DNA of 64,000 bases, from the NCBI GenBank assembly GCA_030680835.1, contig JAUXUD010000023.1, positions 1 to 64,000 on the forward strand, read 5' to 3'. The position numbers were made by a program, and so were the translations under genes. Positions 1 through 64,000 of this stretch are shown one piece after another (within the stretch, counting starts at the first letter, position 1; each line of letters opens with the position of its first letter). This stretch comes from Bacteroidota bacterium. GTDB taxonomy: Bacteria > Bacteroidota > Bacteroidia > UKL13-3. The notes under the pieces are model-generated. The model made no database searches, was not told the DNA's origin, and worked only from the letters and a program-made list of their open reading frames with translations.

Positions 1-436
1 TGAAAAGTACAACTTCAATCCAAAATATTTATTGCAAAAATTATCCAATAGCGATAACCACCAGCCGGTCCCGCCGGAGGTATAAATGTCATTACATTCA
101 AAAATTATGGGAAACCCCATAAGTAATTCCTCAGGATGACAATACGCATTGGGTTATTGGCAATATTAATGGGCTGGATATTTTTTTTGCTTTGCAAAAA
201 AAATATCCAGCCCATTAATATTGCATAAAATACCTGCGACACCTGTCATCCTGAGCTTGCCGAAGGATTGATAAATGGTTAATGGAAATTTACAATAACG
301 AAATGAGATCATCATAGAATTCATTTGTTAATGGTTATCATTTATTTGGCAAAAAAAACATATTATTTCTACCAACGAAGTTTAACAAATTACTTTAGTT
401 TCTTTGTTTCTTTGTAGCTATCATTTATTTTGCCGC
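1..436. other. Non-coding leader region before ligA
   Basis: No convincing protein-coding frame is visible here. The stretch holds a small hairpin at 105-122 (7-bp arms, AAAC loop), a very long perfect hairpin at 160-224 and an outer inverted repeat at 130-141/244-255, so most of 100-255 is palindromic. The phrase around 245-267 (GTCATCCTGAGCTTGCCGAA) resembles short intergenic repeats I have seen in other Bacteroidota genomes; that is recollection, not a search result. The gene upstream lies outside the window, so part of this structure may be its terminator. The last 60 bases are T-rich and probably carry the ligA promoter, but no clean TAnnTTTG site is evident. Confidence 0.7.
160..224. 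repeat. Perfect 31-bp-arm palindrome (hairpin)
   Basis: Bases 160-190 are the exact reverse complement of 194-224, with a 3-nt TTT loop. The arm reads GCAATATTAATGGGCTGGAT followed by a T8 run and GC. A flanking 12-bp inverted repeat (CTCAGGATGACA at 130-141, its complement at 244-255) encloses it. It could be a transcription terminator for an upstream gene, or a small non-autonomous mobile or REP-like element. Confidence 0.85.
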
Positions 437-2521
437 ATGAACCAGGAGGAAGCAAAAAAAAGAATAGATGAATTAAGTAAAGAGCTTAAGCAACATAACT
501 ACAACTATTATATTTTATCGCAGCCGGTTATTTCTGATCTCAAATTCGACGAGATGTTAAAAGAACTTGAAAAGCTTGAGAAGGAATATCCTCAATTTAT
601 ACTTCCCGATTCTCCAACACAGCAGGTTGGCGGCGATATTACCAAAAACTTCATCCAGGTTAAACATAAGTACCCCATGCTGAGTTTGGGAAATACCTAT
701 TCCGAAGAAGAGATCAGGGAATTTGATGCCCGCATTCAAAAAGCCATCGGATCGGATTATGAATATGTTTGTGAGCTTAAATTCGACGGACTTGCAATTA
801 GTTTAACCTATGAAAATGGCCGGCTGATTAGAGCCGTTACGCGGGGCGATGGCGTGATGGGGGATGATGTAACTGCGAATGTGAAAACCATTAAAAGCAT
901 TCCACAAAAATTGAATCCCGGAAATTACCCGGCTCAATTTGAAATACGGGGAGAGATTTTCATGCATAAAAAAACATTTGAACGGCTCAACAAGCAGCTT
1001 CGAAATACATTGATTGAACAGGGTGTTGATGAAGATAAAATTGAGGAAAGACTTTACAAAAATCCAAGAAATTTTGCTTCCGGAAGTCTGAAATTGCAGG
1101 ACTCAAAAGAAGTAGCCAAACGGTCGCTGGATGCATTTTTATATTTTGTTTATAGTGATGAACCGGTTGCAGAAACGCATTATGAAAGCTTAAAACATGC
1201 AGCTTTATGGGGGTTTCAGGTAAGTGATCATTTTAAATTGTGTAAAAACCTGAATGAAGTAATGGCATTCATCAAAAAATATGAGCAGGAAAGAGAACAT
1301 TTAAGCTATGAAATTGATGGGGTGGTAATAAAAATTAATAATTATAACCAGCAAGAAGATCTTGGATTTACGGCAAAAACACCAAGATGGGCAATCTCTT
1401 ACAAATACAAAGCTGAGACAGCTATAACCCGTTTAAATCAGGTAAGCTATCAGGTTGGGAGAACGGGTGCCATTACACCGGTTGCAAACCTAAAGCCCGT
1501 TTTGTTGGCAGGCACCACTGTTAAAAGGGCAAGCCTGTATAATGCCGATGAAATGGAACGACTGGATTTGCACGAACACGATACGGTGTTTGTTGAAAAA
1601 GGTGGCGAAATTATTCCTAAAATTGTAGGTGTTGATATAAGCAAACGCGATTTGTTTGCAAAAAAAATAGAATATATAAAAAATTGCCCTGAGTGTGGTT
1701 CAGCACTGATTAGAAAAGAAGGCGAGGTAATTCACTATTGTCCCAACGACAGTCATTGTGCACCCCAACTTATTGGTAAAATTGAGCATTTTATCAGCAG
1801 AAAAGCAATGAATATTGAAGGTTTGGGAGGAGAAACTGTGGCGGGATTGTTTAATAAAGGTTTGATTAGATCGTATGCCGATTTATATGATTTAAAACCA
1901 GAACAATTAATCGGACTTGAGTTTGAAATAGGAACAGACATTGACGGTAAACGCAAAAAGAGAAGCCTGCAGGAAAAATCTGTTGAAAATATTATCAAGG
2001 GTTTGGAAGCCTCCAAAGCCATTCCTTTTGAACGGGTACTGTTTGCTTTGGGGATTAGAATGATTGGCGAAACCGTAGCTAAAAAATTGGCCCGTAAGTT
2101 TGGAAGTATCCAGTTGCTGATGGAAGCCAGCAAAGATCAAATTGGAGATATATACGAGATTGGTGATAAGATTGCCGAGCAGCTTATTTTGTTTTTTTCA
2201 GATGCGGAAAACCGGCAAATTGTTCACCGGCTTGAACAATCGGGTTTGCAGATGCAGGTAGTAAATGACCCGGACGAAATACGAAGCGATAAGCTTGTTG
2301 GCAAAACTTTTTTGGTATCAGGAACTTTTTCCATGAGCAGGGACGAGTTGAAAAAGACCATTGAAAATAACGGGGGAAGAAATGTGGGAAGCATTTCTAA
2401 AAGTCTGGATTATTTAATTGCCGGAGACAAAATGGGGCCTGAGAAACTGAAAAAAGCACTGGAATTGAATATCAACATGATTTCGGAAGCAGATTTTTTC
2501 AAGCTTTTAACAAATAATTAA
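437..2521 (+). CDS. ligA: NAD-dependent DNA ligase LigA
   Basis: This enzyme seals nicks in duplex DNA using NAD+, in replication and repair. The 694-residue length is typical. Domains in order: N-terminal Ia NAD-binding region with Tyr residues around 22-25, adenylation domain with the KxDG nucleophile motif (KFDG, Lys115, the same position as in E. coli LigA), OB fold, a four-Cys zinc finger near residues 417-441 (CPECG ... CPNDSHC), helix-hairpin-helix repeats, and a C-terminal BRCT domain from about 615. The frame is open upstream to 404, but the ATG at 437 places the first helix (MNQEEAKKRIDEL) exactly where family members begin. It stands alone, with non-coding DNA on both sides. Confidence 0.97.
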   Translation: MNQEEAKKRIDELSKELKQHNYNYYILSQPVISDLKFDEMLKELEKLEKEYPQFILPDSPTQQVGGDITKNFIQVKHKYPMLSLGNTYSEEEIREFDARIQKAIGSDYEYVCELKFDGLAISLTYENGRLIRAVTRGDGVMGDDVTANVKTIKSIPQKLNPGNYPAQFEIRGEIFMHKKTFERLNKQLRNTLIEQGVDEDKIEERLYKNPRNFASGSLKLQDSKEVAKRSLDAFLYFVYSDEPVAETHYESLKHAALWGFQVSDHFKLCKNLNEVMAFIKKYEQEREHLSYEIDGVVIKINNYNQQEDLGFTAKTPRWAISYKYKAETAITRLNQVSYQVGRTGAITPVANLKPVLLAGTTVKRASLYNADEMERLDLHEHDTVFVEKGGEIIPKIVGVDISKRDLFAKKIEYIKNCPECGSALIRKEGEVIHYCPNDSHCAPQLIGKIEHFISRKAMNIEGLGGETVAGLFNKGLIRSYADLYDLKPEQLIGLEFEIGTDIDGKRKKRSLQEKSVENIIKGLEASKAIPFERVLFALGIRMIGETVAKKLARKFGSIQLLMEASKDQIGDIYEIGDKIAEQLILFFSDAENRQIVHRLEQSGLQMQVVNDPDEIRSDKLVGKTFLVSGTFSMSRDELKKTIENNGGRNVGSISKSLDYLIAGDKMGPEKLKKALELNINMISEADFFKLLTNN

Positions 2522-2707
2522 GAAAAATGACCCCCATTATTGTATCGTTGAAATGTGAGCGTCAAATCAAAAAGTATATTGTTAATTCCTTTGTGCCTGT
2601 TCCTTCTTTAAAATAAGGGTCTCCTAAAATTGCTTTTATCATAATTAATTTTATTTTAGAAGCGTTTATTTCACCTGTTTTTTGGATGAAACTAATAAAT
2701 TTATATT

Positions 2708-5700
2708 ATGATTAAAATGAATAGAGTAGTTATGGTTTTCCTGTTTGCAGGATTATTTTTAAGCGGAACTCAAGTGCAGGCACAAAAGCATCCGGTACTC
2801 ATCGATGCAAAAGAAGTTATTAAGGAAGGAGTTACTTTATATGAAGATGAAAAATACGATGAAGCAATTGAAAAATTTGTTCAGGTACATCCTTCCGATT
2901 CAGATTATTTTACGGCGCAATACGAGTTAAGTCTGTGCTATCTTGCTAAAAAGGAATATGAAAAAGTTATTGAAATTTCTAAAAATGCAATTGCAGAGGG
3001 ATCTCTCAACTCAGCTCAATATAATATATGGGGAACAGCCCTGGATGAATTGAAAAGGAAAGAGGAATCCATTAAAATATACAATACGGGAATTGCAAAA
3101 TTTCCTTACAACCAGCTGTTGTATTTAAATAAAGGAATTGTTTATGAAGGAATGGAAGAAAGGGGGAAAGCCCTGGAGGTATATAAAAAGCTGCTCACAT
3201 TTGCACCCTTTCATGCTTCCACGCACCTTCGGCTGGCCCGGATGAATGTTCAGGATGGAAACCTTACCCAGGCCATTATGAGTTATACGATTTTCCTGAT
3301 GATAGAACCTGCATCCAAAAGAAGTTTAAATGTACTTTCAGAATTCAACAAGCTGTGTGATGGTAGTTCGGGCGAAGTAGGTTCATCAAAAAACAAAGCC
3401 ATTAAGAAAGAATTTGAAGATATTGATTTTCTGGTGAGCAATCAGGTTGCCTTAAACGATAAGTATAAGGTTCCGGGAAAGTATAAGTTTCCGGTGGTTA
3501 AACAAATTCACCTGATACTGGAAAAACTCGCCGAAATAAAAAATCCGGAACCCGGTTATTATGCCGATTTTTATCTTCCTTTTTTCAAGGCAATCAATAA
3601 GAATAAAACGTATGAAACCTTTGCTTTATTAATGCTGGCTTCAAGTGACAATGAAAACATCAGCAAACAGGTGGCTAAAAAGGTAAGTGATATTAAATCG
3701 CTCCGTGAAGAATGCATTGATATATGGAATAAGGAACATTATGCATTCGAAATTGTATTAAATGGAAAAACTCAAAAATTGAAAAAATGGTATTTTGGTG
3801 ATTTTGCCATTCAGGCTTTCGGGGTTGAGAACAGCTCAAAAAAAAATACAGGAGACTGGATGTATATTACCTATCAGGGAACTCCTGAAGTGTTGGGAAC
3901 CTATGACAATAACGGAGAGCGAAACGGAGAATGGTATTTCTTTCACACAGCAGGCGATACCCTTAAAATGATTACCTATAAAAATGGAAAAGCCCATGGA
4001 CCTTATAAAATATACAAGGATGGTTTTTTGAAGGAAATTGGTACTTATGAAAATGATATCCTGGAAGGTGATATTTTGGCTTATTATCCGGATGGTACCC
4101 TTTCGAACCGGGAACAATTTTCAAACGACAAACGCAATGGTGCTGTAACGGCCTATTATAGTATTGGCACAAAGCGGTATGAGTATACTTATGAAAAAGG
4201 ACTATTAAATGGTGCTTTAAAGGATTATTATAAAAATACGAAGCTTTCGGAAACATCTACCTATGAGGCAGGAAAAGCTACCGGAAATTATAAGGCTTTT
4301 TATGAAGATGGTCAATTGAAAAAGGACTTCAATTATGTAAATGGAATTATTGAAGGACCCTATAAAACCTATTGGAGAAACGGGATATTGGAAAGTGAAG
4401 GAAATGCAATGAAAGGCAATGTCTCGGGTAAATGGAAATATTATTATTCTGATGGAAAAATAAGAGAACTGAGTGCTTTTGATGAAAGCGGAAAAGTAAA
4501 CGGCGAATCTGAATCTTTCGATCACCAGGGGAGAAAATATAAGCAATCAACATTTCAACGGGATGATTTAAAAAGAGTTCAGTTTTTTGATACAAAAGGT
4601 AAAGTATTTTATGAAAGTAAAATTAACCGGAGCGGAACCCTCACAAAATACTACGACTTTCACCGCGATAAGATTTCTGAAGGCAGACTTACTGATGGGG
4701 AACGGGACGGGGAGTGGAAGTTTTATTTTGTAAGCGGAGAGGTTTCGGGAACCGAATTGTATGTAAAGAAAATTCGCAGCGGAAAAGCATATGAGTACTT
4801 TAAAAACGGAAAAGTTTCGGTTGAAGAAAATTACAGCGATAATAACCGCGATGGTTATTATAAAAGTATGTTTTCGAATGCAAAAATGCATATGGAAGGA
4901 AATTATGTTAAGGGCGATAGATGGGGTCCCTGGTACGAATATTATATTGATGGAACCCTGAAAAAGGAATCTTATTATATAGCAGGTGAACTTAGGGGAA
5001 TGGTTTATGAGTACGGGGTATCGGGGAAACTTTACAGAAAGTATCAATATAATAATTACGGTGATCTTACAGGAGTTTTTCATTGCGATACCAGTGGAAT
5101 GGTTAATGATAGTTCCCTGTTTAAATCGGGTTCTGCTTTGCTTTCTTTAAAAGGGGTATCGGGCAAAAAGTATTTTGACGGGAAATATGTTTCGGGCACT
5201 TCACATGGCAAACAACAATGGTTTTTACCCAATGGAAAAGTTGAAACCGGTGGTAGTTATTATGGGGGATTCAGGGATGGAGATTGGCTGTGGCGCCATC
5301 CAAATGATAAACCGGCTTTAAAAGGATCGTATTTGAATGGAGAAAAAACGGGTGATTGGATTTACTACGATTATTTTGGAACGGTGATTAAAAAAGGTGA
5401 ATATAAATATGGTGAATTACATGGAAAATTTATCTGGTATTACGGAGACGGTAAAATTTGTTCGCAGAGCGAGTATTATGAAGACAACAGAAATAATACT
5501 TCTTATTATTATGCCCGAACCGGCGAGTTGCGTGAGGCAAGATATTATGTATTTGGAAAATATATCGGATACAGCTATCAGGATAAAAATAAAAAAATGG
5601 TGGATACGATATATGCTGTAAATGGGGGAGGAGAAGTAAAATCTTTTTATGCCAATGGCAATGTATCTTCACACTATACTATGAAATGCGGTGAATATCA

Positions 5701-6004
5701 CGGCGTTTATAAATTATTTTATCCGGATGGGAAATTACAGGAAGAAAGACTTTATGATTACGGAATGGAAATAGGTCCTACCAAAGAATATGATAACACA
5801 GGGAAATTATTGAGGATTGAAAACTATAACCAGGGATCTCTGGAAGGTGAAGTAATTGAATATTATGAAAATGGAGGAATTAAATTAAAGGAAAATTATG
5901 TGAACGATTCAAAACATGGATTGTGTGAATATTTTGACAAAGCCGGTAAAAGAATCGGGGCTGCTATATACTATAATGATGAGGTTCTGAAAATTATTCT
6001 TTAA
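2708..6004 (+). CDS. Secreted TPR plus MORN-type (YwqK-like) repeat protein
   Basis: A 1098-residue exported protein with a signal peptide cleaved near residue 26 (after QVQA). Residues about 35-210 form tetratricopeptide-like helical repeats. From about 370 to the end there are roughly 25 copies of a 20-25-residue unit of the form G-x-Y-x-x-G-x-x-x-G-x-W-x-x-Y-x-x-x-G, matching the MORN variant (MORN_2, COG2849 YwqK). Databases often call such proteins 'toxin-antitoxin YwqK family antitoxin', a label not supported here. The repeats probably form an extended beta-meander for binding or scaffolding at the cell surface or periplasm (inference). It is first of a four-gene operon, 9 bp before the next gene. 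ATG at 2717 is an alternative start. Confidence 0.85.
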   Translation: MIKMNRVVMVFLFAGLFLSGTQVQAQKHPVLIDAKEVIKEGVTLYEDEKYDEAIEKFVQVHPSDSDYFTAQYELSLCYLAKKEYEKVIEISKNAIAEGSLNSAQYNIWGTALDELKRKEESIKIYNTGIAKFPYNQLLYLNKGIVYEGMEERGKALEVYKKLLTFAPFHASTHLRLARMNVQDGNLTQAIMSYTIFLMIEPASKRSLNVLSEFNKLCDGSSGEVGSSKNKAIKKEFEDIDFLVSNQVALNDKYKVPGKYKFPVVKQIHLILEKLAEIKNPEPGYYADFYLPFFKAINKNKTYETFALLMLASSDNENISKQVAKKVSDIKSLREECIDIWNKEHYAFEIVLNGKTQKLKKWYFGDFAIQAFGVENSSKKNTGDWMYITYQGTPEVLGTYDNNGERNGEWYFFHTAGDTLKMITYKNGKAHGPYKIYKDGFLKEIGTYENDILEGDILAYYPDGTLSNREQFSNDKRNGAVTAYYSIGTKRYEYTYEKGLLNGALKDYYKNTKLSETSTYEAGKATGNYKAFYEDGQLKKDFNYVNGIIEGPYKTYWRNGILESEGNAMKGNVSGKWKYYYSDGKIRELSAFDESGKVNGESESFDHQGRKYKQSTFQRDDLKRVQFFDTKGKVFYESKINRSGTLTKYYDFHRDKISEGRLTDGERDGEWKFYFVSGEVSGTELYVKKIRSGKAYEYFKNGKVSVEENYSDNNRDGYYKSMFSNAKMHMEGNYVKGDRWGPWYEYYIDGTLKKESYYIAGELRGMVYEYGVSGKLYRKYQYNNYGDLTGVFHCDTSGMVNDSSLFKSGSALLSLKGVSGKKYFDGKYVSGTSHGKQQWFLPNGKVETGGSYYGGFRDGDWLWRHPNDKPALKGSYLNGEKTGDWIYYDYFGTVIKKGEYKYGELHGKFIWYYGDGKICSQSEYYEDNRNNTSYYYARTGELREARYYVFGKYIGYSYQDKNKKMVDTIYAVNGGGEVKSFYANGNVSSHYTMKCGEYHGVYKLFYPDGKLQEERLYDYGMEIGPTKEYDNTGKLLRIENYNQGSLEGEVIEYYENGGIKLKENYVNDSKHGLCEYFDKAGKRIGAAIYYNDEVLKIIL

Positions 6005-6013
6005 TCCATTTAC

Positions 6014-7936
6014 ATGAAGTTTATACAAACTGGCATTTTGTTCTGCATCAGCTCACTGACCCTTGCACAGCCTGTTGAGGACTATAGAAAATATAAAGAG
6101 CTTGCTCCCAATGCCGAAGCAATTGTGAGTGACTATGCCGGCGACATTGACTTATCGATTCAAGATGATAAAGTTATTGTTAAATATCACACAAAAGAAT
6201 CATATTTTTACCTGGGGAGCAATGTAGGCGGGTACGCCGACAGGAGTATCGATTTCTCGAAATTTTATATTTTGAAAGACTATCAGGCTTATACCCTGAT
6301 TCCATCAGGTAACCGGTATAAGAAACTCCCGGTAGACCAGTTTAAGAAAAATGATTTTGTAAGCAGTGGTATTTTCCACGATGATCTGCAGGAACTTAAA
6401 TTTATGTTGCCTCAGATTGAACGGGGAGCCAAGTCGGTTATTGAAACCAACTACGAGATCAGTGACCCGCATATGATGCCAAAATTTAACCTTTCGCCTT
6501 ATATTGATTATTTCAATGTAGTGTTTACGCTTACCCATGATGAAGCCATAGAAGTAATAATTGATACGATGAATCTGGGTAATGTGTATTTAAATCACAC
6601 CCTTACTCAAAAAGGCAAAACCATTAAACATGTGTGGACGATTGATGCACCCAAAAAATTAAACTTTGAAAATACCGGACCGGATGCACAATATCTTTCT
6701 CCGCAAATCCTGATCAGAATAAAGTCGTATCTGAAAAAAAATGTGCAGGTTCCGGTAATGGGAAACCTTGACGATTTGCACCGCTGGTATTGTACTTTTA
6801 TTTCTCAGTCGGAAGAAGGTTTTGAAGGGTTTAAAACCTTATCAGATTCAATTGTTGGAAACAGTACAAACACACTGGATAAAGCGGCTAAAATTTTCGA
6901 CTGGGTTCAGAAAAATGTTAGATACATTGCATTTGAGGAAGGATATGCTGGCCTTATTCCGGAAAAGGCAAGTGCGGTTTGTAAAGAGCGGTACGGAGAT
7001 TGCAAAGGCATGGCCAACCTGTTGTTTCACCTGTTGCGTGCACAAAATCTGGATGCGCATCTTTGCTGGATAGGTACCCGCAGCCTTCCTTATAAATACT
7101 CAAAAATTCCCAGTCCTGTTGTAGATAACCACATGATAGCGGCGCTTAAAGACAATGACAGATATATTTTTCTGGATGCTACCCATGCCAGTCTTGCTTT
7201 TGGCATGCCATCTCCTTTTATACAAGGAAAAGAAACCATTGTGAATGATGCGGATTGCAATGGCTATAAACTGGAACAGGTACCTGAAATTGATGCGGAA
7301 GTGAATACCATTTACGATTCATGTACCATACAAATTAACGGTAAAGATGTTGTGGGAACCGGTGAGGCAAAACTGAGCGGGTATGCACGTATGAATTTTA
7401 TTGATCAGCTCGAGGATAAGAGCTATAAATACCTCATCAACCAGTGCAGGTATTACTTGTTAAAAGGCAATAATAAATTTGTGCTGGATAGCGTTTGGCT
7501 TGAAAATGCAGATGATAAAAATAAGGTGCTTTTGATTCATTATAAATTTAAAATTCCTGATTATGTGATTTTGATTGATGGCGAGTATTATATCAACCTG
7601 AATCTGGACAAAGTTTCAATGCCTTCTAAAATTGGGCCGGAGCGAAATGTTGCGGTTAATTACAGGTATAAAAACTGCGATGTAAGTGTGGTAAATTTAT
7701 TAACCGACAACCTGGGTGAGGTACAGGATTTGCCTGCAGCTTTAGTATATACGCAACCCCTTTACCGTTTCGAAAACCAGTTTGTTAAAGGCAGGAACCA
7801 TATTATCCGTAAACAAAAGTGGATTAAAAATCACCTGATGTTGCAGCCTGAAGATTTTAAACAATATAATAGTGTGATAGAAGCCATGCAAAAAAGCTAT
7901 CAGCAGCAAATAACCATTAATACCAAAATAAAATGA
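6014..7936 (+). CDS. DUF3857 / transglutaminase-like secreted protein
   Basis: A 640-residue exported protein with a short signal peptide ending near residue 19 (SLTLAQ). Residues about 35-230 match the DUF3857 beta domain that precedes transglutaminase-like domains in Bacteroidota. The transglutaminase core follows at about 280-400, with a full Cys-His-Asp set: Cys330 in RYGDCKGMA, His373 in DNHMI and Asp388 in FLDATH. Papain-fold proteins of this type act as peptidases, amidases or crosslinkers; the substrate is unknown. The C-terminal 240 residues are beta-rich (DUF3858-like). The stop overlaps the next start by 4 bp (ATGA), which implies translational coupling to an inactive-looking partner. 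Confidence 0.88.
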   Translation: MKFIQTGILFCISSLTLAQPVEDYRKYKELAPNAEAIVSDYAGDIDLSIQDDKVIVKYHTKESYFYLGSNVGGYADRSIDFSKFYILKDYQAYTLIPSGNRYKKLPVDQFKKNDFVSSGIFHDDLQELKFMLPQIERGAKSVIETNYEISDPHMMPKFNLSPYIDYFNVVFTLTHDEAIEVIIDTMNLGNVYLNHTLTQKGKTIKHVWTIDAPKKLNFENTGPDAQYLSPQILIRIKSYLKKNVQVPVMGNLDDLHRWYCTFISQSEEGFEGFKTLSDSIVGNSTNTLDKAAKIFDWVQKNVRYIAFEEGYAGLIPEKASAVCKERYGDCKGMANLLFHLLRAQNLDAHLCWIGTRSLPYKYSKIPSPVVDNHMIAALKDNDRYIFLDATHASLAFGMPSPFIQGKETIVNDADCNGYKLEQVPEIDAEVNTIYDSCTIQINGKDVVGTGEAKLSGYARMNFIDQLEDKSYKYLINQCRYYLLKGNNKFVLDSVWLENADDKNKVLLIHYKFKIPDYVILIDGEYYINLNLDKVSMPSKIGPERNVAVNYRYKNCDVSVVNLLTDNLGEVQDLPAALVYTQPLYRFENQFVKGRNHIIRKQKWIKNHLMLQPEDFKQYNSVIEAMQKSYQQQITINTKIK

Positions 7937-9903
7937 GAAAACTGATTTTGCTACTTATGATTACGGGTCTTGCCAAATCAGGATTCGGCCAGGAATTTTC
8001 GATGCCTTATCTTTTTGAAGACAAACCGGATTTCAGTTCCCTAAGCGGCAAATATGATTTAAAAACAATTGATGAACTGGAGGTATTGGATGAAAGAACC
8101 ATTGAATATGCATATAATAGTGAAGGGGCACTCATTGAATTTTTTTACGTTCATATTGTAAAATATGTAAACAGTGAAGATGCCATTGACCGGAATAATA
8201 AAATTTACGTTTCCTTTTACAGGGCAACCGTGTTGGTTGCTTACAATGCACGTGTTATTTCATCAAAAAACGAAATTAAATTACTGGGCAAGGATGCGCT
8301 AAAAGAAGGAACCAATGAGGATGGCCAGAAAGTGCAGTTCTTTGCGGTTTCGGGAGCTGAAAAAGGCAGTTTAATTGAGTATTTTTATCTGGTAAAAAGA
8401 GATGCCCGGGTATCGGGAAATTATTTAACCTTTCAGTCGAAAATGCCAACAGCCAAATCCGTATTCAAAATCATATCTCCCGAAAATTTAATTTTTTCAA
8501 CCCGATCCATAAATGGTTATTCGGAAATGAAACCGGATACCACCTTATCGGAAAGAAATTATCTGAAAGCGGAAACGCTGAATATTCCTAAAATGGACAA
8601 TGAAACGTTTGGAAACGAAGGGGGCAATAAAATGCGGGTGATTTACCAGCTTTATCTGAATACGGCTAAAGGGAAAAAGAATCCTTATAATTATGGAATA
8701 CTGAGTCAGAATATTTTTGACGCAATAAATATTGCACCTACAAAAAGTGCGGCCAAGGAAATTGACAAAATTTTGAAGAGCAGCAACATGAAATTTGCCA
8801 GAGATGAGGAAAGTAAAATTTTTAAAATCGAAGATTATGTAAAAAATCATTTTGAATATGTTGAAAGCGGAGACGACCGGCTGGAGAATCTTGACGATAT
8901 TTTCAAATTGAAATCCTATAATGATTTTGGCAGTACAAAACTCATGTATCACTTGTATGAGGCAGCCGGTATCGAAACGGAAATCGTAAATACATCGAGC
9001 AGGTATACAATCCGCTTTGATCCCGATTTTGATTCCTGGTCGTATATGGATAAGTACTTACTGTACTTTCCTTCAATTCAGAAAATAATGATGCCCTCGG
9101 CAACCAGTTTCAGGCTGGGTTTGATACCTTTTGGTTATATTGATAATTACGGTTTATTCGTTAAAAAAATAAAGGTCGGAGATATCAGTACAGGAGCGGG
9201 CAGGGTTAAGCTGATACCCGCTTATCCGGCTGAGCACACGCAGCACAATATGATTATCACAGCAAAAATTAATGCAACCCAGGATAGTCTGGATGTAAAT
9301 TACAAACAGGAATATATGGGTTATTATGCTCAGGATTTTCAGCCTGTTTTCGACTATATAGCCAAAGACAAATTAAAGGAGTTTGAAGAAAGCATTGTAA
9401 AAACAATTCATGAAGATATACATATAAAAAGTATCCGGATTGAAAACAAGGGCACAGAAAATCTGATGATAAATCCATTGGTAGTGAACAGTACCTTTAG
9501 TTCGGCCCACTTTTTAGACAAGGCGGGCACAAAAATTCTGCTCAAATTCGGAGACTTAATAGGACCTCAGGCTGAGTTATACCAGGAGAAAGAGCGTTTA
9601 TTGCCCGTTGAAAATGACTTTAACCGGGTATATAACCGCGATATCACATTTATTGTACCTGATGGATACCGGATAAAAAATGTATCTGAGTTAAAAATGG
9701 AAATTCAACCATTTTTGGCAAATGGGGATGGAGCCGGTTTCATTTCTTCCTATACACTCGAAGGAAATAAACTACAGGTGAAAGGTAAAGAATATTATAC
9801 GCAGTTAAAATTTCCAAAAGAAGATTATGAAAAATACCGCAGTGTAATTAATGCTGCCGCAAACTTTAATAAAATTGTATTGGTACTTGAAAAGATAAAT
9901 TAA
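7933..9903 (+). CDS. DUF3857-like protein with degenerate transglutaminase domain
   Basis: A 656-residue exported protein (signal peptide to about residue 19, SGFGQ) with the same overall architecture and length as the gene just upstream. The region corresponding to the catalytic Cys reads SYNDFGSTKLMYHL near residues 328-341, in register with GDCKG of the neighbour, so Cys is replaced by Phe. No HMI or LDATH motif follows. It therefore looks like a pseudoenzyme, perhaps a binding partner or regulator of the upstream enzyme (inference). It overlaps the upstream gene by 4 bp and is followed 5 bp later by the TPR gene. Database labels will probably be 'DUF3857 domain-containing' or hypothetical. 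Confidence 0.82.
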   Translation: MRKLILLLMITGLAKSGFGQEFSMPYLFEDKPDFSSLSGKYDLKTIDELEVLDERTIEYAYNSEGALIEFFYVHIVKYVNSEDAIDRNNKIYVSFYRATVLVAYNARVISSKNEIKLLGKDALKEGTNEDGQKVQFFAVSGAEKGSLIEYFYLVKRDARVSGNYLTFQSKMPTAKSVFKIISPENLIFSTRSINGYSEMKPDTTLSERNYLKAETLNIPKMDNETFGNEGGNKMRVIYQLYLNTAKGKKNPYNYGILSQNIFDAINIAPTKSAAKEIDKILKSSNMKFARDEESKIFKIEDYVKNHFEYVESGDDRLENLDDIFKLKSYNDFGSTKLMYHLYEAAGIETEIVNTSSRYTIRFDPDFDSWSYMDKYLLYFPSIQKIMMPSATSFRLGLIPFGYIDNYGLFVKKIKVGDISTGAGRVKLIPAYPAEHTQHNMIITAKINATQDSLDVNYKQEYMGYYAQDFQPVFDYIAKDKLKEFEESIVKTIHEDIHIKSIRIENKGTENLMINPLVVNSTFSSAHFLDKAGTKILLKFGDLIGPQAELYQEKERLLPVENDFNRVYNRDITFIVPDGYRIKNVSELKMEIQPFLANGDGAGFISSYTLEGNKLQVKGKEYYTQLKFPKEDYEKYRSVINAAANFNKIVLVLEKIN

Positions 9904-9908
9904 AGTAT

Positions 9909-10838
9909 ATGAAAAGAGCAATGGGCATATTCTTTTTTGTTCTGATTGTCATGTCTGCATACGGCCAAACAAAATACAAGGATGCAAAAGCTTTGTTTGA
10001 GCAGAAAAAGTTTAAAAAGGCCATGGAGATGATTGATAAAGACATTGACGAAAGAGGCTTTCTGGAAGACAATGCAGTTTTAAAAACACGTATTGGAATG
10101 TATATTCCCGGAGATATAAGTTTTGAAACCATTCAAAAGGCTATCAAGGCATTTCCTGAATCGGCAAAGGTATATCACGCGCGGGCAATTTTATATTATG
10201 AAATGCGTGATTTAAAAAGCAGTATTTTAGATGATAGCAAAGCGCTTGAACTGTGCACAGATGATTCACTAAAACTTGATATTTTAATCAGCAGGGGGGG
10301 ATGTTACCACCACCTGGAACAGATTGAAAACTCAATACGGGATTGCAGGGCAGCTCTGGAATTGAGACCTGCCAGCATTGAAATTTTAAACAATCTTTCA
10401 ACCGCGTTGTTTGACAAAGGAGAATCTGTTGAATCGATGGAAATTCTGGAAAAAATTAAACGGATTGATCCCAAATTTATGGGTTCATATATTAACCTGG
10501 GTTATCAGAATCAACAATTGAAACGTTATGCCGAAGCCGAAAGGCAATTGCTGGAAGGATTAAAAATTGATCCCAATGATGCTTACATTCTCAACAACCT
10601 TGGATTTGTACAGCACAATTTGGGCAAGTCGGCCGAAGGCATTAAAAACATCAATAAATCCATTAAGGTAAATCCCAGAAATTCCTATTGCTTTAGAAAC
10701 CTGGCCTTGATTTACCTGGATCAGAATGAAAAAAACAAAGCCTGTGAAAACATTCACAAAGCACTCGACCTTGGTTTTTCCTCCATGTACGGAAGTGAAA
10801 TGACAGAGCTCTCACACAAACATTGTCTGAGGAAATAG
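9909..10838 (+). CDS. Secreted tetratricopeptide repeat protein
   Basis: A 309-residue exported protein with a signal peptide to about residue 20 (MSAYGQ) and then helical TPR units through about residue 295. The clearest are 'NLSTALFDKGESVESMEILE' and 'NLGFVQHNLGKSAEGIKNI', each with the usual small and aromatic residues at TPR positions. It has no catalytic domain. It sits 5 bp after the degenerate transglutaminase gene and closes the four-gene operon that begins with another TPR protein, so a role as assembly scaffold for these secreted proteins is plausible but unproven. Confidence 0.85.
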   Translation: MKRAMGIFFFVLIVMSAYGQTKYKDAKALFEQKKFKKAMEMIDKDIDERGFLEDNAVLKTRIGMYIPGDISFETIQKAIKAFPESAKVYHARAILYYEMRDLKSSILDDSKALELCTDDSLKLDILISRGGCYHHLEQIENSIRDCRAALELRPASIEILNNLSTALFDKGESVESMEILEKIKRIDPKFMGSYINLGYQNQQLKRYAEAERQLLEGLKIDPNDAYILNNLGFVQHNLGKSAEGIKNINKSIKVNPRNSYCFRNLALIYLDQNEKNKACENIHKALDLGFSSMYGSEMTELSHKHCLRK

Positions 10839-10883
10839 TTAAATTGCCAATTAATAATAATATTGAACCCTCATAAATATTGA

Positions 10884-11537
10884 ATGGAGAAACAAATACT
10901 AAAACTGATACAAAAAGAATTAACCACAGAGTGGAGGCAACGTTATGCTTTAAACGGAATTGTATTGCAGGTATTGTCATCAGTTTTTGTAGTGTATCTT
11001 TCGGTTAAAATGTTAAATGATGCCTCCTGGAACGGTATCTTCTGGATTGTGATGTTGTTTGTATCCGTAAACGCCATAGCTAAGAGTTTTATTGGTGAAA
11101 GTAAAGGCAGGAACCTGTATTACCACAGCCTGATAAAACCCCAGAATTTATTACTGGCCAAGTTTATTTATAATGCAATCCTCAATGTTTTTTTAGCTGC
11201 ATTGTGCCTGATTGTATATGGAACTTTATTAGGCAATCCGGTTCAAAATATTTTATTATATATTGTTGTAACTCTATTGGGCTGCATTGGCTTTGCGGCA
11301 ACCTTCACCATGCTTTCAGCAATCGCCTCAAAAGCAGGTAACAGCAATTTGCTCATGCCCGTATTAAGTTTGCCGGTTATTATTCCTTTGTTACTCATTC
11401 TTATTAAAGCCTGCAAACGCGCCATGGATGGACTCGACAGCAGCTTAATCTACAAGGACATCATCGTGCTGATGTTTTTTAACCTACTCATTGTGGCGCT
11501 TGCCTATATTTTATTTCCAAGTGTTTGGAAGGAGTAA
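10884..11537 (+). CDS. ccmB: Heme exporter subunit CcmB
   Basis: A 217-residue inner-membrane protein with about six hydrophobic helices and the CcmB opening (KELTTEWRQRYALNGIVLQV), in which the conserved K-E-x-x-x-E-W-R precedes helix 1. CcmB is the permease of the CcmABCDE cytochrome c maturation system, working with ATPase CcmA and CcmC to release holo-CcmE. The length matches the family. In many Bacteroidota ccmC follows directly; here the next gene is on the other strand, so ccmB stands alone. It begins 45 bp after the TPR gene and could be read through from that operon. Confidence 0.9.
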   Translation: MEKQILKLIQKELTTEWRQRYALNGIVLQVLSSVFVVYLSVKMLNDASWNGIFWIVMLFVSVNAIAKSFIGESKGRNLYYHSLIKPQNLLLAKFIYNAILNVFLAALCLIVYGTLLGNPVQNILLYIVVTLLGCIGFAATFTMLSAIASKAGNSNLLMPVLSLPVIIPLLLILIKACKRAMDGLDSSLIYKDIIVLMFFNLLIVALAYILFPSVWKE

Positions 11538-11574
11538 TGTAACCTTGAATATCAAATGCAGTATATCAGTGTTA

Positions 11575-11784
11575 TTACGACTTCTTCAAAAAGCAGGTTT
11601 TAAGCACCATCACCTGTTTATCAACCCGGCCTTCAATTTCATCTGCACTATTGGTAAGCCTGATGTTTTTAACTACCTGCCCTCTTTTAATGGTTGATGA
11701 GCTGCCTTTTACTTTTAAATCCTTGATAACAAATACTGAATCACCTTCACTCAGTATCGTTCCATTACTGTCTTTAACTTCCAT
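11575..11784 (-). CDS. PhnA-domain protein (YjdM C-terminal domain only)
   Basis: A 69-residue protein matching the C-terminal PhnA domain (VKDSNGTILSEGDSV ... DLKVKGSSSTIKRG ... NIRL ... VLKTCFLKK), a small SH3-like barrel. The N-terminal zinc ribbon of full-length E. coli YjdM is missing, as in many Bacteroidota homologs. Despite the family name 'alkylphosphonate utilization', no phosphonate gene is nearby and the function is unknown. ATG at 11784 gives the usual domain start (MEVKDSNG); a TTG at 11826 would add 14 residues. It lies convergent to ccmB. Confidence 0.82.
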   Translation of the reverse strand: MEVKDSNGTILSEGDSVFVIKDLKVKGSSSTIKRGQVVKNIRLTNSADEIEGRVDKQVMVLKTCFLKKS

Positions 11785-11889
11785 GTTTTCATTTATTGGC
11801 CCGCAATTTATGACTTTTTCCGGCAATTTAATTTAAGGGTTCTCGTTTCTCTATAACCTATTTCCCATTTCTAGCTATAATCCCTATAT

Positions 11890-12669
11890 TTGGAGTTCAA
11901 TAAAAAGATTTTGTTAAATGTTTTCTTTATAGGAAGTGGAAGGCTTGCCAATAATCTGGCACATGCATTACAAGTTAACAATGTTGAAATTACAGGGATT
12001 TATTCGCGAACCAGGTCCCATGCTGAAAAGTTTGCCTCGAAATTTAAAACTAAGGTTTACGAGGATTTAACGCGGATTCCCGCAAACTGCGACATATACT
12101 TTTTAGCAGTTTGTGATGGTGCAATCAGTGAGCTGGCTGCTCAGTTAAAGGTTGAAGGAATTGTGGTGCATTGTTCGGGCATGATGCCTCAAAGCTGTTT
12201 GGGAAATCAGAAGCATAAAGGTGTGTTCTGGCCTATACAGTCGTTTAGCAATGATTATGAAGTTGACTTAAAAAACGTGCCCATTTGTATTGAAGCCGGG
12301 GGGGAAGAAGATATCCGGATTCTGGAAGTAATTGCCGATAAAATTTCGAGAAGAGTGATACAGGTAAGTGAGGAAGAAAGGCAAAAACTGCATCTGGCGG
12401 CGGTATTGGTAAATAATTTCAGCAATCATCTTTTTACTTTGGCCCAAAGCATTTTACCGCCAAATCTCAACTTCGGTTTATTGAAACCGCTGATCCACGA
12501 AACAGCAAATAAAATAGAAAATTTACCGCCTCAGGAAGCTCAAACCGGGCCAGCCATTCGTAGAGATTTAACAACCATTGCCAGACATGAAGAACTTTTG
12601 AAAGACAATAAAAAGTTACTGGAAATTTACCGTTTGTTAACTTTAAGTATTCAGGATACGATAGATTGA
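11890..12669 (+). CDS. Rossmann-fold / DUF2520 oxidoreductase-like protein
   Basis: A protein of up to 259 residues with an N-terminal NAD(P)-binding Rossmann motif (FIGSGRLANNLAHAL, GxGxxAxxLA) and a C-terminal all-helical DUF2520 domain (NNFSNHLFTLAQ ... PLIHETANKI ... TGPAIRRD), as in 6-phosphogluconate/ketopantoate reductase-like proteins. The substrate is unknown. No ATG lies before the Rossmann motif: the start is probably TTG at 11890 or TTG at 11911, the latter giving the more usual short lead-in to the nucleotide-binding loop. The gene ends 19 bp before the next one, so the two are probably co-transcribed. Confidence 0.85.
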   Translation: MEFNKKILLNVFFIGSGRLANNLAHALQVNNVEITGIYSRTRSHAEKFASKFKTKVYEDLTRIPANCDIYFLAVCDGAISELAAQLKVEGIVVHCSGMMPQSCLGNQKHKGVFWPIQSFSNDYEVDLKNVPICIEAGGEEDIRILEVIADKISRRVIQVSEEERQKLHLAAVLVNNFSNHLFTLAQSILPPNLNFGLLKPLIHETANKIENLPPQEAQTGPAIRRDLTTIARHEELLKDNKKLLEIYRLLTLSIQDTID

Positions 12670-12688
12670 TGTATCTTCGTTTTTGTAA

Positions 12689-13951
12689 ATGATGAACCGT
12701 ATAATAATAATTTTCTGCTTTTTTATTTTAAGTAATCATGCCTTTGCCACCCGTATTTTGATCCCCATGGATCAGGATCAACATAACCATTTAAAGGCTT
12801 ATGGAATTGCGTATTGGGTATTGGGAAAAGATATTGAAGTGAACTGGTTGCTAAACTACCGAGGGGGTAGCTTTATGATGCCTTTTAATGAAGTGTTTGA
12901 AAAAGAATGCCGCATCAGAGGCATTAGTTATGAAGTGATTAGTGAAGGACAGGTATCTGAAATACTCATGCAAATTGCCAAACCTGATATTAATATGGAA
13001 TTGGTAAAACTGCTGAAAGCCCCTAAAATAGCAGTGTATTCTCCCAAAACCAAACAGCCCTGGGACGATGCCGTTACCCTGGTTTTAACCTATGCCGAAA
13101 TACCTTATGAAGTTGTTTTTGACGATGAAGTATTAGATGGAAAACTTGCCAAATACGATTGGCTGCATTTGCATCATGAAGATTTTACAGGACAGTATGG
13201 TAAATTTTATTCAAGCTATGCCAATGCAGTATGGTACCAGGCAGAGGTTCGTGAAAATGAGGCCATGGCAGCCAAACACGGATACAAAAAAGTATCAGAA
13301 TTAAAACTCGCAATTGCTAAAAAAATTCGGGATTATGTAATGGGCGGGGGTTTTATGTTTGCCATGTGCAGTGCTACAGATACCTATGATATTGCGCTGG
13401 CCGCCGATGGGCTGGATATATGCGAAGTACCCTTTGACGGGGATCCTGCCGACTGGGGTGCAGATAAAAAACTGGATTTCAGCAAGGGCTTTGCTTTTAA
13501 AGATTATAAACTCTATTTCGATCCCATGACCTATGAACATAGTTATATAGATGCCATGGCAGGCACAAGGCCTGTTTCAGAGGAAAATGACGTTTTCAGC
13601 CTGTTTGAGTTCAGTGCAAAATGGGATATGGTACCCACCATGCTGAACCAAAATCATACTTCAACCGTCAAAGGTTTCTGGGGTCAGACTACAGCTTTTA
13701 GAAAACCATTTATAAAGGGAGATGTTACAATCCTTGGCGACAACAAATCATTGAATGAGGCCCGTTATATACATGGCACTTTTGGCAAAGGTACCTGGAC
13801 ATTTTATGGGGGACACGACCCCGAAGATTACCAGCACCAGGTGGGGGAACCCCCATCAGACCTGGCCCTGCACCCAAATTCACCCGGGTACAGGCTGATA
13901 TTGAATAACGTATTATTTCCCTCGGCACAAAAGAAAAAACTGAAAACATAA
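12689..13951 (+). CDS. Conserved secreted protein, often labelled 'asparagine synthetase B'
   Basis: A 420-residue protein with an N-terminal signal peptide (cleavage near residue 20, HAFA) and a mature part that is highly conserved in Bacteroidota (LLNYRGGSF, YDWLHLHHEDFTGQYGKF, GGGFMFAMCSATD, GPHDP-like FYGGHDPEDYQH, PGYRLILNNVLFP). By recollection, homologs are often named asparagine synthetase B. I see neither the N-terminal Cys2 amidotransferase residue nor the SGGLDS-type PP-loop that name requires, and a secreted location argues against it. The GGG-(5)-CSA element and the His-rich stretches suggest a class-I glutamine-amidotransferase-like or ThuA-like fold (inference). Function unknown. 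Confidence 0.8.
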   Translation: MMNRIIIIFCFFILSNHAFATRILIPMDQDQHNHLKAYGIAYWVLGKDIEVNWLLNYRGGSFMMPFNEVFEKECRIRGISYEVISEGQVSEILMQIAKPDINMELVKLLKAPKIAVYSPKTKQPWDDAVTLVLTYAEIPYEVVFDDEVLDGKLAKYDWLHLHHEDFTGQYGKFYSSYANAVWYQAEVRENEAMAAKHGYKKVSELKLAIAKKIRDYVMGGGFMFAMCSATDTYDIALAADGLDICEVPFDGDPADWGADKKLDFSKGFAFKDYKLYFDPMTYEHSYIDAMAGTRPVSEENDVFSLFEFSAKWDMVPTMLNQNHTSTVKGFWGQTTAFRKPFIKGDVTILGDNKSLNEARYIHGTFGKGTWTFYGGHDPEDYQHQVGEPPSDLALHPNSPGYRLILNNVLFPSAQKKKLKT

Positions 13952-14031
13952 AAGGGAATCATCTGTATCCCATAAGGGTCAATGCAATTGACCCCTACGG
14001 TAGTCCATTCAATTTTTATCATTCACTTCAT

Positions 14032-14069
14032 ACATCGTACATTGTACATCGTACATCGTACATTGTACA
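14032..14069. repeat. Heptamer tandem array (ACATYGT)x5
   Basis: Five consecutive 7-bp units (ACATCGT or ACATTGT) from 14032, with a sixth decaying unit. The array ends exactly at the stop codon (TTA, read as TAA) of the minus-strand gene that follows. It lies between two convergent genes. It belongs to a family of 7-bp arrays found elsewhere in this window. Confidence 0.85.
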
Positions 14070-14507
14070 TTACCCTCTTTTCCTGCTTTTCCTTTTCTCC
14101 TTCATTTCCTCCTTCAACTTCTCCTTTTCAGCCTTATAAATTGCCTGTTGTTCTGAATTTAAAATTTCCAATATTTCCTGATCGGCATTGTCCATTGCCT
14201 CCTTCATTATTTTCATTCGATCTTCCCGGCTTGCATCTGCAGGTAAGGCCATAATTTTACCTTTTGCCTCATCGGTATTTCTTTGTTTAATCTCTTTAAT
14301 TTTGGCAGCCTGTTCAGGGGCCAGGTTTAATTTTGCTTCAATTTCTGCTACCTTGGCTTTCATTTCTTCTCTTTTTTCCATCCTGGCTTTTCCTTTGGTA
14401 CTACTTGCATTTCCTGTGCTTTCAGGTAATTGTGCCAACATTTGGGTTGAGTACATTGTGAGTAAAGTGAATGCAATTACTCTTAAATAGTTTCCTGGGT
14501 TTTTCAT
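14070..14507 (-). CDS. Spy/CpxP-like periplasmic helical protein
   Basis: A 145-residue exported protein with a signal peptide to about residue 25 (TQMLAQ). The mature chain is a charged helical hairpin with an LNLAPEQAAKIKEI motif near residue 63 and ILNSEQQAIY near 117. These correspond to the L-x-L-x-x-x-Q repeats of Spy/CpxP-type periplasmic chaperone-like proteins, though with low identity. It ends in a long Lys/Glu/Arg tail. It lies alone, divergent from the polysaccharide export module 150 bp away, with a heptamer array right against its stop codon. A stress or metal role is a family-level guess. Confidence 0.8.
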   Translation of the reverse strand: MKNPGNYLRVIAFTLLTMYSTQMLAQLPESTGNASSTKGKARMEKREEMKAKVAEIEAKLNLAPEQAAKIKEIKQRNTDEAKGKIMALPADASREDRMKIMKEAMDNADQEILEILNSEQQAIYKAEKEKLKEEMKEKRKSRKRG

Positions 14508-14657
14508 AGTATTATTATTAATTGTTTGTTTGGTGGGCAGCTTAATAATTGGTTTATTCGAAGATAAAACTTTTTATTTAAGTTGTATATTAATTCATAC
14601 AATGAACTCAAACTCCTGTGGGTATCATAGATTTGACGAGGGTTTAAACTTGTATTT

Positions 14658-15536
14658 TTGACTTTGTTAAATAATAAAGTAAACCCATCATTGAAACGTT
14701 TTAATACATATGCTTCGATATGCCTTTTTGTATGTTGTTTTTTGCTGAACAATACCGGGATTAATGCGCAAAAACGGGGACGTGATTCATTGGTTTTTGA
14801 TGGAATCAGCATGGTTCCTTACTCGCAGATTCCGGTTGATACCATTTTGTTTAATCTGAGTGAAGACATAGGCAAACAAATGATACCCATTGATTCGTTA
14901 TTGGATTATGCGGTAAAATATTCCCCCCTTTTAAAAATGGAAGATGCAGGTGTTCAAAAGGCGCTCTATAATGTAAAATACACCCGTTACCTGTTTTTGA
15001 ATGGGTTTACAGGTTTCTTTAACTATACTTTTGGTGATCAAACCAATTTAAATTCGGTCAACAGTGATGGGAGTGTATTGAACAACAGTTTGGGTGTGGG
15101 TTACAGAGTAGGGGCCAATATCACCTTACCGCTGACAGAAATTTTTTCGAGGCCCTCGCGAATGAAACAATTAAAGGCGGAACATGACATGGCCAAATAC
15201 CATCGCATGGATGTTGAAATTGAAGTTCGGCGAAAAATTATTGCCGACTATTTTAATTTATTGGCGGCTCAAAAAATAGTAAACGTTCGTGTGCAGGACG
15301 CAGAAAGCGCCCGGCTTACAGTGGAAATTGCCAATATAGAAATGCGCAGGGGAAAAATTCCTCCCGAAGACTTATCGCGGGTTAAAAATATTTTAGCTAT
15401 TGCCGAATCAAACCTCGAAGCCTCAAAAAGAGATTTTATGGTTTACTATTACCAGCTTGAAACCATGATGGGAACAAAATTACATAATTTAAAGCGTGCG
15501 AAAACCATTGTAAAGCCAGCACTTAAAAAGAAATGA
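14658..15536 (+). CDS. Short TolC-family outer membrane protein of export module
   Basis: A 292-residue exported protein with an N-terminal hydrophobic segment (to about residue 37, GINAQ) and one TolC/OEP-type half: a Ser-Leu-Leu-Asp-Tyr-Ala helix start, a beta-hairpin region (FFNYTFGDQT ... GVGYRVGANITLPL) and a long coiled helical pair (YFNLLAAQKIVNVRVQDAESA). Full TolC proteins have two such halves in about 420 residues, so this is roughly one. It overlaps the Wzc-like gene by 4 bp, suggesting that it is the outer-membrane exit for polysaccharide in place of Wza (inference). No ATG fits; TTG at 14658 or 14664 is the likely start. Confidence 0.8.
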   Translation: MTLLNNKVNPSLKRFNTYASICLFVCCFLLNNTGINAQKRGRDSLVFDGISMVPYSQIPVDTILFNLSEDIGKQMIPIDSLLDYAVKYSPLLKMEDAGVQKALYNVKYTRYLFLNGFTGFFNYTFGDQTNLNSVNSDGSVLNNSLGVGYRVGANITLPLTEIFSRPSRMKQLKAEHDMAKYHRMDVEIEVRRKIIADYFNLLAAQKIVNVRVQDAESARLTVEIANIEMRRGKIPPEDLSRVKNILAIAESNLEASKRDFMVYYYQLETMMGTKLHNLKRAKTIVKPALKKK

Positions 15537-17743
15537 CATTAATCGTTTTTTTCAGGATTATCTATAAAAAGTTAAAGTGGCTTGTCATTTTCCCTACCTT
15601 ACTGGCGGGTATGGTTATTTATTTTACCCGCAATTTAGCAAAGGAATATCAAAGCTCAGCAACCATTTATACTGGCCTTGCTTCGGGCTATAGCATTACC
15701 GATGACGGTACGGAAAAGGTAGATTACTTTAAGGTAAACAATGCTTTCGACAATCTGATTACCACCGTAAAATCACGCGAGACCATTGAAGAAGTTTCCA
15801 TAAAATTATTGGCCCAGCATTTATTATTAAAAGAGCCTGACCCCAATATTTTAAGTGTAAAGGGATTTGATGAATTGCACAACCTTTTAACCCCTGAAGA
15901 AATTTCAAAAATAGTTGTAAGAGGAAATTTTGCAAAAACGGTTGAGAAATTATATGCTATAAAAGACAGCAGCAATAAAAATGTTGTCCAAAATTTGCTT
16001 ACATCTTCTTTAAGTCCGTATGCAACTTATAAAATCATTGCAAATACCACAGTAGTCCGCAAATCAACCAGCGATATGCTTGAACTGGGCTACAAAACCA
16101 ATGATGCAGGTGTTTGTGTGCATACCCTGCGTTTTTTAATAGATGCATTTTCAGTTCGTTATAAAGGAATAAAAGGTTCGGAAACCATGAACGTGGTTAA
16201 ATATTTTGAAGACCAGCTAAAATCGACATTTTCCGACCTTCAGACTTCAGAAAATCGTTTGAGGGATTTTGGAACCAACAACAATATTATCAACTATTAC
16301 GAACAGGCAAAATTTGTGGCAGAATCAAAAGAAGAATTGTCGACAAATTATTACAAGGAAAAAATGAGTTTTGAGGCGGCCCAAAACGCCATTGCACGGA
16401 TAGAAGAGAAAATGAACAGCTATACCGATTTTGTTTCGGCGAATGACGAATTGGTGAAATTAAGAACCGAGCTGGCCAATGTAAATTACAAAATAACCAA
16501 TGCGCAGATATTCAATTACGGAAGTGATAAAATTGCTGAAATGCAGAATCAGGCTGATAACATTAAACTTCAGCTTAAAGAAAAGGCAAGAGAATATTAT
16601 GATTTTAACAATTCGATTGAATGGGTTCCGCAGGAAGCCTTACTAAATGAATGGCTTGCAAAAGTGGTTGAAATGGAAGAATCGAAAGGCCGCTTGCGGG
16701 TGTATGATCAGCGCCTTAAACAGTATGATGGTATCTATAAAGAATTTGCACCACTGGGTTCAACCATTAGCCGGCTTGAACGCGAAGTGGGCGTGCAGGA
16801 AAAACAATATTTATCTGTTTTACACGGATTGAACCTTGCTAAATTACGGCAGCAAAGTTTAGAAATGAGCAATACCTTAAAGGTAGTTGATAACCCGTAT
16901 TTCCCATTGCAACCTCTGCCATCAAAGCGTTTATTGCTGGTACTGGTTTCGTTTGTAGCCGGTTTTGTTTTGTTACTTGCTTATTATGTGAGTTCCACTT
17001 TATTAAATAAAACAATACAATCGCCCGATAAAGTTGAAAAAATTATTGGCCTGCCTTTGTTAAGTGCCTTGCCTGAACATAAGAATATAAATAAAAAAGA
17101 TGTGCGGATCGGTGAAGTTCAGGATAATCTGATGCAGCAAATTATCAATACGATTTTTATTGATTTAAAAAAGATTGATCCGGGTGCAAAGAGCTATACC
17201 ATTATTGTGTTCAGTACCAAAAGCAATGAAGGCAAATCGTTTTTTGCAGAACTCATGGTGAACAAACTGAGTCGGATACGTAACAAGGTTTTATACTTAC
17301 ACCCCATAACCAGCAAGGAACACGGGAAACATCTGGAGCCCGATAATCCTAAATTACTCAGCTATTCATACAAAGTTGATGAGGGTATTATAGATTATAA
17401 AGGCATAAAGGACTTTATTGAACAGAATCAAAATCAATCGCCTGATATGAGTGAAGTATCGTATAATGTATTGGAAATACCCCGCCTGAATAAATATCCG
17501 ATACCGGCAAATCTGGTAGAATCTGCACATTATTCTATTATGGTGGTACATGCTGGTAAATCATGGACATCGGCAGATCAGTTTTTATTAAAGAACTATT
17601 TAAAACTAAGTGCCGGTAAAATTTCAGTTTTGCTTAACCATGTGGCTCCCGATTCGTTGGAATCTATTTATGGTGAAATACCGAAAAAACGTTCCATTTT
17701 CAGACGTAAATTAAAAGAAGTTTTAGGTGGTGAAAAGTATTAA
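15533..17743 (+). CDS. Wzc-like chain-length/export protein with degenerate BY-kinase domain
   Basis: A 736-residue inner-membrane protein: Wzz domain with a TM helix near residues 15-32, a long periplasmic coiled coil (about 225-440), a second TM helix near 466-486 and a cytoplasmic P-loop domain. Walker A is present near 560-568 (STKSNEGKS). The Walker A' aspartate motif expected in bacterial tyrosine kinases is replaced by VLYLHPITSK, Walker B reads VLEIPRL instead of IIDTPP, and there is no C-terminal Tyr cluster (a single Tyr ends the chain). It therefore probably controls polysaccharide length and export without autophosphorylation. It is coupled to the TolC-like gene by a 4-bp overlap. 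Confidence 0.87.
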   Translation: MTLIVFFRIIYKKLKWLVIFPTLLAGMVIYFTRNLAKEYQSSATIYTGLASGYSITDDGTEKVDYFKVNNAFDNLITTVKSRETIEEVSIKLLAQHLLLKEPDPNILSVKGFDELHNLLTPEEISKIVVRGNFAKTVEKLYAIKDSSNKNVVQNLLTSSLSPYATYKIIANTTVVRKSTSDMLELGYKTNDAGVCVHTLRFLIDAFSVRYKGIKGSETMNVVKYFEDQLKSTFSDLQTSENRLRDFGTNNNIINYYEQAKFVAESKEELSTNYYKEKMSFEAAQNAIARIEEKMNSYTDFVSANDELVKLRTELANVNYKITNAQIFNYGSDKIAEMQNQADNIKLQLKEKAREYYDFNNSIEWVPQEALLNEWLAKVVEMEESKGRLRVYDQRLKQYDGIYKEFAPLGSTISRLEREVGVQEKQYLSVLHGLNLAKLRQQSLEMSNTLKVVDNPYFPLQPLPSKRLLLVLVSFVAGFVLLLAYYVSSTLLNKTIQSPDKVEKIIGLPLLSALPEHKNINKKDVRIGEVQDNLMQQIINTIFIDLKKIDPGAKSYTIIVFSTKSNEGKSFFAELMVNKLSRIRNKVLYLHPITSKEHGKHLEPDNPKLLSYSYKVDEGIIDYKGIKDFIEQNQNQSPDMSEVSYNVLEIPRLNKYPIPANLVESAHYSIMVVHAGKSWTSADQFLLKNYLKLSAGKISVLLNHVAPDSLESIYGEIPKKRSIFRRKLKEVLGGEKY

Positions 17744-17763
17744 CCGGATAATTTAAATTTACC

Positions 17764-19263
17764 TTGTTTGCGCTGTCATTAAATAAACTTAAGCAAGATG
17801 GAATAGCCTTTATGGGCTTTGTCATTATTGCTTTGTTTTTGGGATATACCATTGCCAAAGGTCAGATTATAACTGCCGGGGCTTTTATTGCCCTGCCCTT
17901 TATGTTGGGTTACCTGGTACTCTTATTTAACAATCCAAAAATTGGATTGCTTACCTGCATTCATTTTGGATTTATAACCAACGGTCTGGGTCGTTTTGTG
18001 CCCGGAGGGATTCCATTTGGTTTGTTAACCGATGCGGTTTTATTATTAACTGTGCTGGCAACTATTTTTAAGGTAAGCAAGGAGGATGCAAAAAGACTGA
18101 ACAATCCCTTGTTTTATATTATGCTGGTTTGGTTTGCCTATACCATGCTGCAGGTAGTAAATCCTGAAGCCAAAAGCAAAGAAGCATGGTTTTATGCAGT
18201 CCGTGGAGTTTCATTATACCTGATACAAATGATTCCGCTGATTCTCCTTTTAATGAATAAAAAGGAAGACATGGATCAGCTTATTAAAATATGGTTTTTC
18301 TGGTCGCTTGCCTCTGCAATTTATGGTTTTAAAATGGATCTTTTTGGGGTCACCGCAGGAGAAAGACAATGGCTGGAAGAAGGGGGAAAAATTACCCATG
18401 AAATACATGGGCGCCTGCGTATTTTTTCGTTTTACAGCGATGCCGGTCAGTTTGGTGCAGCCATGGCACATACAAGCCTGAGCGCATTTCTGCTGGCTTT
18501 AGGACCTTATAAGCGTCAAAAAAAATACTTTTACTGGTTTGTATGCGCGGTTTGTTTTTGGGGTTATGCACTTTCGGGCAGCCGCGGACCTTTATTTGTA
18601 ATTGCAGGTGGCGCAATTTTATATTTATTCCTTATTGGTAATTTCAGGATACTGTTAACCGGAGCAATAGTTGGGGGCTTGCTATTTGCCGGATTAAAAT
18701 TTACACATATTGGTGATAGTAATTATCAGATTCACCGGATGCGCACCGGGTTGGACCCTAATGATGCTTCATTGCATGTACGGATTGCCAATCAGAAAAA
18801 ACTCGCAGTTTACCTTGAATCGCGACCTCTCGGCGGGGGTATTGGCTCAGGGGGAAGCTGGGGAGCACGCTTTAGTCCGGGAACATTTTTATCGGAAGTT
18901 GCGCTGGACAGCTGGTATGTGAAAATTTGGGTTGAAACCGGTATTGTGGGTCTGATACTTCATGTGATCAGCCTCTTGATTATTTTAGTTGTAGCCTGCA
19001 TAAAAGTTTTTCGATTGCGTGACCCGGATATCCGGCAAAAAATGATTGCCTTAACCTGCGGCTATTTTGGAATTGTGGTGGCCAGTTATGGCAACCAGAT
19101 TTTAGGCCAAATGCCAACCGGAACCATCATTTATTTTTCAATGGTGTATATGTTTATCTGTACACAGTGGGATCCTGAAGCACAAAAAACAAATGGACAT
19201 AAAACGATTTTGGTTAAACCAGAACCTGCCGGACCTGGCAAAGTTGTTGTAAAGATAAGCTAA
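17764..19263 (+). CDS. O-antigen polymerase/ligase-like membrane protein (Wzy/WaaL)
   Basis: A 499-residue protein with about 11-12 hydrophobic helices and one large soluble loop (about 330-385), the layout of O-antigen ligase/polymerase proteins. The GSRGP motif (SGSRGPLFV, near residue 275) and Arg-rich loop (HRMRTG ... HVRIANQK) are typical Wzy_C features. It probably polymerises or transfers a surface polysaccharide. It begins 20 bp after the Wzc-like gene at a TTG codon (17764). No glycosyltransferase or flippase is nearby, so the repeat-unit synthesis genes must lie elsewhere. Confidence 0.85.
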   Translation: MFALSLNKLKQDGIAFMGFVIIALFLGYTIAKGQIITAGAFIALPFMLGYLVLLFNNPKIGLLTCIHFGFITNGLGRFVPGGIPFGLLTDAVLLLTVLATIFKVSKEDAKRLNNPLFYIMLVWFAYTMLQVVNPEAKSKEAWFYAVRGVSLYLIQMIPLILLLMNKKEDMDQLIKIWFFWSLASAIYGFKMDLFGVTAGERQWLEEGGKITHEIHGRLRIFSFYSDAGQFGAAMAHTSLSAFLLALGPYKRQKKYFYWFVCAVCFWGYALSGSRGPLFVIAGGAILYLFLIGNFRILLTGAIVGGLLFAGLKFTHIGDSNYQIHRMRTGLDPNDASLHVRIANQKKLAVYLESRPLGGGIGSGGSWGARFSPGTFLSEVALDSWYVKIWVETGIVGLILHVISLLIILVVACIKVFRLRDPDIRQKMIALTCGYFGIVVASYGNQILGQMPTGTIIYFSMVYMFICTQWDPEAQKTNGHKTILVKPEPAGPGKVVVKIS

Positions 19264-19288
19264 GCCGGGAAATTCTCATGCTTGTGTG

Positions 19289-19321
19289 ATTGATGATTAT
19301 TTTTAAATAATTTTATATTTG
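19289..19321 (+). promoter_or_regulatory. Bacteroidota-type promoter before TonB receptor
   Basis: TATATTTG at 19314-19321 matches the -7 consensus TAnnTTTG, and ATTG at 19289-19292 lies 21 bp upstream as a partial -33 element. The receptor ATG is only 5 bp beyond the -7 box, so the transcript would be leaderless or nearly so. Confidence 0.5.
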
Positions 19322-19326
19322 CGGCT

Positions 19327-21897
19327 ATGAAAAATAAAGTTACCCGGGTTTTACTTTTATTTTTTTTCATATTTTCCGGATTCCTTGTTCGTGCTCAAAC
19401 AAGCGGCATTACTTTAGAAATAAAAAACAAAACAATTCTGGAGGTGATGCAGTTGCTTGAAAAGGATTATGCCTTAAAATTCATCTATAGCTCAGATAAA
19501 ATAGATGTTAGTAAAGAAATAAGTATGCATATTATAAATGCATCGCTGGAAAATGTTTTAAAAAAAATGTTCGTTTCAGGTTCTGTTTTATGGCAGGTAA
19601 GAGACCATACTATATTGTTGTATCCCAATCCCAATCAGCTTTATACCCTCAGTGGATATGTTCGGGAGCAAGGCACCGGAGAATTATTAATAGGGGTAAT
19701 GGTTGGAACCAATCCGGTTAAAGCCGGTTGCATTACGAATGCATATGGATTTTATTCCATCACAGTTCCGGAAGATACTTTTGATATTTTATTTTTATAT
19801 CTCGGTTATAAAAAATATATCATTAAAGATTTAGTCCTTCATGAAAATACGGGTATGGATATTACCCTCGAAAATGCTTCTACATTAAACGATATATTGG
19901 TAAAGGCCAATTTGAAAACAACTCAGAAAAGTCTTAATAATTTTGAAATTCCTACACTTAAAATAAATGAAGTTCCAATGCTTTTGGGCGAAAAGGATAT
20001 TATGCGTTATATTATGTTGTTACCGGGTATTCAAAAAGGGAATGAAGGCAGTAATTATTTATATGTGCGCGGTGGAGGCATGGACCAGAATCTGGTGTTA
20101 ATGGATGATGCCATCATCTATCATGCGTATCATTTATTCGGAATTTCTTCCCTGTTTTCGGGAAATGAATTGCGCAGGGCCGAAATTATCAAAGGAGGAT
20201 TTTCGGCAAAATATGGCGGAAGATTATCATCTGTTGTTGATTTGAGTTTAAAGGACGGTAATCGTGAAAAATTAGGTGTCGAAGCTAGTTTGGGGGTCAT
20301 CTCAAGTAAACTTCAGGTTGAAGGTCCCTTGCAAAAAAATAAATCTTCCTTTTTTATTTCAACCCGCAGGTCATACATTTCAGAAGTTTCAGGCTTTCTT
20401 GCCCAAAATAGTGAAGAGGCATTTAACTACAATTTTTACGATTTGCATGCCAAGCTTTCATTTGAACTGAATGCAAAAAACCGACTGATTTTGAGTGGAT
20501 TTATTGGCAATGATTTTTTAAGCAACAAACAGGGTACAATTGACAAAAACGATGGAATCGGGTGGAATAACAAGGCCACAACAATCAGGTGGAACCATCA
20601 GTATAACGGAAGACTTTTTTCAAACACTTCCCTCGTATATAGTTTTTATAACACGCTGATAGGAATGAAGGATAACAGTTCGGCTTCAAATGTTGGATCA
20701 GGCATTCAGGATTATTCAATTAAGCATGATATAGATTATCTGCTTCCGGGCTATAGCCGCTGGCGTTTTGGTTTGGGTTCAACCCGGCATACTTTTACCC
20801 CGAAGGCCTATTTGATGTATTCCGATTCGTTTACAAATTTTGAACAAAGTAAAATAACAGATTATATAGCATGGGAAAATCATGTATATGCAGAATTTGA
20901 TTATCAGCCAAATAAAAAATGGAAAACTATATTGGGATTGAGGCTTACTAATTTTATAAGCGGACCGAAGTTTTATCTGAGGCCTGAACCCAGAATAAAC
21001 AGCGAATACGATTTTGGCCACGGCTGGTTTGTTCATGCCAATTATTCATTGATGAATCAATACACCCATCTGGTTAGTTCAGGTAGTTTTGGTATTACTT
21101 CCGACATTTGGCTGCCTGCATCCGAACAGGTTAAACCACAACAATCGCACCTGTTTTCATTGGGTTTTAATAAAAACAACATGTTGCAATTACCTGTTAA
21201 TATCAGCATGGCTGCATACTATAAATACATTTATCAAATGGTTGGATTAAAAGACGGAACTTCATTGTTATCCATTTTGCCCATTCCGGGTTTTAATAAT
21301 TTATTAAATAATTGGAACGAATTAATAACCCAGGGCAAATGCGAAGCATATGGAACTGAACTGATGTTAAGTAAGGAAGGAGATCACTTTTCGGGTTGGC
21401 TAAGTTATACTTTATCTAAAACCAACCTGCAATTTGATGATGTAAACAGGGGTATTTCTTTTCCTGCAACTTACGACCGCAGACATGATTTCGGAATCTA
21501 TCTATCCTGGCATTCGGGAAAACATTTTCGTATTAATTCAACATGGATTTATGGTACGGGAAATGCAGTGAGTTTGCCAAGTTCTGTTTATTTTCCGGTT
21601 AAGCATGAACTCTATTCAGGTACAGGCTTTATGTTTCCTATCCTGGATTATGAAAGTAAAAATGCTTACCGGATGGCTGCATTTCACCGGCTCGATGTAT
21701 CGATGCAATATATTTCAGTGATTAAAAAACACTGGATCAGTACGATTGAATTAAGTGTCTTTAATGTATATAACCGGGCCAATCCATATTATTATCAGTT
21801 GTCGAATGAAAATGCGGATGGTACGGGTAAACTCCTGTTAAAACAAATCAGTTTTTTTCCGGTGATGCCGTCTATAAGCTGGACTCTTAAATATTAA
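19327..21897 (+). CDS. TonB-dependent receptor with STN signalling domain
   Basis: An 856-residue outer-membrane receptor. Order: signal peptide (to about 24, LVRAQ), STN domain (about 27-100, FecA-like), carboxypeptidase-regulatory-like beta domain (about 108-190), plug (YLYVRGGGMDQNLVLMDDA near 250-268) and a 22-strand beta barrel ending in an aromatic residue region (SWTLKY). STN domains contact an anti-sigma factor when ligand binds, which fits the FecR and ECF sigma genes 0.9 kb downstream. The ligand is unknown. It is followed 3 bp later by a DUF4249 lipoprotein, the usual partner of this receptor subtype. Confidence 0.92.
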   Translation: MKNKVTRVLLLFFFIFSGFLVRAQTSGITLEIKNKTILEVMQLLEKDYALKFIYSSDKIDVSKEISMHIINASLENVLKKMFVSGSVLWQVRDHTILLYPNPNQLYTLSGYVREQGTGELLIGVMVGTNPVKAGCITNAYGFYSITVPEDTFDILFLYLGYKKYIIKDLVLHENTGMDITLENASTLNDILVKANLKTTQKSLNNFEIPTLKINEVPMLLGEKDIMRYIMLLPGIQKGNEGSNYLYVRGGGMDQNLVLMDDAIIYHAYHLFGISSLFSGNELRRAEIIKGGFSAKYGGRLSSVVDLSLKDGNREKLGVEASLGVISSKLQVEGPLQKNKSSFFISTRRSYISEVSGFLAQNSEEAFNYNFYDLHAKLSFELNAKNRLILSGFIGNDFLSNKQGTIDKNDGIGWNNKATTIRWNHQYNGRLFSNTSLVYSFYNTLIGMKDNSSASNVGSGIQDYSIKHDIDYLLPGYSRWRFGLGSTRHTFTPKAYLMYSDSFTNFEQSKITDYIAWENHVYAEFDYQPNKKWKTILGLRLTNFISGPKFYLRPEPRINSEYDFGHGWFVHANYSLMNQYTHLVSSGSFGITSDIWLPASEQVKPQQSHLFSLGFNKNNMLQLPVNISMAAYYKYIYQMVGLKDGTSLLSILPIPGFNNLLNNWNELITQGKCEAYGTELMLSKEGDHFSGWLSYTLSKTNLQFDDVNRGISFPATYDRRHDFGIYLSWHSGKHFRINSTWIYGTGNAVSLPSSVYFPVKHELYSGTGFMFPILDYESKNAYRMAAFHRLDVSMQYISVIKKHWISTIELSVFNVYNRANPYYYQLSNENADGTGKLLLKQISFFPVMPSISWTLKY

Positions 21898-21900
21898 TAT

Positions 21901-22728
21901 ATGCGTAATCTAATCTTAATTACTGGAATATGTATTTTTTTAACTGCTTGCCAAAAAGAACAAGTGGTTAACTATGTTATTCCACAAAAGCAAAAACTTT
22001 TTGCTGCTTGTTTTATTGGAGATTCAGACAGCATCACAAGTGTTTATTTAACCCGTACAACACCAGTAATAGGTAGTGAAAATATTGACAAAGTATTAAT
22101 CAAAGACGCATCGGTTCAAATTTCAACTTTTAACCAAACCATTGGGCTCCCATATGATGATAACCTGCAGGTATATTCAACCCAGGCGAATACATTAATT
22201 ATAAAACCAGGAATTGCCTATACCCTGAAAGTTAATGCGGGAAATGAGTCTGTTAGCGGTACAACTGTTGTGCCTGTGCCTGCAGCTGTTGTTCTGAATA
22301 CAAAGATTGACAGTACACTGATTGCCGGAGATTTGTTTAATACGTACCGGATAGAGACAACCTGCCTACAAACTTCGGCAGGCAGGTATCCCATCCGACT
22401 GGCAGCAATCATGGTCTTTGAAGATTCTGGCAAGGTTGAGCTTACAGCAGAGGAAACAAACTTATTGTTTGAAATGGAACAAAACAGCAGTAAAACGGTT
22501 CATTTTACACAATTTGGCTACGATATATTTTCGAAACCGGTGCGATTGGAAATAATAGCCCTTACTACCGATGAAGCTTATTATAAATACCACCAAAACA
22601 TTGAAAAATATAAATTGAATTTTTTTATCCCATTTGGTGAACCCTTTTTTATCTATAGTAATATGAGTAATAAAATAGGAATTACTGGATCCTATTCTAC
22701 TTCCCATGTTACAATGTACCCACTTTAA
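21901..22728 (+). CDS. DUF4249-type surface lipoprotein
   Basis: A 275-residue lipoprotein: the lipobox LTAC places the acylated Cys at residue 17. The beta-rich body (VYLTRTTPVIG, VLIKDASVQIS, PGIAYTLKVNAG) matches DUF4249, a family found next to TonB receptors in Bacteroidota. By position it is probably a surface partner that helps ligand capture, by analogy with SusD; direct evidence is lacking. It lies 3 bp after the receptor gene and 50 bp before the FecR gene. Confidence 0.85.
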   Translation: MRNLILITGICIFLTACQKEQVVNYVIPQKQKLFAACFIGDSDSITSVYLTRTTPVIGSENIDKVLIKDASVQISTFNQTIGLPYDDNLQVYSTQANTLIIKPGIAYTLKVNAGNESVSGTTVVPVPAAVVLNTKIDSTLIAGDLFNTYRIETTCLQTSAGRYPIRLAAIMVFEDSGKVELTAEETNLLFEMEQNSSKTVHFTQFGYDIFSKPVRLEIIALTTDEAYYKYHQNIEKYKLNFFIPFGEPFFIYSNMSNKIGITGSYSTSHVTMYPL

Positions 22729-22778
22729 AAAAAATAACCTGCATAGGGGTTAATCTCCGATAAAGAGTCTATTACATT

Positions 22779-23750
22779 ATGAACGATAAAGAAATCATAC
22801 TCCTGATTACACGTGTGCTGACAAAAGAAGCATCTGAGGATGAGAAATTAACGCTCAGAAAATGGAGAGAACTGGATGTGCTTAATGAACAACAATTCAG
22901 GGAATATCAGCTCATTTGGGATCAAACGGAACTGCCATCGGGCAATGCAACGGATGTGAACCTGAGCTGGCAACAGTTTTATAAAAAATTAGATAAAAAT
23001 AAAAAAACGAAAAGTGTTCCCATCTGGTTTAAAATAGCAGCAAGCATAATTGTATTTGGTGGGGTATTGATGCTATTGGCTAAATTAATGGGCGGGGGTG
23101 GAGAACTGTTGGAACAAACGGCATTCAATGAAAGAAAACAGGTACAGTTACCTGATGGCTCCATTGTTTGGCTCAATAAAAATACTTCAATTCGTTACGC
23201 CCAGGCATTTTCAGGAGAAACCCGTTCGGTTCAATTAAATGGTGAAGCTTTTTTTGAAGTAGTTAAAAATACGGAAAAACCCTTTGTTATTACTGCATCA
23301 CATGCGGTTACCCGGGTACTGGGAACTTCTTTTAACCTGGCAGCTTATGATAGTGTGCCTGAAGTGAAGTTAACCGTGACAAGTGGAAAAGTTTCATTTA
23401 CTTCCACATTGAGCCGAAAAGAACTTCTGGTTTCAGCCAATCAAAGCGCTATCATTAACCTGAACGGAGAAACTATAAAAAGGGATGAAATAGACTCGAA
23501 TGAAATGGCATGGAAAACCAAACGTTTGGTTTTTAAAGATGCCCGGATGAAGGAGGTGATTTTGACATTGCAGAACTATTTCGAAATAGGGATTACGGTC
23601 GAAAATGAGTTAATTAATAATTGTCATTTCACCGGGGAATACCTGAATCCGTCTTTATCAATGGTATTTACTGATATGGCCAAAACCCTTCAGTTGAGTT
23701 ATGAACAAAAAGGCCGGAAAATTAAAATCAGGGGAAAGGGATGCAAATAA
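22779..23750 (+). CDS. FecR-family anti-sigma factor
   Basis: A 323-residue single-pass membrane protein. The N-terminal about 80 residues are cytoplasmic (sigma-binding; VLTKEASEDEKLTLRKW), one TM helix lies near 86-105, and then come the periplasmic FecR domain (VQLPDGSIVWLNKNTSIRY ... GEAFFEVVK) and a C-terminal DUF4974/STN-like domain (about 245-320). It should hold the ECF sigma factor encoded next and respond to the STN receptor upstream. Its stop codon overlaps the sigma start by 1 bp (TAATG). The usual order is sigma first and then FecR; here it is reversed. Confidence 0.93.
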   Translation: MNDKEIILLITRVLTKEASEDEKLTLRKWRELDVLNEQQFREYQLIWDQTELPSGNATDVNLSWQQFYKKLDKNKKTKSVPIWFKIAASIIVFGGVLMLLAKLMGGGGELLEQTAFNERKQVQLPDGSIVWLNKNTSIRYAQAFSGETRSVQLNGEAFFEVVKNTEKPFVITASHAVTRVLGTSFNLAAYDSVPEVKLTVTSGKVSFTSTLSRKELLVSANQSAIINLNGETIKRDEIDSNEMAWKTKRLVFKDARMKEVILTLQNYFEIGITVENELINNCHFTGEYLNPSLSMVFTDMAKTLQLSYEQKGRKIKIRGKGCK

Positions 23751-24364
23751 TGGAAAAAGTACTGCCCCTGCATACCGATTTGCAACTGATGGAGCAGTTA
23801 AAGCAAGGCGATGACAAAGCCCTGGAAATACTGTATAAAAAGTACTATATATCTTTGACCCGTTTTGCGAATAATATATTAAAAGACAAAGTTTCGGCAG
23901 AGGATATGGTGCAGGAAGTTTTTATGAAGATATGGAATAATTGCGACAAGATTGAAATTAACAGTTCCCTGAAAGCTTACTTGTTCACTGCAACACGCAA
24001 CCAATGTTTCAATCTGTTAAAAAAAGTTGATCGCAATGTGATGCTTGAAGAGGCACTAGAAAATGAACCCAGGCTGTCGGTAAACGATGTTGAAGAGCGT
24101 TTGGCCGCCAAATCACTGAAACTGAAAATTCAGGAGGCAATAGAATTGCTGCCTGAAAAATGCAAATTAACGTTTCAGTTGAGCCGTTTTGAAGAGATGA
24201 GTTATAAAGAAATTGCAGAAACTATGGATGTTTCGGTAAAGACAGTTGAAAACCAAATGGGTAAAGCACTAGCCATACTCAGGCTGCATTTAAAACCCTT
24301 TTTGCAAAATGGAATCAATGTGCTGTTAACAGGACTTTTACAGATTTTCCTTTTGTCATACTGA
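23750..24364 (+). CDS. ECF RNA polymerase sigma factor (Bacteroidota type)
   Basis: A 204-residue sigma-70 family protein with region 2 (LYKKYYISLTRFANNIL ... VQEVFMKIW, about 28-62) and region 4 (LLPEKCKLTFQLSRFEEMSY KEIAE, about 138-185). It should direct transcription of TonB-receptor genes when released by FecR. ATG at 23741 would add three residues inside the FecR gene; ATG at 23750 sits in the TAATG overlap and gives the usual start. The C-terminus has a hydrophobic tail (VLLTGLLQIFLL), also common in this subfamily. Confidence 0.93.
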   Translation: MEKVLPLHTDLQLMEQLKQGDDKALEILYKKYYISLTRFANNILKDKVSAEDMVQEVFMKIWNNCDKIEINSSLKAYLFTATRNQCFNLLKKVDRNVMLEEALENEPRLSVNDVEERLAAKSLKLKIQEAIELLPEKCKLTFQLSRFEEMSYKEIAETMDVSVKTVENQMGKALAILRLHLKPFLQNGINVLLTGLLQIFLLSY

Positions 24365-24442
24365 TTTATTTTTTTTTATTTGGAATAGGGGTAATGATTC
24401 ATTCATTGGTCATAGGTATGTAACAATAAAAAAACATACATT

Positions 24443-25354
24443 ATGAAAATTTTTTTAAAAGCAAGTATTTTAGGTCTTTGCCTACAAACATTAAACCCCG
24501 CAACAGCGCAAATCCCAACTGCAGGTTTTGAAGAATGGAAAACGCTGTCCATCGGTTCCTATTCAGTATCCGATCCCAAAGGATGGACTTCGAGCAATTT
24601 ATTCAGTAGAATGAATGGCTATACAGGTCCATTGGGCATTGTTAAAACAACAGATGCGCATGGAGGACAGAACGCTGTTCTGATCAGAACCATTACAGAC
24701 AATTCGGGTAAAAAGGAAGCTGGTTTTCTAAACTCGGGCGAACCAGACTTTCTTTCAGGAGAGATGAATGATAAGTTTAAAATAACTGGCAATCCAACCA
24801 CGCTGAAAGGTTTTTATAAGTATCAAAGCAATTCAAGAGATATCTTTTTTATTAACATGGTATTTTATAAAAACGGAGAACCTGTTGGAACCGCAGGATT
24901 TACAGATTCGGTGAGCAAAAGTATGTATACACCGTTTTCGGTTCCGGTAATAATCGAAGGTTCAGTAATACCCGATAGTGCAAGCATCTCGGTGATGGTG
25001 GGATTAAGCGAATCGCAAATTGTTGATGCAAGTTTATATCTTGATGACCTTTCACTGGGTTATGAAAATACTGGGGTTAGTGATTTACAATCCGGCAATC
25101 TTCAGGTAAAAGTATATCCGAATCCCGCTACTGAAAATGTATTTATAGACTTTGAGCAAAAAACACCCGGGTTTGTAACCGCAAAGGTTCGTGATATTAC
25201 AGGTAAAGAGATCGCTGCAATCTGCAATGACAAACAATATGCAGGCGGAAAACATTTGCTTGAATGGGATGCATCGGGTGTACCTGCAGGAATTTATTTT
25301 ATTCAGGTATATCAGCAATCGGCGCATAAAACTATTAAAGTACTGATAAATTAA
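24443..25354 (+). CDS. T9SS cargo protein with PCMD-like domain
   Basis: A 303-residue exported protein with a signal peptide to about 23 (PATAQ), a jelly-roll-like domain with the opening GFEEWK and an internal DASLYLDDLSL motif as in putative carbohydrate-binding PCMD modules, and a T9SS type A sorting domain from about 225 (VKVYPNPATENVFIDF ... LPAGIYF-like VPAGIYFIQV). It should be secreted through the type IX system and surface-attached or released. It lies between the sigma gene and the second receptor gene, so it may be co-regulated with them. Confidence 0.87.
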   Translation: MKIFLKASILGLCLQTLNPATAQIPTAGFEEWKTLSIGSYSVSDPKGWTSSNLFSRMNGYTGPLGIVKTTDAHGGQNAVLIRTITDNSGKKEAGFLNSGEPDFLSGEMNDKFKITGNPTTLKGFYKYQSNSRDIFFINMVFYKNGEPVGTAGFTDSVSKSMYTPFSVPVIIEGSVIPDSASISVMVGLSESQIVDASLYLDDLSLGYENTGVSDLQSGNLQVKVYPNPATENVFIDFEQKTPGFVTAKVRDITGKEIAAICNDKQYAGGKHLLEWDASGVPAGIYFIQVYQQSAHKTIKVLIN

Positions 25355-25406
25355 TTAGCAGGGGTTATTATTTTTATTACAACAATTTATTGTATATCAG
25401 ATCAAA

Positions 25407-27674
25407 ATGAAACACATCATTATCCCCATACTGTTTTTGTTTTATTTGCCTTTGGGTGCACAAACCGTGAAAATAAAAGGTATTGTTACCGATAGCAAAA
25501 CAATGGAAACATTGATCGGAGTGAGCGTATTAACTTCCGATAAAAAAAACGGTACAATTACCGGGGTTGATGGTTCATTTGAACTCGAATTGTCACTGCC
25601 CTCAACCTTGAGCTTTACCTATGTTGGATATAAAAGATTCACCCAACATATTTCTGTGCAAACAAACAGGTACCTTCAAATTAAACTCATTGAAGAGATA
25701 AGTGAATTAAAAGAGCTGAACATAAAAGCATCTGCTGAAACCATTCCTGTTACAGGTACACAAAGCGGAATGATTCTGTTAAATCCGAAACAAGTTGCTT
25801 TTGTTCCTGCGACAGGCGGAGAAAAAGACCTGCTGCGGGTGCTGCAATTAATGCCTGGCATAAAAGCGGGAGCAGAGGGCGCACCCGGCATTTATGTGCG
25901 GGGAGGAACCGCAGATCAAAACCTGGTAATGCTGGATGGAGCACCTTTATACAATGCCTCTCATCTGATTGGATTCTTTTCTGTTTTCAATACGGATGCG
26001 GTTGACAATATAAAAATGTATAAAGGTGCTTTTCCGGCAAACTATGGCGGACGTTTGTCATCGGTTATGGATGTAAAGATAAAAGAAGGTAACAAAAAGG
26101 AGTGGCACACCGAAGGGGGGTTGGGATTAGTATCGGGAAGATTATTACTGGAGGGTCCTGTGCTTAAAAACAAGTTATCATTAATGGTGGCTTTAAGAAG
26201 AACCTTTATTGAACAACTGTTCAGCGTGGGTGGGAATAATCTGCCTTATTATTTTTATGATTTTAATGGGAAGCTCACCTTTCATTTAAATGAACACAAC
26301 AGATTTACACTGAGCGAATATACCGGTAAAGATGTATTAACAGTTTTGCAAAAAAACGAATCCGGAAAACAGATAAAAACCAGTATCGATTTTGGTTCAA
26401 CCATGGGCAACCAACTGGGTTCTTTAAAATGGAACCATAACAGTCGGCGTTATACTGCAAATGTTTCGCTTATGCAATCCCGGTATGCAAATGGTATTGA
26501 TGCCAATATTCAAAACAATTTATTTACACTGCAATCAAAAATTCAGGATATAATTTTTCAGGCCGATATCAGCAGATTTATTTCAAGCAAAAGCTTTGTT
26601 AAAGGAGGATTAGATTATACCCTACATCAGTTTAATCCCAACAGTTCAAAAGTGTATGGATCATTTAATGAAAGTGTAAAAAATAATGAAGGAAACAAAT
26701 TGAAAACAAATGAATTTGCCTTCTATGCCATGCATGAAACAAATTTAGGTAAAAAAATGGGGGTCAATTACGGGCTCCGCGTTTCGGGTTCATTGGGAGC
26801 TGATTTTTTATATGTGCTGCCCGAACCGAGACTCAATTTAAAGTATGAACTCAATCCCATTTCTTCACTGAAGTTTTCGTATAATAAAATGGCACAGCAT
26901 ATGCACCTGATTTCGGGTACGGATATTGTGATGCCAACCGATTTATGGTATCCGGTATCTGATAAAATAAAGCCCCAGCAGGCACATCAGCTGTCAATAG
27001 CTTACCAGATCAAATTAAATAAATCAACATTAAGTATTGAACTTTATTCAAAATGGATGTATAACATGGTTGAATACAAGGAAGGTACGATTGTTTTATT
27101 GAACAATAAAATTGAAGAGGATTTGGTTCAGGGAAGGGGGAAAGCTCAGGGTATGGAATTGTTACTGCAAAAAACTGAAGGTAAATTTAGCGGATGGCTT
27201 GGTTATACCTTATCTGTTGCAAACCGGCAGTTTAATGAAATAAATAAGGGTCAGACTTTTTATGCGCGTTATGATCGCCGCCATGATTTTTCGGCAGTGG
27301 GTACTTATCAATTCAGCAGGCGAATTGCTTTTTCTGCGAGTTACGTGTATGCAACAGGCCCCAGGGGAACCCCAATTATCGGACAGTTTTTAGCGCCCGG
27401 TGCATCTTATACAGAAATACTTGTGCAGTGTTTATATGGCTCCAGAAACTCACTCGTGTTGTCCCCATCGCATCGCCTTGATTTGAATTTAGTAATAAAG
27501 TCTAATCCTGATAAAAAATGGAAAGGAGAATGGCATATTGGTGCCTATAATGTATATAACAGGGCACAGATATACAGAGTTCAAATGCAGGAGGGACCTA
27601 ACGGAAATATTGTTTATAATCAACTGGGACTTTTTGGATTTATACCTTCTGTTACATACAACTTTAAATTTTGA
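25407..27674 (+). CDS. TonB-dependent receptor without STN domain
   Basis: A 755-residue outer-membrane receptor: signal peptide to about 18 (LGAQ), carboxypeptidase-regulatory-like domain (about 20-105), plug (IYVRGGTADQNLVMLDGAPLYN near 165-187) and beta barrel. It is clearly related to the receptor at 19327 (shared plug wording and barrel motifs such as YTLS ... YDRRHDF) but lacks the STN domain and so cannot signal to FecR itself. It ends with a 1-bp overlap (TGATG) with a second DUF4249-type lipoprotein. The substrate is unknown. Confidence 0.92.
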   Translation: MKHIIIPILFLFYLPLGAQTVKIKGIVTDSKTMETLIGVSVLTSDKKNGTITGVDGSFELELSLPSTLSFTYVGYKRFTQHISVQTNRYLQIKLIEEISELKELNIKASAETIPVTGTQSGMILLNPKQVAFVPATGGEKDLLRVLQLMPGIKAGAEGAPGIYVRGGTADQNLVMLDGAPLYNASHLIGFFSVFNTDAVDNIKMYKGAFPANYGGRLSSVMDVKIKEGNKKEWHTEGGLGLVSGRLLLEGPVLKNKLSLMVALRRTFIEQLFSVGGNNLPYYFYDFNGKLTFHLNEHNRFTLSEYTGKDVLTVLQKNESGKQIKTSIDFGSTMGNQLGSLKWNHNSRRYTANVSLMQSRYANGIDANIQNNLFTLQSKIQDIIFQADISRFISSKSFVKGGLDYTLHQFNPNSSKVYGSFNESVKNNEGNKLKTNEFAFYAMHETNLGKKMGVNYGLRVSGSLGADFLYVLPEPRLNLKYELNPISSLKFSYNKMAQHMHLISGTDIVMPTDLWYPVSDKIKPQQAHQLSIAYQIKLNKSTLSIELYSKWMYNMVEYKEGTIVLLNNKIEEDLVQGRGKAQGMELLLQKTEGKFSGWLGYTLSVANRQFNEINKGQTFYARYDRRHDFSAVGTYQFSRRIAFSASYVYATGPRGTPIIGQFLAPGASYTEILVQCLYGSRNSLVLSPSHRLDLNLVIKSNPDKKWKGEWHIGAYNVYNRAQIYRVQMQEGPNGNIVYNQLGLFGFIPSVTYNFKF

Positions 27675-28546
27675 TGTTTATGAAAAATTTATATCTGATA
27701 CTGTTTTTTATTTTAGGTATGATGGCCTGCAAACCAAAACCAATAGAAATAGAAATCAAACAGGCTGATCCCAGACTTGTAGTTTATTCTCAATATGTAA
27801 ATGGTGGATATCTGGTTGTTTCACTTACAAAAAGCTTTCCGGCCCGGCTGCCCGGAAATATTATTGACAGTAACGGGTTTCATCTCGATTCTTCTATTTT
27901 CGTAAATAATGCAGAGGTTTGGCTTAAAGGAGCCAATCTGGAATTGAAACTGGAGCAGTTTGAAAGTGGATTATACGCCTGTGAAAATGCATTCCTGAAT
28001 GATGGTGAAACGTATTTGATAGAGGTGATAGAATCCAACAGAGATTTTACTATGGGTTCAACGCAAAAAATGAAAATTGTTAGGTTCGATAGTGTGGCAG
28101 CATATAGTTCTAGAACAGGAACCAATAATAATACAGATGTTTATTATAGCTTTACAAATAATAAAAATGAAGAAAATTATTATGTAGTGAATTATTTTAC
28201 CAAAAAAGAAAGGGAACTGATTCCCGAAAAGCCGGATGCAGATTATATTGCCAGGCGTATGTTACAGCAAAATGTTAGTTTTGATTTACTTACTGACAAA
28301 GATTTTGCCAATGGTAAAATTCAGGTTTATAAAACCATCAGTAATAATTATGCAGGCGATACCCTTGTTTTGGGTTTATCAAACATAAGCAAGGGATATT
28401 TTCATTTTTTGGAAGCACAAAAACGCGCCGGAATATTATTTAATCAGTTGACTTCCGAAGTAATAAACTTTCCTACAAACATCAATAACGGTTATGGTTA
28501 TTTTAATTTGCATGAACCGGATATAAGAATTTTAGAGCTGAAGTAA
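27674..28546 (+). CDS. Second DUF4249-type surface lipoprotein
   Basis: A 290-residue lipoprotein with lipobox GMMAC (acylated Cys at residue 19) and a DUF4249-like body (YLVVSLTKSFPA ... VNNAEVWLKGANLELKL ... DGETYLIEVIE). It repeats the receptor/lipoprotein pairing seen at 19327-22728. ATG at 27674 overlaps the receptor stop; ATG at 27680 is also possible. A surface ligand-capture partner for the second receptor is the natural inference. Confidence 0.83.
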   Translation: MFMKNLYLILFFILGMMACKPKPIEIEIKQADPRLVVYSQYVNGGYLVVSLTKSFPARLPGNIIDSNGFHLDSSIFVNNAEVWLKGANLELKLEQFESGLYACENAFLNDGETYLIEVIESNRDFTMGSTQKMKIVRFDSVAAYSSRTGTNNNTDVYYSFTNNKNEENYYVVNYFTKKERELIPEKPDADYIARRMLQQNVSFDLLTDKDFANGKIQVYKTISNNYAGDTLVLGLSNISKGYFHFLEAQKRAGILFNQLTSEVINFPTNINNGYGYFNLHEPDIRILELK

Positions 28547-28588
28547 CGAGAGTCTGTCTATAATGTCTTCTGGCTGCACGAGCATTAT

Positions 28589-31270
28589 TTACTTATTTTT
28601 AAGCCCGTTCTTTAAACGCTGCTCTCCAAACTCCAGTATATGATCTATAAACTCATAAGGTTTATAATTGCTCAGCGCACATTGATGAAAAATTGCCGTA
28701 GCAGGCGTCATACCCGGCAATGAATTTACTTCTATAAAAACTACTTCAATTGCGTTTTTAGGGAGGATTCTTACAAAGGCATCGATGCGGCAATAGCCTT
28801 CAATTTTTAAAACTTTTGCAGCGGCTTTTAATTTTTCCTGAACCCTTGCGCTTATTTTTTTATTTAACAGGGGCGATGTCGCAAAGCGGGCAGGAGTAAT
28901 GTTTTGGCCTTGTCCGGCTAAAAACTTTTCTTCCAGACTTAATATTTCACCCTCTGCCAAAGTTTCGCTGGGCTCAAAAGTTTGATAGATTAATTTATTG
29001 CCTTTATAAGAAGTAAGCATTCCTCCGGTTACTTCTAAAAAATGTTTTGCTTTGCCTTTTTCTATAAATTTTTCTATCAAAAAATAGCTCTTAATCGGAA
29101 ACTCTTCTTTGGGCGATAACTTCAAACGTTCCCTTAAAAGCGCATCCATTTCTGTTTGTTTTCTGAAAACCCCATCGGCATAAGCGATCAATTGTACCCG
29201 GTTCTTAATTTTTTTTACGGCACTGCTGCAACCATCGTCAGCCGGTTTGGCGATTAATGGATAGCCGATTTTTTCAATTTTAGCGATGAGCGTTTGTTGA
29301 TTTTGTGCAAATTCTTTTTGCTGAACCAGCATATGTTCGGCAACCAGAAAGCCCTTTTTCCGGAGCAGTTCATTGGTATCGAATTTATTAATGGTTAGCT
29401 GCGAACTCGCTACATCAGAGCCGTTAAAGGGTAATTTTAATTTGTTTAATTCTTTTTGAACCGTACCATCTTCACCAGGCCGGCCATGCAAGGCAATAAA
29501 CACAATATCTGTTATTTTTTTAAGTTCAGCATAGGTAATTTTTTGGGGTTCAAACAATACAGAAGTGCTGTATTTTTCCAATATTCCCTTGCACTCCTCA
29601 ATAATCTTTTTCATGATGGGAACCTGGTGGTAATGCATCACCTTTTCGCGGATATCATCGGCATTGTCTTTTAACATTACATTAACCGGCAACAGGTACA
29701 ATTCATGGTGATCGTCGTCGCCGGTTACAAAAACAGGGAAGGGCTGGTACTTATCTGATGAAGCCAGTTTCTCATAAATATTTCTTCCGCTTTCAACCGA
29801 AATATGGCGTTCGGTGCTGTATCCGCCCATAAATACGGCAACCCGTTTTTTTGCCGCTTTTTTACTTTTGTTAATGGCCAGTTTGGCGTCGAGTTTTGCA
29901 AGCAAGTGTTTGAATGGATTATGGATACTCAGGCTTTGAATCCGTTCCCAAAGAGAAGTGCGGATGATATATGTTAAAAACTGCGATGGGTTCAGTCCGA
30001 TTTCTGCCGCCTGATGGAAGAAAAACGATGAGGGCATCATGCCTGAGGTGGTATTGGGATCATTCAAAAACAATTCACCGCTTTTACTTAAAAAACCATC
30101 AATGCGGGCATATACATGAAAGTTAAAAAAGGTAAATAAATGTTCACATGCAGTTCTTATTTCCTCAATTTTTTCTTCATTTAAATTTATGGGCGTAACC
30201 TTACGGCTCAGGCCCGGCAGGTATTTGCTACGGTAATCATAAACCTCTTGTCCTTTTACAATTTCGGTTGGAGGCAATGCCACTGCTGTACCATCTTCGT
30301 TACGCAAAACGATGCAGGAAAATTCTCTGCCATCAATAAACGATTCAATTAAACACTCGGTTTCACTATAGATGCTTTCGAGTTGCAGAATGATTTTTGT
30401 TTTAAATGCTTTATCCAGCAAGGCCCATAATTCATCGGGGTGATAATATATTTTACCATCACAAATGGCTGGCAAACCAATGCCTTCTTTTACATCGCAA
30501 ATCTTTTGAAGGAATTGAGTTTTCTCTGATTTCGATTTATTAATCCAATCTTTTTTGTTGATTACGTGTATAAAGAAAGCTTTTTTAACTGCTTCTTCAA
30601 ATGCAGCAAAATCATCTTTACTGATAACACTAACACCCACCGAACTTCCTTGATTGGCAGGCTTTACCACCAAAGGTAAGCCTACCTGCGTTTTGGCATC
30701 GGCAAAAATTTCTTTTAATTGACTGAGTTTGTTTTTTGAAAAAGCGTAATACTTTGGAACGTTTAAACCTGCTGCCTGCATCCATTGTTTTTGCAGTCGT
30801 TTGTTCATACCGATGGCACTAGGCAATATGCCCGAACCACTATATGGAATTCCCTGCCACTCGAGCAATCCCTGTATGGTTCCATCTTCACCAAAATTGC
30901 CGTGAAGTGCCAGAAATGCAAAATCAATATTCGACTTTAATTCTTCAGCAGGAATTATTTTTCCAATTTTTCGGGCCAGGGTTTTACCTTTATCTGCATA
31001 GGCAGTTTTGAGGTTTTCGGCATATACCTGAATCTCGTGTTTTGCCCCTTTTAAAAACTGTACGGATGGATAAAAATCGCGGATGGAACCCTTGTAGATA
31101 AAATGCCAGTCGAGCAGGACAAAGTTGTTAAAGCTATCCACAAAAATGGGTATGGCATCGAACATGCTTTTATCCAGATTATCATATACAGTACGTCCGC
31201 CTGCAAACGATACTTCACGCTCGCGGCTATTGCCTCCAAAAAATATCCCAATCCGGATTCGTTCACTCAT
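28589..31270 (-). CDS. Tandem double D-alanine--D-alanine ligase-like ATP-grasp protein
   Basis: An 893-residue protein made of two complete Ddl-like modules, residues about 1-465 and 474-893. Each begins with the Ddl hallmark (GGNSREREVS; GGYSTERHIS), followed by ALHGxxGEDGT and an ATP-grasp domain. Module 1 keeps QGSSVGVS, the omega-loop Tyr (YDYRSKYL) and YARID, but the metal site reads NDPN where Ddl has LEAN (Glu to Asp). Module 2 has RID and a canonical IEVN metal site, but the omega loop reads SLEEKFL with no Tyr and the Ser loop is GCSSAV. Ddl proteins are normally about 310-370 residues and single. It could supply D-Ala-D-Ala for peptidoglycan or make another dipeptide. No other cell-wall genes adjoin it. 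Confidence 0.85.
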   Translation of the reverse strand: MSERIRIGIFFGGNSREREVSFAGGRTVYDNLDKSMFDAIPIFVDSFNNFVLLDWHFIYKGSIRDFYPSVQFLKGAKHEIQVYAENLKTAYADKGKTLARKIGKIIPAEELKSNIDFAFLALHGNFGEDGTIQGLLEWQGIPYSGSGILPSAIGMNKRLQKQWMQAAGLNVPKYYAFSKNKLSQLKEIFADAKTQVGLPLVVKPANQGSSVGVSVISKDDFAAFEEAVKKAFFIHVINKKDWINKSKSEKTQFLQKICDVKEGIGLPAICDGKIYYHPDELWALLDKAFKTKIILQLESIYSETECLIESFIDGREFSCIVLRNEDGTAVALPPTEIVKGQEVYDYRSKYLPGLSRKVTPINLNEEKIEEIRTACEHLFTFFNFHVYARIDGFLSKSGELFLNDPNTTSGMMPSSFFFHQAAEIGLNPSQFLTYIIRTSLWERIQSLSIHNPFKHLLAKLDAKLAINKSKKAAKKRVAVFMGGYSTERHISVESGRNIYEKLASSDKYQPFPVFVTGDDDHHELYLLPVNVMLKDNADDIREKVMHYHQVPIMKKIIEECKGILEKYSTSVLFEPQKITYAELKKITDIVFIALHGRPGEDGTVQKELNKLKLPFNGSDVASSQLTINKFDTNELLRKKGFLVAEHMLVQQKEFAQNQQTLIAKIEKIGYPLIAKPADDGCSSAVKKIKNRVQLIAYADGVFRKQTEMDALLRERLKLSPKEEFPIKSYFLIEKFIEKGKAKHFLEVTGGMLTSYKGNKLIYQTFEPSETLAEGEILSLEEKFLAGQGQNITPARFATSPLLNKKISARVQEKLKAAAKVLKIEGYCRIDAFVRILPKNAIEVVFIEVNSLPGMTPATAIFHQCALSNYKPYEFIDHILEFGEQRLKNGLKNK

Positions 31271-31285
31271 GGCTCAAACTTAAGT

Positions 31286-31314
31286 TTTGTTTGGCAAATA
31301 ATTGTATACATTTG
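31286..31314 (+). promoter_or_regulatory. Promoter-like site before START-like gene
   Basis: TACATTTG at 31307-31314 matches TAnnTTTG, with TTTG at 31286-31289 lying 17 bp upstream (slightly short). The downstream gene starts 41 bp later. Confidence 0.45.
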
Positions 31315-31355
31315 TCTCAAATTTTGCTTAAGGCTAAAGGCCAAAAATTTACGCC

Positions 31356-31745
31356 ATGAAAGATTATAAAAAATATTACGTAATTCCAGCTCCACCGGAA
31401 GATGTTTACCTGGCCCTGACATTTGAGCCTACGATTATGTTATGGACAGGCGATGCGGCAAGTATGAAGGCAGAAGTGGGTTCAGAATTTTCGCTTTGGG
31501 ATGGAAGCATTGTGGGTAAAAATCTTGAATTTGAGGAAAATAAAAAGATTGTACAGCAATGGTATTTTGGTGAAGACGAAACCTTGAATCCATCAATAGT
31601 AACCATTAAACTGCATCCTTTAAAAGAGGCGCAAACCTCAGTGGAACTGCGCCACACAAACATTCCCAACGAAGAGTATGATGATATTGTAACGGGCTGG
31701 GATGAAAGCTATTTCGGGGAATTGTATGATTTTTATGATGAGTGA
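31356..31745 (+). CDS. START-like (AHSA1/SRPBCC fold) domain protein
   Basis: A 129-residue acidic cytoplasmic protein: YYVIPAPPEDVYLALT opening, then beta strands with WDGSIVGKNLEFEENKKIVQQW and a C-terminal helix with GWDESYFGELYDFYDE. This is the pattern of the Bacteroidota START-like family related to Aha1 C-terminal/SRPBCC proteins, small hydrophobic-ligand pockets of unknown specificity. It is divergent from the double Ddl gene (85 bp between starts). Confidence 0.85.
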   Translation: MKDYKKYYVIPAPPEDVYLALTFEPTIMLWTGDAASMKAEVGSEFSLWDGSIVGKNLEFEENKKIVQQWYFGEDETLNPSIVTIKLHPLKEAQTSVELRHTNIPNEEYDDIVTGWDESYFGELYDFYDE

Positions 31746-31797
31746 TTAATTGCTGAAACACAAATTAATGTATTCGCAAATTATGGCCTTTACGCTC

Positions 31798-31883
31798 GTA
31801 GAGACGCGATTTATCGCGTCTTAAATTGGAGGATCGCCGCATTTTGGGCGTTAATATCTAGACGCGATGAATCGCGTCTCTAC
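31798..31883. repeat. MITE/REP-like element with 13-bp terminal inverted repeats
   Basis: GTAGAGACGCGAT at 31798-31810 is the exact reverse complement of 31871-31883. Two inner palindromes (AGACGCGAT/ATCGCGTCT) lie at 31802-31821 and 31860-31879, so the element can fold as two small hairpins or one large one. A diverged relative lies at 47805-47850. It lies between two convergent genes. Confidence 0.8.
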
Positions 31884-31911
31884 CTGCATCCAACGATGAA
31901 TTGCGTTTTTA

Positions 31912-32589
31912 CTAAAGTTTCCAGTTAACAGGTTCAATCCCATTTTCCACCAAATATGCATTGGCCTTGCTAAAATGGTGATTCTCCCAAAAACCATTGT
32001 GAGCCGAGAGGGGAGAGGGATGCGCGGATTTTAAAATAAGGTGTTTGCCGGCGTCAATAAAAACAGACTTACTTTGGGCAAAACTTCCCCATAAAATAAA
32101 TACCAGGTGTTCCCTTTGTTTCGAAAGTTGCCGGATTACCTCATCGGTAAAATCTTCCCAGCCTTTTTTTTGATGCGAACCGGCTTCTGCAGCCCTTACC
32201 GTTAAGGTTGCGTTCAGCAATAATACGCCTTGCTCCGTCCATTTGGTGAGATTGCCGCTTGGTGGAATTGTAAAGCCGGGAATATCGTTTTGCAACTCTT
32301 TAAAAATATTTTTTAATGATGGAGGAAAGGGAATGCCATCGTTTACAGAAAAGCACAGACCATGTGCTTGTTTTGGGCCGTGGTAGGGATCCTGACCTAA
32401 TATTACCACCTTTGTTTTATAGAATGGGGTATTGTTAAATGCAGCAAAAATTTGAGGTCCGGGTGGGTAAATTACCTTATGCTGCGCTTTTTCCTGAACC
32501 AAAAAAGATTTTAGATTTGCAAACGAAGGTTTTAAAAAGGCTTCATTCAAAATTTCTTTCCAGGAGGGTTCAATGTTAATTTCGCTCAT
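31912..32589 (-). CDS. ung: Uracil-DNA glycosylase, family 1
   Basis: A 225-residue base-excision repair enzyme that removes uracil from DNA. The water-activating motif GQDPYHGP (Asp67) and the leucine-loop motif [11 protein letters not shown] (His190) are both intact, and the length is normal. The frame is open further upstream, but ATG at 32589 gives the standard N-terminus ([14 protein letters not shown]). It is divergent from dapD with 43 bp between the two starts, a shared promoter region. Confidence 0.97.
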
Positions 32590-32632
32590 AATAATGTTTG
32601 TAAATATCCAATTTTGAATTGAATATTGCCAC

Positions 32633-33445
32633 ATGGAATTTCAACAAATAATTGAACAGGCCTGGGAACATAGGGAGCTGTTAAAAGACACCAAAACGCA
32701 GGATGCAATAAATGCCGTAATCGAGCAATTGGATAAGGGCATTATACGGGTAGCAGAGCCAACTGCAACCGGATGGAAAGTAAACGACTGGGTTAAAAAA
32801 GCGGTGATTCTTTATTTCCCGATTCGCAAAATGGAAACCATCGAAGTGGGCCCGATGGAGTTTCACGATAAAATGGCTTTGAAAAAAAATTATGCCGCAT
32901 TAGGGGTTCGTGTGGTACCACATGCCATTGCACGTTACGGTGCTTTTTTGGCTAAGGGAACTATTTTAATGCCAAGTTATGTAAATATAGGTGCCTATGT
33001 TGATGAAGGAACCCTGGTAGACACCTGGGCCACAGTGGGCAGTTGTGCTCAGATAGGTAAACATGTGCACTTAAGCGGAGGTGTGGGTATTGGTGGGGTA
33101 TTGGAACCGGTTCAGGCAGCTCCGGTAATTATTGAAGACAATTGTTTTATTGGTTCAAGATGTATTGTTGTAGAAGGTGTTCATATTGAACGCGAAGCTG
33201 TTTTGGGAGCGGGGGTAACGCTTACCATGAGTACAAAAATAATAGATGTTACAGGGCCTGAACCCAAAGAATACAAAGGCCGGGTTCCAAGCCGTTCGGT
33301 GGTAATTCCGGGAAGTTATACCAAACAATTTGCTGCAGGTTCTTTTCAGGTCCCATGTGCGTTAATTATAGGTGAACGCAAAGCCAGTACCGATTTAAAG
33401 ACTTCATTGAATAATGCACTCAGGGAATATGATGTAGCGGTTTGA
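32633..33445 (+). CDS. dapD: Tetrahydrodipicolinate N-succinyltransferase
   Basis: A 270-residue left-handed beta-helix enzyme that succinylates tetrahydrodipicolinate from succinyl-CoA in the DAP/lysine pathway, feeding peptidoglycan and lysine. Hexapeptide-repeat strands run from about 100 to 230 ([50 protein letters not shown]). The family-specific N-terminal helical domain is complete. It stands alone, with a heptamer array beginning 3 bp after its stop. Confidence 0.96.
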
Positions 33446-33447
33446 TT

Positions 33448-33496
33448 TACGATGTACGATATACAATGTACGATGTACGATGTAAAATATACAAAT
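33448..33496. repeat. Heptamer tandem array (TACGATG)x7
   Basis: Seven 7-bp units (TACGATG with variants TACGATA, TACAATG, TAAAATA) start near the dapD stop codon. The core TACGATG unit is close to the reverse complement of the ACATCGT unit at 14032-14069. Confidence 0.85.
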
Positions 33497-33510
33497 AATT
33501 CATTGTATAT

Positions 33511-33594
33511 AATTCATACTTCATAATTCAAAACTCATAACTCATAACTCATAACTCATAACTCATAACTCATAACTCATAACTCATAACTCAT
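33511..33594. repeat. Heptamer tandem array (AACTCAT)x12
   Basis: Twelve 7-bp units (mostly AACTCAT, first units AATTCAT, ACTTCAT, AATTCAA), ending 6 bp from the stop codon of the minus-strand DUF4290 gene. The near-perfect copies at the 33532-33594 end suggest recent expansion there. Confidence 0.9.
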
Positions 33595-33600
33595 AATTGG

Positions 33601-34320
33601 TTATGGATTGCGGCGTTTGAAATTCTTGTAGTTTGGATTGCCGCCGCTATTGCCTCCGCCACCGCGGTTACTTTTATATTTATTACTGCGGTTTTGGTTG
33701 CTGTTTCTGTAGTTGCCCGAATTGCCAAAACTATCGTCGGTAATGGGAGTTATGCGGCGCTGTTGCATGCTTTTAAACTGCAGGTCATCGCTTTCATTAA
33801 TCCGTATTTTACCACCGGTTAAAAATTCCAGATGCGCCATTACTTCTTCATCATTCAGCATCTCAGCGTTCCAGGCTTTACTGCTCATTTTCATAAATGA
33901 ACCAATGGCATTGATATATGCGGTACGAAACGGACCTTCTTCGAGCTCGGCCACTTTCTTTAAAATAGAAGCCACATTTTTTCCGTAAAACCTGAATTTT
34001 ATCGGCGACTGTGGATATTTCATCGGATCAGGCCGGGCCTTAATGGTTTCGGGTGATGGCACAGGATAGGGCGAGTCTACATCCAGTTTAAAATCACTCA
34101 TTACAAAAAGGTGATCCCATAACTTGTGTTTATAGTCAACCACATCGCGTAAATGCGGATTTAACTGACCCATTAATTTAATTATTTCGTTGGCAATGCG
34201 TTGGCGTTTCTCGCGGTCGGGCTCTGCAACTGCCACTTCAATCATTTTCTGAATGCAACGGCCATATTCAGAAATCAACAATTTACCTCTTTCGGTATTG
34301 TACTGTAAGCTTAATTCCAT
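33601..34320 (-). CDS. DUF4290 domain protein
   Basis: A 239-residue cytoplasmic protein specific to Bacteroidota. It has a helical N-terminal DUF4290 domain (MELSLQYNTERGKLLISEYG ... HLRDVVDYKHKLWDHLF ... PMKYPQSPIKFRFYGKNV, to about residue 180) and a disordered C-terminal tail rich in Asn, Ser, Arg and Gly (NRSNKYKSNRGGGGNSGG), which suggests RNA or nucleic-acid contact. Function unknown. ATG at 34320 gives the conserved family start; the frame remains open for 28 more codons upstream. Confidence 0.9.
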   Translation of the reverse strand: MELSLQYNTERGKLLISEYGRCIQKMIEVAVAEPDREKRQRIANEIIKLMGQLNPHLRDVVDYKHKLWDHLFVMSDFKLDVDSPYPVPSPETIKARPDPMKYPQSPIKFRFYGKNVASILKKVAELEEGPFRTAYINAIGSFMKMSSKAWNAEMLNDEEVMAHLEFLTGGKIRINESDDLQFKSMQQRRITPITDDSFGNSGNYRNSNQNRSNKYKSNRGGGGNSGGNPNYKNFKRRNP

Positions 34321-34441
34321 GTTTGTGCGTGCAAGATAAGTAATTAATTTGAAAAGTGGAAATTGTCCACCTTCGCTAAAGCTATGGTGGATAAAAGGGA
34401 GCAAATGTCTGAACTATGATTTATGTGATTTGTATGATTAA

Positions 34442-34633
34442 TATGATGACAATTATCCATTTTCGGATGCACCAAAACTAACGGATAAAAAACTTTGCAT
34501 TCATTGCGATAATATCATTATTGTTGGCGACTATAAAGTTATTAAACATAATGACTTTGAATACATTTGTTGTCCGAATGCGCCTGATTGCAATGGGACT
34601 GTTATTGATTGGATGCCGGTTGATATGAAGTAA
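34442..34633 (+). pseudogene. 5'-truncated small zinc-ribbon-like reading frame
   Basis: A 63-codon open stretch directly after an in-frame TAA, with no in-frame ATG near its start. It encodes LCIHCDN ... YICCPNAPDCNGTVIDWMP, which has two Cys pairs like a small zinc ribbon. Good protein-like composition and a normal stop suggest that it is the tail of a once-larger or frameshifted gene. The sequence before it (34415-34447) is low-complexity ATGATT-like DNA. Confidence 0.5.
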
Positions 34634-34675
34634 TAGTCTTGTTCTTCAAAAAAATGGAACCATCAAAAAAACTAA

Positions 34676-34855
34676 AAGGTTTATAGAACTGGTGGCAATT
34701 TAGTTTATACAATTCAAGGCAGGTTGATACTGGAAAAAGAAATAAGCAAACAAACCGAAAGTTTAGCGCTTAGAGAAATAAAGGTTGGCTTATATTTAGC
34801 TGTAATCAAAGCTGGTGATGTTGTGAGAACATTTAGGGTGGTTAAAGGTGAGTAA
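34676..34855 (+). pseudogene. Orphan T9SS type A sorting-domain tail
   Basis: A 59-codon open stretch after an in-frame TAA. Its translation (VYTIQGRLILEKEISKQ ... KVGLYLAVIKAGDVVRTFRVVKG) matches the last 50 residues of a T9SS C-terminal sorting domain: G-R-x-(I/L) strand, GLY(L/F) strand and final K-x-V strand. The rest of the secreted protein is missing, so this is a gene remnant. Confidence 0.65.
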
Positions 34856-34948
34856 GTTTTTGTTTCAAAACTCTTGATTGTAATTGGCAATTAAAGTTCA
34901 TTCAATAATTTATTTGACAGCTTTATGGAAATTAACTATTTTTGATTA

Positions 34949-35152
34949 ATGATAGATATTCAATTGTATACGAAATTATCAAAACTGCCTTTAAATTTGA
35001 AAAAGGAGGTTGAAGTCTTTATTGATTTTTTAACTTATAAAATTAAAGGAGAGAATAAATCAAATAAAAGAATTTCCGGTCTGGCAAGCGGACTTATTAA
35101 AATGAAGGACAATTTTGATGAACCGATTGAAGGATTCAAGGATTATATGTAA
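34949..35152 (+). CDS. DUF2281-like small protein (antitoxin-like)
   Basis: A 67-residue acidic protein starting MIDIQLYTKLSKLPLNLKKE and ending FDEPIEGFKDYM, matching the DUF2281/VapB-like small proteins usually encoded just upstream of a PIN-domain (VapC) toxin. No PIN gene follows; only a short, broken frame is present. It may be an orphan antitoxin left after toxin loss (inference). Confidence 0.75.
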   Translation: MIDIQLYTKLSKLPLNLKKEVEVFIDFLTYKIKGENKSNKRISGLASGLIKMKDNFDEPIEGFKDYM

Positions 35153-35162
35153 TGGATTATTT

Positions 35163-35276
35163 ATGGAGCCAAATCCTACCACTCTGAAAGACATAAATGA
35201 AGCAAAAAAAGGTAAGTCAAAAAAATATAAAAGCGCTGAAGGACTTATTTCATTCCTTAACCAATAAGAACAATTA
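35163..35276 (+). pseudogene. Possible antitoxin-like remnant
   Basis: ATG at 35163 opens a 37-codon frame (MEPNPTTLKDINEAKKGKSK ...). A one-base shift at the A6 run 35219-35224 would give the more antitoxin-like ending KKYKSAEGLISFLNQ with a stop at 35264. The choice between a real short peptide and a frameshifted remnant cannot be made here. Confidence 0.3.
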
Positions 35277-35291
35277 ACGCCTTATTTTAAA

Positions 35292-35319
35292 TTTCCTACT
35301 TCCTATTTCCTACTTTCTA
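35292..35319. repeat. Heptamer tandem array (YTTCCTA)x4 containing recN stop
   Basis: Four 7-bp units (TTTCCTA, CTTCCTA, TTTCCTA, CTTTCTA). The last three bases, CTA, are the recN stop codon (TAG on the minus strand), so the array runs into the end of the gene. Confidence 0.75.
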
Positions 35320-36981
35320 TTTTGTTCCCATCAACTCCTTAGCGGCGGCCAAAACTTTCTCAGAAGGATTTTCACCGCTGAGCATGCGGGCAATTTCTTC
35401 CACGCGCTCATTGGGTTCAAGCATTTTTATTTGTGTGCTGCTTTGCTTGCCTTCATCGTTTTTATATACGTAAAAATGTACATCGGCTTTGCCGGCAATC
35501 TGGGGTAAATGACTGATGGCTAAAACCTGGTGATTTTTTGCATGGGCTTTCATTACGGATGCTACGCGTTGCGCAGCTTCACCGGAGATTCCGCTGTCTA
35601 TTTCATCAAAAACAATAGTGGGTAAATGTACTTTATCGGCAATGAGTGATTTGATGCAAAGCATAAGCCGGCTGAGCTCTCCACCACTGGCAACTTTGTT
35701 CATGGGTTGCAAGGCAAATCCTTTGTTGGCACTAAACATAAAAGTAATTTCATCGCTTCCGTTTTCGTTCCATTTATCTTCGCTTAATAAATAATGAACC
35801 AACTGCAGGCGGGCATTGGGCATGGCTACCTGCTGTAACAGTTCATTTACTTTTTGTTCAATAGATGCAATGGCAGCAGTTCTCTTTTTGCTTAATGCCT
35901 GTGCACTTTTAATTAATAATTGATTTAGAATTTTCAATTCATCTCTGACTTCAGTAATAGCTGTTTCCAATGAACCCAACAACAAAAACTGCGCTTTAAA
36001 TTTTTCCTGAAGTGCAATGAGTTCTGTATTGCTATTAACCCTGTGTTTTTTTTGAAGCTGAACAATGAGTTGCAAGCGGTTTTCTATTTGTTGTAATGCC
36101 TGTGGGTCAATCAATGTTTTTTCGGCAATTAATAAAAGCTCGGCGGCAATATCTTTAATGTCAACAATATTACTCTCCAAACGGTTTTGCAGGGCTAAAA
36201 TTTGCGGATGGTGTTTGGCTGCGGCTGTCAAATTGCTTTTTGCTTCCCGCAAAATGTCTGCCACCGACTGTTCATTCCCTTCCAGTAAAGCGCTTACCTG
36301 GCCTGTTGCCTGTTGTATGATATCGGCATGACTTAACGAATCCATTTGCAATTCCAGCAAATCCTGTTCATCGTCTTTGGGTGCTAATTCATTGAGTTCA
36401 TTCAAAACAAAGCGTAAATAATCTTCGTCCTGTCTCGATTTTGTTTCGCGTTCAAGCAAACCCTTTAATTGTTTTTGTTTGTTGTTATGGTTTTGATAAC
36501 AATTTTTAAATGCTAATAATTCATGTTCCGTTTGTGCAATGGCATCCAAAACTTCCAACTGAAAATCAGCTTCATTTAATTCTAGGGTCTGATGTTGCGA
36601 AACAATATCAACCAATCTAAAACCAAGCTGTTTGAGGACTGGTAAATTAACGGGGGTATCATTGATAAAAGCCCGCGATTTGCCTGCTGCATTCACTTCA
36701 CGCCTTATAATGCAATTCAATTCATAATCCAGTTCATGGGCTTCAAAAAAATTCTGTAACTGATATTTTCCGATATCGAAAATTGCTTCTACCACACATT
36801 TATCTGCGCCTTGTAACAAGGTTTTACTATCTGCACGTTCTCCTAATATAAGTCCCAATGCGCCCATTAAAATCGATTTGCCGGCTCCTGTTTCACCCGT
36901 TATAATATTGAGTCCATTGCCAAAGCAAATCTCACTTTTAGAGATAATGGCGTAATTACTTATTTTTAAATTGAGCAGCAT
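35317..36981 (-). CDS. recN: DNA repair protein RecN
   Basis: A 554-residue SMC-like ATPase of double-strand break repair. Walker A GETGAGKS lies at residues 29-36, a long coiled-coil region spans about 150-370 and the C-terminal ABC half carries the signature GGELSRLML and Walker B TIVFDEIDSGISG. Length and layout are normal. ATG at 36981 gives the canonical start (MLLNLKISNYAII). It is transcribed in the same direction as the T9SS gene upstream, 80 bp away. Confidence 0.97.
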   Translation of the reverse strand: MLLNLKISNYAIISKSEICFGNGLNIITGETGAGKSILMGALGLILGERADSKTLLQGADKCVVEAIFDIGKYQLQNFFEAHELDYELNCIIRREVNAAGKSRAFINDTPVNLPVLKQLGFRLVDIVSQHQTLELNEADFQLEVLDAIAQTEHELLAFKNCYQNHNNKQKQLKGLLERETKSRQDEDYLRFVLNELNELAPKDDEQDLLELQMDSLSHADIIQQATGQVSALLEGNEQSVADILREAKSNLTAAAKHHPQILALQNRLESNIVDIKDIAAELLLIAEKTLIDPQALQQIENRLQLIVQLQKKHRVNSNTELIALQEKFKAQFLLLGSLETAITEVRDELKILNQLLIKSAQALSKKRTAAIASIEQKVNELLQQVAMPNARLQLVHYLLSEDKWNENGSDEITFMFSANKGFALQPMNKVASGGELSRLMLCIKSLIADKVHLPTIVFDEIDSGISGEAAQRVASVMKAHAKNHQVLAISHLPQIAGKADVHFYVYKNDEGKQSSTQIKMLEPNERVEEIARMLSGENPSEKVLAAAKELMGTK

Positions 36982-37062
36982 GATTTGCTACGAATATAAA
37001 GTGTGAGAATCAGAATGCCTGATCACTTTTTCAACAGGTAGCGGAAAATGAATCAATCACTG

Positions 37063-38634
37063 CTAATCTATCAGCAGGCGATCAGTAAATATTTGATTGT
37101 TTTGTACGATTTTGATTATATAAATTCCTTTTGGAACTAAAGTAATATCAAGCTCTTTTTCAGGACTATTGCCGGATTCGCAGCTCATTACAAGCTGACC
37201 CAACAAATTATGGAGTTGTATGGAAGCGGGTGCATGATCCTGAAATTCTATCTTTAAAAATTGATTCCCAGGATTGGGATAAACTTTTACCCATACATTA
37301 TTTTGAGAACTGTTTTGAAGCCCTGTAGGCCACACCAGAATGAAATCGGGCTTTAATAAAGTGCTGGAACCCAATGGTCCGATTATCTGAAGTTGAACAT
37401 TATAATTTCCAAATGCAGAAAATACAATCAATGGATTTTTACTTCTGTTACTGGTACCGGCAACATATTCAAAGGTAGTGGGTGTAATTGTCCAGGTCCA
37501 TGAAGTGGGAGCACCCAAACTGGAATCAATCATATAAACAATTTCATTGCGTTTCGAGAATTGTGTGCTTGCTCCGAACAAAGCTTTTGGGGCTTCGGCT
37601 ACCATAATATAATTTGTTTTCAAGGTATCGTCCATGCCTCCCTCGTAATTAACTTTTAGCTTTACCGAATAGGTTCCCACATTATCAAACATAATCCTGG
37701 GGCTCGCCGATGCAGTATTTGTGCCACCCACAAAGCGGAAAGTACCCGGGGTGATTGTCCAGTTAAAGTTTGTAGGAGTGCCATACGATTGATTGTTTAA
37801 ATTAACGGTATCGCTACGCTGGGCAATTGTTTTACTGGCTGTAAAATTTGCATTGTTAATATATGCCTCAGGCCTGTATCGGTCGCGGTAACGAACGGTT
37901 TGAACCGAGGTTAAATCATTTACAATAACTTCTAATATCGGGAAATGCTGATTTTTTGCCAGCCATTTGTATTCAGTTCGGTTGTTTGGTACCGGAAATC
38001 CAAAACCATTAAACACAACACTATCTGTTTCTACAATTACCGACTTTACGCGGATGCATTGAAAAACTCCAAATGGGGTAGTAATGCTACCCCAGCCATC
38101 TACGTTTGTAGTGCGGGTACCCGTTTGTTTTAAAGACCCCAGACCCAATAAGCTGGCCTCACCACTAAAACTGCCGCTGTATGATTTTAAATAGCTTAAT
38201 GGAAATTTAAAAATAGTATCTCTGGGTGCATAGGTGATTCCCAATGGGAGGCTTTGAATGGTGGCTCCTCTGCCAATCATTACGCTTGCTGCAGCGCTGT
38301 TTTTATAAAATCCAAATACATCAGAAGCTACACCCCCCATAGCTCCCAGGGCAAAATTATTTTCGGCAATACCATAGGTTGCCGTAAAACCAAACTGTAA
38401 AATATAAGGTGTTTGCAAAGGTGAATAATGATGCTGAATCTCCTGATGTTCAACGATAAGTTTAGAGAAATCCCAGATATAATCAGCACCGGTTTGATTA
38501 ACATTTACAGAAGCAGAGGTTGTACTGTATCTAAGCGTATCATTTACCACAGGCATATCGGCACTTGTAATTATTATTTGAGCTCCGGCTGAACCAAAAA
38601 CGCTTATTAAACAAAGTGTCAGTATTTTTTTCAT
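37063..38634 (-). CDS. T9SS-secreted protein with two PKD-like domains
   Basis: A 523-residue exported protein: signal peptide to about 18 (SAGAQ), an N-terminal beta-rich region of about 230 residues with no recognised family, two PKD-like Ig folds (about 262-345 and 350-430; each has FNWTITP or WTWTITP and a D-N/S-A-F-G-x-Y-x-V strand) and a T9SS type A sorting domain (WVKVYPNPGNQFLKIEF ... GIYIIKIVQN). ATG at 38634 begins the signal peptide (MKKILTLC); 14 extra codons are open upstream. A surface or released adhesin-like role is inferred. Confidence 0.88.
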   Translation of the reverse strand: MKKILTLCLISVFGSAGAQIIITSADMPVVNDTLRYSTTSASVNVNQTGADYIWDFSKLIVEHQEIQHHYSPLQTPYILQFGFTATYGIAENNFALGAMGGVASDVFGFYKNSAAASVMIGRGATIQSLPLGITYAPRDTIFKFPLSYLKSYSGSFSGEASLLGLGSLKQTGTRTTNVDGWGSITTPFGVFQCIRVKSVIVETDSVVFNGFGFPVPNNRTEYKWLAKNQHFPILEVIVNDLTSVQTVRYRDRYRPEAYINNANFTASKTIAQRSDTVNLNNQSYGTPTNFNWTITPGTFRFVGGTNTASASPRIMFDNVGTYSVKLKVNYEGGMDDTLKTNYIMVAEAPKALFGASTQFSKRNEIVYMIDSSLGAPTSWTWTITPTTFEYVAGTSNRSKNPLIVFSAFGNYNVQLQIIGPLGSSTLLKPDFILVWPTGLQNSSQNNVWVKVYPNPGNQFLKIEFQDHAPASIQLHNLLGQLVMSCESGNSPEKELDITLVPKGIYIIKIVQNNQIFTDRLLID

Positions 38635-38908
38635 GGCATTTATTTTTGATGTTTTTTCGTTCAAAACAACAAACAATCAAATATGGGCAGCATTTGATAC
38701 AATACCAAATTTAAAAATAGTTTTGACTTTTATTTTACCCTGAAAAAAGAAACAGGGATATAAAATTGCTGCATTAAAAATTTATTCATTATGTTCGTAA
38801 ACACCATTTTAGTAAATGTTATACACTTAACGATTAAATTATGTGGAAAGCTTGTTGAAAGGCATATAAACACATTATTTTACTTTGTGTAGGAAGAAAG
38901 ATACAACT

Positions 38909-40177
38909 TTGCAAAACGAACAAAAAAATACCTGGAATATAATCTCCCATTTCCTGCATAAACACAATGAGTTAGCATTGTCGGGTGTGGGTATTTTTTC
39001 ATGTGAACAATCATACATTATAGTTGATCCGCTTGCAAAAATAATAAGCCCGGCTGCGAAAAAAATTCATTTTTTACCTCATTCTGATTCCTGTACTAAA
39101 GAATTTTTATTGTTTTTTAAAGAAATATCGGGAGAATCCGAATCGCTTATTGTTGATAAGTTATTACAATTGGCAAAAGATTTCAATACCGAATTACTGG
39201 CTAACGGCAAATTGAATATTGAAGGTTTTGGAATTTTTCATTTGGGTTCAGACCAGCAAATAAGTTTTAAGCAGCAGGAGGGTGATCATTTTAATGCTGA
39301 TAGTTTCGGTCTGGTAAAAATTCATTTTGCAGCAAATCTGAGCAAGATAAAAAGAATTGTAGTTGAAAAGCCCATTCTCGAAACTCAGGAGGATAGAGAC
39401 CTTACCCAGATGCGCGAGAGTGCATTGCGCGAGCTAAAGGTATTGCTGGATCAGGCTAAAATTTCTGAGAATGCCAAACCGGCAAAAACCAGTAAAATAT
39501 TTCCGGTTGTTGCAACGGTGCTTACATTAATATTACTGGTTAATTTGGGCTTGTTTCTGTTTAAAAGTCCCGTTTCGCCATTGGCAGAGCAGGTTTCAAA
39601 AATGGATATGCTCGGCAAATCCGGAGAAATTCTCGATTCCCAGACTTCAACAGCAACTGTATCTGCTGCCAAACCCATTAAAGTTGAACCCATTATTACC
39701 GAACCCGTATTGGTAGAAAATTTCGACAGTCTGAATGTCCACATTGCTTCAAATTTGCGAAAAGGGGAATACAATTTCGACAGCACTTTATATGTGGAAC
39801 CCATAGATTTGAGTTTGCCGCCAACACCTGTATTTACAGAGCCTGTAAAGGAAGAAAGTGTAAGTTCTGATGCCAAAATAAATATTGCCGAAACCGTAAA
39901 TACCCCGATTGAAATTGCAGCACCCAATTCTGAAAGTACAATAGAAAAAGGTTATTATTTGATTGGGGGTGCATTTAAAGGAATTAAAAGTGCTCAAAAA
40001 TTACAGCTCGAATTAATAGAACTCGGACATAAAGATGCGCAAATTATAAAACCTGCCAAAAATAAAAACTATCTGGTAGCCTATCAAAGATTTGAAAATT
40101 TACCGGAAGCCAAAATGATGAAAGTTAAAACCCAGGAAGAAGAGAACTGGGATGTATGGATATATACAGCCCCTTAA
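38909..40177 (+). CDS. HU-CCDC81 / SPOR domain envelope protein
   Basis: A 422-residue single-pass membrane protein. Residues about 8-135 contain two HU-like (CCDC81-type) domains (NELALSGVGIF ... GKLNIEGFGIFHL), a TM helix lies near 195-215 (VVATVLTLILLVNLGLFLF), followed by a Ser/Thr/Glu-rich periplasmic linker and a C-terminal SPOR domain (KGYYLIGGAFKG to the end) that should bind denuded peptidoglycan at division sites. This HU-TM-SPOR arrangement is known from Bacteroidota. TTG at 38885 is also in frame, but it overlaps a TACTTTG promoter-like string; TTG at 38909, 12 bp after AGGAAG, is preferred. It overlaps the convergent gene by 4 bp. Confidence 0.83.
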   Translation: MQNEQKNTWNIISHFLHKHNELALSGVGIFSCEQSYIIVDPLAKIISPAAKKIHFLPHSDSCTKEFLLFFKEISGESESLIVDKLLQLAKDFNTELLANGKLNIEGFGIFHLGSDQQISFKQQEGDHFNADSFGLVKIHFAANLSKIKRIVVEKPILETQEDRDLTQMRESALRELKVLLDQAKISENAKPAKTSKIFPVVATVLTLILLVNLGLFLFKSPVSPLAEQVSKMDMLGKSGEILDSQTSTATVSAAKPIKVEPIITEPVLVENFDSLNVHIASNLRKGEYNFDSTLYVEPIDLSLPPTPVFTEPVKEESVSSDAKINIAETVNTPIEIAAPNSESTIEKGYYLIGGAFKGIKSAQKLQLELIELGHKDAQIIKPAKNKNYLVAYQRFENLPEAKMMKVKTQEEENWDVWIYTAP

Positions 40178-40728
40178 ATTCTTGGGCGCCAGCTTATTTC
40201 TTCTGATCCGGCATCAAACACAATTTTTCTTGATAATACAAACAAGTAATCACTCAAGCGGTTCAGATATATTATAACCATTGCAGGCACTTCACTTTCA
40301 TCCGACAAATGCACGCAGAGCCTTTCGGCACGACGGCATACGCAGCGGGCAATATGGCAAAATGAAGCTACGGTATTTCCACCAGGTAAAACAAAACTTT
40401 TCAGTTCCGGCAATACTTCATTCATGCGGTCAATTTCATGTTCCAGCAAGGTTATATCCGCCTCAATCAAATCCGGAATTTTCATTTTTGATTTGCCTGG
40501 GTCGCTTGCCAATACCGAACCAATGGTAAATAAACGGTCCTGAATTTCATATAAAACCGTTTTAACAGCTTCATCATGAATCTGGTCTTTTAACAAACCG
40601 ATGTATGAATTTAATTCATCCACAGTTCCATAACTTTCAATGCGAATATGGTGCTTAGGCACCCGGGTACCCCCAATTAATGAAGTTTCGCCCTTATCGC
40701 CGGTTTTTGTATATATTTTAAATGACAT
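40174..40728 (-). CDS. Cob(I)yrinate/cob(I)alamin adenosyltransferase, PduO type
   Basis: A 184-residue trimeric helical-bundle enzyme that transfers the adenosyl group of ATP to cob(I)alamin. Visible motifs are YTKTGDKGETSLIGG (ATP-binding N-terminus), RIESYGTVDELNSYIG and the active-site Arg helix RCVCRRAERL. Length and order fit PduO/MMAB proteins. No other cobalamin gene or B12 riboswitch is seen, so it probably supports salvage for B12-dependent enzymes such as methylmalonyl-CoA mutase. Confidence 0.95.
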   Translation of the reverse strand: MSFKIYTKTGDKGETSLIGGTRVPKHHIRIESYGTVDELNSYIGLLKDQIHDEAVKTVLYEIQDRLFTIGSVLASDPGKSKMKIPDLIEADITLLEHEIDRMNEVLPELKSFVLPGGNTVASFCHIARCVCRRAERLCVHLSDESEVPAMVIIYLNRLSDYLFVLSRKIVFDAGSEEISWRPRI

Positions 40729-40735
40729 TGTACTT

Positions 40736-40784
40736 AATTCTTACCTCATACCTCATACCTCATAACTCATACCTCATAATTCTT
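40736..40784. repeat. Heptamer tandem array (ACCTCAT)x7
   Basis: Seven 7-bp units (ACCTCAT with AACTCAT and AATTCTT variants) that run directly into the stop codon (TTA at 40783-40785) of the minus-strand gene following. The unit is one base from the AACTCAT unit at 33511-33594. Confidence 0.85.
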
Positions 40785-41676
40785 ACTTACTCAAACTATA
40801 CATAATACCCAGACTTAATGTTTGAGCCAGCTGAACCTCCTTATCCATATCGTAATCACGGATTAAGTTAACAGTAACATTTGTGCTGATATATTTCGTG
40901 GCTTTTAAAATGAGATTTGCATTAATAATATGTACAAATGTATTGGGCTGACCCATATTTAAATAATCAAAGTTTACCATATACCTCCATTTAAAATTCA
41001 CATTGTGTGCTATGTCTTTATCGAAATTGATGATGTATTGAAAAACCAACTGATTTCTTAACTTATCTCCGGGCTTTTTTAAACCATAAAGCCCGGCATT
41101 TGAAATTTCTTTGTCCAAAACAAATGTTTGCCTCAGCGTTCCGGCTCCAAAGCGCATCCACAAATAACTTACAGGTTTGTATTCAATCCCCACAGAGCTT
41201 GTAAGATATGCAGGAGCTAAAAAATTTGAAATCAGTGAGTCTTTATTTGAATCTACGACGCTCTTTGTTTTAAAATCATAACCGGGTTTGAACTGGCTCA
41301 AAAAGTTAATGGAACCAAAGGCCGACCACTTTTCAGCAAGCCGTTTCCCCAATTTAAAATCATAGAAAATCCGGTCGGCATTTTTGCGTTGCAATTCCCC
41401 TTTTAACTGCAGATATCCCAGTTGCATTTGAAGATCACTGTTTACATCAAGATGAGTCGATTTATATTTTGCGAGGTAGTTAAAAAACCATCCCATTGCA
41501 TAACTGCTCACGCCTCCGCCTTTCCAGTTATCGCTGTAGCTGGCCTGATTTATATTAATTCCGGTTTGTATATCATGCTTCCATCTTGGGGCAACTATGC
41601 TGTCAATCTGAGCCGCACAAATACGGACGAAGATTAATAAAAGGGTTGAAAGGAGTATCTTTTTATTGTTTATCAT
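40783..41676 (-). CDS. DUF3078 outer-membrane beta-barrel-like protein
   Basis: A 297-residue exported protein with a signal peptide to about 22 (RICAAQ) and a DUF3078 body: WKHDIQTGININQASYSDNWKGGGVSSYA opening and alternating amphipathic strands ending in an aromatic residue region (TLSLGIMYSLSK). These are features of a small Bacteroidota outer-membrane barrel of unknown function. It is in tandem with the cysteine desulfurase gene, 52 bp downstream of it on the minus strand. Confidence 0.88.
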   Translation of the reverse strand: MINNKKILLSTLLLIFVRICAAQIDSIVAPRWKHDIQTGININQASYSDNWKGGGVSSYAMGWFFNYLAKYKSTHLDVNSDLQMQLGYLQLKGELQRKNADRIFYDFKLGKRLAEKWSAFGSINFLSQFKPGYDFKTKSVVDSNKDSLISNFLAPAYLTSSVGIEYKPVSYLWMRFGAGTLRQTFVLDKEISNAGLYGLKKPGDKLRNQLVFQYIINFDKDIAHNVNFKWRYMVNFDYLNMGQPNTFVHIINANLILKATKYISTNVTVNLIRDYDMDKEVQLAQTLSLGIMYSLSK

Positions 41677-41728
41677 ATTGGGGTTGTTTTAAGTTTACAG
41701 GTTTTGGAATTTATTTCCGTTTCGTAAT

Positions 41729-42874
41729 TTATACTCCGGTTTGTTGATTTGGTTTCAGCATTTCTTTTAATTTTCCCATTACGTAATCAATCTCTTCCCG
41801 GGTATTTTGTTTGCCAAATGAAAATCTCACAGAAGGCCTGTCCTGTGCAACATTTAAAGCGGCCAGCACATGTGATCCCACATTTGAACCCGAAGAACAG
41901 GCGCTGCCTCCGGATGCAGAGATACCGGCAATATCAAGTTTAAACAAAATCATTTCTGCAATAGGAGTCGGCGGGAAATTAACATTTAATACGGTGTATA
42001 ACGAATTTCCTTCCGGGTCGCCATTGAACCGGATATCTTCAAAATTCGATTTCAGTTCGGCAATCATATAATCTTTCAAACCCTGAATATAGGTTCTGTC
42101 GTTTTCTAAGTTTGAAACAGCCAGTTGCAATGCTTTTGCCAGACCCACAATACCATAAACATTTTCGGTCCCCCCCCGCATATTTCTCTCTTGTGAGCCA
42201 CCTGTTATCAATGGTTTTATTTTGGTTTTATGGTTGATGTAAATAAAACCCACCCCTTTGGGACCGTTAAATTTATGAGCAGCTCCGGCCAGAAAAGTAA
42301 TGTTCGTTTTTTGTAAATCAATTGGTATATGTCCAATGGTCTGAACCGTGTCGCATTGGAACAAGGCATTGTATTGCCGACACAGTTCGCCCACTTTATC
42401 AATGTCCAGCAAATTTCCCAGTTCGTTGTTGGCATGCATTAAACTAACCAGGGCATCCGGATATTGCGCTAATAAATATTCCAGGTGATTTAAATCTATG
42501 TGTCCGTTTGGAAAGAAGTTTACCATATGCAAATCAATAGCATGTTGCTTTGCCAATTCTTCAAGAGTATAACTTACGGCATGGTGTTCAATCGGGGAGC
42601 TGATGATGTTTTTAATTCCTAAATCAGTAACCGCTTTTCGAAGGGCCATATTATCAGCTTCGGTACCTCCGCTGGTAAAAAAAATCTCTCCGGGCGTACA
42701 GTTTAACAATGTTGCAACCTGTTTCCTCGATTCTTCCAGCAAGGTCCTTACTTTTCGTCCGTGCGAATGGGTTGAAGACGGATTTCCAAAATCTTCTTCC
42801 ATTACTTTAAGCATTATATCAATTACTTCTTTGTTAATAGGGGTGGTTGCTGCGTTATCAAAATAAACTTTCAT
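41729..42874 (-). CDS. Cysteine desulfurase (NifS/IscS family)
   Basis: A 381-residue PLP enzyme that takes sulfur from cysteine for Fe-S clusters, tRNA thiolation or other uses. The N-terminus VYFDNAATTP, the PLP-binding Lys201 in AAHKFNGPKG, the TSGGTEADN phosphate-binding loop and the active-site loop Cys326 (SGGSACSSG) are all present. It begins 1 bp after the agmatinase gene ends, so both are in one operon. No iscU or suf genes adjoin it, so its sulfur acceptor is not clear. Confidence 0.95.
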   Translation of the reverse strand: MKVYFDNAATTPINKEVIDIMLKVMEEDFGNPSSTHSHGRKVRTLLEESRKQVATLLNCTPGEIFFTSGGTEADNMALRKAVTDLGIKNIISSPIEHHAVSYTLEELAKQHAIDLHMVNFFPNGHIDLNHLEYLLAQYPDALVSLMHANNELGNLLDIDKVGELCRQYNALFQCDTVQTIGHIPIDLQKTNITFLAGAAHKFNGPKGVGFIYINHKTKIKPLITGGSQERNMRGGTENVYGIVGLAKALQLAVSNLENDRTYIQGLKDYMIAELKSNFEDIRFNGDPEGNSLYTVLNVNFPPTPIAEMILFKLDIAGISASGGSACSSGSNVGSHVLAALNVAQDRPSVRFSFGKQNTREEIDYVMGKLKEMLKPNQQTGV

Positions 42875-42875
42875 T

Positions 42876-43766
42876 CTAATTGTTTTTTAAAGTTTGGTAT
42901 CCAATTAATTTATAAACCAGTTTTGCCATCGTATATTCCGATAATACATTTCCTTTAACCGGGGCTATTTCTACTACATCAAAACCAACAACGTTTCTGC
43001 TGGCAAATACCATTTTTAAAAAATCAATGGTCTCATTCCAAAAAAGTCCGTTGGGTTCAGCCGTTCCAACAGCCGGAACTATACTGGGATCAAATCCATC
43101 GGCATCTATACTGATATATACATGTTCACCTAATGTTTGTAATGCTTCAGCTGCCCAATGCTTGTTTTTACGGATTTGGTGTGCATAAAAAGTATGGATA
43201 TTGTTACTGTTCTTAATCAGATTGGCTTCTTCAATACATTGTGCGCGGATTCCAACTTGAGTTAAAGGCACTTTTAAATCATGGATACGAGCCATAACCG
43301 ATGCATGTGAATACGGATTGTTGTGGTACTCCATTCTCAGGTCGCTGTGTGCATCAATCTGTAAAACATGCACATTGGGAACAAATTGTTTTATAGCCCG
43401 CACAATACCATAAGTTATGGTATGTTCAGCGCCTAAAGTTACCGGAAATTTGTTATCAGAAAGCAAACGGAGGGTTTTCTTTTCAATATGTTTAATTGCA
43501 TTTAAATCAACGAGACCTTTAAAATTCATCGGCTCCAATGTGCAAATTCCACCCAATCTGTAACTTTCCTGATCCAATTCTTCATCATACAATTCAACGA
43601 ACTGTGATGCTTTTAAAATAGCCGCAGGGCCTTTATCAGAACCTGACAGGAAGGAGGAGGTATATTCATAGGGAGCCGACTGGATTACATATTTAGAAGA
43701 TTTGTACGAACAATATTCGTCTTCTTCAACAGCTAAAAAATTCTTTTTATAGTTTAAATGTTTCAT
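42876..43766 (-). CDS. speB: Agmatinase (ureohydrolase family)
   Basis: A 296-residue dinuclear-manganese hydrolase, most likely converting agmatine to putrescine and urea. All metal ligands are visible: His115 (LGAEHT), Asp138/His140/Asp142 (QIDAHSD) and Asp221/Asp223 (SIDADGFDPS). The N-terminus and PAVGTAEPNG loop match agmatinase rather than arginase, but formiminoglutamase or another guanidine hydrolase cannot be excluded. It is the first gene of a pair with the cysteine desulfurase. Confidence 0.9.
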   Translation of the reverse strand: MKHLNYKKNFLAVEEDEYCSYKSSKYVIQSAPYEYTSSFLSGSDKGPAAILKASQFVELYDEELDQESYRLGGICTLEPMNFKGLVDLNAIKHIEKKTLRLLSDNKFPVTLGAEHTITYGIVRAIKQFVPNVHVLQIDAHSDLRMEYHNNPYSHASVMARIHDLKVPLTQVGIRAQCIEEANLIKNSNNIHTFYAHQIRKNKHWAAEALQTLGEHVYISIDADGFDPSIVPAVGTAEPNGLFWNETIDFLKMVFASRNVVGFDVVEIAPVKGNVLSEYTMAKLVYKLIGYQTLKNN

Positions 43767-43783
43767 TTTAAAATTAAAGGTTT

Positions 43784-43825
43784 CAAATTACAGATTATAA
43801 ATTACAGTTTGCAAATTAAGGTTTG
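43784..43825. repeat. Heptamer tandem array (CAAATTA)x6
   Basis: Six degenerate 7-bp units (CAAATTA, CAGATTA, TAAATTA, CAGTTTG, CAAATTA, AGGTTTG) between agmatinase and the 3' end of map, 31 bp from the map stop. This is weaker than the other arrays but has the same period. Confidence 0.6.
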
Positions 43826-43856
43826 CCACGTAATGGATCCGCAAAATCAAATATAG

Positions 43857-44663
43857 CTAAAAAATCTCTTTGGGTATTTCAAACTCATGGTCAATATCAG
43901 TTAAAACCAGGGGTTTTTCTTTGGTAACACAAATGGTATGTTCAAACTGAGCCGAAAGTTTGCCATCTATGGTGCGAGCTGTCCAACCATCCTTTTTATC
44001 TACCTTACTTCTGGCTTTACCAGCATTAATCATGGGTTCAATGGTAAAAATCATGCCGGGTGCCAGTTTCGGACCCGAGTTTTTATCTGCCACATGGCTC
44101 ACTTCGGGTTCTTCATGAAATTTCAAACCCACTCCATGTCCGCAAAATTCATACACTACACTATATCCAAAAGAGGTTGCATATTTATTGATTTCGTAGC
44201 CAATATTTCCAAGGTAATTACCGGCTATGCTTTGTCTGATGCCAATTGCCAGACATTCTTTGGTAACCCTAATAAGTTTTTTTGCATGTTCACTGATTTC
44301 GCCAATGGCAAACATGGTAGAGGTATCTCCAAAGTAACCATTGAGTATGGTTGTAACATCCACATTTACAATATCTCCTTCACGCAGTTCATAGCTTCCG
44401 GGAATTCCGTGACAAATTACATCATTCACCGAAATACAGGTTTCTTTTGTATAACCGTGGTAACCGAGTGTTGCGGGAATTGCTTTATGATCACGTATAA
44501 AATCTGTGCATACTTTGTTTAAAAAACCGGTACTTACCCCCGGTTTTACGAATGGAATCACAGCTTTGAGGGTTTGAGCCGCCACAATGCTGCTTTTTTT
44601 AATTCCCTCAATCTGCTCGGGAGTTTTAATAATGATTTTGCTTTTGGTGTCTCTAAATGCCAA
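43857..44663 (-). CDS. map: Methionine aminopeptidase, type I
   Basis: A 268-residue metalloenzyme that removes N-terminal Met from new proteins. The five metal ligands are in place: Asp102, Asp113, His176, Glu209 and Glu241, plus the substrate His85 (VICHGIPG). The start codon is a TTG at 44663 (no ATG fits before the first helix, KTPEQIEGIKKSS). A TAnnTTTG site (CAAATGTA on the plus strand at 44683-44690) lies 20 bp upstream of it. It is divergent from the DUF6588 gene. Confidence 0.95.
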   Translation of the reverse strand: MAFRDTKSKIIIKTPEQIEGIKKSSIVAAQTLKAVIPFVKPGVSTGFLNKVCTDFIRDHKAIPATLGYHGYTKETCISVNDVICHGIPGSYELREGDIVNVDVTTILNGYFGDTSTMFAIGEISEHAKKLIRVTKECLAIGIRQSIAGNYLGNIGYEINKYATSFGYSVVYEFCGHGVGLKFHEEPEVSHVADKNSGPKLAPGMIFTIEPMINAGKARSKVDKKDGWTARTIDGKLSAQFEHTICVTKEKPLVLTDIDHEFEIPKEIF

Positions 44664-44682
44664 TGGAATATGAAATTTAGGA

Positions 44683-44690
44683 CAAATGTA
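44683..44690 (-). promoter_or_regulatory. Promoter -7 element for map
   Basis: Read on the minus strand this is TACATTTG, matching TAnnTTTG, 20 bp before the map TTG start. No clear -33 TTTG accompanies it. Confidence 0.4.
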
Positions 44691-44743
44691 GCTAATTTTT
44701 CCGCATAAATTCTACTACAGCATTCTACGTATTTTTCTAATTG

Positions 44744-44778
44744 TTTGTGGCAAATTAAAATATTTCATTATATATTTG
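44744..44778 (+). promoter_or_regulatory. Promoter for DUF6588 gene
   Basis: TTTG at 44744-44747 and TATATTTG at 44771-44778 form a Bacteroidota-type pair with 23 bp between, a little longer than the usual 19-21. The gene starts 30 bp beyond. Confidence 0.45.
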
Positions 44779-44807
44779 ACCTACAAACTTTAACTAATTA
44801 CAAAATC

Positions 44808-45953
44808 ATGAAACTCAAAATTTACTCTTTAGCCTTCCTGATGGTTGGTATTTTTAGTTACCAAACGGCACATGCACAAGCCGATGCAGCTCAGTTTCTG
44901 AAAGCTGGAAAGGAAGATGGGAACAAATTAATCAATGCCTACCTGAAGCCATTGTTTGATGGGTTCGGTGCTTCTTTAAACAATGGTTGGTACAATACCG
45001 CACGACCCCATGGCATTCTTGGATTTGACGTGAGTTTTACATTAAACCTTGTGCCCATTTCGGAAAGCCAGAAAACTTTTGATGCAACCACACTTAACCT
45101 GAATTCGGATCTCAGCAAACCGAGAATGGTATTGGTTGGTTCAAACGGTACTTCCATTCCTACAATATATGGTGATGATAAAACCTCCACCAGTATTAAA
45201 GTGGTTCAACGATTTAATGCTTCCGATCCCGCTTCTGATTCTGTAATTACATCATTTCCTTTTCCTCCCGGTTTGAACCAGCCTTATGGAGTGGGTTTGC
45301 CAACAATACAAGCTGCAGTGGGCGTAGGTTTTGGAACAGAGGTAATGTTAAGGATTACTCCAAAACTAACTGCCGATAATTTTAAAGCAGGCATGTTTGG
45401 TTTTGGTGTAAAACACAGTATTTCACAATGGATTTGGACAGATAAAGAAAAGAAACCACCTATCGATATTTCAGGTATATTTGGTTACAGTTCCTTAAAT
45501 GCTGAGTTTAGTATGGGTGATAACTATTTAAAGCCGGATAGCACCTACCCGGGAGCATTACCTGATGCAGATTATAAGAGCTCTCAAAAAATGACTTTTA
45601 CGGGTAATGGAATGATGATAGGAGCAGTGGTTTCAAAGAAACTGGCGTTCTTAACCGTTTATGTTGGAGGAAATTATAATACTTCAAAAGTTAGTTTAAA
45701 AATGGAAGGAAAGTACCCGGTAACATTTATTGAAACAGATGTTGCCAGCACAAATTTCGGTAAAAGAAAAATAATAAATTTCGATGACCCCATTAATATT
45801 GAAAGTTCACTTAATTATTTCAGGGGTACAGCCGGTGTGAGAATAAAATTGTTAATTCTTACCATTAATGGTGAGTACAATATTGGCAAGGTAAATACCA
45901 TAAGCGTTGGATTGGGAATTAATCTCCAATCGATCAAACCATTTAAATTGTAG
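44808..45953 (+). CDS. DUF6588 secreted/outer-membrane protein
   Basis: A 381-residue exported protein with a signal peptide to about 24 (AHAQ) and the DUF6588 opening (LKAGKEDGNKLINAYLKPLFDGFGASLNNGWYNTARPH). The remainder is strand-rich with GFGVKHSISQWI and ends in alternating strands (INGEYNIGKVNTISVGLGINL), compatible with an outer-membrane barrel. Function unknown. ATG at 44808 begins the signal peptide; 21 upstream codons are open but unlikely. A strong terminator follows immediately. Confidence 0.88.
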   Translation: MKLKIYSLAFLMVGIFSYQTAHAQADAAQFLKAGKEDGNKLINAYLKPLFDGFGASLNNGWYNTARPHGILGFDVSFTLNLVPISESQKTFDATTLNLNSDLSKPRMVLVGSNGTSIPTIYGDDKTSTSIKVVQRFNASDPASDSVITSFPFPPGLNQPYGVGLPTIQAAVGVGFGTEVMLRITPKLTADNFKAGMFGFGVKHSISQWIWTDKEKKPPIDISGIFGYSSLNAEFSMGDNYLKPDSTYPGALPDADYKSSQKMTFTGNGMMIGAVVSKKLAFLTVYVGGNYNTSKVSLKMEGKYPVTFIETDVASTNFGKRKIINFDDPINIESSLNYFRGTAGVRIKLLILTINGEYNIGKVNTISVGLGINLQSIKPFKL

Positions 45954-45960
45954 CTTAAAA

Positions 45961-46010
45961 AACATAAAAAAAACGCCCTATTGGAACATAGGGCGTTTTT
46001 TTATGTTTTT
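45961..46010. terminator. Bidirectional intrinsic terminator
   Basis: CGCCCTA (45974-45980) pairs with TAGGGCG (45989-45995) around an 8-nt loop, extended on both sides by A-run/T-run pairing to AACATA/TATGTT. T runs occur after the stem on both strands, so it can serve both convergent genes (DUF6588 and the Hpt protein). Confidence 0.92.
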
Positions 46011-46012
46011 TT

Positions 46013-46360
46013 TTATAAAGTGGTTAAAATTTCTTTAATTTCTACAATTGAAAGTTCAACTTGTTTTTGAATTTCATCGATTATGGCAGGAATTTGTTCA
46101 ATATTGCTTCCTTCTTTACCATATTTTTCCAAACTCCTTACCAGGTTAAACAGGTCATTGGCACCAAGCATTTGTATCGGAGCTTTCATTTTATGTGCCA
46201 GATGTCCAATTGCCTCATAGTTGTTTTCTTCTAATAAAACATAGTATTGGCGAGCTTCTGTAGCCGTCGTGTTCATATAGAGTTCAAGCATTTCTTTAAT
46301 AAAGCTGCTATCACTACCCGAAATCTCATTGAGGTAACTTAGATCTATTATTTTTGACAT
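46013..46360 (-). CDS. Hpt (histidine phosphotransfer) domain protein
   Basis: A 115-residue four-helix protein with the phospho-acceptor motif IGHLAHKMKAPIQMLGA, in which His56 followed by K-M-K matches the HxxKG-like Hpt site. It should relay phosphate between a hybrid histidine kinase and a response regulator; no such partner is encoded nearby. ATG at 46360 starts the conserved region (MSKIIDLSYLNEI). It is divergent from the NlpC/P60 gene (66 bp between starts). Confidence 0.9.
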   Translation of the reverse strand: MSKIIDLSYLNEISGSDSSFIKEMLELYMNTTATEARQYYVLLEENNYEAIGHLAHKMKAPIQMLGANDLFNLVRSLEKYGKEGSNIEQIPAIIDEIQKQVELSIVEIKEILTTL

Positions 46361-46426
46361 GGTATATAAATTGCTTACAACTTTAATAAAAAAAAATGTT
46401 CTTTGCACACAGCAAATGAAAATATT

Positions 46427-47203
46427 ATGCACCAGGGTATTTGTAAACTGAGCATTACACCCATCAGAGCGGAGCCAAATGGCAAAAGTGAGTTGCTTAC
46501 CCAGCTACTTTTTGGAGAAACCTATGTTATTTTGGAACAGCAGGATGATTGGTTGAAAATCAAGACAGATTCTGACAATTATTTGGGCTGGATGAACCAA
46601 AACCAGTTTTATGAATACACGGATAGCTGCTCAGAAATGCAGATTGCTAAAAAGTTTCCGATGCTGGCATCTTTGAACCTGTTAAGTAATACGCAGGTTT
46701 ATTTACTGCCGGGAAGCGTAATGCACAGGTATGAACCTGCTGCAGATGGTGCATTTTTTTATGTCAATAATGATAAATTTTTTGTCCCTATTGTAGCCGC
46801 CGATATTCAAAATATTGATGCAACAAACCTGGAGGCCTATGCACTTCAGTTTTTAAACTGCCCTTATTTGTGGGGTGGTAAAACCATGTTGGGGATGGAT
46901 TGCTCCGGGTTCACACAGATACTATACAAAACCATGGGCATTCAAATTCCCCGGGATGCACACCAACAGGCAGAGGTAGGTGAAATAGTGACCTTTAGCA
47001 ATGAAGCCCGGCTGGGTGATCTCGCATTTTTTGAAAACGAGCAAGGTGCTATTATTCATGTTGGCCTTATACTTAGGCCCGGAGAAATCTTGCATGCCTC
47101 CGGTAAAGTTAGATGTGATATGCTTGATAGCTATGGTATATATAACTCAACCTATTGCAAACACACCCATAAATTACGTTTTATTAAACGAATTTTAAGA
47201 TAA
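46427..47203 (+). CDS. NlpC/P60 (C40) peptidase with SH3-like domains
   Basis: A 258-residue peptidoglycan endopeptidase-like protein. Two SH3b-like domains cover about 1-125 (KLSITPIRAEPNGKSELLTQ ... VYLLPGSVMHRY), then the NlpC/P60 domain with Cys159 (GMDCSGFTQ), His211 (IIHVGLIL) and the third His at 223 (ILHASG). This resembles gamma-D-glutamyl-diamino acid peptidases that recycle murein peptides. No signal peptide is seen, which suggests a cytoplasmic recycling role or non-classical export. ATG at 46427 was chosen over TTG at 46403. Confidence 0.92.
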   Translation: MHQGICKLSITPIRAEPNGKSELLTQLLFGETYVILEQQDDWLKIKTDSDNYLGWMNQNQFYEYTDSCSEMQIAKKFPMLASLNLLSNTQVYLLPGSVMHRYEPAADGAFFYVNNDKFFVPIVAADIQNIDATNLEAYALQFLNCPYLWGGKTMLGMDCSGFTQILYKTMGIQIPRDAHQQAEVGEIVTFSNEARLGDLAFFENEQGAIIHVGLILRPGEILHASGKVRCDMLDSYGIYNSTYCKHTHKLRFIKRILR

Positions 47204-47268
47204 AACAGATTCACATTGAATATTTATTTCTGTTTGCTAAAGGTAAAAATCGGAAATTACTGATAAAA

Positions 47269-47296
47269 TTCGTAAATCGTAATCTGTAATTCGTAA
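47269..47296. repeat. Heptamer tandem array (WTCGTAA)x4
   Basis: Four 7-bp units (TTCGTAA, ATCGTAA, TCTGTAA, TTCGTAA) in the gap between the NlpC/P60 and peroxiredoxin genes, 65 bp after the NlpC/P60 stop and 29 bp before the next ATG. Confidence 0.65.
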
Positions 47297-47325
47297 ATTG
47301 CGACCCCAATTTAAAAATTATAATT

Positions 47326-47808
47326 ATGCAATTACAAAAAGGCGATAAAGCCCCTTCATTTAAATTAGTAGATACCGATAAAAAGGAAGTTTCTCTTGAG
47401 GACTATAAAGGCAAGACCCTGATTCTTCATTTTTTTCCGGCTGCATTTACCGGAACCTGCACCGCTCAATTGTGTGCAATTCGCGACGGAATAAGCATGT
47501 ACCACAACGATCATTGTGATGTTGCGGCAATTTCTGTTGATAGTGTCTTTACCCTGATAAAGTTTAAGGCAGATCAGAATTTAAATTTCACTCTGTTATC
47601 TGATTTTAACAAAACCGTATCCCCTGAGTATGGCGTTTTACTTGAAAATTTCACCCTTGGGATGAAAAATGTAAGCGGACGTTCCGTTTTTTTAATTGAT
47701 GGCAATGGCATTATTCAATATTCGCAAATTTTAGAAAAACAAGGTGATATGCCCGATTTCGCAGCTTTAAACTCAGCTTTAGCAGGTTTAACAGCCAGTA
47801 ATCAGTAG
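47326..47808 (+). CDS. Peroxiredoxin / redoxin (AhpC-TSA family)
   Basis: A 160-residue thioredoxin-fold peroxidase. The catalytic motif PxxxTxxC is present as PAAFTGTC with peroxidatic Cys45, and a second Cys50 lies one helical turn on (TCTAQLC). The resolving partner and reductant are not evident. It resembles AhpE/BCP-like peroxiredoxins that reduce H2O2 or organic peroxides. The stop codon is embedded in a GTAGAGA inverted-repeat element. Confidence 0.92.
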   Translation: MQLQKGDKAPSFKLVDTDKKEVSLEDYKGKTLILHFFPAAFTGTCTAQLCAIRDGISMYHNDHCDVAAISVDSVFTLIKFKADQNLNFTLLSDFNKTVSPEYGVLLENFTLGMKNVSGRSVFLIDGNGIIQYSQILEKQGDMPDFAALNSALAGLTASNQ

Positions 47809-47850
47809 AGAAGCGATTCAAAGTGTCTTTACCATTCATCGCATCTCTAC
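47805..47850. repeat. Diverged copy of GTAGAGA inverted-repeat element
   Basis: GTAGAGAAGCGAT at 47805-47817 and ATCGCATCTCTAC at 47838-47850 are inverted repeats with one mismatch and closely match the ends of the element at 31798-31883. The peroxiredoxin TAG stop (47806-47808) lies inside the left end. Confidence 0.7.
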
Positions 47851-47959
47851 AAATTACAACATCTCCGCGGTTCACCGCGCCTCAGCAATCCCGATATATT
47901 TTCAAAAAACGGACTTTGCTTTTAAAATAAATAAGGCTACATTTGCAGCCCTATAAAAT

Positions 47960-48033
47960 GGTTTCGTAGCTCAATTGAATAGAGCGTCTGACTACGGATC
48001 AGAAGGTTGGGGGTTTGAATCCCTCCGAGACCA
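47960..48033 (+). tRNA. tRNA-Arg(ACG)
   Basis: A complete cloverleaf: acceptor GGTTTCG/CGAGACC, D arm GCTC...GAGC, anticodon stem CTGA/TCAG with loop CTACGGA (anticodon ACG) and T arm GGGGG-TTTGAAT-CCCTC. The 3' CCA is not encoded in full (discriminator A followed by CAA). A34 would be edited to inosine by TadA to read CGN codons. A terminator follows 10 bp later. Confidence 0.96.
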
Positions 48034-48043
48034 CAAGTAAAAT

Positions 48044-48084
48044 AAAAGGGCTTCGGGCTGAAATTAGCCGGAAGCCCTTTTTTA
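48044..48084. terminator. Intrinsic terminator after tRNA-Arg
   Basis: AAAAGGGCTTC (48044-48054) pairs with GAAGCCCTTTT (48071-48081); GGCT/AGCC extends the stem inward, leaving a 6-nt loop. A T run follows on the plus strand and an A run precedes it, so it can also stop the convergent methyltransferase gene. Confidence 0.92.
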
Positions 48085-48114
48085 TTTGTTTGCAAAAACG
48101 CTGTTTACCTGTTC

Positions 48115-48738
48115 TTAAGCTTTGATTCCGATATACCGGATTATTTCTGCAAGCCCTTGATGTGACTGGCCTTCATTTAATTCAACCTGAACAGATTCAA
48201 TCAATTCGGTTTGTAGTGATTCAAAATCACCTAGTAAATGTTCTTCACAATAAAGCATGGAAATCTCTTTGGGACCACCCGAATTCATATTGATTTGCGC
48301 GGTATGAAAGGCCTCGATAATAATTTTTCCACCCGGCTTCAACCAACTGATTGCTTTGCGATGAACTGTTTTTCTGATTGCATCAGGGAAATGCGCATAA
48401 ATAAATGCAATAACATCAGCGGCTCCCTCGTCAAATTCTATATCACGGGCATCTCCAATCCTGTAATCAAATTGTGCATCTTTTTTAGTTGCCAGCTCCA
48501 GCGACTTCATTTTGGCTGCAAAACTCAGGTCGAATGCCTGAACTTCCCAATTTAAATTGGCAGCAAAAACAGCGTTTCTTCCTTCCCCTTCGCATGGCAG
48601 TATTAGCTTACCCGGTTTTAACTTTTTAACCTGTTCAGCAAAAAACAAATTGGGATCTTCACCATAAATAAAGGCTTTTTCTTTATAGCGTTGATTCCAA
48701 TAATCTTTCATGCCCATATTAGGGTAAACTGCATTCAT
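48115..48738 (-). CDS. Class I SAM-dependent methyltransferase (TehB-like)
   Basis: A 207-residue methyltransferase with YWNQRYKEKAFIYGEDPNLFF opening, SAM-binding motif I LPCEGEGRNAVFAA (about 55-68), the acidic end of strand 2 (AFDLSFA) and motif II/III DARDIEF ... DVIAFIYAHFP. It resembles the small tellurite-resistance TehB/UbiE-like group; the substrate is unknown. Starts at 48738, 48717 and 48711 are all in frame; 48711 (MKDYWNQRY) is the most family-like. Confidence 0.88.
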   Translation of the reverse strand: MNAVYPNMGMKDYWNQRYKEKAFIYGEDPNLFFAEQVKKLKPGKLILPCEGEGRNAVFAANLNWEVQAFDLSFAAKMKSLELATKKDAQFDYRIGDARDIEFDEGAADVIAFIYAHFPDAIRKTVHRKAISWLKPGGKIIIEAFHTAQINMNSGGPKEISMLYCEEHLLGDFESLQTELIESVQVELNEGQSHQGLAEIIRYIGIKA

Positions 48739-48914
48739 TAACTAAAATTTAATATATCAAATATACTTTTAATTTTAAATTAACCAAATTTTATTTTAAC
48801 AAAAAATTAAGAAAATAGTGATGGTAAATTTACAACTATCAAAATAAAATTTACTGCTGCTAAAATTAAAAAGCAGCTCCGTAAATAAAAGCGGGGGACT
48901 TGTTAAAATTGACT

Positions 48915-50033
48915 TCAGGATGTTTTTTTATAGTTCCAAACCGCCCAGGAGTTAAAGAAAAGTGCAAATAAAAGTACTTTTACCAGATGTGGTAATATGT
49001 CGTTAAATCCACTTCCTTTGAGCACAATCATACGCATCACTTCTATCATATAAGTAACAGGATTTAACTTGGCAACTATTTTGGCCCAGGGTGGCATGCT
49101 CTCTACAGAGGTAAACAAGCCTCCCATTAAAATAAAAATCATCACAAAAAAGAAGGCAATAAACATAGCTTGCTGCTGGGTTTCGCAATAGGTTGAAATT
49201 AATAAGCCCAGGCCTAAAACGGATAATAAGTACAGGGCAACAAATTCGTATAAAAGCAACAAACTGCCCAGTGGAATAATTCCGTATACTATAAATGAAA
49301 TACTTAAGCCCAGTGAGAATACCAACAGCCCCAAAACCCAAAAGGGGATGAGCTTGCCCAGAATAAAATGATGTTTTTTTATAGGGGTAACATTAATCTG
49401 TTCGATGGTTCCAACCTCTTTTTCTTTTACAATGTTAAGTGCGGTCAAATAGGAGCCAATCATAGTTACCAGTATGGCCAGAATTCCGGGTACCATAAAT
49501 AAATTATAATTCATTAACGGATTGAACCAATTAACAGGTTTTATTTCGATCAGCGGAATTGGACTTTTCTTTTCATTTTGAACAAATTGCATACGAATAT
49601 CCTCGTTATAATTCCGTATGATCGTATTGAGGTAAGCTCCTCCCAGATTGGCTTTGGTGCCGTTTATGGCATTAACGGCAATCAATACCTTTTGTTTATT
49701 ATCCCGGATTAGATTTCTTTCAAAATCAGGGGGAATCTCCAGTATTAAATCCGCCTGGTCGCTTTCTATCAACTGATAGGCTTTGCTATAGGAATTGCCA
49801 AAAGAGATCAGTCTGAAATATCCGGAAGCGGTAATATTTGAAACCAATTTTTGCGAATATGTTGAATGATCGTGATCCACCACAGCCAGATTTATATTTT
49901 TAACCTCATAATTGGCGGCTAATGGCAGTATCAGTAATTGCACAATGGGTACAATCATCATCATTCCCATAATAGGTTTGTTCCTGAAAATTTGTGTGAA
50001 TTCTTTCTGCAATAAAAAACGGATGGTTCTCAT
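48915..50033 (-). CDS. ABC-2 type transporter permease (YbhR-like)
   Basis: A 372-residue inner-membrane protein: one N-terminal TM helix, a soluble periplasmic domain of about 150 residues and five C-terminal TM helices, including the conserved EKEVGTIEQINVTPI segment just after the second. This is the pattern of ABC-2 permeases such as E. coli YbhR/YhhJ. With the next permease it forms the heterodimeric membrane part of the efflux pump. Its start overlaps the preceding gene's stop by 4 bp; it is the last gene of a six-gene operon. Confidence 0.93.
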   Translation of the reverse strand: MRTIRFLLQKEFTQIFRNKPIMGMMMIVPIVQLLILPLAANYEVKNINLAVVDHDHSTYSQKLVSNITASGYFRLISFGNSYSKAYQLIESDQADLILEIPPDFERNLIRDNKQKVLIAVNAINGTKANLGGAYLNTIIRNYNEDIRMQFVQNEKKSPIPLIEIKPVNWFNPLMNYNLFMVPGILAILVTMIGSYLTALNIVKEKEVGTIEQINVTPIKKHHFILGKLIPFWVLGLLVFSLGLSISFIVYGIIPLGSLLLLYEFVALYLLSVLGLGLLISTYCETQQQAMFIAFFFVMIFILMGGLFTSVESMPPWAKIVAKLNPVTYMIEVMRMIVLKGSGFNDILPHLVKVLLFALFFNSWAVWNYKKTS

Positions 50034-51136
50034 GCTAAACGGATTTTAAAATTTTTAAGACTAACCAGAATCAGAAATGCCGACATCCCTGATAAAATAA
50101 GTGTTTCCTTCCAGATGGCCTGAAAACCGAGTCCTTTAATCATTACAGATTTAACGATTATATAAAACCATTTGGCAGGAACAATATTTGAAAGAATCTG
50201 CAATGGCCATGGCATGTTTTCAATGGGAAACATAAATCCGCTAAACAGCAGGGTAGGGAGGAGCATACCCATCATGGAAATGAGCATGGCAATTTGCTGT
50301 GATGCTACCCTGATTGAAATCAATATGCCAATTGATAAGCAGGTGATGATAAACAAAGTGCTTTCTGCAAAAAGGAGCAGAACACTTCCGTTGATGGGCA
50401 ATTCGAGCACAAAAACACTTAACAACAAGATGGAAGCAACATTTACCAATGATAAAATCAAATAAGGAATGGCCTTTGAAACTATAACCAGCATGGGCTT
50501 GAATGGAGATACCAGTAATACTTCCATGGTGCCAAACTCCTTTTCCCTAACTATAGATATTGCCGTCATCATTACACAAACGAGCATTAATACCAGCGCC
50601 ATAACCCCGGGCACAAAGTTATGCACACCTTTTAACTGTGGGTTATAAAGCATCCGGGTTTCAGGTATAATCTGATAAGGCAATGCCGCATTTTGATTCA
50701 GTTCGGTTTGATAATCTCCAACAATAGCCGCAATATAATTGCTCAATGTATTTGCTATATTGGGGTCAGAAGCATCACAGATCAATTGTATTGCAGATTT
50801 GTTTTGATGCAGCAAATCATGGTTAAAATTATCCGGAAAAATAACAGCCATCTTTATTTTACCTTCTTTAAATGCGGCTTCAATTGCCTTCGGATTCACA
50901 ATTTCCTTCTCAATTTCAAAATAGCGACTGGCTTCAATTTTTGTAATTAATTGCTGACTTGCCATGTCCTGGGCTTGATCCACAATAATTATTTTGCTGT
51001 TTTTAACTTCATTGGTGAGCGCAAAACCAAATATAAGAATTTGTACTATGGGTAAGCCAAAGAGAATAAGCAACGTTTTCCTGTCGCGCAAGGCATGCAG
51101 AAATTCTTTTTTAACAAATGATAAAAATTGTTTCAT
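50030..51136 (-). CDS. ABC-2 type transporter permease (YbhS-like)
   Basis: A 368-residue permease paralogous to the next gene, with the same layout: N-terminal TM helix, periplasmic domain and five TM helices with EKEFGTMEVLLVSPFKP between TM2 and TM3. It begins 2 bp after the ATPase gene and overlaps the following permease by 4 bp. Together they should move drugs or other hydrophobic compounds toward the HlyD/TolC conduit. Confidence 0.93.
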   Translation of the reverse strand: MKQFLSFVKKEFLHALRDRKTLLILFGLPIVQILIFGFALTNEVKNSKIIIVDQAQDMASQQLITKIEASRYFEIEKEIVNPKAIEAAFKEGKIKMAVIFPDNFNHDLLHQNKSAIQLICDASDPNIANTLSNYIAAIVGDYQTELNQNAALPYQIIPETRMLYNPQLKGVHNFVPGVMALVLMLVCVMMTAISIVREKEFGTMEVLLVSPFKPMLVIVSKAIPYLILSLVNVASILLLSVFVLELPINGSVLLLFAESTLFIITCLSIGILISIRVASQQIAMLISMMGMLLPTLLFSGFMFPIENMPWPLQILSNIVPAKWFYIIVKSVMIKGLGFQAIWKETLILSGMSAFLILVSLKNFKIRLA

Positions 51137-51138
51137 AA

Positions 51139-51879
51139 TTATTCTCTTCGTTTTGCGCCCCTTGCCAATTCGTAAAATACTTCATCCATATTTTTAGCAT
51201 TGAATTGATGTTTTAAATGAACCGGCGTATCCAGGGCTTTGATACTGCCATCAACCATAATTGAAATTCGGTTGCAGTACTCAGCCTCATCCATATAATG
51301 TGTACTGATAAAAATGGTGATGCCTTTATCGGCAGCAGCATAAATCAGATCCCAGAATTGCCTGCGTACTAAAGGATCAACACCTCCTGTGGGTTCATCC
51401 AAAAACACAATTTTGGGTTCATGCAATAAAGCAACCGAAAAAGATATTTTTTGTTTCCACCCGGGAGGCAATGTGCCGACCCTTTTTTTTGATTCATTTT
51501 GCATCCCCAGCGTTTCAATCAAATGTGCACTTTTGTCTTTAATATCCTGGTTGGAAAGTCCATAAATGCCAGCAAAAAAGCGTATGTTCTCTACAACGGT
51601 TAAGTCTTCATACAAAGAAAATTTCTGGCTCATGTATCCAATATTTTTCTTAATCAGGTTTGTTTGTTTGTAGATATCATAACCCACTATTTGGGCTTTG
51701 CCGGATGTGGGCGTTGAAAGTCCGCAAAGCATACGCATTGCTGTAGTTTTGCCTGCACCGTTTGCCCCTAAAAAGCCAAATATTTCACCCTTTTTTACTT
51801 CAAAGCTCACCGCATTGGCTGCAATAAAATTCCCAAACTTTTTGGTTAGTTTTTCTGTTTTAATCACGGTTTCCTTCAT
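51139..51879 (-). CDS. ABC transporter ATP-binding protein (second YbhF-type NBD)
   Basis: A 246-residue ATPase: Walker A GANGAGKTT, Q-loop YMSQKFSLYEDLT, Walker B IVFLDEPTGG and H-loop STHYMDEAEYC. The signature reads LPPGWKQKISF instead of LSGGQ, the variant known from the C-terminal half of E. coli YbhF. ATG at 51879 overlaps the upstream ATPase stop by 4 bp, so the two NBDs, fused in YbhF, are separate but coupled here. Confidence 0.93.
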   Translation of the reverse strand: MKETVIKTEKLTKKFGNFIAANAVSFEVKKGEIFGFLGANGAGKTTAMRMLCGLSTPTSGKAQIVGYDIYKQTNLIKKNIGYMSQKFSLYEDLTVVENIRFFAGIYGLSNQDIKDKSAHLIETLGMQNESKKRVGTLPPGWKQKISFSVALLHEPKIVFLDEPTGGVDPLVRRQFWDLIYAAADKGITIFISTHYMDEAEYCNRISIMVDGSIKALDTPVHLKHQFNAKNMDEVFYELARGAKRRE

Positions 51880-52793
51880 GCCGGTTTTTTTAAGAGGTGA
51901 ATAAAACAATCTTCAATACCCGGAACTGTTTTTTCCATCACAATATTTAGATGCCCTTTTTTACTCAGGTAATTTAATAATTCCTGCTGCATCGATTCTG
52001 TATCACTTAAAAATGAAACATGAAGAAATTCGCCGAAGGTAAAGCAGCTTTGTGTATTTGAATGTAAATTGATATCCTTTAACAATGTATATATCACATC
52101 CGATTTTATTTTATACAAATTATCCGGATAATCTTTTATGATGTGATCGGGGGTATTTATTGACAAAATTTTCCCGTTTTTTATCAGGGCAATACGGTCA
52201 CATAATGAAGCTTCATCCATATAAGGAGTTGATACCAGGATGGTGATTTCCTGCTTTTTGAGGCGCTTTAACATTTCCCAGAATTCTTTTCTCGAAACCG
52301 GGTCAATTCCGGTGGTGGGTTCATCCAGAAACAAAACCGTTGGTTTGTGGATCAGGGCGCAACACAAGGCCAGCTTTTGTTTCATTCCACCCGACAATTT
52401 GCCCGCTCTCCGGTTTTTAAAAGGTTCAAGCAGCATATATATATCTTTTATTAAATGATAGTTTTCTCTGATGCTTGTGTTAAACAGAGTGGCAAAAAAT
52501 TTGAGATTTTCTTCAACACTTAAATCGGGATATAAAGAAAATTTTCCCGGCATATAACCCACTGATTTACGAATGTGTTTATAATCAGTCACTACATCAT
52601 GTCCATCGACCGTGGCAGTACCCGAATCGGCAAGCAACAATGTGGTAAGTATCCTGAAAATGCTGCTTTTCCCTGCACCATCCGGACCAATCAATCCAAA
52701 AATTTCACCTTTGTTCACTGATAAGGAAATATCGTTTACAGCAATTTTCTTTTCTTTGCCATAGGTTTTGCAGATATGGTTTAATGTAATCAT
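51876..52793 (-). CDS. ABC transporter ATP-binding protein (first YbhF-type NBD)
   Basis: A 305-residue ATPase with Walker A GPDGAGKSS, signature LSGGMKQKL, Walker B VLFLDEPTTGIDP and switch region STPYMDEASLC (the usual His of the H-loop reads Pro). The C-terminal 80 residues are a regulatory extension. It corresponds to the N-terminal half of YbhF. It lies 5 bp after the HlyD gene. Confidence 0.93.
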   Translation of the reverse strand: MITLNHICKTYGKEKKIAVNDISLSVNKGEIFGLIGPDGAGKSSIFRILTTLLLADSGTATVDGHDVVTDYKHIRKSVGYMPGKFSLYPDLSVEENLKFFATLFNTSIRENYHLIKDIYMLLEPFKNRRAGKLSGGMKQKLALCCALIHKPTVLFLDEPTTGIDPVSRKEFWEMLKRLKKQEITILVSTPYMDEASLCDRIALIKNGKILSINTPDHIIKDYPDNLYKIKSDVIYTLLKDINLHSNTQSCFTFGEFLHVSFLSDTESMQQELLNYLSKKGHLNIVMEKTVPGIEDCFIHLLKKPA

Positions 52794-52798
52794 TTTTA

Positions 52799-53686
52799 TT
52801 AAAACTTAACATCGGCATACATACCAATTTTTAAAAAACCATCATTTTTAACCCGTATTTTTATGGCATAAACCAGGTTGGCTCTTTCGTCTTTGGTTTG
52901 TATGGTTTTGGGAGTAAATTCTGCCTTATTGCTTATCCATTCAACGATACCCTTATATTCTTTAAATGTTCCATCCGGTTCATCAATCAATACACTTACC
53001 TGTTGATTCAGTTTGATTGAAGCAAGCTGCGCACCGCTTATATAAGCACGAAGTGTTATGGATGATAAATCTGCGATTTTATAAAGTGGTTTTCCGCTAA
53101 TGGCCATTTCATTTGCCTCCGCATATTTTGTCAATACAGTACCGTTTAGCGGATTTCTAACTATGCATTTGGCAAGCTGATCATTAATTTGCTCAATCTG
53201 AACATATAGGGGTAGCGTTTGCTGGTTAATACTTTCGGTACTTATTCCCAGGGTAGATTGATGTGCTTCCATTTGTTTTTTAATCAAATCAACCTGTGCA
53301 TTTATATCATCCATTTGCTTTTGCGTGGCTGCATCTGCTTTTAACAGATTCGAAACTCTTTTTTGTTCCGTTTCAAGTGCTTTTAACTGCGTCTTCATTA
53401 TGGCCAATTGCTTGTCAATATCGGGTTTCTGACTCAATGTAGTTTTAATCTGAGCGATGAGTTGTTTCTTTTTCAGATAAAGCTGCGTGCTGTCTATAAT
53501 TCCAATTGTTTCACCTGCTTTCAACACATTACCCTCGCTTATGTTAAATTGTTTTAGAATACCTGTAGCTTCAGATGAAACAATGGTTTCAACGGCTTCA
53601 AAAGTGCCAGAGGCATCATAGGTATTTTTATTTTTATTGCATGACAGCAACAATATAAGTGTGATTGGGATGATTAATCTATTCAT
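52799..53686 (-). CDS. HlyD-family membrane fusion lipoprotein (YbhG-like)
   Basis: A 295-residue periplasmic adaptor anchored as a lipoprotein: lipobox LLLSC with Cys16. It has biotinyl-lipoyl halves (ATGILKQFNISEGNVLKAGETIG and RNPLNGTVLTKYAEANE) that flank a coiled-coil hairpin (about 65-150), then a beta-barrel (AYISGAQLASIKLNQQVSVLID). It should bridge the two permeases to the TolC protein encoded just upstream. Confidence 0.93.
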   Translation of the reverse strand: MNRLIIPITLILLLSCNKNKNTYDASGTFEAVETIVSSEATGILKQFNISEGNVLKAGETIGIIDSTQLYLKKKQLIAQIKTTLSQKPDIDKQLAIMKTQLKALETEQKRVSNLLKADAATQKQMDDINAQVDLIKKQMEAHQSTLGISTESINQQTLPLYVQIEQINDQLAKCIVRNPLNGTVLTKYAEANEMAISGKPLYKIADLSSITLRAYISGAQLASIKLNQQVSVLIDEPDGTFKEYKGIVEWISNKAEFTPKTIQTKDERANLVYAIKIRVKNDGFLKIGMYADVKF

Positions 53687-53701
53687 ATCATTTAAGTTTT
53701 G

Positions 53702-54961
53702 TTAATTTCCGGTAGTGGTTTGTATATTATAATGTGCAATTAATAATTGTATTTCATGAACCAATTTATTTTGTTTGGCCTGATCTTCGGCATTTAACTC
53801 TCTTAAATAATCTGAGGCGCTAAGTACTCCGTTTTCAAATTGTATCATAGCTGTATTTTTAATATTTTGTCGTAATACAATTAGTTCATTATCTGTTTTA
53901 ATCAATTCCATTAATTTAAGGCTTTCGGCATTTTGCTGTTTAAGCGTATGGTTTGTATTAAACAGAAAAGTTTCTTTTTGTATATCCAAAAGATTGCGGT
54001 TAATCTCCTGTAAAGCCTTATCCTTTTTAAATGTATAAAACCCCGATAATGGCCACGAAAGGCGTGCTCCACCTATATAATACGTGTCAAAATTATTATT
54101 CAGCATGTCAATGGCTGGTCTGCCATATCCCCCTTGTGCAAACAATGACAGCTTTGGTAGGTTTTTATGAAACAGGTAGCTGCTTTGCACATCAATTAAT
54201 TTTTTCTGGCGGTCGAAAAGTATCATTTCAGGCCTGTTTATATCAGCATTAAAAATAACATCTATGGGTTTTATCAATTGCACATTTTCGTTGATGGACA
54301 GATTGGTAAATAATTCCAGCATGTCAATAAATGCATTACGGGCAGCCTTTAACTCAATGGTGCGCTGGTTTGCTTTTAATAACTCGGCTTGTAATATTTC
54401 TCCATTACTTTTAAGTGCCACACCATTTTTTATTGCCGAGGTGGTTTTACTCAAAGCAAGTCCAATATCTTTTTTAAATATTTCGGTTTGAACCAACTGT
54501 TCATTCACCAGCAATATTCCAAAGAAAAGCTGATTGATCCGATCTTTCAGCTTATACAATTCAATTTCCAGTTTTTGCGCTTCAACCTCTGTATTTGCCC
54601 CGAGGGTTTGTTTGTGCATTTTTATAAAGCCGGCATCAAATATTGTTTGGTTCAGTTCAGCATAAATTTTATACTGATCTTTACTTAACTCAGGAATTGA
54701 AAAGCCCGGAACCTTCATGGGTACATGGGTTACATCGGACTGGTATGTGGCAAAACCATTAATACTCATTTGTGGAAAATAGCCTTTGGAGGCATTCTCA
54801 ACCGAGTATTCCCTGCTTTTTAGAATCAATTCTCTTTGCTTAACCAGCGGGTAATTTTTTTGAGCCAATTGATAACATTCCTCAATGCTGAGCGTTTGTT
54901 TCGTTTGTGCATGGGCTGAAAATAAAATCAGACCTATGCCGATAAAAATAGAATATTTCAT
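53702..54961 (-). CDS. TolC-family outer-membrane efflux protein
   Basis: A 419-residue protein with a signal peptide to about 18 (AHAQ) and two OEP halves, i.e. the full TolC length, with LSIEECYQLAQKNYP opening and helical heptads around 130-210 and 330-400. It is first in the six-gene operon TolC-HlyD-ATPase-ATPase-permease-permease. A perfect 19-bp inverted repeat lies 75 bp upstream of its start and may be the operator. Confidence 0.93.
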   Translation of the reverse strand: MKYSIFIGIGLILFSAHAQTKQTLSIEECYQLAQKNYPLVKQRELILKSREYSVENASKGYFPQMSINGFATYQSDVTHVPMKVPGFSIPELSKDQYKIYAELNQTIFDAGFIKMHKQTLGANTEVEAQKLEIELYKLKDRINQLFFGILLVNEQLVQTEIFKKDIGLALSKTTSAIKNGVALKSNGEILQAELLKANQRTIELKAARNAFIDMLELFTNLSINENVQLIKPIDVIFNADINRPEMILFDRQKKLIDVQSSYLFHKNLPKLSLFAQGGYGRPAIDMLNNNFDTYYIGGARLSWPLSGFYTFKKDKALQEINRNLLDIQKETFLFNTNHTLKQQNAESLKLMELIKTDNELIVLRQNIKNTAMIQFENGVLSASDYLRELNAEDQAKQNKLVHEIQLLIAHYNIQTTTGN

Positions 54962-55035
54962 TTGTGCATTTTTTTGACGATAATATTTTTATTACACAAA
55001 GAAACTAAGAAACAAAGTCTGCTTTTTTTATTTTT

Positions 55036-55075
55036 TAATCACCTATTTTAATCAAATGATTAAAATAGGTGATTA
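55036..55075. promoter_or_regulatory. Perfect 19-bp-arm inverted repeat upstream of efflux operon
   Basis: Arm TAATCACCTATTTTAATCA (55036-55054) and its exact reverse complement at 55057-55075 are separated by AA. No T run follows the stem on either strand, so it is not a standard terminator. It lies 75 bp upstream of the TolC start and 81 bp after the cyclophilin stop. A dimeric-regulator operator or a mobile-element remnant are the main options. Confidence 0.6.
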
Positions 55076-55156
55076 GCTGCATAATCAATTGGTTATCATT
55101 AATATAAAATTTGATTGTTTAACGCGTGCAGTGACCGCTAATAAAAAGAAAATCTC

Positions 55157-55762
55157 CTATGACGACAATTCTTTAAAAACCTTTTCGGCTTTAAATTTTT
55201 TGGCGGGTCTTCCTTTACGGATTATTTTTACATGAATAATTATATCGCCCTGCTGTATTGCATTAACAACATCCTGCCCGCTTACCACATGTCCGAATAT
55301 AGTATGCCTGTTATTTAGCCACGAAGTTTCCTTATGCGTTATAAAAAACTGGCTGCCATTGGTTGCAGGGCCCGAGTTTGCCATTGCTAAAATACCCGGA
55401 CCGGTAAAGCTTAGCTCTTTTAAAAATTCATCTTTAAAAGAATAACCGGGACCGCCCATTCCAGAGCCCTGGGGGTCACCCCCCTGAATCATAAAATCGG
55501 CAATAACCCTGTGAAATTTAAGGCCATCGTAAAATGGAACACCCTCGGCTTTGGCATTATTTTTTATTTTGCCTTCGGCCAGTCCTACAAAATTAGCTAC
55601 GGTTAAAGGGGTTTTTTCAAACTCCAGCATCAATAAAATTTTTCCTTTTGAAGTTTCAATTTCGGCATAAAGCCCTTTTTCCATTTTGGATTTCTTCCAA
55701 AATTGTGCCTGGCCACCAATAGCCATTAATAATAAAGTGAGTGCAATAAGTGATTTTTTCAT
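55157..55762 (-). CDS. Peptidyl-prolyl cis-trans isomerase, cyclophilin type
   Basis: A 201-residue exported cyclophilin that speeds proline isomerisation in folding outside the cytoplasm. Signal peptide to about 19 (GGQAQ); active-site motifs FHRVI ... [16 protein letters not shown] and the [13 protein letters not shown] segment with its Trp. ATG at 55762 begins the signal peptide; the frame is open for 20 more codons upstream without a signal-like sequence. Confidence 0.94.
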
Positions 55763-55988
55763 ATTCTGCCTGAATTCAATTTTTAAAAGGACGCTAATTA
55801 ATACAAAAAGGTTGTAATACAAAAAGGTTCTCCTTAAATGGGAGCGATTAAGATTTTAACCGGTAAAATAGTACCGTTTAAAAAACCTCAAAACATTGAA
55901 TATAGCCTTAAGTTTTATTTGAAATATATGAAAATAAAAAATTAATAACCAGAATATCAAATAAATATAAAAAATATATATAAATTAG

Positions 55989-56021
55989 TTTGCATTATAA
56001 ACTAATTTATAAATATATTTG
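55989..56021 (+). promoter_or_regulatory. Bacteroidota-type promoter
   Basis: TTTG at 55989-55992 and TATATTTG at 56014-56021 (TAnnTTTG) are separated by 21 bp, the best -33/-7 pair seen in the window. It lies in very AT-rich DNA. The T9SS gene starts 25 bp downstream. Confidence 0.65.
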
Positions 56022-56046
56022 TGCCGTCAAATTAATTTATAAAACC

Positions 56047-56943
56047 ATGAAAAAAATAAAATTAACCGTATTCAGTATTTTACTGACATTGGGCATGGCA
56101 AATGCTCAGCAACAAATTGCAAATGGTGGCTTCGAATTATGGGACACGATAGCCAATTATTCACAGCCTGAAAACTGGTACACTTTAAATCCGTTAAGCG
56201 TTTTTGGTTTTGAACCCAGCACAACCATTACCACAGATGCACAAAGTGGAAACTACGCGGTTGTGCTCGAATCGAAAGGAAACACATTTACCGATTATAC
56301 CGGTTTATTATGTTCGGGTCCAATTTTAGATGCAAATAATGACCCGGATTTTGAGCATATGAATATTAAGTTCAATGGAAGACCTACGCATGCCAGATTT
56401 TATTATAAATCGTTGCCTGAATTAAATGATACCTGCGTATTTATTATGGTGCTGCTTAAATGGAATGCTGTTTTAGGTAAAAATGATACCCTTGCACAAG
56501 CTTCTTTCTCAATGGGTGATTCTGTTGGAAGCTACACCTTGGCGAATGTCCCATTTGAATATTATTCAATGGCAACGCCCGATTCAGCTTATTATATTTT
56601 TAGTTCAAGCATTGATGGATTTAATCCGGTTGTGGGTAGCAAGTTTATTGTGGACGATTTTGAATTGGTATATTCGCCTTCAGGAATTGTAAACTTTGAC
56701 AAAAAATTAGAGGCTTCTGTTTATCCCAATCCATCATATAACGTATTAAATATAGATTTTGAGAATGAAAAAATGAGGAATATAGACATATACAACAGCC
56801 AGGGAAAATTACTTTTCTCAAAACAATTATTTTATGCCCATAATTTAGTGGAGCTTGATACTTTTGAAACCGGAATATATTTTATTTCTATCAGAGGGGA
56901 AAACAATGAAGAAAAACAGGTGAAGCTAATTATTCAAAACTAA
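56047..56943 (+). CDS. T9SS cargo protein with PCMD-like domain
   Basis: A 298-residue exported protein: signal peptide to about 18 (ANAQ), a jelly-roll-like domain with the opening GGFELWD and closing FIVDDFELVYS (compare GFEEW and YLDDLSL in the protein at 24443), and a T9SS sorting domain from about 220 (ASVYPNPSYNVLNIDF ... ETGIYFISIRG). ATG at 56047 begins the signal peptide. A carbohydrate-binding role is inferred from the fold family only. Confidence 0.88.
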   Translation: MKKIKLTVFSILLTLGMANAQQQIANGGFELWDTIANYSQPENWYTLNPLSVFGFEPSTTITTDAQSGNYAVVLESKGNTFTDYTGLLCSGPILDANNDPDFEHMNIKFNGRPTHARFYYKSLPELNDTCVFIMVLLKWNAVLGKNDTLAQASFSMGDSVGSYTLANVPFEYYSMATPDSAYYIFSSSIDGFNPVVGSKFIVDDFELVYSPSGIVNFDKKLEASVYPNPSYNVLNIDFENEKMRNIDIYNSQGKLLFSKQLFYAHNLVELDTFETGIYFISIRGENNEEKQVKLIIQN

Positions 56944-56954
56944 TTGACATTAAT

Positions 56955-57548
56955 ATGAAAATGGATGAAAAAGATGCACTGTTGTTAATTGAACAAATGA
57001 TTAACAATGCAAAAAAAGAATTGAAAGACAACGGCTTTTACTTTTTATTTTGGGGTTGGCTGGTTTTTATAGCCGCAATTACAAACTATTATTTGCTGAT
57101 GTTTACCGATTTTGAAATTCATAGTTTGCCCTGGATGATATTAATGCCATTTGGAGGAATTGTTACTTTTGTTTTATCGGCTAGGGAAAAGAAAAACACT
57201 CCCAGGGTAAAAACCTATGTTGATGAGATTCTGAAACAGGTTATTGCGGCTTTTGCCATTTCTTTGTTTACCATTTGTTTATTTATGCCCATAGGAGGGC
57301 AGTGGAAAGCATTTTATCCCTCTATTATGGTAATTTATTCGATATGGCTTTACATTTCGGGCGGGATGTTAAAATTTAAACCACTGATTTGGGGAGCCTT
57401 TTTAAACTGGATTTTGGCGGCAGTTGGATTTATTTACGCGTCAACCCAGGTTCATTTATTATTAATTGCCTTTGCTGTATTGGGTGGATTTATTATACCC
57501 GGATATTTACTAAAACAGAAATTTAACAGAAATGTTCAGGGAGCTTGA
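56955..57548 (+). CDS. Multi-pass membrane protein coupled to winged-helix regulator
   Basis: A 197-residue inner-membrane protein with about six hydrophobic helices and a charged N-terminus (DEKDALLLIEQMINNAKKEL). I recognise no family. It overlaps the following winged-helix regulator by 17 bp, which implies co-translation, so it may be the regulator's target or sensor. Starts at 56955 and 56961 are both possible. Confidence 0.8.
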   Translation: MKMDEKDALLLIEQMINNAKKELKDNGFYFLFWGWLVFIAAITNYYLLMFTDFEIHSLPWMILMPFGGIVTFVLSAREKKNTPRVKTYVDEILKQVIAAFAISLFTICLFMPIGGQWKAFYPSIMVIYSIWLYISGGMLKFKPLIWGAFLNWILAAVGFIYASTQVHLLLIAFAVLGGFIIPGYLLKQKFNRNVQGA

Positions 57549-57816
57549 TCCTATATTACATTCGCAATTAAGGTTGGCTGTGATGTCTCTTTTAATGAGC
57601 GTTGAAGAAGCTGAGTTCAATTTCCTGAAAGAGAAAACAGGTTCTACTTCAGGAAATCTCAGCGTGCAAATTGATAAACTGAAAAAGGCCGAATACATTA
57701 GTGTAACAAAATCATTCCGCGATAACTACCCCTTAACCATTTGCAAAAAAACAAAAAAGGGAATCGCTGCATTCGAAAATTATGTGGATTGCTTGAAGAA
57801 GTATTTGAATAGTTAA
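57532..57816 (+). CDS. Small winged-helix transcriptional regulator
   Basis: A 94-residue DNA-binding protein: LDPILHSQLRLAVMSLLMS opening, recognition-helix region TGSTSGNLSVQIDKLKKAEYI and wing SFRDNYPLTICKKTKKG. This is the ArsR/MarR-like single-domain winged helix (HTH_34/PF13601 type). It should bind DNA as a dimer. It is the second gene of a pair with the membrane protein. Its TAA stop lies inside the first unit of a heptamer array. Confidence 0.9.
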   Translation: MFRELDPILHSQLRLAVMSLLMSVEEAEFNFLKEKTGSTSGNLSVQIDKLKKAEYISVTKSFRDNYPLTICKKTKKGIAAFENYVDCLKKYLNS

Positions 57817-57908
57817 AAGTTAAAAGTTAATAGTTAAAAGTTAATAGTTGACGGTTGATGGTTAATAGACCATAACTTATTTACTATCGACTATGGACCA
57901 TCGACTTG
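57811..57908. repeat. Heptamer array with inverted second half
   Basis: Fourteen 7-bp steps: AGTTAAA/AGTTAAT x5, AGTTGAC, GGTTGAT, GGTTAAT, then AGACCAT, AACTTAT, TTACTAT, CGACTAT, GGACCAT, CGACTTG. The second half is largely the reverse complement of the GTTGA/GGTTGATGG-type units of the first, so the region can fold. The stop codon of the regulator (TAA 57814-57816) lies within the first unit. The convergent SBBP gene ends at 57926. Confidence 0.75.
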
Positions 57909-57925
57909 TTAATATTTCAATTTAT

Positions 57926-59635
57926 TTATTGTTTAATGATTTTTTGGGTAGCAATAATGCTGTTATCAGATATAATTTTTATAAGGTATAAGCCATCAGT
58001 CAAATGCTGGATGTTTAATGCAGAAGTTATTGAATTAAGATTTTCTTCCAATACTATCTGTCCGGTTGAATTTAAAATCTGGACGTAAATATTATTTCTT
58101 ATACCGTTTATATCAATATTTATTATTCCACTATTTGGATTGGGATAGATATTTATATTGTTATTGTATGTATAATCGTTGATCCCGCTGGTACCCTGGC
58201 TCATTTTGTGAACAATAATGTCAGAAGCCCCAGTTGATGTAAGGAAATAAACCCCATCTCCGGGATCAAAATCGGCACTGGCTACAAAAGAACCTGTTGT
58301 TATCACACTTCCGGAAACATCCACAGCGAGGGCTCTGCTATAATCGGAATAAGGCCCACCCAAACTTAGTGCCCAATCCAAATTTCCGGTGCTATCTAAT
58401 TTTAGAATATAAATTTCAAATTCTCCGGAGCCGAATAATTGGTATTCTGCTGCCCCGGGATCAAAATCAACTACATCGCCAAAATAACCGGTGGCATAAA
58501 CCGCTCCGTTTTTGTCCACATCAACCCCTGACCCTATATCATTCAATATTCCACCGACGGTTTTTGCCCAAATCATTTTTCCCGAAGTATCCAGTTTTGC
58601 TATAAAGATATCTGCACCGCCAAAAGAAGTTTTATTGAATGTGCCGGGGCCGGGATCATAATCTGTTGTACCGCTGAACCAACCTGTAAATATGATGTTT
58701 CCCAATAGATCCAAAGCCAGTGAAGAACAACCTCCATATTCTGTTCCTGATATTTGTTTTACCCAAACCAGATTGCCAACTGTATCCAATTTTATTACAA
58801 AAATGTCTCTGAGGCCGGTAACTGTAAGGTAATGTTTGCTTTCTCCCGGGTCAAAATCTACTACGTCACTGAATGCACCCACCACATAAAGATTGCCCGA
58901 TTGATCTGTCTTTATGGAATTAACATAGTCATCATCGATCCCTCCGATACTTCTGGCCCAGATAAAATTGCCCGAAAAATCCAGTTTGACAATGAAAAAA
59001 TCATAAGCACCATTGGCGTTGAAGGAATGGATGCGTAAAGTGTCCGGATTAAAATCAGCTGAGTCAGAAAAGCCACCTGCTACAAATAAATTACCATCTG
59101 TATCAATACATAAAGAGATGCCTGCGTCCATAGATGCTCCTCCCATTTGTTTTGCCCAAACAAAATTTCCGGATGAATCCAGTTTAGAGACAAACACGTC
59201 ATTGAACCCACCTGCTGTCATGTTGAACGTGCTTTCACCCGGATCGAAATCAGCGGTTCCATAAAAATAACCGGTGGTATATACGTTGCCTGATCTGTCA
59301 ACAGTTATTGCATTTGCATAATCCGACAAAATCCCACCCATTCTTTTTGCCCAAACAAGATTTCCGGAAGAATTTAACTTTGTGATAAAAATATCCATCC
59401 CACCTGCCGAAACCATATTGAATGTTCCCGGTCCGGGATTGAAGTCAGTTAAGTGGTTGAAATAGCCCGTTGTATAAACATTACACACCGAATCTACTGC
59501 AACCGCAATACCTTCATCACGCGAAATACTGCCCATTTTTTTTGCCCATTGCATAGAAAAGGAAGGTGCTTGTGCAAAAAGGCATGACTTCGAAATCAAA
59601 AAAGTTGTTACAAGAAAGATGATTCGCAATGACAT
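57926..59635 (-). CDS. SBBP-repeat T9SS protein (copy 2)
   Basis: A 569-residue exported protein: signal peptide (to about 22, LFAQ), then eight or nine beta-propeller-type SBBP repeats of about 55 residues with the core D-x-x-G-N-V/L-Y-x-T/V-G-x-F ... D-F-D/N-P-G ... D-I-F-I-x-K-L-D-S-x-G-N-x-V-W-A-K. It ends with a T9SS type A sorting domain (NINIYPNPNSGIINIDI ... DGLYLIKIIS). The acidic DFDPG turns may bind metal (inference). It is a tandem paralog of the gene upstream on the same strand, 10 bp away. Confidence 0.9.
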   Translation of the reverse strand: MSLRIIFLVTTFLISKSCLFAQAPSFSMQWAKKMGSISRDEGIAVAVDSVCNVYTTGYFNHLTDFNPGPGTFNMVSAGGMDIFITKLNSSGNLVWAKRMGGILSDYANAITVDRSGNVYTTGYFYGTADFDPGESTFNMTAGGFNDVFVSKLDSSGNFVWAKQMGGASMDAGISLCIDTDGNLFVAGGFSDSADFNPDTLRIHSFNANGAYDFFIVKLDFSGNFIWARSIGGIDDDYVNSIKTDQSGNLYVVGAFSDVVDFDPGESKHYLTVTGLRDIFVIKLDTVGNLVWVKQISGTEYGGCSSLALDLLGNIIFTGWFSGTTDYDPGPGTFNKTSFGGADIFIAKLDTSGKMIWAKTVGGILNDIGSGVDVDKNGAVYATGYFGDVVDFDPGAAEYQLFGSGEFEIYILKLDSTGNLDWALSLGGPYSDYSRALAVDVSGSVITTGSFVASADFDPGDGVYFLTSTGASDIIVHKMSQGTSGINDYTYNNNINIYPNPNSGIINIDINGIRNNIYVQILNSTGQIVLEENLNSITSALNIQHLTDGLYLIKIISDNSIIATQKIIKQ

Positions 59636-59645
59636 ATTTGTTGGT

Positions 59646-61370
59646 TTATAGTTTTGTAATCCTGTACACACCCAATATCCAATTCCCTCCTGTTATTTTT
59701 ACAGCATATAACCCGGCAGAAAGTTGTTGAATGTCAATCATCGAGTTCGCTGTTAACGCCGTCTTTTCCATCAACACTTGTCCCATTAAATTCATAATCT
59801 GTATGTCGAATACACCGCCATTTAGTTCATCCGCCTCAACATTTAAAATACCTCTGGTTGGATTTGGATATAAGTTGAAGAACGTCTGTTTTGAATCATT
59901 AATGGACTCAATGCCCACAAGCGAAAGATTCAGTTTGAGAACAAAAATATCGCCATCACTGGATGATGTGAGATTACTGGTTCCGGCATTCGGATCAAAA
60001 TCACAGGTGCCCATAAAATTTCCGGAGGCATAAATATTACCTGCAGTATCAGTAACTGTACAAATCCCTGCTTCAAAACCGGTACCGCCAAATTGTTTGG
60101 CCCAAACAAACTTACCCAATGAATCAAGTTTTGCGATATACATGTCATAACCTCCTTTTGAAGTAAGAACAAAGTTGACCAAAGGATCGGGATCAAAATC
60201 GGATATGTATTGAAAATTCCCGATGACGAAAGCATTACCACTGGCATCAACATGAAATCCATGTGCAAAATCATTACCTATACCGCCTAAAGACTTTGCC
60301 CACATTAAGTTTCCGGAGCCATTTAATTTCATAATGAAAACATCATAATAACCTGCGGATGATAAATTGACATTACCCGGTCCCGGATCAAAATCAGCAA
60401 GCGAAAAATAAACACCCGCAACATACACGTTTCCGGCAGCATCCAGGCCCATCCTGTTAGGATAGTCACGCGATTGACCGCCCATTTGTTTCGCCCAAAC
60501 ATAATTGCCGGATGAATCCAATTTTGCAACAAAAATATCTAACTCTGCTCCGAAAGCCGGAATAAGAAACTTCGCCACTCCTGGGTCAAAATCTACAGTG
60601 TCTTGAAAAAACCCCGTGAAATACACATTTCCCAAATCATCAACAGCTATGCTTTTCGGCCCATCTGGTTCCGACCCTCCTACATGCCTGACCCACACAA
60701 AATTTCCTGCTGCATCCAATTTGCTTACGAAAATGTCGTAGCTCCCGGCGGAAGTCAATTGATAGACGCCTGTTCCGGGATCAAAATCTGCAGTATCCAT
60801 AAACCCGCCGGTTGTAAAAATATTTCCACTCTTGTCTAAAAAAGAATTTTTCGCGTAATCATCACTTTTCCCTCCCATTTGCTTTACCGAAACAAAGTTT
60901 CCGTTTGCATCTAATTTCAATAAGAAAATGTCCTCACCGCCAAAAGAGGTCAGATTATATATCCCCGCTCCGGGATCAAAATCTACGGTTTCGATGAAAT
61001 AGCCGGTAACATAAACATTGCCATTGCCATCTAAATCTATGTCGTAACCACATTCCTTATACGATTCTAAACTCAATCCGCCTACCTGTTTTACCCATAC
61101 AAAATTGCCCCCTGCATCCAATTTTGATATGAAAATATCTTCGGCTCCTTTGGCACTCAAACTGTAAACAGCAGCTCCCGGGTCAAAATCTACAGTTTTT
61201 TCAAAATAACCTGTCGTATACGTGTTTCCCTGCTTATCAATGGTTATACCATTACCGGTTCCATAGCTGGTACCGCCCATGCTTTTAGCCCATTGTAATT
61301 GTGGTGTTTGGGCGCTTGTTAATACTGCAGCAATAGTGCATATTAAGAAAAAGATTAATTTATTTTTCAT
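59646..61370 (-). CDS. SBBP-repeat T9SS protein (copy 1)
   Basis: A 574-residue exported protein with a signal peptide to about 20 (LTSAQ) and the same SBBP repeats as the next gene (WAKSMGGTSYGTGNGITIDK, VDFDPGAAVY, DIFISKLDAGGNFVWVK), followed by a T9SS sorting domain (FFNLYPNPTRGILNVEAD ... AGLYAVKITGG). The pair probably arose by gene duplication. A secreted or surface propeller, perhaps adhesive or structural, is inferred. Confidence 0.9.
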   Translation of the reverse strand: MKNKLIFFLICTIAAVLTSAQTPQLQWAKSMGGTSYGTGNGITIDKQGNTYTTGYFEKTVDFDPGAAVYSLSAKGAEDIFISKLDAGGNFVWVKQVGGLSLESYKECGYDIDLDGNGNVYVTGYFIETVDFDPGAGIYNLTSFGGEDIFLLKLDANGNFVSVKQMGGKSDDYAKNSFLDKSGNIFTTGGFMDTADFDPGTGVYQLTSAGSYDIFVSKLDAAGNFVWVRHVGGSEPDGPKSIAVDDLGNVYFTGFFQDTVDFDPGVAKFLIPAFGAELDIFVAKLDSSGNYVWAKQMGGQSRDYPNRMGLDAAGNVYVAGVYFSLADFDPGPGNVNLSSAGYYDVFIMKLNGSGNLMWAKSLGGIGNDFAHGFHVDASGNAFVIGNFQYISDFDPDPLVNFVLTSKGGYDMYIAKLDSLGKFVWAKQFGGTGFEAGICTVTDTAGNIYASGNFMGTCDFDPNAGTSNLTSSSDGDIFVLKLNLSLVGIESINDSKQTFFNLYPNPTRGILNVEADELNGGVFDIQIMNLMGQVLMEKTALTANSMIDIQQLSAGLYAVKITGGNWILGVYRITKL

Positions 61371-61494
61371 TGTTTGTTAATTAAATTTAAGACAATACTG
61401 AGTGGTACTAATTAATTGGCTTTGTCAATAGCCAAGCAACTCCCAACTTATAAGTGTTGGCCCTGGTGTATAAATGTTTAAATATCCATGCCGA

Positions 61495-64000
61495 TTACTC
61501 GGCTTTTATTACTTTTAATACCTTAAAGTTGTTGCCCTGTACAAATAAAACCGTATAAATGCCAGCAGGTAAATCCTTCCCAAGTTCTGCCTCATTTTTG
61601 TTACCAGTCAGGTTTGTTTTTTGTATCAGGTTACCTGTTATCCCATATATTAAAATTTGTGCTTCCTGTTCTGAATTGCTTTCATAAGTCATTTTAAATG
61701 AACTCGCAAATGGATTTGGTGTGCAAGATATTTTCAGAGATGCACGCGTATGTTCTTCTTCTTCAACAATCTCTGAAATTGAGCCTCGTTTATTCAGATT
61801 AAAGCTACTATTGCATGGTCCTAACCTATCACCGTTATGATTTATCAAATGTGCGTGTATAGCATTTACTGATGCCGCAACGGTTTTATTTCCGTGACAA
61901 ACATAAACTAAGTTTTTACCGCTAACCCTGATATCTGTCACGCAAAATGATACAATACACGTGTTACTACAGCCATTGCTGTTTGTTACCGTTACGGTAT
62001 AGGTATAATTTCCTTCCGCTGTTGGTGTGAATACCGGACTTTGACAGTTATTACAGCTTAAATTAGTTGACGGACTCCATGCATAGGTGAACCCGCTTCC
62101 GCCGGTTGCATTGGCAGTTATGGTTGCGCTTTGAGGGCCGTAACCCAGGTAAATATTTGTGTCCACGCCGCCGGTATAGTTGTTGTTTTCAGGAGTTACA
62201 GAAATGTTGCATAATGGGATTGCTCCATTCATGGTTACAGCAATAGTATTTGAGGTTTTGGTTCCGCATGACCTGGAGTTGCTTACATTATAGTTACCTG
62301 CTTGAGAAACTATAATGGATTGTGTCGTTTCAAGATTCGACCATAGGTTGCCTGAAACGTTGTCAGAGGTGAGCGTAACCGAACTACCTTCGCAAATATC
62401 TGTTGAACCGCTTGCTATAATTACCGGTTCAGGAACAGGACTTACCATTCCATAAATATTTTTGGTTGTTGCGATAACCTGATCGGTGGTGCAATCAAAG
62501 CTTATAAGGGTTGCTCCGGATTCCAGTGTAAACACATCACCCGGACCGGTAAGTGTTAAAGTATGCTCAAGCAAATCCAAAGTACCGGATTGAACCCGGA
62601 AATCCTGGCCAATTCCATTTAATCTAAGATTCTCATTTAAATAAACGGTACCTGAAGGTTTATCAATAGTGAACAAACCATTTGGCAAATCCAAAGCATT
62701 TATATGTTGATCTGTTGTTCCGTTTAACGTGATAGTTGCGTTACCGCCGACTGCAGCATCAACAGAGTACAAATTGCCTTTCAAAAAAACAGAACCTGAA
62801 TAAATGTCGCTTTTAATGTTGTTTATTATAAGATTTCCACCTATGCTGATGGTTCCGAGATATAAATAGTCAACATAGTTTAAAGTTAGATTGCCGGTAA
62901 TCACCAGTGGATTGCCAGTTGATGTTCCTTTAACCTCAAAGTTATAACGAACAACGGAGGGAAGCGAAACTGTAATATTACCAAAGGTAAGCGAGCCCGG
63001 GGTAATACTTGTAGTATACATACCAGAAAAACTTATTGAAGAAATTTCCGATGGACTTACTGTCCCGGCAATGTGTTCGAAAGACCCACCAATTCGCAGA
63101 TTCGCATTATCAGCACCTGAAAAATCAACTGTTCCCGATGACTTGTTAATAATGATTCCCGGAAGCATGGCATTTGTTCCTGTGCTTACATATTGAGTTC
63201 CTGTTCCGTTAAAAATAACATTGCCTAAACTTATGAAGGAAGTATCGTAAGAGGTAAGATTACCTTTCAAAAAAACAGAACCTGTGTGGATGTAGCTTAT
63301 AATGTTGTTAATTATAAGATTTCCACCAATACTGATGGTCCCTGGAAAGAAAGTAGTTACATCGTTTAAAGTTAAATTGCCGGTAATCACAAGTGGGTTG
63401 CCGGTTGATGTTCCAATTACTTCAAAGATATCTAAATATGAAATAGAGGGAATCGAAACCGTAATATTACCGAAGGTAAGTGAGCCAGGGGTAATACTAG
63501 AAATACTAGAAAAATTTATGGAAGAAAATGCCGATGGACTTACCGTCCCGGCAATGTGTGCGAAAGATCCACGAATTCGCAGATTCGCATTATCAGCACC
63601 TGAAAAATCAACTGTTCCCGATGACTTGTTAATAATAATTCCCGGAAGCATGGCATTTGTTCCTGTGCTTACATATTGAGTTCCTGTTCCGTTAAAAATA
63701 ACATTGCCTAAACTTCTAAATGAAGTATCGTAAGAGGTAAGATTACCTTTCAAAAAAATAGACCCCGTGTAGATGGCACTTTTAATGTTGTTTATTATAA
63801 GATTTCCACCAATACAGATGGTTCCGGGATATAAAGTAGATACATCGTTTAAAGTTAAATTACCGGTAATCACCAGTGGGCTGCCGGTTGATGTTCCTTT
63901 TACTTCAAAGTTATAATAATATGCATTGGAGGGAATTGAAACCGTAATATTACCGAAGGTAAGTGAGCCCGGGGTAATATTGGTAGTACCAAGACCAGAA
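61495..64000 (-). CDS. Repeat-rich T9SS adhesin-like protein (5' end outside window)
   Basis: The frame is open to base 64000 with no start, so at least 835 residues are present and more lies outside. It carries at least three copies of a repeat of about 161 residues (VITGNLTLNDV ... GTISIGGNLIINNI ... SVFLKGNL ... GTGTQYVSTGTNAMLPG ... SGADNANLRI), then an Ig-like region, a PKD-like domain (FTYAWSPSTNLSCNNCQSP ... GNYTYTVTVTN), a CHGN ... HAHLINHNGDRLGPC segment and a T9SS sorting domain (CTPNPFASSFKMTY ... LPAGIYTVLFVQ). It is probably a secreted surface protein of parallel-beta type. Confidence 0.88.
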   Translation of the reverse strand, partial: SGLGTTNITPGSLTFGNITVSIPSNAYYYNFEVKGTSTGSPLVITGNLTLNDVSTLYPGTICIGGNLIINNIKSAIYTGSIFLKGNLTSYDTSFRSLGNVIFNGTGTQYVSTGTNAMLPGIIINKSSGTVDFSGADNANLRIRGSFAHIAGTVSPSAFSSINFSSISSITPGSLTFGNITVSIPSISYLDIFEVIGTSTGNPLVITGNLTLNDVTTFFPGTISIGGNLIINNIISYIHTGSVFLKGNLTSYDTSFISLGNVIFNGTGTQYVSTGTNAMLPGIIINKSSGTVDFSGADNANLRIGGSFEHIAGTVSPSEISSISFSGMYTTSITPGSLTFGNITVSLPSVVRYNFEVKGTSTGNPLVITGNLTLNYVDYLYLGTISIGGNLIINNIKSDIYSGSVFLKGNLYSVDAAVGGNATITLNGTTDQHINALDLPNGLFTIDKPSGTVYLNENLRLNGIGQDFRVQSGTLDLLEHTLTLTGPGDVFTLESGATLISFDCTTDQVIATTKNIYGMVSPVPEPVIIASGSTDICEGSSVTLTSDNVSGNLWSNLETTQSIIVSQAGNYNVSNSRSCGTKTSNTIAVTMNGAIPLCNISVTPENNNYTGGVDTNIYLGYGPQSATITANATGGSGFTYAWSPSTNLSCNNCQSPVFTPTAEGNYTYTVTVTNSNGCSNTCIVSFCVTDIRVSGKNLVYVCHGNKTVAASVNAIHAHLINHNGDRLGPCNSSFNLNKRGSISEIVEEEEHTRASLKISCTPNPFASSFKMTYESNSEQEAQILIYGITGNLIQKTNLTGNKNEAELGKDLPAGIYTVLFVQGNNFKVLKVIKAE
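62879..63850. repeat. 483-486-bp direct repeats in adhesin gene
   Basis: The string around TTTAAAGTTA(A/G)ATTGCCGGTAA recurs near 62879, 63365 and 63848, spaced by 486 and 483 bp (162 and 161 codons). Long tracts between the copies are nearly identical (for example 63110-63215 and 63590-63695), so the expansion is recent or homogenised. Confidence 0.8.

Follow-up and report, generated by a model that had tools for sequence, protein, structure and literature searches.

Heptanucleotide arrays of the window

The window, a stretch of 64,000 nucleotides from a Bacteroidota genome (G000), carries eight intervals built on a period of 7 nt. The two main unit families of the genome are A, TACRATG (ATGTACR), and B, TGAGKTA (ATGAGKT). 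The intervals are placed as follows:

14031..14071, minus strand: family A array (TACRATG on the minus strand), overlapping the TAA stop (14070-14072) of the minus-strand ORF 14070-14507, which has no Pfam match
33444..33484, plus strand: family A array, beginning inside the TGA stop (33443-33445) of gene 32633-33445, which has tetrahydrodipicolinate N-succinyltransferase domains
33509..33596, minus strand: family B array (unit TGAGTTA on that strand), 4 bp from the stop codon of the DUF4290 gene 33601-34404
35292..35322, minus strand: weak GTAGGAA-type array, overlapping the TAG stop (35317-35319) of recN (35317-36981)
40736..40784, minus strand: family B array (TGAGGTA/TGAGTTA) occupying most of a 54-bp spacer, its strong core (40742-40778) 4 bp from the stop of the DUF3078 gene 40783-41676
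43784..43825, no strand assigned: weak degenerate 7-periodic stretch, 31 bp from the stop of the M24 peptidase gene 43857-44663
47269..47296, no strand assigned: weak TTCGTAA-type stretch between an NlpC/P60 gene (stop 47203) and ORF 47326-47808
57811..57908, plus strand: AGTTAAW array, containing the TAA stop (57814-57816) of the HTH_34 gene 57532-57816

Identity at lag 7 is 0.57-0.94 in these intervals, against 0.21-0.45 at the best other lag of each, and lags 5, 6, 8 and 9 show no excess in any of the eight, which bears out the sequence-only reading that all are 7-periodic. Five are strong and were detected by two scans (14031-14071, 33444-33484, 33509-33596, 40742-40778 and 57811-57863). 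The other three, with lag-7 matches of 17/21 (35292-35319), 20/35 (43784-43825) and 15/21 (47269-47296), score under the threshold of the period scan used below. The register that starts at 57811 continues through GTTGATG and CTATCGA-like units to 57908 (63/91), and the ORF whose stop it contains is a real gene, a winged-helix HTH_34 (E 3.4e-29).

Six of the eight touch a stop codon or lie at most 6 bp from one, as the same reading had noted: 14070 (minus, TAA), 33445 (plus, TGA), 33601 (minus, TAA), 35317 (minus, recN, TAG), 40783 (minus, TAA) and 57816 (plus, TAA). The stretch at 47269-47296 lies 65 bp past a stop and 29 bp before an ORF start, so that the start is nearer. The further claim that the unit differs by site was overstated: ACATYGT is the reverse complement of TACGATG, and AACTCAT and ACCTCAT belong to one family, so that four of the eight arrays fall in two families. 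The adjacent family A and family B arrays at 33444..33484 and 33509..33596 face each other inward.

Period, position and strand across the genome

A tandem-repeat scan of 824,538 bp, or 19% of the window's genome, returned 62 arrays of period 7 against 4 of period 6 and 6 of period 8. Periods 11 and 12 gave 2 each, and periods 4, 5, 9, 10 and 13 none in the same scan. In this sample period 7 thus exceeds periods 6 and 8. An excess also shows in 142 kb of non-coding DNA, where lag-7 runs of 9 or more number 102 (4.0 in shuffles) and runs of 12 or more number 81 (0.3 in shuffles).

Position was assessed for the 54 arrays lying in called spacers, against 2000 random placements in those same spacers. 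The remaining eight comprise four near a contig or stretch end with no gene to their right (one lies 4 bp past a stop), three overlapping gene ends (covering the last 20-22 bp of the gene, stop included) and one intragenic array. As many as 33 of the 54 lie within 6 bp of a stop, where random placement gives a mean of 5.3 and a maximum of 13, so the attachment to 3' ends proposed from the window exceeds what intergenic location explains. Within 6 bp of a start there are two (null mean 2.8), and within 15 bp of a start, four. Genes were called with our own codon-usage script, which missed ORFs 31912-32634 and 57532-57816; since an array behind an uncalled gene seems more distant from a stop than it is, the number near stops probably errs on the low side.

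Strand is fixed as well. Among the 37 arrays within 15 bp of a stop, 35 are in the sense orientation, one is antisense and one is unclassified (p 1e-9), a statistic carried mostly by families A and B, whose sites are not independent. These are, then, 7-letter repeats of few kinds and in hundreds of copies, most of which begin directly behind a stop and read along the coding strand of the gene. Could they be neutral sequence, tolerated wherever nothing breaks? Only one of the 62 arrays lies well inside a called gene and divergent spacers hold two of the 54, as tolerance would have it. However, in the six spacers longer than 700 bp the array nearest the stop is within 2 bp in three, at 13 and 24 bp in two and at 853 bp in one, and tolerance alone predicts neither stop proximity nor a fixed strand. 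We regard this explanation as improbable.

Spacers with several arrays follow a rule of their own. Nine of eleven hold arrays that face inward, five of the nine lying between same-strand genes; one has arrays in the same direction, one is unclassified and none is outward. The inward pairs often set A against B, which cannot pair. A hairpin function was rejected for this genome, as fold z is only slightly lower at array ends (z < -2 in 27% of 37 array 3' ends and 15% of 80 others), and lag-7 identity in hairpin arms is barely above that at other lags (0.36 vs 0.25-0.34). By a simple script, an intrinsic terminator (a GC-rich hairpin and T-run) follows 2 of the 34 3' ends with an array and 27 of the 287 other ends.

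The junction with the stop codon is itself patterned. Nine of the 23 family A arrays at stops take the last two bases of TGA or TAA as the first two of their unit (p 0.003). An array that follows the stop should not shift the frame of its gene. A general function in supplying stops in all frames was rejected: the TGAGTTA unit does so, but TACGATG has none in any frame. Genes with arrays use TGA or TAG more often than other genes (24/37 vs 194/527, p 6e-4), which the explanation favoured below does not clearly predict.

Possible origin and spread of the arrays

How could so few units come to lie behind so many stops? Genome-wide there are 438 three-unit matches to TACRATG (overlapping matches counted) and 172 to TGAGKTA. 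Minor families exist besides, yet most arrays come from A and B, and both recur at many sites. The sequence-only reading held that this cannot be one simple spreading element, an argument that loses its footing when two families supply most arrays. Their recurrence suggests that copying between sites is probably part of the story.

A recN scan of genome contigs gave no relative, and orthologues were taken from a separate genome search. For eight of the gene ends that bear arrays, an orthologue was located on a contig of a sister species. None of these orthologous ends has an array within 400 bp, and the end codon is the same in six and differs in two. In G018, the orthologues of gene 32633-33445 (TAA) and of the DUF3078 gene keep the end codon, that of the DUF4290 gene is 19 codons longer and recN ends 2 codons earlier, all without an array. 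Seven array-poor congeners, pooled (162 kb non-coding), give 8 lag-7 runs of at least 9, where shuffles give 3.7, and a single run of at least 12, where shuffles give 0. A small lag-7 excess in these congeners is compatible with the counts; the window's genome stands out as array-rich among the congeners sampled. This standing, the strand rule and the inward pairs are observations that go beyond the sequence-only reading.

The congeners bear directly on pure polymerase slippage with an inherent 7-nt register, in which an array can begin in any spacer and the period is 7 because a polymerase touches about 7 nt (Mrazek, 2007, as cited in PMC4679880 and PMC4692102). All array-rich genomes examined have 7 as their commonest period, heptanucleotides are over-represented in many bacteria, and 19 other Bacteroidota species (a 352-kb sample of 20 stretches, one all N) give 6 arrays at period 7, 1 at 8 and 0 at 4-6 and 9-12. 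A register built into the polymerase, as first suggested from the window, should nevertheless have left more than the little excess seen in the seven congeners, and period 8 is not negligible in loci from a Kiruna MAG (14 arrays vs 35 of period 7). Slippage alone, moreover, does not explain why one unit recurs at many sites, why the strand is fixed or why arrays are anchored at stops. As a full account it is rather unlikely, but slippage may be the step by which arrays grow.

Two other genomes, G427 and G021, are array-rich and follow the same placement grammar with different units, which in part form the mirrored arms of long hairpins. In G427, 7-mers build these arms, mostly right after stops, with a lag-7 identity of 0.46 (0.25-0.29 at other lags), and among 28 ends that face spacers of at least 120 bp, 75% have a fold z below -2. 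Could a mobile or REP/MITE-like element, moved by a transposase, have the heptamer arms as its ends? Hairpins with heptamer arms and cores such as GCTGACGC...GCGTCAGC occur in G427 and G021, and GTAG-tagged and other palindromes lie beside or inside arrays. Against this, family A and B arrays in the window's genome have, by eye, no conserved ends beyond the unit, the core GCTGACGC is not enriched there (7 times in 824 kb), and Y1 transposases (Y1_Tnp) are found in all 10 genomes tested, array-rich or not, so that a transposase link was rejected. We consider such an element quite unlikely.

Position and strand hold unevenly in the wider sample. Of the stop-touching arrays in the other genomes, 40 have the G-richer strand in sense and 15 in antisense orientation, with 3 ties; at starts that strand is antisense in 8 and sense in 3, loci being partly selected in both counts. 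In the Kiruna MAG the strand rule holds weakly, A arrays up to 20 bp from a stop being sense in 8 cases and antisense in 6, and it is reversed in the few loci from other phyla (0 sense vs 4 antisense); in Akkermansia loci, 85 of 94 arrays are near neither stop nor start. For the Kiruna and strand loci 80 of 99 stretches were analysed, all chosen for the A unit. The same selection applies to 5 of 16 G021 stretches (L089-L093) and 1 of 6 G427 stretches (L153), which enter the core, hairpin-arm, strand and lag-7-run counts and are left out of array densities.

A template-driven process, also raised from the window, would be telomerase-like: a reverse transcriptase would use a small RNA to add 7-nt units to a primer ending in RATG. 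A constant period with variable units, RATG microhomology at junctions and a fixed strand would all fit. RVT_1 was, however, not found (E 0.001) in array-rich G021 and G427; in the ten genomes, single matches occur in G000, in array-poor G018 and G008 and, below the cut-off, in G014. This makes such a template very improbable. Repair genes were rejected as well: MutS_V is present in 10 of 10 genomes, and SbcD is present in G000, G427 and array-poor G018, G008, G010 and G005 and absent, among the ten, from array-rich G021 and array-poor G014, G003 and G004, so that neither tracks the arrays. With three array-rich genomes, these comparisons detect only a strong link.

We favour, by a modest margin over doubt, a burst, specific to this lineage, of dispersed heptanucleotide repeats that are anchored at the 3' ends of genes. 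Ectopic recombination or template switching, perhaps aided by RATG microhomology at stops, would have carried copies of a few founder arrays to new 3' ends; arrays would then have grown and shrunk in 7-nt steps by slippage, and copies inside genes and promoter regions would have been purged. Strand and stop proximity would be kept because the end of the transcription unit is where arrays act or originate. It is possible that an array forms a boundary, limiting transcription out of the gene or antisense transcription into it. A function at transcription-unit ends, perhaps as such a boundary, is the weakest step and we hold it to be doubtful, because the transcript effect reported by Rehm et al. 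(2015; PMC4692102), an enrichment of transcript starts and stops in quadruplex-forming repeats, was measured against non-forming repeats, and these arrays, like the latter, cannot form quadruplexes. Should the arrays affect transcription, the 3' boundary would have been rewritten in about 7% of genes (37 of the 527 called in the sample).

Alternatively, a process acquired by the lineage, distinct from general slippage, might write DNA at 3' ends, advancing 7 nt at a time and largely indifferent to sequence. Such a process would start at the stop, keep the G-richer strand sense and mirror its product into an inward-facing partner, yielding tandem arrays in the window's genome and near-perfect heptad-built hairpins in G427. 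This idea is unlikely; if true, the sporadic occurrence of such repeats in Bacteroidota, Akkermansia, Xanthomonas and cyanobacteria would reflect the spread of that process. Since one species is array-rich and its sampled sisters are poor, the factor that makes or keeps arrays can be sought by comparison.

Relation to known heptamer and palindrome repeats

The preference of bacterial tandem repeats for seven bases has been on record since 2007 (Mrazek, as cited in PMC4679880 and PMC4692102), from a description of the long simple sequence repeats (LSSR) of prokaryotes, and the arrays here are likewise heptanucleotide LSSR, with tandem 7-nt units longer than chance and mostly intergenic. Stop anchoring and the strand rule are not among the LSSR features described in those two papers. 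The kinship with heptameric repeats of cyanobacteria and others that the window suggested gains support from the literature: the STRR heptamers of filamentous cyanobacteria are also 7-nt units dispersed in the genome, although the description consulted gives no positional grammar, and three heptanucleotides of Calothrix are mentioned in the introduction of Rehm et al. (PMC4692102).

TAACTGA heptamers are described in Beggiatoaceae, Cyanobacteria and Bacteroidetes (MacGregor, 2015; PMC4679880). As described there, they resemble the present arrays in being dispersed 7-nt arrays of sporadic lineages, with mixed heptamers and some near relatives without them. However, most TAACTGA repeats of the Orange Guaymas filament lie just upstream of start codons, whereas the arrays here lie mostly just after stops, with 2 of 54 within 6 bp of a start; their main units are TACRATG and TGAGKTA, and TAACTGA is absent among the dominant units of the 62 arrays. 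The GTAG/CGTC-tagged REP palindromes lie mostly downstream of coding regions, often in opposed pairs, and many are plausibly transcribed (PMC3733652). They are 20-40 bp long and, unlike these arrays, not 7-nt tandem repeats. Palindromes similar to them adjoin some arrays here.

The closest parallel is with the GGGAATC and GGGGA(C/T)T repeats of Xanthomonas and Nostoc (Rehm et al., 2015; PMC4692102), of which two Xanthomonas genomes hold 186 and 183 arrays. According to that description they are intergenic, lie on the coding strand near stops or on the non-coding strand upstream of starts, are rare in divergent spacers and often form inverted, inward pairs in Xanthomonas, with few such pairs in Nostoc. 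The 7-nt unit, the intergenic location, the coding-strand placement at stops, the rarity in divergent spacers and the inward pairs recur in the window's genome, and the strand counts elsewhere agree at stops (40:15) and at starts (8:3). Different here are the several unit families in one genome, the abutment within 6 bp using stop-codon bases, and the sharing of sites: 83% are common to both Xanthomonas species, whereas none of the eight sister orthologues has an array.

A further difference concerns G-tracts of three or more in consecutive units, on which the quadruplex class of Rehm et al. is defined. The longest G/C run is 1 in 36, 2 in 17 and 3 in 1 of the 54 arrays; three-tetrad quadruplexes were rejected, as 53 of 54 arrays have no G-tract of three. 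Place and strand match the Xanthomonas repeats, but G-quadruplex elements of the kind proposed for GGGAATC are extremely improbable here. The same place-and-strand rule without G-tracts argues against the quadruplex as a general explanation of the Xanthomonas and Nostoc repeats. As judged from sequence, the arrays are a known kind of repeat, following the rule of Rehm et al. (2015), and are new in having units without G-runs; the rule they have in common points to something tied to gene ends.

Period and placement of the arrays

The sequence-only reading had described eight 7-bp arrays attached to gene 3' ends in the window. The period is present in all eight intervals, strongly in five and weakly in three, and, as claimed, six have a stop codon in contact or no more than 6 bp away. 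Among these stops is TAA 57814-57816, the end of a gene for a 94-aa winged-helix protein. The window proteins, with a weak SusC/RagA match, a DUF4290 and a Por secretion tail, are compatible with Bacteroidota. The wider sample comprises the window (bases 1-64000 of contig C42) and further stretches of the same genome (G000), 824,538 bp of a 4.30-Mb draft from six contigs, five of them complete and the sixth represented by 160 kb. Self-match scans of this sample yield 62 arrays of period 7, 4 of period 6, 6 of period 8, two each of periods 11 and 12, and none of period 4, 5, 9, 10 or 13, while first-order Markov sequence contains no period-7 array. The excess of 7 over 6 and 8 thus extends to the whole sample. 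Eight is the next commonest period, and a period-8 stretch, TCCTATCT, was noted by eye in the gap separating a heptamer array from the gene opposite (contig C22, about 53190-53250).

Placement was assessed for the 54 arrays within called spacers. Stops lie within 6 bp of 33 and starts within 6 bp of 2. The same lengths placed randomly in their own spacers (2000 trials) give a mean of 5.3 and a maximum of 13 for stops (2.8 and 8 for starts), and when any spacer may be used the means are 1.1 and 1.2, respectively, so the enrichment at stops is borne out in the sample. Tandem spacers hold 31 arrays, convergent 21 and divergent 2. An array lies within 15 bp of 18 of 112 convergent versus 19 of 265 tandem 3' ends (p 0.013; spacers of at least 30 bp). 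Six array-holding spacers exceed 700 bp.

Array-holding spacers longer than 700 bp
Spacers of 1126, 1421 and 772 bp: array within 2 bp of a stop in each
Spacer of 947 bp: array 13 bp from a stop, with two further arrays
Spacer of 1935 bp: array 24 bp from a stop
Spacer of 2544 bp: array 853 bp from a stop

Strand, pairing and the stop-codon junction

Two unit families predominate in what follows, A (TACRATG, or ATGTACR in rotated reading) and B (TGAGKTA, or ATGAGKT). Among the 37 arrays at most 15 bp from a stop, ATGTACR or ATGAGKT reads on the strand of the gene in 35, on the antisense strand in one, and one is unclassified. The sense strand is G-rich, with a skew of +0.48 in stop-touching arrays versus +0.08 in coding sequence. 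In the 11 spacers with several arrays, these face inward in nine, share a direction in one, are unclassified in one and never face outward; same-strand genes flank five of the nine inward-facing spacers, so a convergent gene does not explain the second array.

Family A arrays, judged by eye, usually start with ATGTACR or TTTACGA and finish with RATGTA. In 9 of the 23 that touch a stop, the last two bases of TGA or TAA are the first two of the unit (p 0.003). With one more base, the unit's C, the stop would become CGA or CAA, and the array thus reaches maximally into the gene. TAA is rarer in genes with arrays (13 of 37) than in all genes (333 of 527; p 6e-4).

Several other repeats and one further gene were observed.

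Window 28589-31270, minus strand: 893-aa protein whose D-alanine--D-alanine ligase matches fall in two separate parts (residues 6-232 for one model; 571-880 and 476-704 for others), probably two ligase halves in tandem, judging from these matches
Window 62773-63979: tandem repeat with a 483-bp unit, 2.5 copies and 87% matches, in a region called as one long minus-strand gene (61495-65805) that runs beyond the window
C42:126856, C22:93182 and C5:137806: three of the 17 exact genome copies of the perfect palindrome CCCCGATAGCTATCGGGG, the last two inside a heptamer array, a sign of later insertion
Window 14031, C22:63957, C22:92996 and C93:76640: G(T/C)AGGGG....ATTGCAT....CCCC/GCCC palindromes behind arrays, REP-like in look, GTAG-tagged in three of the four cases
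C15:119698-119921, at the contig end: three TACRATG arrays with CCTGCC...GGCAGG copies of about 30 bp between them, a higher-order repeat

Arrays and hairpin arms in other genomes

The sister species G018 (RecN identity 77%) has a 146-kb contig with orthologues of many of the sampled genes. Eight 3' ends with arrays have an orthologue on it; the array is strong at seven of them and weak at the eighth, recN. No period-7 array lies within 400 bp of any of the orthologous ends. The end codon is identical in six of the eight; recN stops 2 codons earlier in G018, where the DUF4290 gene extends for another 19 codons, and no spacer similarity between the two species is visible by eye. The single period-7 array of the G018 contig, with a GATGGGA-like unit, also stands directly behind a stop.

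With the caveat of small counts, arrays per Mb number 75 in G000 (62 in 824,538 bp), 60 in G427 (6 in 100 kb) and 41 in G021 (9 in 220 kb), and, among congeners, 11 in G014, 7 in G018 and G008, 6 in G003 and none in G010, G005 and G004. Period-7 arrays occur in 3 of 19 other Bacteroidota species (4-20 kb sampled each). Three successive TACGATG units, overlapping matches counted, are found 137 times in G000, 7 times in G021 (another genus of the family), once in G053 (class level) and never in 18 congeners. TACRATG in triplicate is found 438 times in G000, with some matches in 3 others of the 395 genomes of a phylum set. TGAGKTA in triplicate is found 172 times in G000. Outside it there are 1-6 matches in three congeners (G004, G006 and G009) and in G027, a member of another genus, so that the species does not have family B to itself. 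In a contig database, the exact unit occurs, among the matches listed, in numerous records of Bacteroidota and Akkermansia and in a few from Chloroflexi, Patescibacteria, Desulfosporosinus, Chlorobiota and Gallionellaceae. Almost all of these records come from metagenome bins, possibly mis-binned, and the counts are lower bounds.

The array-rich G021 and G427 use AGTAGTC, TTAATGG, TTTTCAG and other units, with many arrays starting directly behind stops, and many consist of inverted-repeat arms around cores such as GCTGACGC...GCGTCAGC. G427 has 40 inverted repeats with arms of at least 18 in 120 kb, 26 of them within 15 bp of a stop. Self-match of these arms at an offset of 7 nt is 0.46, versus 0.25-0.29 at offsets 4-6 and 8-11, which implies a 7-nt beat even in arms that are not visibly tandem. 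The corresponding values are 0.52 versus 0.17-0.33 in G021 (28 inverted repeats, 312 kb) and, a faint beat, 0.36 versus 0.25-0.34 in G000 (37 in 824 kb). Five array-poor congeners have 0-3 such inverted repeats per 100-146 kb.

At the loci examined outside the window, the G-richer strand of stop-touching arrays is sense in 40, antisense in 15 and tied in 3 (23, 8 and 1 when counted by unit family), and at starts it is antisense in 8 and sense in 3. Counter to this rule, a Kiruna metagenome-assembled genome is almost even (8 sense, 6 antisense) and loci from other phyla are reversed in 4 of 4. Also counter to it, 85 of 94 arrays in the Akkermansia loci are near neither a stop nor a start. The metagenome-assembled Akkermansia loci L181-L257 carry short TACGATG arrays (about 4 units) within a longer element, mostly off called stops and with similar flanks (e.g., GCCTATGTACGA...TTTGGAAATTTAGCGC), the unit being organised differently there.

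Origin of the arrays and comparison with known repeats

How might one period arise at so many sites? If a 7-nt register were built into the replication machinery, congeners should show small 7-nt duplications as well. However, seven congeners pooled contain 8 runs of 7-nt self-match of at least 9 (3.7 in shuffles) and one of at least 12, against 102 and 81 in G000, so that array-rich lineages probably require a factor of their own. The recurrence of identical units at many sites suggests copying between sites. In the favoured account, founder arrays would be copied to new sites and lengthened by slippage, and position and strand may be retained because the arrays act at the end of the transcription unit or originate from it. 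Array richness is not tracked by reverse transcriptase, Y1 transposase, SbcD or MutS, a comparison of three array-rich genomes in which only a strong link would be detectable.

Classic terminators, sought with a simple script, are scarce at both array-free (27 of 287) and array-bearing ends (2 of 34), leaving room for other ways to end transcripts. An excess of 7-nt units was reportedly noted by Mrazek in 2007, as relayed by the two 2015 studies of Rehm and colleagues and of MacGregor. No report of stop-anchored TACGATG or TGAGTTA arrays was found in the open-access literature and a few subscription papers, which falls short of proving their absence. In that literature, the nearest published repeats are those of Rehm et al., 2015 (PMC4692102) and MacGregor, 2015 (PMC4679880), with further related work in Mrazek and Huang, 2014 (PMC4060949) and a paper on REP sequences (PMC3733652). 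According to Rehm et al. (PMC4692102), transcript starts and stops fall within quadruplex-forming repeats more frequently than within control repeats unable to form quadruplexes. This finding shows that transcript ends can lie in repeats of this kind, but the contrast does not favour a transcript effect for units like those of G000.

The rule of position and strand seen in G000, and proximity to or overlap with stops, are already known from the Xanthomonas and Nostoc repeats, as described in that paper (PMC4692102). As far as the literature searched shows, what is new is that units free of G-tracts follow the Xanthomonas and Nostoc rule, that the unit shares stop-codon bases in a fixed phase, that inward pairs mix two unit families, that the hairpin arms of a second genome carry a 7-nt beat, and that congeners are poor in arrays.
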